From: a virus
Direction: 5' to 3' (one strand)
Length of the DNA stretch: 24,866 nt
Virus record (IMG/VR): IMGVR_UViG_3300028571_000007
Span: 1-24,866 of that record
Shown here in pieces: positions 1 through 24,866 of the stretch (its first letter is position 1; each line of letters opens with the position of its first letter). A program made the translations under genes and the position numbers. The notes beneath the pieces were generated by a model, which saw only the letters and a program-made list of their open reading frames with translations, was not told the DNA's origin and ran no database searches.

Positions 1-127
1 AAAGAATGTAAGACTGAAGCTGCTAATAAGCTTAGAAGAGTAGAGTCTAAAACACCTGAACAAATAGAATCTCTTAGGGCTAAGAAGCGAGAATATAAAT
101 ACAAAAATATTGAAAAAGTAATAGAGA
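1..127. repeat. Terminal direct repeat, left copy (circular join)
   Basis: Bases 1-127 are identical to 24740-24866. The repeat lies inside an endonuclease gene whose frame continues without a break from 24866 into base 128. A perfect repeat of exactly 127 bases at contig ends is what a de Bruijn assembler leaves on a closed circle when its largest k-mer is 127, so I read it as an assembly overlap and not a packaged phage terminus. Confidence 0.95.
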
Positions 128-444
128 ACAAAAGAAATTGGAAGAAAAATAACAGAGATAAAGTACAGAATAGTATGTACAGAGAAAAAGGTTACTTACT
201 AAACGGTGTACAGTTTACGTATAATGATTATTTAAATTTACTATCTATCCAGAATAATAAATGTGTTGGATGTAACGTGGACTTTAGTATGTTAAACCCA
301 AAGCACATTCATGTAGACCATAATCACCTTACTGGAAACGTTAGGGGAATTCTTTGTAGTTGTTGTAACCTTGCTTTAGGTAACGCTAGAGATAATGTAC
401 AAACTCTTTTATCTTTAGTTAAATATCTGGAAGCCAACAAATAA
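1..444 (+). CDS. Endonuclease VII-like HNH endonuclease, 3' part (continues from 24662 across the circular join)
   Basis: Joined with 24662-24866 this gives a 173-residue protein. This part holds the linker and the catalytic domain. In full-length numbering there is a zinc pair C114/C117, the catalytic D132-H133 in VDHNHLTGNVRGILC, and a second pair C145/C148 followed by N149. That is the Cys4-plus-DH...N arrangement of the recombination endonuclease VII (T4 gp49) HNH family. The family includes Holliday-junction resolvases and many free-standing, homing-like phage nucleases, and I cannot tell which this is. It is a close paralogue of the minus-strand gene at 17515-18027, with the same spacing of all these residues. 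It ends 15 bases before the tail tube gene. Taken alone, the first ATG in this stretch is 175, but the frame is open upstream through the join, so 175 is not the true start. Confidence 0.9.
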   Translation, partial: KECKTEAANKLRRVESKTPEQIESLRAKKREYKYKNIEKVIENKRNWKKNNRDKVQNSMYREKGYLLNGVQFTYNDYLNLLSIQNNKCVGCNVDFSMLNPKHIHVDHNHLTGNVRGILCSCCNLALGNARDNVQTLLSLVKYLEANK

Positions 445-446
445 CT

Positions 447-459
447 CCTCTAGTGTAAT
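447..459 (+). promoter_or_regulatory. CCTCTA-N7 start motif before the tail tube gene
   Basis: CCTCTA at 447-452 is followed by exactly 7 bases and the ATG at 460. It fills most of the 15-base gap after the HNH stop codon. No Shine-Dalgarno sequence is present. It is one of seven exact copies; role unknown (leaderless promoter element or translation signal). Confidence 0.6.
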
Positions 460-1266
460 ATGGCTACTTTTTTCTCAGGTTCAATTAGTGCTTTCACAGT
501 AGGTGGTTCTTCGTTCCTTTGTGAGGCTAGAAATGTTTCTTACACATCTGATGCTGAAATTGTTGATGGCAGTTGCTTAACTAACCTCTCTGAGTCGCCT
601 CAAGAGGTTAAAAGAAGCGCATCATTACAGTTCTCTAACTTAACTACGATTTCTAATGCCCTTAGAGTTTCACACCTTGATTTAACAGGTTTGACGCTAG
701 ATGGGGATTCTTTCCCTGGACAGATTAGGGAAGTTTCTATTACTCAAAACTATGCCTCTGAACCTACAGCTGGTATTGGTGCCTCATGGGTTGCCCCACA
801 AGTAGTTAAACGAGGAATTGAAATTTCTATCCAAGCTGATGCTGTAACTGATGGCTTTGCACAGGCTGCTATGGTAGATTTCCATTCTGGTACCTACGCT
901 AACAGAAATGTTACTTTCTCAATGGTTGTAAATGGCTTAACTATTACCATCCCTTGTAGAATTACTGGTGTAGAATACTCAGTTGCTGAAGCTTCCCTTC
1001 AGTCAATGACACTTAGCCTTCAGGGATTAGCACCAGATTCTGGTACTTACATTACTTCACCTACCACTTCTACAACTTTGCTGGGTAAAGCATTTAATGC
1101 CTTTACGACTCCAGTTTCAGTGGTATTTACTCCTTCGGTTGATAACTTCTCAATATCTGGTGACTTTATCTTCTCTTCTGCTGCTATCAGAGTAGCTGAT
1201 AATGAATTAGTTACAGAAGATTATACACTAAGTTCAACTGGTACAATAACAGTTACAGCCAACTAA
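460..1266 (+). CDS. Probable major tail (tube) protein
   Basis: This 268-residue protein is rich in Ser, Thr, Val and Ala and reads as mostly beta-strand, with no signal peptide or membrane segment. The assignment rests mainly on position: it precedes a tail assembly chaperone with a -1 frameshift, the place of the tube protein in siphovirus tail operons. The last 80 or so residues (from about 190, after a Ser/Thr-rich linker) look like a separate immunoglobulin-like beta domain, a common decoration on tube proteins. The ATG at 460 follows CCTCTA by 7 bases and has no Shine-Dalgarno sequence. I do not recognise a specific family motif, so another tail or head structural protein remains possible. 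Tube proteins stack as hexameric rings forming the DNA channel. Confidence 0.65.
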   Translation: MATFFSGSISAFTVGGSSFLCEARNVSYTSDAEIVDGSCLTNLSESPQEVKRSASLQFSNLTTISNALRVSHLDLTGLTLDGDSFPGQIREVSITQNYASEPTAGIGASWVAPQVVKRGIEISIQADAVTDGFAQAAMVDFHSGTYANRNVTFSMVVNGLTITIPCRITGVEYSVAEASLQSMTLSLQGLAPDSGTYITSPTTSTTLLGKAFNAFTTPVSVVFTPSVDNFSISGDFIFSSAAIRVADNELVTEDYTLSSTGTITVTAN

Positions 1267-1295
1267 AATAGAAATAACCCTTATCCAGAAATAAT

Positions 1296-1580
1296 ATGAA
1301 AGAAGAAATAAATAAAGCAATAGAAGAAGTTCTTGTAGAGGTAGAAGAAGGCGACCCAAAGGTTGGGGAAACAGTAGTAGTTACTTATCAAGTAAACCCT
1401 GATTTTGTACCAAAACAGCCCAACCCAAAAACTCCTTGCAAGTGTGGATGCCAAGAATGTGTAGACTCAACCCCCTCTGGTGGTTTTGTACCAGAAGATG
1501 GATTCCAAGGCATTCATCCTAGACTAGAAAAGACATTACGACCTAAGAATAAGAAGCTAACAGAGGCAGATACAAAATGA
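1296..1580 (+). CDS. Small Cys-rich protein of the tail operon, unknown function
   Basis: The 94-residue protein is not recognised. Its first 20 residues are a charged, Glu-rich helix. The middle holds a cysteine cluster CKCGCQEC (about residues 48-55) in a Pro-rich setting, suggesting metal binding or disulphides. The C-terminal 20 residues are basic. It lies 29 bases after the presumed tube protein, and its TGA overlaps the ATG of the next gene (ATGA), so it is translationally coupled to the tail chaperone. The bases before its ATG contain TATCCAGAAA, also seen before TerL (3583), and no Shine-Dalgarno sequence. A minor tail or tail-assembly role is inferred only from position. Confidence 0.75.
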   Translation: MKEEINKAIEEVLVEVEEGDPKVGETVVVTYQVNPDFVPKQPNPKTPCKCGCQECVDSTPSGGFVPEDGFQGIHPRLEKTLRPKNKKLTEADTK

Positions 1581-1987
1581 GTATAGTACAAAGAATTCTA
1601 TCCAAGAATAAAATAAAATCAGAGATTGAAGTAGTTATTGGAGACGAGAAACTTATTTTTCGTTACTTTAAATCTAATGGTGAACTGCTAGAAGCAACTC
1701 AAAAAGCATCTGAATTTGGAGAAATGGTTATAAAGCGGCCTTCAGGTCCATTTAAAGCCCTTGGAATTACCTACAAACAGGATGCAATTACTGCATATTT
1801 AATTCATTATTTATCAGTAGAACCAAAGATTTCTGAACTAGAAGCACTTCAGATTACACAGAATCCTGATGTTTGTGCTGAAATCTTCAACGCTATTGAG
1901 GCTAATAGAATTGAAATAGAAAATACCAAAGCAGAAGAGGTAATTGAAGAAAAAAAAGACAGCAAGAAGATTCCTACTACAGATTAA
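1577..1987 (+). CDS. Tail assembly chaperone, short (G-like) product
   Basis: The 136-residue zero-frame protein is acidic and helical towards its C-terminus. It sits directly after the presumed tube gene group, the usual place of the gpG-type chaperone. An A-AAA-AAA slippery heptamer (1951-1957) lies 10 codons before its stop, and the -1 frame continues as a good coding frame for 54 more codons. This matches the G/GT arrangement of lambda-like tail operons, where the short form is abundant and the rare fusion contacts the tape measure. The start overlaps the previous stop by 4 bases. Sequence similarity to known chaperones is not obvious, so the call depends on position and the frameshift. 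Confidence 0.75.
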   Translation: MSIVQRILSKNKIKSEIEVVIGDEKLIFRYFKSNGELLEATQKASEFGEMVIKRPSGPFKALGITYKQDAITAYLIHYLSVEPKISELEALQITQNPDVCAEIFNAIEANRIEIENTKAEEVIEEKKDSKKIPTTD

Positions 1988-2121
1988 AAGTAACTGTATG
2001 TAGAACCTGTTTCTCAAAACTACCTGATGAACTTAACGAAGAAGAAGAAAGAAGACTACCAACATTTCTAGCCAATTATATTCTAGAACTAGAAGATAAA
2101 GCTAAAAGCCTTACACTATAA
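1577..2121 (+). CDS. Tail assembly chaperone, -1 frameshift fusion (GT-like) product
   Basis: After reading GAA-AAA-AAA to base 1957, a slip of one base back makes the next codon 1957-1959 (AGA). The -1 frame is then open to TAA at 2119-2121, giving 127 + 54 = 181 residues. The added tail begins RQQEDSYYRLKV and contains a CRTC pair and an acidic stretch (LNEEEERR) before a hydrophobic-charged helix. It reads as a coherent protein, and no independent start in that frame explains it. In known phages the fusion binds the tape measure during tail assembly. Here the tape measure gene is not next door, because the terminase cassette intervenes. The slippery site is certain from sequence; its use is inferred. 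Confidence 0.75.
1951..1957 (+). promoter_or_regulatory. -1 ribosomal frameshift slippery heptamer (A-AAA-AAA)
   Basis: In the zero frame the bases read ..GAA AAA AAA GAC.., so both decoding tRNAs can re-pair one base back. It is placed before the zero-frame stop so that slippage yields the 181-residue fusion. I see no strong hairpin just downstream. Confidence 0.75.
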
Positions 2122-2141
2122 GTGATAAAGCTAAAAGCCTT
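2095..2141 (+). repeat. 18-base direct repeat at the end of the chaperone frame
   Basis: GATAAAGCTAAAAGCCTT occurs at 2095-2112, inside the -1 frame, and again at 2124-2141, just after its stop at 2121. It looks like a small local duplication that the TAA separates from the coding region. Confidence 0.85.
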
Positions 2142-2156
2142 GGAATGTGAGACACA

Positions 2157-2190
2157 AAATAGCCCTTAGGACAAATCCTAAGGGCTATTT
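2157..2190. terminator. Bidirectional terminator between tail and terminase operons
   Basis: A perfect 15-bp stem (2157-2171 with 2176-2190, core AGCCCTTAGGA/TCCTAAGGGCT) with loop CAAA separates two convergent units: the chaperone gene (+) and TerL (-). Both strands end in short T-rich runs (CTATTT, TTTTGTG). The core matches the terminator at 15201-15234. Confidence 0.85.
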
Positions 2191-2194
2191 CTAT

Positions 2195-3583
2195 TTAGAA
2201 TGAGGCAACAAAAAGTCTCTTGTTAGTTACTAATTCGTTGAAGGCCAAAGCTGAGGCATCAACCATATCGTCATGTCGGTGTCTATTATTAGTAGTGAAA
2301 TTATTATGTTCCCTAATAAAATCCCCATTCCATTCAGAATTAAGAATATATAGAGAAGTATTAAATCTTTCAGCATAAGCTAAGGCTTTATTAGCTTTAG
2401 AACCTGATTGGCCTACAGTTTTAGCGTTATATTTATTAGCATAAGTATTAGCCACCTGAATTCCAGCTGCACCAGGGTCTTGTGGTACCACCATAGTATA
2501 ATTTTTATATATTACTTTATCATTACTGAATACAGAGTCAACCATTTCTGTTACTTTATCAGGACCCCATTGACCTCGAATACAGTCAATAACATAAATA
2601 TTCCCTTGCTTACACATACCGACTAACACACCAGCAGTATAATCACCAGCACCTTGAGTAGCTGCAAAATCCCAACCACGAACTGTCCTAACCATTTCAG
2701 GTAATGAATCAATAATAGTTAAGTTTGCACTATTGAAGAATGAACCATTTTGTAATGGGAATTCATGTTGGCATTCTTCTAGGAAACTATTAATTCCCCT
2801 TTCATATACAAATCTTTGGCATACATCTAAAGGCTGCCCTTCCCAAGTGGCTATACCACCTATTCTTTTCTCTTCTGGACTGTATTCTAAATTCTCAATA
2901 GCTTTTTCTATGAAGACTTTACGATTAAACATATAATCAGCATTACCAATTAACTCACTGGCTATGCCACTAGGGTTAATTAGGTTCTGAATGAATAAAA
3001 TAGAAGTATCATTGCCACCCATAGGTAAAATCTTCTTAACTATGTTATCTCTTTTCTTCTCAACTGTATATTCTGTATCGTCATGGCTATCAATATCGTC
3101 AAATACAATTAAATCAGGCCTTGTCGTATCTACTTTTACACCACGAAATTCTTTATCAAGCCCAATTGCCATAATAGTAAAACCAGTATTAGTACGAAGA
3201 ATACTTTTATTCCAGCCTTTCTGGTTACCAAATTCACCTTTTAATGGTTCCATTCCTAGTGTTTCTAGTAATGAAGCAATAGAAGCTAAATGACTCATAG
3301 CCTGAGCTTGTGTATTTGACACATAAAGTACAAATTTCTTCTTGTTTTCCTTAGCTAACCAGCAAATACCTAACTGTGCCGATGTAGATTTCCCACTGCC
3401 TCTAGGAAGAATTTCTACAGCTACATAATCAGGATTCTCAAACCAATTATATAGCCTTTTATGTCTTTCACCTAAAGGTGCAGTAAGAATATACTTAAAG
3501 TTTGTATCTAAGAAATCAAAAATACCTAAAGATTCATTAGCTGAATCTTTAGGTTGTTCTACAGCCCATAAATTACTTAACAT
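2195..3583 (-). CDS. terL: Terminase large subunit (TerL)
   Basis: This 462-residue protein is the packaging motor ATPase and nuclease that drives DNA into the prohead through the portal. The ATPase domain has a Walker A-like loop LPRGSGKST (residues 59-67) and a Walker B DLIVFDDID (157-165). The RNase H-like nuclease domain carries its expected acidic residues in RGWDFA (D305), VVPQDPGAAG (D369) and HDDMVDASA (D438/D439, D442). Length is normal for the family. It follows TerS by one base on the minus strand. Unusually, the whole cassette is inverted relative to the head and tail genes and lies between the tail chaperone and the tape measure. No Shine-Dalgarno sequence is visible; TATCCAGAAAA lies before the ATG, as before the gene at 1296. 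Confidence 0.95.
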   Translation of the reverse strand: MLSNLWAVEQPKDSANESLGIFDFLDTNFKYILTAPLGERHKRLYNWFENPDYVAVEILPRGSGKSTSAQLGICWLAKENKKKFVLYVSNTQAQAMSHLASIASLLETLGMEPLKGEFGNQKGWNKSILRTNTGFTIMAIGLDKEFRGVKVDTTRPDLIVFDDIDSHDDTEYTVEKKRDNIVKKILPMGGNDTSILFIQNLINPSGIASELIGNADYMFNRKVFIEKAIENLEYSPEEKRIGGIATWEGQPLDVCQRFVYERGINSFLEECQHEFPLQNGSFFNSANLTIIDSLPEMVRTVRGWDFAATQGAGDYTAGVLVGMCKQGNIYVIDCIRGQWGPDKVTEMVDSVFSNDKVIYKNYTMVVPQDPGAAGIQVANTYANKYNAKTVGQSGSKANKALAYAERFNTSLYILNSEWNGDFIREHNNFTTNNRHRHDDMVDASALAFNELVTNKRLFVASF

Positions 3584-3584
3584 A

Positions 3585-3938
3585 TTATTCTTTTCTGGAT
3601 AACCTTTCTAATACAGAATATAAATATTCACTGATTTCTAAGGCTTTCATAGGTTCAGTTTCTACCAAATCCTTAGCTTTCTCAGAGAGTTTTTCAGTTG
3701 TATCTAAAGTATTTAGAAGAATTCTATCAATCTGCATTCTAATTAATTCAGCTTTCCGTTCAGGAACCATAATTTCAATACAGTTTACAGGATATTTATT
3801 TACCCAGCTACAAACTGTATTATAATTAATATTATACTTCTCAGCAGCTTCTTTATTAGTTACCTTATTGAAGTATATATCATGTAATACTTCTGCAATT
3901 TCTACCATACTATAATTTCTACTTTTAGTTAATTCCAC
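3585..3938 (-). CDS. terS: Probable terminase small subunit (TerS)
   Basis: The 117-residue protein has a helix-turn-helix at about residues 28-49 (NKEAAEKYNINYNTVCSWVN) followed by a long helical region suited to oligomerisation. This is the plan of small terminase subunits, which bind phage DNA at the packaging site and load TerL. It sits directly upstream of terL on the same strand, one base apart. The longest frame begins with GTG at 3938 and overlaps the preceding gene by 14 bases; an alternative ATG at 3908 (residue 11) would remove the overlap. Neither has a strong ribosome binding site. A regulator of the Hin/transposase helix-turn-helix type is the main alternative, but position favours TerS. 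Confidence 0.8.
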   Translation of the reverse strand: MELTKSRNYSMVEIAEVLHDIYFNKVTNKEAAEKYNINYNTVCSWVNKYPVNCIEIMVPERKAELIRMQIDRILLNTLDTTEKLSEKAKDLVETEPMKALEISEYLYSVLERLSRKE

Positions 3939-4110
3939 TTAAATACCCCACCATAAATGCACTGCCATATCTAGTCAATGCCAGTCTCCAATCAAATTTA
4001 GCCACTTTATTAAAGCTTTTGGCCTTAGAGAATGAATGTAAGTCTACTAATATAGCACCTACCATCACTGTTAAACCAGCTTTTACTTTTAATGTTTCTA
4101 ATATTTCCAT
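3925..4110 (-). CDS. Small holin-like or unknown protein
   Basis: The 61-residue protein has two short hydrophobic stretches (about residues 12-24, AGLTVMVGAILVD, and 48-60) with a basic middle. It could be a small holin or membrane-associated protein, but neither stretch is a strong transmembrane helix. It has a true Shine-Dalgarno AAGGAG 8 bases before its ATG, unlike most genes here. The ATG shares its A with the previous stop (TAATG), so it is coupled to the coiled-coil membrane protein upstream. A lysis role is an inference from size and neighbour. Confidence 0.6.
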   Translation of the reverse strand: MEILETLKVKAGLTVMVGAILVDLHSFSKAKSFNKVAKFDWRLALTRYGSAFMVGYLSGIN

Positions 4111-4343
4111 TATTTTAACTCCTTATTTTTAAGTAATAATTCAACCTTAGCATCAATAGCTGATAGCTTAGTTTTCATTTCTACTATATCTTCCTTAATT
4201 TTCTTATCGTCACTGGAACCAGAAGTAGCATCTCTTTCTAGATGGGAAACTTTACTTTCTAGCCTCCAACCCCAACCTATCACGATGAGAATATACATAA
4301 TAATACCCATTAAATTGCTTACAACCCAGTTTACCCAATCCAT
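4110..4343 (-). CDS. Membrane-anchored coiled-coil protein, holin or XhlA-like
   Basis: The 77-residue protein has one N-terminal membrane helix (about residues 11-26, LMGIIMYILIVIGWGW) followed by a charged coiled coil (27-73, with heptad-like VELLLK). XhlA-type lysis accessory proteins and some single-span holins share the helix-plus-coil plan, although XhlA usually has the helix at the C-terminus. It is first in the minus-strand unit that continues to a small hydrophobic protein, TerS and TerL. Its start is set by the CCTCTA-N7-ATG motif on the minus strand (4344-4356). No endolysin is found beside it, so the lysis call is tentative. Confidence 0.6.
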   Translation of the reverse strand: MDWVNWVVSNLMGIIMYILIVIGWGWRLESKVSHLERDATSGSSDDKKIKEDIVEMKTKLSAIDAKVELLLKNKELK

Positions 4344-4356
4344 AAAGTTTTAGAGG
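4344..4356 (-). promoter_or_regulatory. CCTCTA-N7 start motif of the terminase/holin unit
   Basis: On the minus strand CCTCTA (complement of 4351-4356) precedes the ATG at 4343 by exactly 7 bases. No Shine-Dalgarno sequence is present. Confidence 0.6.
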
Positions 4357-4419
4357 AGTCATTTAAGGGGTAATTGAAGGCAAATTAGTGCTAATAGTAG
4401 TAGCCAGACAATGGTGACT

Positions 4420-4488
4420 ATTGAACCTAGATAGTATAAAGGAGGATACTATTTAGATTCAAGGAGTACTATTATAGATATATTATTC
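4420..4488 (+). promoter_or_regulatory. Two-box promoter-like element, copy E1
   Basis: Box 1 ATTGAACCTA (4420-4429), 23 bases, then box 2 starting TTAGATTCAA and ending in an ACTATTATAGATATATT core (4453-4488). The same architecture with the same gap recurs at 12245-12313 (+) and 18783-18851 (-). Here it lies 118 bases before the tape measure gene, pointing towards it. The 23-base spacer differs between copies, which suggests contacts on the boxes only. The spacer contains ATAGTAT/ATACTAT (4431-4437/4446-4452) around an AAAGGAGG loop. Phage-type promoter or activator site, inferred. Confidence 0.65.
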
Positions 4489-4528
4489 CACCCCGCCCCT
4501 ACATATCTTTATATCTATACTTCCTTAT

Positions 4529-4595
4529 CTATAGAACCACTCTTGTGATTCATTCTAGTCCTTGACTAGCTAGTCCACAAGTTATTCTATCTACC
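4529..4595 (+). repeat. Leader inverted repeat, copy 1 (pairs with 18680-18746)
   Basis: Bases 4541-4595 are the exact reverse complement of 18680-18734 (55 of 55), and the match continues past one mismatch at 4540 to about 4529. It contains the 12-base palindrome GACTAGCTAGTC (4564-4575), a CTAGTC-CTT-GACTAG hairpin (4555-4569) and an outer pair CTTGTG/CACAAG (4542-4547/4576-4581). It lies downstream of element E1 and just before the tape measure gene, so it would form the structured 5' leader of that transcript. Confidence 0.9.
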
Positions 4596-4606
4596 TCTAT
4601 TAAAAT
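4594..4606 (+). promoter_or_regulatory. CCTCTA-N7 start motif of the tape measure gene
   Basis: CCTCTA at 4594-4599, seven bases, then ATG at 4607. It overlaps the end of the 55-base leader repeat by two bases. No Shine-Dalgarno sequence. Confidence 0.6.
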
Positions 4607-6652
4607 ATGACTGAGAACGTTATTGTAAACTACCAGCTTAATGATAAATTTACTGGCCCAGCAGCTAAGATACTAAATACTCAGCGAAAGTTAAATAATT
4701 CTACTTTGTCAGGTAATACTGGTAAGGAGAATAATAAATCATTAGGTGGTGCTTTAGGTTTACTTACAGCTTCTATATTTGGCCTATCGTCTTCCACCAA
4801 GAAAGCATCTAAAGCCCTTGATAAATTAGCTAAGAGTTCTTCTGGTACAGCTAGGAAATTTGGTGGCGTAATCAACAACCCAAAAGTGGGAGGCGTAATC
4901 AACAACCTAAAAGGGGGAGTTGTCAATAAAGGAGTTCAAGGATTTGGTAGCACTAAATTAACCAACCTTCTATTGGGCCTTAAGGAGGGGCAGTTTCCTG
5001 CTTCCCCCGGAAAGGATTTAGTTACTGCCCTAGAGAATCAGATAAAAGTAAATAATAAAAATATTACCAACCCTAATCTTATCAGTAATCCAGGAAAACT
5101 ATTAGTTGATAATATAGCACTAAAAAAAGCTATTGATAGAATCAATAAAATCAATAATCTAAAGACTAATCTAAAGAATTCATATAATACTTTTAGTAAA
5201 AATCTTGATAATACTAGCCCTAATTTTATTGGCCCACAACCAACTAAAGGGTTAGCCAGAATACAGCAAGGAAGAAATGCAGCCCAGAATTTCTTACCAA
5301 ACGCTTCTAAACACCTTTCAGGATTTGCATCAGCATTAGGCCCTGCAATCCAAGCTGTAGCTGTATTTGCTATTGCCCTTGGTGCTATTGCTACCCAAGT
5401 AATTCCATCATTGCTTCAAGCTGGTGCCAGACTTGAGTCATTAGAAAGAGGTGTAACCAATGCAGGTCCTGATGGTGAACGTAACCTTGGTAGGCTACGA
5501 GAACTTTCCAAGCTTCCTGGTATAAACTTTGAAGGTGCAGCTTCTGCTTCTGTGCAGCTACAGGCTGTAGGCTTTGATGCTATCCTTGCAGAGAGGGCCA
5601 TTAAAGGCTTCTCTAATGCGCTTCTACGTTCCGGTAGAAGTTCTTCTGAATTAGAAGGCATTGGAACTGCTTTATCTCAAATCGTAGGTAAAGGTACTGT
5701 CTCTGCTGAAGAAATCAACCAGATTGCTGAAAGACTTCCTTCAATTAGAAGAACTATTCAAGAAACTTTTGGTACTGTATCTGGTGAAGAAATTACCAAG
5801 AAAGTTGGAGTTAGTGGTTTCATTACTGGTATCATTGATACCTTAGAAAAGCAGACTAAATCAATTCCAGCTGGATTAGGTGACATTTTATCACAATTAA
5901 ATGACTCATTTAACCAGGTTACTGGAAAAATAGGAATTGGATTAGGTAAAGTACTAATACCAATCTTAGATAATGTCTCAACTGCAGTTGATAAACTGTC
6001 TTCTTCTGGTTTCTTTGAAAGACTTGGTGCCCTATCAATTACCAATTTCCTTCCTGCACCTTCTGAGATTAATGGTATTATTGCTAATATTATCGCTGGC
6101 GTAGAACAGATTCCTTCTGCCCTTTCAACTATCAGTTCAATTGCTGCAGAAATAAGTTCTATATTTAAGTCAATTGCTAAGACTATCCTTGCAATAGAAA
6201 ATTCACCAATAGGTAAAGCAGTTAATTTCGTTTCTGATAAAGTTGGTGGCTTAATTCCTGGTTACTCACAAACCAAAGCTGGTGTAAAATCAGTTCTAGA
6301 AAATATTGCTGGTTCTAATTCACCTGATTTTGAATCAAGAAGAAAATCTATCTTAGAAACACTAAATAAAGCTGCTGCACCTTTAGAAGATTTAGGTAAA
6401 GGTAAACTAGATGTCCTTCCTAATGAGATTACTAAGGTAGCTAATAATACCAGCGAGCTTGTAGAGTTACAGAAGAAAGCTATTGATTTAAATAGACAGA
6501 TTCTTGGTGGTGGGCAACTAGCCTCAGAAGCAGTTTCACCAATGAACCTCAGTTCTAGGTACCCTTCAACTAGAACTATGGGTGACCAAATCACCAGAGT
6601 AATTTACACTGGTATGGCAGCTTACAATACAGGCTACAGAGGTAGAAAATAA
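4607..6652 (+). CDS. Tail tape measure protein
   Basis: The 681-residue protein sets tail length and is released during DNA injection. Residues about 273-390 match the conserved tape measure N-terminal domain: ARLESLERGV, a repeated GI/LGTALSQIVGKGTVSAEEINQ stretch and AERLPSIRR. A hydrophobic segment (about 247-268, AIQAVAVFAIALGAIATQV) is the usual membrane-active part. The N-terminal 240 residues are Lys/Asn-rich and low in complexity, with a nine-residue tandem repeat near residue 87. Length is at the short end for siphoviruses, suggesting a short tail. It starts a transcription unit with element E1, a structured leader and CCTCTA-N7-ATG, and its stop overlaps the next start (TAATG). Confidence 0.92.
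   Translation: MTENVIVNYQLNDKFTGPAAKILNTQRKLNNSTLSGNTGKENNKSLGGALGLLTASIFGLSSSTKKASKALDKLAKSSSGTARKFGGVINNPKVGGVINNLKGGVVNKGVQGFGSTKLTNLLLGLKEGQFPASPGKDLVTALENQIKVNNKNITNPNLISNPGKLLVDNIALKKAIDRINKINNLKTNLKNSYNTFSKNLDNTSPNFIGPQPTKGLARIQQGRNAAQNFLPNASKHLSGFASALGPAIQAVAVFAIALGAIATQVIPSLLQAGARLESLERGVTNAGPDGERNLGRLRELSKLPGINFEGAASASVQLQAVGFDAILAERAIKGFSNALLRSGRSSSELEGIGTALSQIVGKGTVSAEEINQIAERLPSIRRTIQETFGTVSGEEITKKVGVSGFITGIIDTLEKQTKSIPAGLGDILSQLNDSFNQVTGKIGIGLGKVLIPILDNVSTAVDKLSSSGFFERLGALSITNFLPAPSEINGIIANIIAGVEQIPSALSTISSIAAEISSIFKSIAKTILAIENSPIGKAVNFVSDKVGGLIPGYSQTKAGVKSVLENIAGSNSPDFESRRKSILETLNKAAAPLEDLGKGKLDVLPNEITKVANNTSELVELQKKAIDLNRQILGGGQLASEAVSPMNLSSRYPSTRTMGDQITRVIYTGMAAYNTGYRGRK
4865..4918 (+). 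repeat. 27-base tandem repeat in the tape measure gene
   Basis: Two adjacent 27-base units (4865-4891, 4892-4918) differ at two bases and encode GVINNPKVG-GVINNLKGG; a decayed third unit (VVNKG) follows. In-frame repeats like this change tape length and can shift tail length. Confidence 0.85.
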
Positions 6653-8886
6653 TGTACCCAATTAAAGTAGAAATCAACTCTTCTCAGAGTAGATTAAGTA
6701 GATATAGATTAGGCTTCACTGCAGATGACACTGATTTCATAATTACAACTGACACCCTCATTGTCCCCCCAGATAACACCTTAATGCTTCGCCCTAATGC
6801 ACTATACCCTGAATTTGATACTACAAATACTGGTATTTATACTCGTTGGACGCTAGCTAACTTCTCATTAACTGCTGGTACTTATGAAGACGGTGGTTGG
6901 AGTACAAAGCAAGATAAAGCTGCTGGTGCAACCAGGTTAATTAAAACTTCTATGTCTGCACCAGTCCAGACGAATTTCAACCTCGTAGCTAACGAAGGTG
7001 TCTATATTTCTTACTTCTGTTTCTCTGTTGCAGATAACGCTGATACTGTTTACTTTGAAGCAGGCTGGGGTGATGTTGCTACTGACCCTTCAGAGGGCGT
7101 ACAATTGCGTTTCTGGGCTTCTGGTAAACTAGACGTGTTTCTTGATGGGGACTTATTTGAATCCACAGAAGTAGGGTTAAACCAAGCCAATACCTACCAG
7201 TCATATTTACTAATTCCTTACAGACAGACTGAGTTACTGGTTTACAATATTACTCAAGGGCAAGCTGTTTCTATAAAGCTTCCTAATAACCCTTTTGAAA
7301 TTACACCAGCAAAACCATTCTTCTTTGAGGTTCCAGAAGGTACAGTAGATGTAGAATTAGCACCAGTCAGATACAAATCTACTGGTTTTGCCTATACTGA
7401 ACCTTTTGTCTTTGCAGAACCACCAGATGTTCTTGATACAGAAGAGACTTGGACTAATGATGCTATTTCTCCTATCACAAATGCCTTAATCTCAGGTGAT
7501 GGTGGCATAGCCACCTCTGGTGGTGAAGTATCTGCTTTTTCATTTGTTACTTCAGCATACAGTGCATTTACTCCAAATGGCACAGATTCCACAGTTCGTG
7601 GTAAACTAACTCTAACTTCTGCCTCATCTGGCAAATATTCACCGTTTATTTATGGTGTACAAGCTGGTTACATGCCTACTTTTGCCACAACTGCTAATGT
7701 TCCAATAGATATTACAGCTACAATTCAACAAGCTAGACTAGAAGTACCAGATAATCCTTATGATACTAAGTTTATATTTACCTGTAGATACGATTTATTA
7801 AACAGTACTGTATCTGGGATGATAAATTATACTTCTACATCCATCCCTATCCAGGTATCATTAAATAATAAAGTATTCTTTAATGGAAGATTATCAAGGC
7901 CAAATTACGTAGACGGACTTCATGATGGAGTTAGATACGTAGAATTTGAAGCTAGAGATGAATTCTATAATGTAACACAGCAGATGTTCAGAGAAAGACT
8001 AGCTTTTGATGGTCTAAATGTATCTTCATCAGGTGCAGGTTACTCTGGTGCAATTAATATTCTATTAGAACAGACAGGTTTACCCTATGAGGTTCAAGCA
8101 TTAGCTGTTCCATTACCTCAGGTTCCAGTAGAAGGTTCACAATGGGCTTATATTATTGATATTGGTGCTACAATTGGTGATGAATTAGATAAACTACATG
8201 ATACTTTTACACCTGGTTTATATTACGGTACAAAACCAGCATCAGGTTCTGTTAAAGTTTATTTTGGTGATGCAGATGCTAGGACATTTACCCTCAATCG
8301 AGAAACTTACCCTGTATACTGGGAAGCTTCACTTAAAGCATTAGAAGTAGAAGCTAACGAAGTTCGTATTACTGGTTTTAATCCTAAACTGAAAAGGACA
8401 ATACAGGCTTTTAAGAAAGACAGCGCTTCACAAGATGCTACACTTTTACCTTCATTACGCCCTACTAACTGGTTAGGAGAACCTAGAGTCTTTGGTTATG
8501 CTGACCCTATGCTTACCACACAAGCTGCAGTTAATTCTGCTACTGATTTTGTATTTAGTTACATTACACAGTTGAATACAGTAGCTGAATTCTCTAGTGA
8601 ATGGATAGTAGACAATGATGTACCAGCTTGGAGAGGTGATATTGTGAATCTTACTGGACTCGTCTCTGGTTTAACAATAAGTTCTATGTCAGTTGATTTT
8701 ATTCTAGAAGAAGAAAATCTACAGTACAGAAAAGCTACTTACACTGCAGGAGTTTTAACTAATGCGGGTGGCTTATCCAATTCAGAAATTTATTGGAATA
8801 ATTTAAGACGAAGTAAAGAGAAATATGTATATAGAAGTAGGAATCCTTTGGCTTCCTTGTCAATAGTAGCGGTGGAATCAAGATAA
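6652..8886 (+). CDS. Distal tail / baseplate hub-like protein
   Basis: The 744-residue protein directly follows the tape measure, where siphoviruses encode the distal tail and tail-associated (hub) proteins. The N-terminal half (about residues 1-250) reads as a beta-sandwich or carbohydrate-binding-like fold, with many aromatic and Gly/Thr residues. The C-terminal half, from about residue 500 (IDIGATIGDELDKLHDTFT), has the mixed alpha/beta character and ending (LEEENLQYRKATYT) of tail hub proteins of the gp27/Tal type. No lytic enzyme motif is visible. Both ends are tightly coupled: TAATG at each junction. Function is inferred from position and composition. Confidence 0.65.
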   Translation: MYPIKVEINSSQSRLSRYRLGFTADDTDFIITTDTLIVPPDNTLMLRPNALYPEFDTTNTGIYTRWTLANFSLTAGTYEDGGWSTKQDKAAGATRLIKTSMSAPVQTNFNLVANEGVYISYFCFSVADNADTVYFEAGWGDVATDPSEGVQLRFWASGKLDVFLDGDLFESTEVGLNQANTYQSYLLIPYRQTELLVYNITQGQAVSIKLPNNPFEITPAKPFFFEVPEGTVDVELAPVRYKSTGFAYTEPFVFAEPPDVLDTEETWTNDAISPITNALISGDGGIATSGGEVSAFSFVTSAYSAFTPNGTDSTVRGKLTLTSASSGKYSPFIYGVQAGYMPTFATTANVPIDITATIQQARLEVPDNPYDTKFIFTCRYDLLNSTVSGMINYTSTSIPIQVSLNNKVFFNGRLSRPNYVDGLHDGVRYVEFEARDEFYNVTQQMFRERLAFDGLNVSSSGAGYSGAINILLEQTGLPYEVQALAVPLPQVPVEGSQWAYIIDIGATIGDELDKLHDTFTPGLYYGTKPASGSVKVYFGDADARTFTLNRETYPVYWEASLKALEVEANEVRITGFNPKLKRTIQAFKKDSASQDATLLPSLRPTNWLGEPRVFGYADPMLTTQAAVNSATDFVFSYITQLNTVAEFSSEWIVDNDVPAWRGDIVNLTGLVSGLTISSMSVDFILEEENLQYRKATYTAGVLTNAGGLSNSEIYWNNLRRSKEKYVYRSRNPLASLSIVAVESR

Positions 8887-11800
8887 TGTTAGCTGGTTTG
8901 TCATTTAAAGCATCAGATATTCGTATTGGCTTAGCCTATGATGGCACAGATAGCCACACAGGTGATGGTACAGGTACCTTTCAATGGGATGCACAGCTAG
9001 CATCTTACAGTATTTTTAACACTGTAAGCTTATCTGATGGTATTCAAATGTCTATCGAATCAGGTAATATCTCAGGGCCATTATATATTTATAGCTTTGC
9101 CATACCAGAATTATCTATTTCTGATTCAGTTTCAGCTGCATCTTATGAAACATCTGTACAATCTTATGTTATTCTTAAAGACGTAAAGCTTTTAGAACAG
9201 GCTGCATCACCTTGGAGATTAATTATAGGGGATGTTGAATGGTACATCGATGGTTCTTTGGTTGGTTCTTATGGTGGTGGTACTTTAGATGGAACAGGAT
9301 TGGGCCCAGGTTATGTTCCATTACTAGGAATTCCACCAAGAGTTACTTCTGCATTGAATCCTGGTGCAACTGGTTACCCTTTACTAGATGTAACTTCATG
9401 GCAATCTTCAACTACTGCTACTATTACAGCTTCATACGAATTCAAGATAGAATCTACAGATTCATGGCAGAATCTTCCTATTTCTATAATTACTCCAACT
9501 ACACCAAGCTGTTTCTCAGCTTGTGTGCTATGTTCTAGTGTTAATGGTATAGTTTCTGGTACTAATACTGCAGGAATTGATTTAAATCTATCCCGTTCTA
9601 CTGGATTGGAGACTATTGAAGCTGGTGGTAAGTATTTTACCCAAGGAAATGTCTCTTCTACTGAAGGTTCTTTCTGGATAATCCCTAATCTTGATAAAGG
9701 TGTAGTTAAATTAGGTGACTCATATGCTGCATTAATTCAGAGATATGGTTTACCATTTACAGAATATCTTGGTACTAGAAGCTGTGGACCTGCAACTCCA
9801 CCACCCGGTCCACCAGTTCCTTCACCTTATATAGAAACTCAGACTGTCAGTGGTGAAGTACACCCAGAATATACTGCATTTTTAAGTACAGTGCTGGCTT
9901 CAGGTGATGTAATTGAAGACCCGTTAGCTGAAATTACATATTTACCTATGATAGTTTCTAATAATGCTGAAACTACACAGTGGGTGGATATTGGTAATTC
10001 TGGTGAACCTATTAACCCTGCACTATGGCCTGACCCCTTAGATGGATTCTTTGTAGAAACAGTTACTTACAGTTTCCCATCTAAAACACAAAATAGAACA
10101 AGATATACCAACCCTAATCCAGATATGCCAGCTTATTTAGATTGGAGTGATACTGAAGCTACGCCTACTGAGTTAAATAACGTTGTTACTTATGTCCAAA
10201 CTATAGTTCATCCTCATTGGAGTTATTGGTACCATGTCCAAGATTGGGATGTAGATGGTTCACCAACTTCTTATGATGACTATTGGGGCTTATTATGTGA
10301 CCAACAGCTTTACAATGCTGCGCTACCACCAGAAGATAATCTTTTATCTAGAACTTCATTAGTATCTGCACCATTGAGATTTGGTGGTAACCAGTCATTT
10401 ATAGAAACTTTCGTAGCAGGAACTAAGACTTCCTGGTGGGGAACTCCTGGTACCAATCTTAGAGTTGATAGGCCAACAGTTCCGACTTCTGTTATAGCTA
10501 CAGGACCAGATAGATGGATTCTGTCTGGCTGTACAGCTACTTTTGCACCAACTACAGTTACAGCTACTTCTAGTGGTGCTGCTACTATCAAGCTTAAATA
10601 TGATTTAGCTGACTGGAATTATTCCCCAAGAATGTTAACTTCTCTTACTAAACAATTTATACTGGATTGGAGTGGGGTAAATATTAATTCTGTTTCAGTA
10701 AATTTAATAGGTATAGATAATACTAGTTACGAATTAGCAACTATTCCAGGAACATATGATTTCCCTGTAGGATTATTAAATATGGAGTATGCTGGTAGCT
10801 GGGCACAAGATTTTGGTGCTACTGTAATTACTGATACAGGTGTCGATACACTACCAGATGGAGATTCTATAGCTGCAAATTCTGATAATACTAGGGTTGT
10901 TGCTAGTCAATATCTATCAGCCAGAGGTGCAAAATACCTAGAATTTGTTGTTACAGTTGCTAATACTGCATCATCAGTTATTCTAGATTTACCAGTTCTT
11001 GTAATGCCTACACCTGATTGGACAGTAAAGTACGAAGGTAGTCAATTTGGAACTGCTTTAGACCCTGATGGCCCTGCAATTAGATTTGGTAATGTTAATT
11101 ACTGGAACTATCTATTTGATATTCTACAGTACCCACCACCTGTACTAGCACCTACTTCAAAGCCTACCGTAATTGATTGGTTAGCATTCCGTGAATCAGT
11201 ACTTCTAGGAAATGACCCAGCAACTAATATTGATAGTTTGATAAGTGATTATTTTGATTCTGGTACAGAATATACCTTACGTAAGCATTTAGCTTATGAA
11301 ACTGTAAGCTGGTTGATGGCCTATGGTTCTGGATTACAAGGAATAATGGTAAATACTTATTGCCCACCACCATTAGCCCTGTTTCCTGGTAAGGCTAGGA
11401 ATAGTGAATTAACTGAAATAACTGGTTGGAATCAGAAAGTATACAGCTTTACACAGCATAAGCGTAACCATATAACACCTTATAATGCAGATTTACAGGT
11501 ACTTTTAAAGGCACCAGAATCTAACTGGCTTACAGCTGATAGCGCACCGTCTGGTTGGAGTATAGCTTCACATACACACCAACTAGATAATGATGAAACT
11601 GACTATCTACTATCATTAGGAACCCGTACTTGGGGTAAAATGAGGCCTTGGCATGGTCAATTCTGGGTTCAGGGAGTAACATTCCTAGCTTCAGGCTATC
11701 TTGACTATACTATTTCAGCTAATAATATGCATGTAAGGGTTAATGGTTCTGCTTCTGGAATGAATGTATCTTATTCAGATAATACTTTAGGCTTCAATGA

Positions 11801-12218
11801 ATTTATTAGTGACACACCAGATATAAATTTAGCTAGGGTATCTTTTGGTACTAACTCTATTTTATTAATACTATATCAGGTTTCTGGAACGACTTATCTT
11901 GGTTACAGTACCAATCTAGGAAAAACAATTAACATGGCTACAACTATTTCATCTTCTGCCACCTATGGAGATTTCTGTGTATCAGGAAATAATATAATTT
12001 GTGTATATTACATTGACAGTGGAGTAGTTAAAGGCCAGTTATTTGACATTAATTATAACCAAATTTCACCAGAATTTGCTACTAATGTCACCTGTGATGA
12101 TGCACAGCTTACAGTAGTTGAGAAATCTTTTGGTGCTTCATCTCGGTTGATAATGTCTGTCTTTCAATCTGGCAGCTTGGTGACACTAACTTCTACAGGA
12201 TTTAAGAATTTTAGCTAA
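8886..12218 (+). CDS. Large tail protein, probable host-contact or baseplate component
   Basis: With 1110 residues this is the largest protein in the genome. It is rich in Ser, Thr, Gly, Tyr and Trp and reads as successive beta domains. A Pro-rich hinge (PATPPPGPPVPSP, about residues 302-314) separates an N-terminal part (tail-attached, about 300 residues) from an 800-residue distal part. The last 200 residues have repeated short beta motifs with SxxG and YSTN-type turns, as in propeller or fibre ends. A CFSACVLC cysteine cluster lies near residue 210. I recognise no enzyme motif, although an embedded lytic domain cannot be excluded by eye. It is the last gene of the tape measure operon; a 152-base gap with element E2 follows. 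Confidence 0.6.
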   Translation: MLAGLSFKASDIRIGLAYDGTDSHTGDGTGTFQWDAQLASYSIFNTVSLSDGIQMSIESGNISGPLYIYSFAIPELSISDSVSAASYETSVQSYVILKDVKLLEQAASPWRLIIGDVEWYIDGSLVGSYGGGTLDGTGLGPGYVPLLGIPPRVTSALNPGATGYPLLDVTSWQSSTTATITASYEFKIESTDSWQNLPISIITPTTPSCFSACVLCSSVNGIVSGTNTAGIDLNLSRSTGLETIEAGGKYFTQGNVSSTEGSFWIIPNLDKGVVKLGDSYAALIQRYGLPFTEYLGTRSCGPATPPPGPPVPSPYIETQTVSGEVHPEYTAFLSTVLASGDVIEDPLAEITYLPMIVSNNAETTQWVDIGNSGEPINPALWPDPLDGFFVETVTYSFPSKTQNRTRYTNPNPDMPAYLDWSDTEATPTELNNVVTYVQTIVHPHWSYWYHVQDWDVDGSPTSYDDYWGLLCDQQLYNAALPPEDNLLSRTSLVSAPLRFGGNQSFIETFVAGTKTSWWGTPGTNLRVDRPTVPTSVIATGPDRWILSGCTATFAPTTVTATSSGAATIKLKYDLADWNYSPRMLTSLTKQFILDWSGVNINSVSVNLIGIDNTSYELATIPGTYDFPVGLLNMEYAGSWAQDFGATVITDTGVDTLPDGDSIAANSDNTRVVASQYLSARGAKYLEFVVTVANTASSVILDLPVLVMPTPDWTVKYEGSQFGTALDPDGPAIRFGNVNYWNYLFDILQYPPPVLAPTSKPTVIDWLAFRESVLLGNDPATNIDSLISDYFDSGTEYTLRKHLAYETVSWLMAYGSGLQGIMVNTYCPPPLALFPGKARNSELTEITGWNQKVYSFTQHKRNHITPYNADLQVLLKAPESNWLTADSAPSGWSIASHTHQLDNDETDYLLSLGTRTWGKMRPWHGQFWVQGVTFLASGYLDYTISANNMHVRVNGSASGMNVSYSDNTLGFNEFISDTPDINLARVSFGTNSILLILYQVSGTTYLGYSTNLGKTINMATTISSSATYGDFCVSGNNIICVYYIDSGVVKGQLFDINYNQISPEFATNVTCDDAQLTVVEKSFGASSRLIMSVFQSGSLVTLTSTGFKNFS

Positions 12219-12244
12219 GAAATTGTAACTTGACGAAAATGAAA

Positions 12245-12313
12245 ATTGAACCTAAATTGCAACTTCGTACCTATGATTTAGATTCAAGGAGTACTATTAT
12301 AGATATATTATTC
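12245..12313 (+). promoter_or_regulatory. Two-box promoter-like element, copy E2
   Basis: Box 1 ATTGAACCTA (12245-12254), a 23-base spacer unrelated to that of E1, then box 2 (12278-12313) identical over 36 bases to 4453-4488. It lies in the gap between two tail genes, 57 bases before the ATG at 12371, so it probably drives the fibre genes separately. It would fall inside a longer frame opening at a TTG (12230), which argues against that start. Confidence 0.65.
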
Positions 12314-12355
12314 TATCATGCTAAAATCTATATCTACATATCCACCACTTCTACT

Positions 12356-12370
12356 CCTCTAAGTATTCAT
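12356..12370 (+). promoter_or_regulatory. CCTCTA start motif, 9-base spacing
   Basis: CCTCTA at 12356-12361 precedes the ATG at 12371 by 9 bases, two more than in the exact copies. It supports 12371 as the true start. Confidence 0.45.
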
Positions 12371-13051
12371 ATGTTCACTACTAACTATACACCAGTCTCA
12401 GCTACATATAGTTTCACTTCTACAGGTGAAGTTATTGCAGTTGACTTAGGTACAGCTGTTCGTGATGCTGTAATTATTAGGAATCTAACTGCTAACACCT
12501 TGATGTATGTTTCTAGCACTGCTTCTGGTGCGATAGAACTTAATTCTATCTTCGAACCTGTATTAGGTGGTGAAGAGAAAACTTACCCTAACAGAACTGG
12601 AATAGTTTATATCAAGCCATATGCTTATATTGGTGAATCAATAGCCGTTGCTTCTGGACTAATAAGTGCAGTTAGAGAATCTTCTGCTGAGTTACGAGGA
12701 ATCCTAAATACCATTTCAGCACTCAATAGTTGTGACGACACCTGTGAATCTTATGATGCTGAGATTTCATTGGTTCGTAATTCTGACTACACATATCTTG
12801 ACACACCAGCACTCAGCCTAAACATAGGTTCTTATGATGTTGAAGGCTATAGCAGTGTCATATTCACTAATTCAGCTAATGTAGAATTTACCTGGATTTC
12901 TGGTGTAATCCTAAATGCTGGTGCAGCTGGGCAGCAGTCATTAGGTATGTCAATAGAAGAATTACCTGCTGGTAATTATACAGTCTACCCTTATGCTGTA
13001 ATTGATGGTTCACAAGTATCACTTGGTAAAATCAAGGTGGTAGGAAAATAA
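12371..13051 (+). CDS. Tail protein upstream of the fibre, unknown function
   Basis: The 226-residue protein begins MFTTNYTPVSATYSFTS and is beta-rich with a short helical middle (SAVRESSAELRGILNTISAL). Its N-terminal 80 residues (EVIAVDLGTAVRDAVIIRNLTANTLMYV and following) look like a small beta-sandwich. The frame stays open upstream to a TTG at 12230, but that stretch includes regulatory element E2 and encodes an unconvincing hydrophobic peptide, so I place the start at 12371 after CCTCTA. Its stop overlaps the fibre gene start (TAATG), suggesting a partner role: fibre adaptor, assembly factor or capping protein. Confidence 0.7.
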   Translation: MFTTNYTPVSATYSFTSTGEVIAVDLGTAVRDAVIIRNLTANTLMYVSSTASGAIELNSIFEPVLGGEEKTYPNRTGIVYIKPYAYIGESIAVASGLISAVRESSAELRGILNTISALNSCDDTCESYDAEISLVRNSDYTYLDTPALSLNIGSYDVEGYSSVIFTNSANVEFTWISGVILNAGAAGQQSLGMSIEELPAGNYTVYPYAVIDGSQVSLGKIKVVGK

Positions 13052-15195
13052 TGTTACAAAATACTATTTTTAGAATCGGTGGTTCTGACTCACCAACTTT
13101 GGCTGAAGTTGAAAGCCTTATTGACGCCTCTGCTGATTTGCTGCAGGCTGAAATTGATGCCCTTGATGTAGCACTTAATGCTGAAATAGATGCACTAGAT
13201 GCTTCCCTGACTTCTGATATCAATGCTTTAGATATATCTCTTTCAGCTGAAATTGATGCTTTAGATACATCATTGAATGCTTCTATAGATGAAGTCTCAG
13301 ATGATGTATATTTACTTACTCGTGGTGGATTATCCAGAACCTTATCAGAAAACTTAATTAATTTTAATTTATTAACTGGATACCAATCTAATTATACTTT
13401 CCAACCAACAGCTTTCACTGCTATAGGTTTTTACCGAGATGCTAATGGTTATTGGAGAAGTGATGCTTCATTTAATACTTTAGCTGGTGACTATTCTGGG
13501 TTTACTGTAACTTTTGTTAATGCTACTGCTACTGGTGACGGTGGTGATGGTTTAACAACTGCTACAGCTAAGAAAAACATAGGTTCACTAATGACAGATG
13601 CTACTAACAGGCTTCTGATTGTAAAAGATTGTGGATATAATGTCACAGAAGCTATTAGAAATGGTGACTGGGAAACATTACGACTAGGACTTAAGTCTGG
13701 TTTTGCCCAACTTAACTCACAGTCAGCTGGTGGAAATGATATTGGTGCCCATAAAATTATAGTACCTTGGGTAGCTGGAAATACTGTACTTCTAACTGGT
13801 TTCTATTCTACATCTGATATGACTTGGAGTACAGTTTCTTCTGGTATCTATAAGTCAACTTCTGTAACTTCTACTCCAGGTGGTATGCTTGACTTTGGAC
13901 AAAGAGATGTATTTAACCAACCTCTTCGTGCTTTGGCTGTAACTTCTACTACTTATACAGTAACTGGAGTTGCTTCTAATGGTTCTGGTGGTTCTAGAAT
14001 CACAACTACAGCTGCACATGGCTTAGCCACTGGTAACCAAGTTGTAATTTATAGCACTGGTGGTGCTACTTATATCAACGGTGAATGGAGTGTTACAGTA
14101 ATTTCTTCTACTACCTTTGATATCAACGTAGCTTTTGGTGCCTCAATTACAACTCCAGGTACGTTAGTAAACCTTTCTGCCTTGGTTGCACCTCAAGTTT
14201 CATTGGTTAACTCAGTGCTTTACTATGCTTCGACTGTAGCCCCTTCAGGTTCTAATACATTCGTCTCAGTTAACAGTACTCGTTACAGAAATGATAACCC
14301 TGATAGAAGATTAGTTTGTAGAAATACTGCTTTCCTTGGCGGTTCTGTTACTTTCTCTTCTGTATGCGGCCAGTTGATTACATCTGCTGCTAATGATGGT
14401 GGTAATTATAGAATTACTACTTCTGCTGCACATGGTTTCTCAGTAGGTGATACAGTTCTTCTAGAATCAATTGCTGGTGCTGCTTCTGGACTAAATGGTA
14501 GCCATACAATCGCTACTGTACCAACAACTACTACTTTTACGGTTCCTGTAGCCTACACAACTACTTCAACTAGTAATACTGGAATAGCAAATAGGCCAAC
14601 TAAACCAATTCTGAATGGATTCTTTGATTGTGTCTTTGGCTTTGGATTCTCTTCTACTTCAAACGTAGCACAGTTTGAAGGGCATGGACTTACGGTGCTG
14701 AAAGGAACAGTAGCTATAAGTTCTTCTACTGATATAGTTGACTACCGCTGTAGACGATATGCAATTGAAGATAACTGCTGGATGCAAGGTGCTGGTGCCC
14801 AAACTAGCGGTTCTAACCTTAACCAGAATAGCACAGGCCACTCTGGTTCTAGAGTTATTTCTGTTGGCTGTGAATATAACGGTGCTTATGGCCCATTGAT
14901 TCAAGATGTACGTGAATATGGTGCAGATAGCTACAGAGTTGTTGCTGGCTGTTGGCTATATAATTCCTTAGCTTCTTCTACCTCACGGGTTGGACTGCTT
15001 ATTGGAACTAACTCTTCTACTACTGATAATTCTATCTTCTGGTCATTAGATAATCACTTCAATGACACTCTTGGTGGAAATGTAATGGCAACTCGTTACA
15101 CAGTTTGTACAGGAAGTAGCTATTACACCAATGAAATTACAACCCTGAAGAATGTACTAGGAACACCTACAGCAGACTCGATTGCAATTATCTAA
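13051..15195 (+). CDS. Tail fibre / receptor-binding protein
   Basis: The 714-residue protein is the last gene of the tail cluster. Residues 33-87 are five 11-residue repeats (AEIDALDVALN-type), a right-handed trimeric coiled coil typical of fibre shafts. A region from about 160 (TGDGGDGLTTATAKKNIGS) to the end reads as a beta-helix with Asn/Thr/Ser-rich turns, like pectate lyase-fold tailspikes. Two inserts of a small beta domain with the TAAHG(L/F)xxG signature lie at about residues 305-370 and 443-505; such modules recur in phage fibres. No catalytic motif can be assigned, so depolymerase activity is open. It starts at a TAATG overlap, and a strong terminator follows its stop. Confidence 0.85.
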   Translation: MLQNTIFRIGGSDSPTLAEVESLIDASADLLQAEIDALDVALNAEIDALDASLTSDINALDISLSAEIDALDTSLNASIDEVSDDVYLLTRGGLSRTLSENLINFNLLTGYQSNYTFQPTAFTAIGFYRDANGYWRSDASFNTLAGDYSGFTVTFVNATATGDGGDGLTTATAKKNIGSLMTDATNRLLIVKDCGYNVTEAIRNGDWETLRLGLKSGFAQLNSQSAGGNDIGAHKIIVPWVAGNTVLLTGFYSTSDMTWSTVSSGIYKSTSVTSTPGGMLDFGQRDVFNQPLRALAVTSTTYTVTGVASNGSGGSRITTTAAHGLATGNQVVIYSTGGATYINGEWSVTVISSTTFDINVAFGASITTPGTLVNLSALVAPQVSLVNSVLYYASTVAPSGSNTFVSVNSTRYRNDNPDRRLVCRNTAFLGGSVTFSSVCGQLITSAANDGGNYRITTSAAHGFSVGDTVLLESIAGAASGLNGSHTIATVPTTTTFTVPVAYTTTSTSNTGIANRPTKPILNGFFDCVFGFGFSSTSNVAQFEGHGLTVLKGTVAISSSTDIVDYRCRRYAIEDNCWMQGAGAQTSGSNLNQNSTGHSGSRVISVGCEYNGAYGPLIQDVREYGADSYRVVAGCWLYNSLASSTSRVGLLIGTNSSTTDNSIFWSLDNHFNDTLGGNVMATRYTVCTGSSYYTNEITTLKNVLGTPTADSIAII
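13147..13311 (+). repeat. 33-base coding repeats (11-residue coiled coil) in the fibre gene
   Basis: Five units encode AEIDALDVALN, AEIDALDASLT, SDINALDISLS, AEIDALDTSLN and ASIDEVSDDVY (residues 33-87). The DNA has diverged while the protein pattern is kept, which indicates selection on the coil. Confidence 0.9.
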
Positions 15196-15200
15196 AAGAA

Positions 15201-15234
15201 ATAAAGCCCTTAGGAGAAATTCTAAGGGCTTTAT
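15201..15234 (+). terminator. Terminator after the tail fibre operon
   Basis: A 15-bp stem (15201-15215 with 15220-15234, one G-T pair) closes on a GAAA loop. The core AGCCCTTAGGA/TTCTAAGGGCT resembles the terminator at 2157-2190. The T-run after it is weak (TTTATTGT). It begins 5 bases after the fibre stop. Confidence 0.85.
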
Positions 15235-15269
15235 TGTATATAAATTGTACCTTTTTGTTACAAAATAGC

Positions 15270-15286
15270 CCTCTATTGTAGTTACT
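15270..15286 (+). promoter_or_regulatory. CCTCTA start motif, 11-base spacing
   Basis: CCTCTA at 15270-15275 precedes the ATG at 15287 by 11 bases. The last bases (GTTACT-ATG) match those before the portal ATG at 21118, as if four bases were inserted. TTGTTACAAAAT just upstream could be part of a promoter. Confidence 0.4.
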
Positions 15287-15850
15287 ATGCCAACTACAAA
15301 CCCTGATATGCAAAGCCATGAAGAACTTCAGCAACATGTTACTTCTTATTTGCAAAACAAAGGATGGAAAGTTGTAAATACAGGTTACCATGATTATCTT
15401 AACGAAACTGATACAAAATATATTGCTAAAAATTACAGCCCTAGTTCCTTACTCTACAGAACCCAACCTGACTTGTTTTGCTGTAATGCTAATGAAGCAT
15501 TTTATGTAGACTTGAAAACTAATAATGGCCCCCATGAGAACCTAGCAGTAGAATTATTGCCATTGCTAGCATCAGCAATGAAAGATAAACTATTTAATAG
15601 TACTACTTATTATATATTTCTGGATAAAGGAATAAATCGTAGAACTGTTAAAGAAATTAGAATAGTCACCGCTACAGAGTTATTGGATTCTGTGGCTATT
15701 TTATTTTTAGATGATAGAATGGAGAAAATAATAACTTCCTATCCAGAAATGAATAATATAAAGAAGAAACCTTACATCAAAGGAGATAGCTTTGCTGTTA
15801 TTCCTTTCGATAAAGTTAATTGCTTTAAACTACTTGAGGAAGTCCTCTAA
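15287..15850 (+). CDS. PD-(D/E)XK nuclease family protein
   Basis: The 187-residue protein has an N-terminal helix (HEELQQHVTSYLQNKGW) and a core with PD at 61-62 and VDLKT at 74-78. This gives D62...D75-x-K77, the metal-binding set of PD-(D/E)XK nucleases, with the second acid as Asp. Vsr, Holliday-junction resolvases and restriction-like repair nucleases have this plan. Possible roles are resolving branched DNA before packaging, recombination, or degrading host DNA. It opens the neck operon and its stop codon lies inside the CCTCTA motif of the next gene. The substrate cannot be told from sequence. Confidence 0.7.
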   Translation: MPTTNPDMQSHEELQQHVTSYLQNKGWKVVNTGYHDYLNETDTKYIAKNYSPSSLLYRTQPDLFCCNANEAFYVDLKTNNGPHENLAVELLPLLASAMKDKLFNSTTYYIFLDKGINRRTVKEIRIVTATELLDSVAILFLDDRMEKIITSYPEMNNIKKKPYIKGDSFAVIPFDKVNCFKLLEEVL

Positions 15851-15856
15851 AATATT
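15844..15856 (+). promoter_or_regulatory. CCTCTA-N7 start motif of the head-tail connector gene
   Basis: CCTCTA at 15844-15849 includes the end of the nuclease gene and its TAA (15848-15850), then 7 bases lead to ATG at 15857. This copy lies within a coding end, yet the spacing is kept. A GAGGAAGT just upstream is a possible additional Shine-Dalgarno sequence. Confidence 0.55.
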
Positions 15857-16417
15857 ATGAATGTCTCAGAATTACTTGATTTCCTTGGCTGTAGTGATAT
15901 CAAAGACTCAGTTGCTTCACTTTATCTTCAAGCTGCTGAAGCTGCCTTTGCTAAGGACTCTGGGTGGCGTCCTTTTGTAGCAGAAAATATGCTTCAGACA
16001 TTACTGGTTAAAAGCTATTTAATACCTTTGCCAGTGCCTGTTTATGACATTTACAGTGTTACTGCTTTTGTCCAATTTGGTTGTAGTGGGCAAATACTTT
16101 CTGCAGGTGAGTATGAATTACTAAATAAACAGGCTAATGGTGGTTGGTTGACAATGAATACTTCATTTTGGGCTTGCAGTAACTATGTAATGGAAGTTTC
16201 TGGTAATTTTGGTTACTGTTTAGAGTATCCTTCTGATGTAAAATTAGCTATTTTACAGAAAGCTGCTAGTAATTACTACATGGCTGGAATGAGTCAAGTA
16301 AAACGAGAAAGGGCTGGAACTGTAGAAATTGAATACTTTGATAATTCTTCTTTAGCTAAAAGTTACCTTGAAGGATATAATGCCACAGTTAAGACTTACA
16401 GGCGGGTATCATTATGA
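15857..16417 (+). CDS. Head-tail connector (gp6/gp15-like)
   Basis: The 186-residue protein opens with helices (MNVSELLDFLGCSDIKDSVASLYLQAAEAAF) and has a central beta part. It closes with a helix PSDVKLAILQKAASNYYMAG and a tyrosine-rich end (YLEGYNATVKTYRRV). This is the pattern of the HK97 gp6 / SPP1 gp15 adaptor family, rings that sit below the portal after packaging. Three small genes follow with overlapping starts and stops in the usual neck order, which supports the call. The next ATG overlaps its TGA (ATGA). Confidence 0.75.
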   Translation: MNVSELLDFLGCSDIKDSVASLYLQAAEAAFAKDSGWRPFVAENMLQTLLVKSYLIPLPVPVYDIYSVTAFVQFGCSGQILSAGEYELLNKQANGGWLTMNTSFWACSNYVMEVSGNFGYCLEYPSDVKLAILQKAASNYYMAGMSQVKRERAGTVEIEYFDNSSLAKSYLEGYNATVKTYRRVSL

Positions 16418-16743
16418 AATTATTGACTAGGCATTCAGTTGTGGTTTATAGATTAACTGATACAGAAGATGGAAATGAAATACTTGATGCAGAAGCTATT
16501 GAGTCTCGTACTGTAAGGTGCTTAGTTTCGCCTACAAACGCCTCTGTGGCATTTGATTCCTTTGGGGTAAATTCTATGCAGCCTATTATTATAACCTCTG
16601 TACCAAGTAATTTATTTGAAGTAGGGGGTAGAGTGGTTTGGCAGGGAGATTCTTATGCTATCAAAGGAATTAGTCTACCTTACCTTACTACTATTTCTGG
16701 ATTGGAGAATATTACTATTCTTTGTGAGAAGATAAATGACTAA
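16414..16743 (+). CDS. Head closure / stopper-like protein
   Basis: The 109-residue protein is a small beta-rich polypeptide (SVVVYRLTDTEDGNEILD..., VGGRVVWQGDSYAIKGIS...). Size, beta-barrel pattern and place directly after the connector fit SPP1 gp16-type stoppers, which close the portal channel and receive the tail. It overlaps both neighbours by 4 to 8 bases, so the neck proteins are translated as a coupled set. The family is inferred; no diagnostic motif is available for such small proteins. Confidence 0.6.
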   Translation: MKLLTRHSVVVYRLTDTEDGNEILDAEAIESRTVRCLVSPTNASVAFDSFGVNSMQPIIITSVPSNLFEVGGRVVWQGDSYAIKGISLPYLTTISGLENITILCEKIND

Positions 16744-17155
16744 TTATAACGTATTTAAAGAACAAATTATAGCTGATATTGATGAAGTTTGGGGCTTTAA
16801 TACCTATTTTGGTAAGCCTGTTAAGCCAATTACAGTTGAACATGCAGTAGTTTCTACTGAGATTCAAAGAAGTTATGGCTTACGACAAGTAGAAGAATTG
16901 TATATTTTTACCATTCGTGGTTCATTTACTACTTCTGGTTCAGTTGAAGGTTATTTAATGGATAAAATTGACTTATTGATGCAGAAACTATCACCTTATA
17001 GCTTAAATATCAATGATTTGCCTGAACCAATTCATTATGCTGGAATTGGTTATATGAATTATGTAAATACAATTCGTAGCATTGATAGAAACGATTCAGA
17101 TAAATTTAATGATATTGAATTGGTATTTGAAGTACGTTCTATGGTTTATTCGTAA
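16736..17155 (+). CDS. Tail terminator / completion-like protein
   Basis: The 139-residue protein has an alpha-beta pattern ending in a strong strand (NDIELVFEVRSMV), as in the lambda gpU / SPP1 gp17 tail terminator group. Those proteins cap the tail tube and join it to the stopper. It overlaps the previous stop by 8 bases, and its own TAA overlaps the next ATG by a base (TAATG). The next protein is the gp10-like one; in many phages the two are in the opposite order. Confidence 0.6.
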   Translation: MTNYNVFKEQIIADIDEVWGFNTYFGKPVKPITVEHAVVSTEIQRSYGLRQVEELYIFTIRGSFTTSGSVEGYLMDKIDLLMQKLSPYSLNINDLPEPIHYAGIGYMNYVNTIRSIDRNDSDKFNDIELVFEVRSMVYS

Positions 17156-17511
17156 TGTTTGATATCAGAAAAACTAAGCAAAGGCTAGATAAGTATAAAA
17201 ATGCTACTATCAATTCCTATTTTACGGCTATTAATTCGTCATATGAAGAATTAGGTAAATTAACCAAAGGTAATTTTATCTCTGGCTTAGCCACTAAGAG
17301 TAATTATAGTTTACCTATAAGACGAATCACTGGTGGCTTAGCCAATAGCTTGACTAAAGATAGAATTAATACTAATGTAAAATTAAGTATTGGGGTAAAC
17401 TATTGGAAGTATTTGAAAGTTTACCAAGAGAAAATTACACCTTTAGTAGTTAGGAAATTTAGTAAAGAATTTAACTTTTCACTCAGAAAAGAATTTAATA
17501 AAATTCGCTGA
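17155..17511 (+). CDS. HK97 gp10-like neck protein (tentative)
   Basis: The 118-residue protein is basic and helical. It has an N-terminal helix (DIRKTKQRLDKYKNATINSY), a middle with SIGVNYWKYLKVYQEKITPLV and a Lys/Arg-rich C-terminus (FSKEFNFSLRKEFNKIR). The pattern 'xVNYxxYLexG...R.f' is seen in HK97 gp10-type neck proteins, and position in the neck operon agrees. It is the last gene of this unit, and its stop lies 3 bases from the stop of the convergent HNH gene with no terminator between. Confidence 0.55.
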   Translation: MFDIRKTKQRLDKYKNATINSYFTAINSSYEELGKLTKGNFISGLATKSNYSLPIRRITGGLANSLTKDRINTNVKLSIGVNYWKYLKVYQEKITPLVVRKFSKEFNFSLRKEFNKIR

Positions 17512-17514
17512 AGG

Positions 17515-18027
17515 TTAATCTAAGTATTTAATCAATTCAGCTAAGGTTTCCTTGTTATCTTTTGCATACCCTATAACCAAATTGCAGTTTCTGCATAGTA
17601 TTCCCCTAACGTTTCCTGTAAGGTGATTATGGTCTATATGAATTTCTTTTTTTGGTAAATTATCGAAATCAACTTTACATCCTTTACATTTATTTTCCTG
17701 GATAGTTATTAAATCATTAAAATCAGAAACGGTAAACTGAATGCCATTCAGTTTGTAACCAGCTTTTCTGTAATTAATATTTAGTACTTTTTCTGGGTTT
17801 TTCTTTCTCCATTTAGTAAGAAGATTTTTTATAGATTCTGGGTTGTTCTTTCTCCATTTTTTACCAGCTTCTCTCATCTTTTCTGAGTTGGTTTTATAAT
17901 ATTCTTTTCTATATTTTCTTTTATACTCCGTATTTGCTTCAACTTTACAGTTATTACAGTATTTTTGGTTGGTTTTAGGAATAAACTCTGCTTTACAAGT
18001 TTTACAGGCTTTAGTTATTTGTTTCAT
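17515..18027 (-). CDS. Endonuclease VII-like HNH endonuclease, second copy
   Basis: The 170-residue protein parallels the gene across the join residue by residue. An N-terminal zinc ribbon has C8/C11 and C24/C27. A basic linker follows with two KWRK-NPE repeats (about 57-80), then the endonuclease VII domain with C114/C117, D132-H133 and C145/C148-N149. All catalytic residues are present, so it should be active. Family members cut branched DNA or act as free-standing homing nucleases. It is convergent with the neck operon, 3 bases away, and lies inside the span that ends at the terminator 18086-18125, as if inserted. The start follows CCTCTA by 7 bases. Confidence 0.9.
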   Translation of the reverse strand: MKQITKACKTCKAEFIPKTNQKYCNNCKVEANTEYKRKYRKEYYKTNSEKMREAGKKWRKNNPESIKNLLTKWRKKNPEKVLNINYRKAGYKLNGIQFTVSDFNDLITIQENKCKGCKVDFDNLPKKEIHIDHNHLTGNVRGILCRNCNLVIGYAKDNKETLAELIKYLD

Positions 18028-18040
18028 TCATCACTAGAGG
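18028..18040 (-). promoter_or_regulatory. CCTCTA-N7 start motif of the second HNH gene
   Basis: On the minus strand CCTCTA (complement of 18035-18040) precedes the ATG at 18027 by exactly 7 bases. The upstream bases are AT-rich and contain TATCCAGAAA, but no Shine-Dalgarno sequence. Confidence 0.6.
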
Positions 18041-18085
18041 AAAAATAAAATTACTTAATTTCTGGATAGGAAGATAAATATAATA

Positions 18086-18125
18086 GAAAAACCCCTTTAG
18101 GATTTCTCCTTCAGGGGTTATTTTT
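18086..18125. terminator. Bidirectional terminator between the orphan zinc ribbon and HNH genes
   Basis: AACCCCT (18090-18096) pairs with AGGGGTT (18113-18119); AGGA/TCCT forms the upper stem (18099-18102/18107-18110). Both strands have T5 runs. It ends the zinc ribbon transcript (-) and could also end neck-operon transcripts (+) that read through the antisense HNH gene. The AACCCCT core is shared with the terminator beside the other HNH gene (24626-24661). Confidence 0.85.
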
Positions 18126-18155
18126 GCGCCAACAGTTTTGCTTCACTTACTTCAA

Positions 18156-18344
18156 TTATATTGTAGTATCAATTTCAGATTTAGGGGCTTTCTTAACGTA
18201 TTTCTTAGAATATTCTTTAGCGTATTTTAGTCTAATTTCAGCTTTACAGGTTTTACAGTATTTTTGATTAGCACCTGTAGGAATATATTCATTGCTGCAC
18301 TTAGTACAGTTTTTGATTTTAATTATAAAGGGTAAAGTTAACAT
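18156..18344 (-). CDS. Orphan zinc ribbon, related to the N-termini of the HNH endonucleases
   Basis: The 62-residue protein has C13-x2-C16 and C30-x2-C33 with the intervening EYIPTGANQKYC. That matches EFIPKTNQKYC of the second HNH protein and EFTPKTHSKKYC of the first. After the ribbon comes a short basic helix (LKYAKEYSKKYVKK), and the catalytic domain is absent. It could be a decayed endonuclease, or a separate DNA- or RNA-binding module that competes with or regulates the nucleases. It has a good Shine-Dalgarno AAAGGA before its ATG, unlike the CCTCTA genes, and is preceded by a long structured leader with a hairpin reaching up to the Shine-Dalgarno sequence. An intact frame, ribosome site and terminator argue that it is expressed. 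Confidence 0.75.
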   Translation of the reverse strand: MLTLPFIIKIKNCTKCSNEYIPTGANQKYCKTCKAEIRLKYAKEYSKKYVKKAPKSEIDTTI

Positions 18345-18357
18345 AGTTTTGTATCCT

Positions 18358-18405
18358 TTTACCGGGGTGGGATTGGCTTATGAGTCCATGCTAGGCCCCG
18401 GTAAA
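18358..18405 (-). promoter_or_regulatory. Hairpin ending at the ribosome binding site of the zinc ribbon gene
   Basis: TTTACCGGGG (18358-18367) pairs with CCCCGGTAAA (18396-18405), a perfect GC-rich 10-bp stem around a 28-base loop. In the minus-strand RNA its 3' arm runs directly into AAAAGGA, the ribosome site of the gene at 18344, so folding could limit initiation. Confidence 0.65.
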
Positions 18406-18631
18406 TATTTTCTAGCCTAAAGATAATGTGGTTATAGTTACTAAATTAATTTCTTACTAAATTTCTCTATTCTAGGGCTTAAAGTACTCTAATGCGTGTT
18501 TGGAGTGGTTTAAGGTTGTAACCCTTCTAGAAACGAATTGTAGAGGCAAGAAGAGGTATATGTGGAGAGAATCCTGTCTCAAGGACAGAGAGTATCACAG
18601 AGTCAAGAGATAGGTATCTTCAGGAATAGCT

Positions 18632-18666
18632 TTACCTGGTTACAGGTTTGATACCAAACCAGGTAA
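18632..18666. promoter_or_regulatory. Nested hairpin in the leader/control region
   Basis: TTACCTGGTT (18632-18641) pairs with AACCAGGTAA (18657-18666). Within it GGTTTG (18645-18650) can instead pair with CAAACC (18655-18660). The two stems compete for 18657-18660, a switch-like layout also seen at 20672-20713. Confidence 0.6.
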
Positions 18667-18679
18667 GAATAACAGAAGT

Positions 18680-18746
18680 GGTAGATAGAATAACTTGTGG
18701 ACTAGCTAGTCAAGGACTAGAATGAATCACAAGAATGGTTCTATAG
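18680..18746 (-). repeat. Leader inverted repeat, copy 2 (pairs with 4529-4595)
   Basis: Bases 18680-18734 are the exact reverse complement of 4541-4595, with one mismatch at 18735 and matching bases beyond. Distance from the promoter-like box 2 is 49 bases here and 53 in copy 1, so promoter and leader seem to have been duplicated together and placed in inverse orientation. Confidence 0.9.
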
Positions 18747-18782
18747 AATATCAATAGAATATATGAAGAGAAGGACTTAGTT

Positions 18783-18851
18783 ATAGAATATATCTATAAT
18801 AGTCCTAATTGAATCTAATAACTCTTATGAACGCTACTACTTAGCTTCAAT
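18783..18851 (-). promoter_or_regulatory. Two-box promoter-like element, copy E3 (minus strand)
   Basis: Read on the minus strand: box 1 ATTGAAGCTA (18851-18842), 23 bases, then box 2 (18818-18783) with TTAGATTCAA and an intact ACTATTATAGATATATT core. It points at the structured leader and zinc ribbon gene. It is the most diverged copy, and the diverged positions show which bases are kept. Confidence 0.65.
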
Positions 18852-18961
18852 TTCCAGTTTCAATAGTTACAATTATTTCTTCTAATTTCTTATGGAATAT
18901 CCTCCTCTATATATTCAAATCTGCAACTATTAACTACAATATCATTAAGCTTTCGAATATC

Positions 18962-20320
18962 ATGACAAAAGAACTTTACACCTCAGCCCTAAATACTCTT
19001 CTTACCATTTCTAACTCTAAGAACGTAAAAGAAGAACTTTCTTTTATGCTAACTTTACTTATTCCACCCCACAAAGTCAAAGGTGAATTTGTTTCCTTAG
19101 AAGAAGAGTCTATTCCTTGTACATTTTTCACTAAGGAATTTATCAAACAGACTATAGGTGTAAATGTAAAGTCACCCCTTTCAGTTGTGAAGTCTTTATC
19201 TAGTACTTACGGCTTTGGTTTTGATGTGTTAAAATATAAAGAATCTAAAGCTACCGTAATCAGAATTACCAGCCTTCCAGAACCATTATTAAACTTAAAA
19301 GAAGAAATCTACGCTACCATGCCAAAAAATATTAAAATGAAAAATCTCGTAACCTATTCAGGGAAAGCAACCACAGGTGCTAAAATTTTCGAGTCTCTCG
19401 CCACTGGCGAAGATAAAATCTTGAAGAATCTAAATACCTATAAGAGACATTATCTCACTTTAAATGATGATGCAATTTGCGCAACTTATAATAAAGTTCA
19501 AGAAGATATTACCAATGGCGTTATCACCAAGGAAAATGCAGATATGGTACTTAATACTCTCCTACAGATGAAATCTATGCCACAGCCTAAATATAAAGCA
19601 GTAGAAGGTTCGCCTAGATACTATGCTTTTAACCAATCACCAGCTGCATTACCAAGAGAATATAGAAAACTTTACGCAAAAGAGATGAAGTCGGCCTCAT
19701 TTGACCTCAAATGTGCCCAGTATTTTATTGCTGTAAAAATTCTTAACCTTGATACAGCCCTTGCAGACAGAGTTGCTGCTGGAGAATCCCTCTGGACCAT
19801 TCTTGGTGATAAAATGGACAATAAACTCCAGAAAACCCACCTTAAAACTGCACTTTATGCACTTCTTTTTGGTGCTTCTGGTAAAGAATCTGGTGGTAGA
19901 GATAAAGTTATTATCAAAGAATGGCAGTCAGAAGGTGTTACTAACTCAGAAGAGTTGTTTAAAGAATTCCTATCTATTCCAGAAATAAATGAATTAGTAG
20001 AGAAGAGAGATGCAAGAATCAAAGAACTATCTAAGGCTTACAAGGTAGAAACAGTATTTAAAACTACTCATTATGGACTCAGTGGTGCTTCATTGCTTGC
20101 TTATGAGATTCAGTGTTATGAAGTTGCTTTAATGAAACCAATTCTTGAGTATATCTTCGGTTCCTCCAAATACGAAGTTGCCCTTTTCCTTCACGATGGA
20201 GTTTACATTCACTGCGCCTACAAAGATATGTATGATGGCCTTTACACTTCGCTTCAGAGAATCCTAGCTAAGACTGCTAAGAAACTCAACGTCACTGCAA
20301 TTCTTGAAAGAGAATTCTAA
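18962..20320 (+). CDS. Compact family A-type DNA polymerase (divergent)
   Basis: The 452-residue protein carries the three palm motifs in order. Motif A is SASFDLKCAQYF (244-255, D248). Motif B is KTALYALLFGASG (295-307), matching the family A pattern K-x3-F/Y-x3-Y/F-G. An inter-motif helix is YEIQCYEVALMKPI (381-394), and motif C is FLHDGVYI (409-416, H411-D412). SPRYYAF...LPREYRK before motif A is also seen in this group. The first 200 residues are not recognised, and no 3'-5' exonuclease motifs are visible. It is far smaller than Pol I or T7 gp5 and is the only replication enzyme found, so it probably copies the phage DNA with host helpers. A single-subunit RNA polymerase is a weaker alternative. 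There is no ribosome binding site at the ATG, and the frame is open upstream to about 18917, where CCTCTA-N7 ends. Confidence 0.75.
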   Translation: MTKELYTSALNTLLTISNSKNVKEELSFMLTLLIPPHKVKGEFVSLEEESIPCTFFTKEFIKQTIGVNVKSPLSVVKSLSSTYGFGFDVLKYKESKATVIRITSLPEPLLNLKEEIYATMPKNIKMKNLVTYSGKATTGAKIFESLATGEDKILKNLNTYKRHYLTLNDDAICATYNKVQEDITNGVITKENADMVLNTLLQMKSMPQPKYKAVEGSPRYYAFNQSPAALPREYRKLYAKEMKSASFDLKCAQYFIAVKILNLDTALADRVAAGESLWTILGDKMDNKLQKTHLKTALYALLFGASGKESGGRDKVIIKEWQSEGVTNSEELFKEFLSIPEINELVEKRDARIKELSKAYKVETVFKTTHYGLSGASLLAYEIQCYEVALMKPILEYIFGSSKYEVALFLHDGVYIHCAYKDMYDGLYTSLQRILAKTAKKLNVTAILEREF

Positions 20321-20342
20321 TAACCCACAAAGGATAAAAATT

Positions 20343-20561
20343 ATGAAAACAAAACCAAGCACCCGAATCTATCTAGTTTCCCCAGACTTAGACACCTTAG
20401 CATTAGAATTAATTGATGAAATTAGTTTCACTAAAGTCCATCCACATGACCTAGAAGCTTACAAAAACAATATGTCACCTTACCAAATCAAACTACGAAA
20501 CGAGGCGATAAAGGCTGAACTCTTTAGATTAGTTCAAGAACTAGGAAAAACCTTGAAATGA
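20343..20561 (+). CDS. Small protein after the polymerase, unknown function
   Basis: The 72-residue protein begins MKTKPSTRIYLVSPDLDTLALELIDEI and ends in a charged helix (YQIKLRNEAIKAELFRLVQEL). The frame is open to an ATG at 20304, but AAAGGA sits about 9 bases before the ATG at 20343, and the upstream extension overlaps the polymerase end, so 20343 is preferred. One of the few genes with a standard ribosome site. Being next to the polymerase and the repeat region, it could be a replication accessory or regulator; nothing in the sequence shows which. Confidence 0.7.
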   Translation: MKTKPSTRIYLVSPDLDTLALELIDEISFTKVHPHDLEAYKNNMSPYQIKLRNEAIKAELFRLVQELGKTLK

Positions 20562-20639
20562 AAATACTCCCTTAGCCAGAAAAGGGGAAAGAATGTTAAA
20601 AAAAGTCAAAAATTTTTTCATTTTATTCTTATCCTAACT

Positions 20640-20652
20640 CCTCTACTTATCT
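20640..20652 (+). promoter_or_regulatory. CCTCTA-N7 start motif before a seven-codon ORF
   Basis: CCTCTA at 20640-20645, seven bases, then ATG at 20653. Exact spacing with no gene behind it apart from a seven-codon frame. Confidence 0.5.
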
Positions 20653-20676
20653 ATGATTCATAAATTTAATTCTTAA
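20653..20676 (+). CDS. Seven-codon leader ORF (MIHKFNS)
   Basis: ATG ATT CAT AAA TTT AAT TCT TAA follows the exact CCTCTA-N7 motif. Its stop lies in the first bases of the hairpin at 20672-20713, a terminator follows at 20738, and the portal gene is 440 bases on. The layout resembles a leader peptide with an attenuator. It could also be the stump of a lost gene, or chance. Confidence 0.35.
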   Translation: MIHKFNS

Positions 20677-20713
20677 CTTTGTTTTTGTCCCAAAAACAGA
20701 AAACAAAGTTAAG
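20672..20713 (+). promoter_or_regulatory. Long hairpin with competing inner stem
   Basis: CTTAACTTTGTTTT (20672-20685) pairs perfectly with AAAACAAAGTTAAG (20700-20713). An inner stem TGTTTTTG/CAAAAACA (20680-20687/20691-20698, loop TCC) competes with the outer one. It begins at the stop of the seven-codon ORF. Candidate attenuator, cruciform or origin structure. Confidence 0.65.
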
Positions 20714-20737
20714 CTAATAGCTTATGAACATTCTATA

Positions 20738-20770
20738 AGATACACTTAATGACTAAGTGTATCTTTTTTT
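20738..20770 (+). terminator. Rho-independent terminator of the polymerase unit
   Basis: An 11-bp perfect stem AGATACACTTA/TAAGTGTATCT (20738-20748/20754-20764), a five-base loop and a run of T (20764-20770). A textbook intrinsic terminator for + strand transcripts from the polymerase and 72-residue genes. Confidence 0.92.
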
Positions 20771-20809
20771 CTGGGGGAAAAGCAGGCTACGCCTTGAAGT
20801 TGCCCCAGA
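20770..20809 (+). other. GC-rich structured element after the terminator
   Basis: TCTGGGG (20770-20776) pairs with CCCCAGA (20803-20809). Inside, AGGC-TAC-GCCT (20784-20794) forms a second small stem. It is a GC-rich island in AT-rich DNA, directly next to the T-run. No known RNA family was recognised; an origin or processing structure is possible. Confidence 0.5.
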
Positions 20810-20883
20810 TAAGGTAAACTATTTTTTAATTTTCTGAATAAAGAACATTACTAATTAAACTAATTCCTAACCCAATAAGATAA

Positions 20884-20963
20884 GTCTAAAGACTGTCTAA
20901 AGACTGTCTAAAGAAATAATTATTTTAATTTTGAACCTAAAGATGGACTAAAGTGGACTAATT
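20884..20963. repeat. Iteron-like repeats
   Basis: Unit GTCTAAAGACT starts at 20884, 20895 and 20906 (third copy shortened to 9 bases). Each contains the inverted repeat AGTCT-AA-AGACT or its near form. Two further direct repeats TGGACTA lie at 20944-20950 and 20954-20960. The surrounding 150 bases are very AT-rich. Iterons beside an AT-rich stretch near the polymerase gene fit a replication origin; an operator is the alternative. Confidence 0.6.
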
Positions 20964-21052
20964 TAGGGGTAATTTAATTAGTTAATTTAGAATTCTGTCC
21001 CCCATTCAGAAATAAGTTATATAGTAAAATATAATCACTTTTGAAATCTCCC

Positions 21053-21090
21053 CTATTTCCATGTCGTAAGACATGGAAATAGTTATTTTT
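21053..21090 (+). terminator. Terminator-like hairpin 28 bases before the portal gene
   Basis: A perfect 13-bp stem (21053-21065 with 21070-21082) closed by a GTAA tetraloop (GNRA type) and followed by TTATTTTT. It would stop upstream transcription, so the head operon must start between 21083 and 21118, or the hairpin acts as an attenuator. Confidence 0.85.
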
Positions 21091-21104
21091 ATACTAAATC
21101 ATTT

Positions 21105-21117
21105 CCTCTAGGTTACT
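21105..21117 (+). promoter_or_regulatory. CCTCTA-N7 start motif of the portal/head operon
   Basis: CCTCTA at 21105-21110, GGTTACT, then ATG at 21118. Only 22 bases separate it from the hairpin and T-run, which leaves almost no room for a normal leader. Confidence 0.6.
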
Positions 21118-22281
21118 ATGAACTTCTTTGGCTTCAACTTATTCAATAGAACCATTAATTCAAAAACTCCATTACTTACTGCTGGTGGTTCTAATGCAGC
21201 GTCTAGGGTTACGAGGTTTAATACAGTAGTTGCCGCCTTAGCTAGATACACACAGGATGCATTTGCAGAACCTGAATTGAAGCTTGTAGATAAAACTACA
21301 GGTGAATATATTTATGATTCACCTATCATTGAATTACTTTCATATCCTGACCCAGATAATAAAGTTTCTTATACATCATTTATGCGCCAATTGGTTTTAA
21401 GCTATAAAATCTATGGCTGTGTTTACATTGAGATAGTAGAAGACCTAGCAGGTGACCCTTATTCCCTTTTCATTCACCATCCAAATTCAATTAAAGCAGA
21501 GTACTCTAGAAATGGTTTACTAGAAGGGTATGAAGTAGGGAATAATAAAGAACTCCTCAATCCAGAAAATATTATATATATAACAGAAAACTCATTTGAT
21601 AAATCCTACACAGGAAGTAATTGCCTTGAAGCTGCATATAAACTTATTTTAGCTGATACAGCTATTGATGCATATACCCTTGAAGTAATTGAAAACCCAG
21701 CTGTCGCAGGTCTTGTGTTTTCAGGTATAAATGCTACCAGCCAAGAAGAATTAAATGCAATTAGAGATGAAGTCTATGCTAATTTTGGTAAAGGTAACAG
21801 GGGTGGGACTCTGCTTCTAAACTCAGAGATGAAAGTATCTCAGGTTGGTTTTAAACCTTCTGATTTAGATATTCAATCAATGTCAGAAAGACTAGAAGAG
21901 AGAATCTGTGCAGCTTGGGGACTTCCACCAATTGTAGTTGGACTCCAGCAGAGAGATTCTAAGTTTTCTAACTTTGAGGAAGCCCGTAAATTAGCTACAG
22001 AGACATTCTTACTTCCACTTTGGCGTTTCGTTGCAGAAGAAATTACACTTCAACTTGGTCCCAAGTTCAATCTACCAAAATCCCAGAAGCTTCAATTTGA
22101 TATTTCACTTCTGAAACCATTACAAGAAGATGAAAATAATAAACACCGCCGAGTCCAAGACGACTACAAAGCTGGAATTATTACAAGGGCGGAAGCTAGA
22201 CAGATTCTTAATTTCCCTTACTCAGATTCCGATAACGTCTTTATAGATGTAGCTACCGTTCAAGGAGATAAAGTCTTATGA
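21118..22281 (+). CDS. Portal protein (HK97 family)
   Basis: The 387-residue protein forms the dodecameric ring at one capsid vertex through which DNA enters. The family signature is clear in the C-terminal half: SERLEERICAAWGLPPIVVG (256-275), then FSNFEEARKLATETFLLPLW (283-302) and AEEITLQL. The central region carries the typical SYKIYGCVYIEIVED strands (95-109). Length is normal, slightly short, for HK97-like portals. It is the first gene of the head operon and overlaps the protease gene by 4 bases. Terminase is not adjacent, unlike in most HK97-type phages. The start is fixed by CCTCTA-N7-ATG. Confidence 0.95.
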   Translation: MNFFGFNLFNRTINSKTPLLTAGGSNAASRVTRFNTVVAALARYTQDAFAEPELKLVDKTTGEYIYDSPIIELLSYPDPDNKVSYTSFMRQLVLSYKIYGCVYIEIVEDLAGDPYSLFIHHPNSIKAEYSRNGLLEGYEVGNNKELLNPENIIYITENSFDKSYTGSNCLEAAYKLILADTAIDAYTLEVIENPAVAGLVFSGINATSQEELNAIRDEVYANFGKGNRGGTLLLNSEMKVSQVGFKPSDLDIQSMSERLEERICAAWGLPPIVVGLQQRDSKFSNFEEARKLATETFLLPLWRFVAEEITLQLGPKFNLPKSQKLQFDISLLKPLQEDENNKHRRVQDDYKAGIITRAEARQILNFPYSDSDNVFIDVATVQGDKVL

Positions 22282-23375
22282 TGATTCCAGAACAGCTAAG
22301 AATAGCACCAGATGATGTAAAAGAGAAATTACGTCTTGGCCTTGAACAAGTAGAAAATAGTCTCCAAGGTGATGGCCTAGAGACACAAACTATAGAAGAT
22401 GCTAAGTATTTAGTTTCTTCCAATCCAGTTAATAATGATAAGATAGAAAAAGCCTACCGTTGGTGGGCTAGAAATGAAAGGTTCCTAGATGCACCAGAAA
22501 ACTCTCCTGCTGATGTAGCTGCTAATCTCTGGGGCGGAAGACCTGGGAAAGATTGGTTCTATGATTTGTACCAACTTCTGCAAGAGAAATCTAGTGCCTC
22601 TATTGATAACATGTCGACAAAAGAAACTCATTACAAGGTTTTAGATGGTAACTATATCCAAGCTGAGGAATCAGAAACCCATGGATTCATCAAAGCAATA
22701 GTCAGTGTCTTCAACAATATTGACTTAGCTAACGAAGTTGTGCTTCCTGGTGCTTATTCTAAATCAATCCAGAGAAAACTTCCTGCTGCCGTTTGGAATC
22801 ACAATTGGTCTTCTCCTATCGCTAAAACTATCGAAGCTATTGAACTCTTGCCTGGTGACCCTAGACTACCAGAAGAGTTATCCCAATATGGTGGCCTGTT
22901 CATTTCAGCTGAGTTTCCATTAGAAGTTGAAGAATCAAGACAAGCTTACCTTAAACTGAAGAATGGTTTAGTTGACGAATTTTCAGTTGGTTACAGAGTC
23001 GTTGAAGCTTACGAAGAAAACGATGTAATCTACCTTAAAGAACTAGATTTACTGGAATGGAGTGCAGTCATGAGGGGCGCTAACCCTATCACCAAACTCA
23101 TTGAAGTAAAAAACCTTACATTCCAAGACCATACAGATTTAACCTTATCCCAGTTAAATAATTATATAGATAGATATGAATCATTAGCTGAGAAACGACA
23201 GAAACTATCAAGCAACCATATCAGTAACTTAGAAACTCTCCTTGGCAGAATTTCTACTCTTATTGATACTAACAAGCCGCCACAAGAAGAATTACCAACT
23301 CCTGATGTTGTTAAACCTTCCAAGAAAGCTTACGCAATCGAACTACTCAATTTCCTTTCAGAGGATACAGAATAA
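22278..23375 (+). CDS. Prohead protease with an N-terminal phage accessory domain and long C-terminal tail
   Basis: The 365-residue protein has three parts. Residues 1-105 match a domain of unknown function found in phage head proteins (RGLE...GGDGL...YRWWARNERF...LWGGRPGKDW). Residues 120-275 are the HK97-type (U35) protease: VSVFNNIDLANEVVLPGAY, catalytic H175 in WNHNW, catalytic S236 in VDEFSVGY, and EWSAVMRGANP. Residues 280-365 are a helical tail that may act as scaffold. It cleaves scaffold or the capsid delta region during maturation. It is longer than typical HK97 proteases (about 200 residues) because of both additions. The start is taken at 22278 (ATGATG), overlapping the portal stop. 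Confidence 0.9.
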   Translation: MMIPEQLRIAPDDVKEKLRLGLEQVENSLQGDGLETQTIEDAKYLVSSNPVNNDKIEKAYRWWARNERFLDAPENSPADVAANLWGGRPGKDWFYDLYQLLQEKSSASIDNMSTKETHYKVLDGNYIQAEESETHGFIKAIVSVFNNIDLANEVVLPGAYSKSIQRKLPAAVWNHNWSSPIAKTIEAIELLPGDPRLPEELSQYGGLFISAEFPLEVEESRQAYLKLKNGLVDEFSVGYRVVEAYEENDVIYLKELDLLEWSAVMRGANPITKLIEVKNLTFQDHTDLTLSQLNNYIDRYESLAEKRQKLSSNHISNLETLLGRISTLIDTNKPPQEELPTPDVVKPSKKAYAIELLNFLSEDTE

Positions 23376-23376
23376 T

Positions 23377-24609
23377 ATGAATATTAAAAAAGAAATTAAA
23401 ACATTACGCCAAGAAGCAGCAGACTTGAAAGCTTCTCTTATCTCAGAAGATAGAGAACCAACCGAGACTGAACTTTCGCGCATGGTGGAACTCAAGTCAC
23501 TTATTGACCAGAAGGAAGCCGCCCTTGGTGTTATTTCTGCTTTTGACGACAATGATGCACAATTGAAGTCCCTTACCACTCCAACACGAACCCCATCAAG
23601 AACAGAAAATATGAACAACTCAATCACTAATCTCCTGCTTTCGGACCCAGAATTCAAGTCTAATTTAGACGCTGCAGCTAAGTCTGCTAATTCTCTTTCT
23701 AAAATTGGTACTTTTGGAGTCGAAATTTCAAAGTCACTTATCTCAGCAGGTTCTAACGCTAACGGCGCTGGCCTTGCCCCTAGAGGTTACTCTGGTGTTC
23801 CAATAGTTGGCATGAGACGGGCTAGAATTCTTGATTTTGCTACTATTGTTCCAGTATCAACCAATATTGTCCAGGTTGCCATTCTTAGTTCAATGACTAA
23901 CAATGCTGCTTCACAGCTTCAGGCTACAACAGCCACTGCTACAGGTAGTTCGTTTATCAAAGCTGAATCTGATTTAGACTGGGCAGCTTCTGATGTAGTT
24001 GTTAATTCCATCGCCCACTTCATGAAGGCTTCTAAGCAGATTCTTGCCGATGTGCCACAACTTGATGGTTTAGTTGAATCACAGGCTGCTGCTGGTGTTA
24101 TGAATAAGTTTGAGAACCTGTTCTTCACTGCTACAGCTGCTGCTAACGGTTGGAATGGAGTTGACAATGCTACTGGTATTCAGACTCAGGCTTTCTCAGT
24201 ATCGGTTATTCAGTCGATTCGAAAGGGTATCACCAAGCTTCAGACAGGTTCTGACTTGGGTAACTACCAGCCAACAGCTATCTTTATGCACCCAGCCGAC
24301 TGGGAAGGACTTCAGCTTCTGACCACGACTGCTTCAGGTGGAGACTACGTTCTCGCTAACCCATCGTTTGGTGGAGTTAACACTCTCTTCGGTGTTCCTG
24401 TAGTTGTTTCTGCTAACGTTCCACAGGGATTTGCCTACGTTGGAGAATGGACATACGCACAAATCTTTGATAGACAGTCAACTGCACTTTACATCTCAGA
24501 TAGTGATGGCAACAACTTCACTCGAAACCTTGTTACCTTGCTTGTTGAAGCTAGAATGGCAGCTGGTTTCAACCGACCCCAGTCGATTTGTAAAGTCGCC
24601 CTTAGCTAA
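23377..24609 (+). CDS. Major capsid protein (HK97 fold)
   Basis: The 410-residue protein begins MNIKKEIKTLRQEAADLKAS. Residues 1-55 are a coiled-coil delta (scaffold) domain, normally removed by the protease, followed by a Thr/Ser/Arg linker near 65-75. The mature domain contains SAGSNANGAGLAPRGYSGVP and the late pattern ADWEGLQLLTT...GVPVVVSANVP, as in the HK97 capsid family. The frame is open upstream to 23242 inside the protease gene, but AGAGGA precedes the ATG at 23377, and the delta domain starts there. It lies one base after the protease stop, and a strong terminator follows. Its 3' third uses more C-ending codons (GAC, TAC, AAC, TTC) than the tail genes, as expected for a highly expressed gene. 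Confidence 0.95.
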   Translation: MNIKKEIKTLRQEAADLKASLISEDREPTETELSRMVELKSLIDQKEAALGVISAFDDNDAQLKSLTTPTRTPSRTENMNNSITNLLLSDPEFKSNLDAAAKSANSLSKIGTFGVEISKSLISAGSNANGAGLAPRGYSGVPIVGMRRARILDFATIVPVSTNIVQVAILSSMTNNAASQLQATTATATGSSFIKAESDLDWAASDVVVNSIAHFMKASKQILADVPQLDGLVESQAAAGVMNKFENLFFTATAAANGWNGVDNATGIQTQAFSVSVIQSIRKGITKLQTGSDLGNYQPTAIFMHPADWEGLQLLTTTASGGDYVLANPSFGGVNTLFGVPVVVSANVPQGFAYVGEWTYAQIFDRQSTALYISDSDGNNFTRNLVTLLVEARMAAGFNRPQSICKVALS

Positions 24610-24625
24610 GATTAAGTAGCAACAT

Positions 24626-24661
24626 TAACCCCTAGAGAGAATAACTCTAGGGGTTATTTTT
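24626..24661 (+). terminator. Terminator after the capsid gene
   Basis: A perfect 12-bp stem TAACCCCTAGAG/CTCTAGGGGTTA (24626-24637/24645-24656) with a seven-base loop and T5 (24657-24661). The ATG of the HNH gene comes directly after the last T. Confidence 0.93.
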
Positions 24662-24866
24662 ATGGATAAAATTATGAAAACCTGTCAAATATGCAATAAA
24701 GAATTCACACCTAAAACACATTCAAAGAAATACTGTTCAAAAGAATGTAAGACTGAAGCTGCTAATAAGCTTAGAAGAGTAGAGTCTAAAACACCTGAAC
24801 AAATAGAATCTCTTAGGGCTAAGAAGCGAGAATATAAATACAAAAATATTGAAAAAGTAATAGAGA
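24662..24866 (+). CDS. Endonuclease VII-like HNH endonuclease, 5' part (continues at base 128 after the repeat)
   Basis: This part encodes the N-terminal zinc ribbon (C8/C11 and C25/C29, within KTCQICNKEFTPK and KKYCSKEC) and the start of the basic linker. Base 24740 equals base 1 and is the first base of a codon, so the frame runs on into 1-444 to give 173 residues. The ATG at 24662 touches the T-run of the capsid terminator, which leaves no room for a ribosome site. An ATG at 24674 (residue 5) aligns with the start of the paralogue at 18027. Expression probably depends on read-through from the capsid gene. Confidence 0.88.
   Translation, partial: MDKIMKTCQICNKEFTPKTHSKKYCSKECKTEAANKLRRVESKTPEQIESLRAKKREYKYKNIEKVIE
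24740..24866. repeat. Terminal direct repeat, right copy
   Basis: Identical to 1-127. Removing one copy gives a 24,739-base circle. Confidence 0.95.

Follow-up and report, generated by a model that had tools for sequence, protein, structure and literature searches.

Does a six-base signal at the place of a Shine-Dalgarno sequence mark where a ribosome binds or where a transcript begins? The question is raised by CCTCTA, which had been noticed in an IMG/VR virus record exactly seven bases before the ATG of transcription-unit leaders. This sequence-only reading proposed either leaderless promoters for a phage-modified RNA polymerase or an unusual ribosome-recruiting signal. The window analysed here is the whole virus record of 24,866 bases. 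The 127 bases at its start (1-127) recur unchanged at its end (24740-24866), so that the record most simply, and probably, represents a complete genome of 24,739 bp that is circularly permuted and in which one HNH gene spans the end-to-end junction. The window encodes portal, protease, HK97-type capsid, connector, tape measure and terminase as well as two endonuclease VII/HNH genes and one polymerase-like gene, and 2,143 bases (8.7% of the genome) are non-coding.

A single relative was found in IMG/VR. It comes from the same metagenome series, consists of two contigs (L008 and L009/L010) and shares 81-90% protein identity with the window in the proteins compared. Searches with the terminase, the portal, the polymerase and two tail proteins returned this same relative only, and no relatives were found among the genome contigs searched.

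Placement and conservation of the motif

All seven reported sites with seven bases between CCTCTA and ATG (N7) were confirmed, and the three looser copies were found as described. In the list, positions without a contig name are those of the window.

447-462, plus strand: CCTCTA-N7-ATG before gene 460-1266 (tail tube according to the sequence-only reading); relative, L010 301, N7
4341-4356, minus strand: CCTCTA-N7-ATG before the 77-aa gene 4343-4110, which is weakly holin/spanin-like and heads the terminase unit; relative, L010 4175 minus, N7
4594-4609, plus strand: CCTCTA-N7-ATG before the tape measure gene 4607-6652; relative, L010 4365, N7
12356-12373, plus strand: CCTCTA-N9-ATG before gene 12371-13051; ortholog, L010 12806, N8
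15270-15289, plus strand: CCTCTA-N11-ATG before gene 15287-15850; ortholog, L010 15768, N7
15844-15859, plus strand: CCTCTA-N7-ATG before the head-tail connector gene 15857-16417; relative, L010 16354, N7
18025-18040, minus strand: CCTCTA-N7-ATG before the HNH/endonuclease VII gene 18027-17515
18904-18909, plus strand: CCTCTA 52 bases 5' of the polymerase ATG (18962), predicted +1 at A18917; this copy may be a chance occurrence
20640-20655, plus strand: CCTCTA-N7-ATG heading a short non-coding unit with a 7-codon ORF only
21105-21120, plus strand: CCTCTA-N7-ATG before the portal gene 21118-22281; relative, L008 1147, N8

CCTCTA is unusual in its placement and not in its overall abundance. The window holds 15 copies where 15.9 are expected by chance, yet seven of them stand in the N7-ATG register, compared with 0.21 expected from dinucleotide shuffles (largest shuffle count 2), and ten lie within the non-coding 8.7% of the genome (binomial p = 5e-8). 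When CCTCTA before start codons was counted and tested for enrichment as had been proposed, with spacings of 3 to 12 scanned, CCTCTA-N7 ranked first among the 4096 hexamers in the window (p = 6e-10), and it and the overlapping TCCTCT-N8 far exceeded all other hexamer and spacing pairs. Spacing is exactly N7 at most sites near an ATG and N8, N9 or N11 at some genes.

Similar results were obtained for the relative, for which the hypothesis had been fixed beforehand: CCTCTA-N7 was again the top hexamer of 4096 (p = 1.3e-9). Moreover, the search for conservation showed that the motif is kept at all seven motif genes of the window that have an ortholog in the relative, with N7 in both phages for four genes and small spacing shifts for three. 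At these orthologous starts 42 of 42 motif bases are identical, compared with 45% of the 20 bases upstream and 59% of the spacer. The connector motif overlaps the stop codon of the preceding gene in the window, and in the relative it is located beyond this codon, again with N7. The motif is absent in the named distant relatives Synechococcus phage Sc-Yong805-2 and Manatee Spring phage. Chance, or common ancestry without function, has next to no probability left and is refuted for practical purposes by the shuffle counts, the hexamer ranking and the conservation amid diverged flanks: the total count of CCTCTA is not elevated and the motif is known from two related phages only, but p is ~1e-9 at one spacing in both genomes and the motif is retained where the flanking bases have diverged. 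The start-site motif is thus real and conserved.

Motif genes and Shine-Dalgarno sites

The assignment of the motif to transcription-unit leaders holds for most first genes and has exceptions. By our own, somewhat soft classification of first genes, the motif lies at most 11 bases from the start in 6 of 9 unit-opening genes compared with 2 of 17 others (Fisher p = 0.008), and the former count rises to 7 of 9 if the polymerase copy at 52 bases is included. Genes 460 and 15857 carry the motif and are not clear first genes, as they trail a same-strand neighbour by 15 and 6 bases, respectively, with an HNH gene preceding gene 460. Two motif genes come after another gene without an intervening terminator. 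Conversely, gene 18344 on the minus strand and the HNH gene at 24662 are likely first genes without the motif.

That the motif takes the place of a Shine-Dalgarno sequence was borne out. With a site called at a duplex energy of -4.5 or below, 2 of 16 motif genes had a Shine-Dalgarno sequence compared with 21 of 30 other genes, and the median duplex energies were 0 and -5.8. In both positive motif genes the score derives from GGA/GAGG bases 5' of the motif. Internal genes, as described before, lack CCTCTA and mostly use Shine-Dalgarno sites or overlaps instead. CCTCTA itself does not qualify as a Shine-Dalgarno site, the duplex energy with the 16S anti-Shine-Dalgarno sequence being 0 for most motif genes. 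Since the other genes of the phage use ordinary Shine-Dalgarno sites, the ribosome that reads them has a normal anti-Shine-Dalgarno sequence, and therefore no odd ribosome has forced the motif on the phage as a substitute. Besides, ATCCAGAAA recurs at positions 1283, 3600 minus and 18067 minus of the window, at L010 1133 and at L008 1036; two start codons lacking both CCTCTA and a Shine-Dalgarno site have it 2-11 bases before them, and it also lies 5' of some other units.

Promoter or ribosome signal

We consider it rather probable, from the sequence patterns in both phages, that CCTCTA is a short phage-specific promoter giving leaderless or near-leaderless mRNAs. The motif would form the promoter core, and RNA synthesis would start ~8 bases 3' of it, at or a few bases from the A of the ATG. 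First genes would then be made as leaderless or nearly leaderless mRNAs that need no ribosome-binding site, whereas the downstream genes of each unit would be translated via ordinary Shine-Dalgarno sites or coupling. As in leaderless promoters, a signal at a fixed place near -10 relative to the start codon is found chiefly at first genes, and Shine-Dalgarno sites are lacking at motif genes and present at internal ones. Several further elements bear on this reading:

20653-20770, plus strand: predicted small RNA of 118 nt, with a hairpin from A20653 followed by an intrinsic terminator at 20737-20765
21053-21082, plus strand: intrinsic terminator just 5' of the portal motif
18085-18109, minus strand: terminator-like hairpin just 5' of the HNH motif at 18040
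15200-15235, scored on the minus strand: terminator-like hairpin that separates gene 13051-15195 from the motif at 15270
4382-4598, plus strand, 12203-12351, plus strand, and 18888-18677, minus strand: copies of a repeated leader-like element of ~200 nt that ends at or near the motifs of the tape measure gene and gene 12371

The hairpins before the portal, HNH and 15287 genes stand ~20-50 bases 5' of the motif and thus leave little room for a leader. A promoter is favoured because a transcript begun farther upstream would meet these hairpins. It is also favoured by the site at 20640, which precedes no real gene, so that a ribosome signal would have no evident purpose there. Instead, the same promoter may produce one short structured RNA (20653-20770). 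The hairpin at 20653 has a fold z of -7.8, and the 7-codon ORF and its ATG are buried within it. With 53 upstream bases co-folded, the pairing probability is 0.02 at 20652 compared with 0.73, 0.84 and 0.92 at 20653-20655; in the predicted fold the RNA structure begins exactly at the predicted +1, A20653. Only one such structured RNA was seen, and the relative has no counterpart. Moreover, a pyrimidine precedes the A in 12 of 13 N7 sites (p = 0.003). A pyrimidine at -1 is typical of bacterial transcription start sites, and this base, together with a layout of motif, six bases, T and A(+1) like that of the AR9 late promoter discussed below, further argues for a promoter.

The main rival places CCTCTA in an mRNA leader as a ribosome-recruiting element at the Shine-Dalgarno place, which would act by RNA pairing or through a phage or host protein. 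We regard it as disfavoured and give it a minor share of the probability. The positions -13 to -8 are also the usual place of a Shine-Dalgarno sequence, the spacing ranges from 7 to 11 as it may for translation signals, and some motifs (447, 15844) lie between closely spaced genes. Against this, the phage's ordinary Shine-Dalgarno sites imply a normal anti-Shine-Dalgarno sequence, no tested bacterial genome is enriched, the ATG of the non-coding RNA headed by the motif sits in a hairpin, and the sites near an ATG are mostly exactly N7. Such an exact spacing is tighter than usual for Shine-Dalgarno sites. Slightly less probable again is that CCUCUA serves as a sequence-specific signal unrelated to Shine-Dalgarno pairing, mainly at the first gene of a transcript, its reader being a phage protein or a host ribosome modified by the phage.

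The leader-like DNA repeated 5' of two motif genes also speaks for a ribosome signal: if the ~200-nt element is transcribed, CCTCTA lies inside the leader at the tape measure gene and gene 12371. The inverted third copy (18888-18677) lacks the motif. In the relative the element occurs at L010 4191-4363 and 12088-12258; copies are alike within each phage and diverged between the phages, with a conserved core ATTGAACCTAAATT...TTTAGATTCAA. It is possibly a leader, an origin or a regulatory region. An HNH gene (L010 12272-12820) is inserted in the relative between this element and the ortholog of gene 12371. One CCTCTA precedes this HNH gene and a second overlaps its stop codon, which leaves each of the two genes with a motif.

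A host sigma-70 promoter just 5' of the motif, which would then stand at the 5' end of a 15-20-nt leader, appears unlikely to us. Candidate elements are TATACT before the portal gene and TGCTACAAT before the 15781 gene of the relative, TATACTAAATCAT is conserved before both portal genes, and an extended -10-like sequence lies 5' of L010 15768. However, the 18 sites have no -10-like element at a constant distance, and sigma-70-like matches are no commoner than in shuffled sequence. Still more doubtful is an RNA processing site at which an endonuclease would trim longer leaders to leaderless mRNAs by a MazF-like logic. It would reconcile the upstream leader-like repeats with an RNA end at the ATG, but the hairpins immediately 5' of several sites leave little leader to trim and no such ribonuclease was recognised in the phage.

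For the phage-specific promoter that we prefer, the motif reader may be a phage factor acting on the host RNA polymerase, or a phage polymerase. Of the two explanations offered by the sequence-only reading the leaderless promoter is the better supported and passed the conservation test in the relative, whereas no factor was recognised behind its "phage-modified RNA polymerase". CCTCTA is unlike TATAAT and does not fit the TANNNT/TATAAT -10 element of sigma-70 or Deinococcus-type leaderless promoters, and no conserved -35 or other upstream element was found near the motif (18 sites). The recognised genes of the apparently complete genome include neither a sigma factor nor a T7-type RNA polymerase, and family searches covering part of the proteins revealed no phage multisubunit RNA polymerase. 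The polymerase-like protein (452 aa, gene 18962-20320) has no Pfam or PHROGs assignment. Members of its family are encoded by a plasmid of Deinococcus peraridilitoris and by a genome of the cyanobacterial phylum, in the latter adjoining an antirepressor-like gene, and share the motifs D-L-x-x-A-Q, K-x7-(F/Y)-G and H-D-G. T7-type RNA polymerases were not matched in profile comparison, and the motif-B match to family A DNA polymerases was weak and non-significant. The AlphaFold model, with a pLDDT of 42, is uninformative.

A host-wide signal was not found in the genomes covered. In ~720 bacterial genomes (43 spread over many phyla, 194 of cyanobacteria and their relatives, 145 of the Lentisphaera phylum, 118 Bacteroidota, 120 Pseudomonadota and 100 Actinomycetota), among which the host may not be represented, CCTCTA-N7-ATG showed no clear enrichment over a reversed-pattern control. 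Its density was at most ~12 per Mb compared with 283 per Mb in the phage. Therefore, a general host signal is disfavoured and the motif looks, and probably is, phage-specific. Homologs of the endonuclease VII indicate no single host.

Several other non-coding elements were observed. The region before ORF 18344 on the minus strand likely contains a structured RNA leader (window 18364-18424 minus; L010 18452-18501 minus). Its outer stem shows a compensatory change between the phages, TTTACCGGGG/CCCCGGTAAA compared with GGTAACAG/CTGTTACC, and a conserved CTAGCATGGnCTCATAAGCCnATCCCA inside the stem resembles the anticodon arm of methionine tRNA. Rfam gave no match at the gathering score, this leader included. 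A hairpin TTACCTGGTT...AACCAGGTAA in the long non-coding stretch before the polymerase is kept in both phages (window 18634-18672; L010 18774-18809), and GGCTACGCCTTGAAGT is common to the non-coding DNA of both at different places (window 20770-20806; L010 18714-18740).

Known systems and meaning

The late promoter of AR9, a phiKZ-like jumbo phage, was mapped by dRNA-seq as AACA-6N-T(A/G)+1 and attributed to the phage non-virion RNA polymerase (PMC5312081). It resembles our motif in being a short phage-specific element that six free bases and a T separate from a purine start. However, the element is AACA and not CCTCTA, AR9 leaders are 26-491 nt long and not leaderless (PMC5312081), and the multisubunit RNA polymerase used there was not recognised in our phage. 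The late promoter of phiKZ, TATG with the G as start site (PMC5312081), is also very short and by its sequence could overlap a start codon, but it differs in sequence and polymerase and starts at the G of TATG, not at an A. In leaderless promoters of Deinococcus-Thermus and actinobacteria the -10 element adjoins the ORF (PMC12340547, PMC3160421). There, too, a signal ~10 bases before the ATG replaces the Shine-Dalgarno site, although it is a TA-like -10 used genome-wide in the host, whereas CCTCTA was not found as such a signal in the ~720 bacterial genomes. A Shine-Dalgarno site is likewise six bases long and ~seven bases before the ATG, but CCTCTA is not complementary to the anti-Shine-Dalgarno sequence and other genes of the phage use true sites. 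No description of CCTCTA as a phage start signal was found in titles and abstracts of the literature on CCTCTA, phage and promoter.

If the promoter reading is true, a 24.7-kb phage uses a six-base promoter on both strands and makes most of its first genes leaderless. The phage would provide a compact natural system for leaderless translation and for a phage-specific promoter with no evident reader among the genes recognised so far. It would also be a warning that promoters can occupy the Shine-Dalgarno position.
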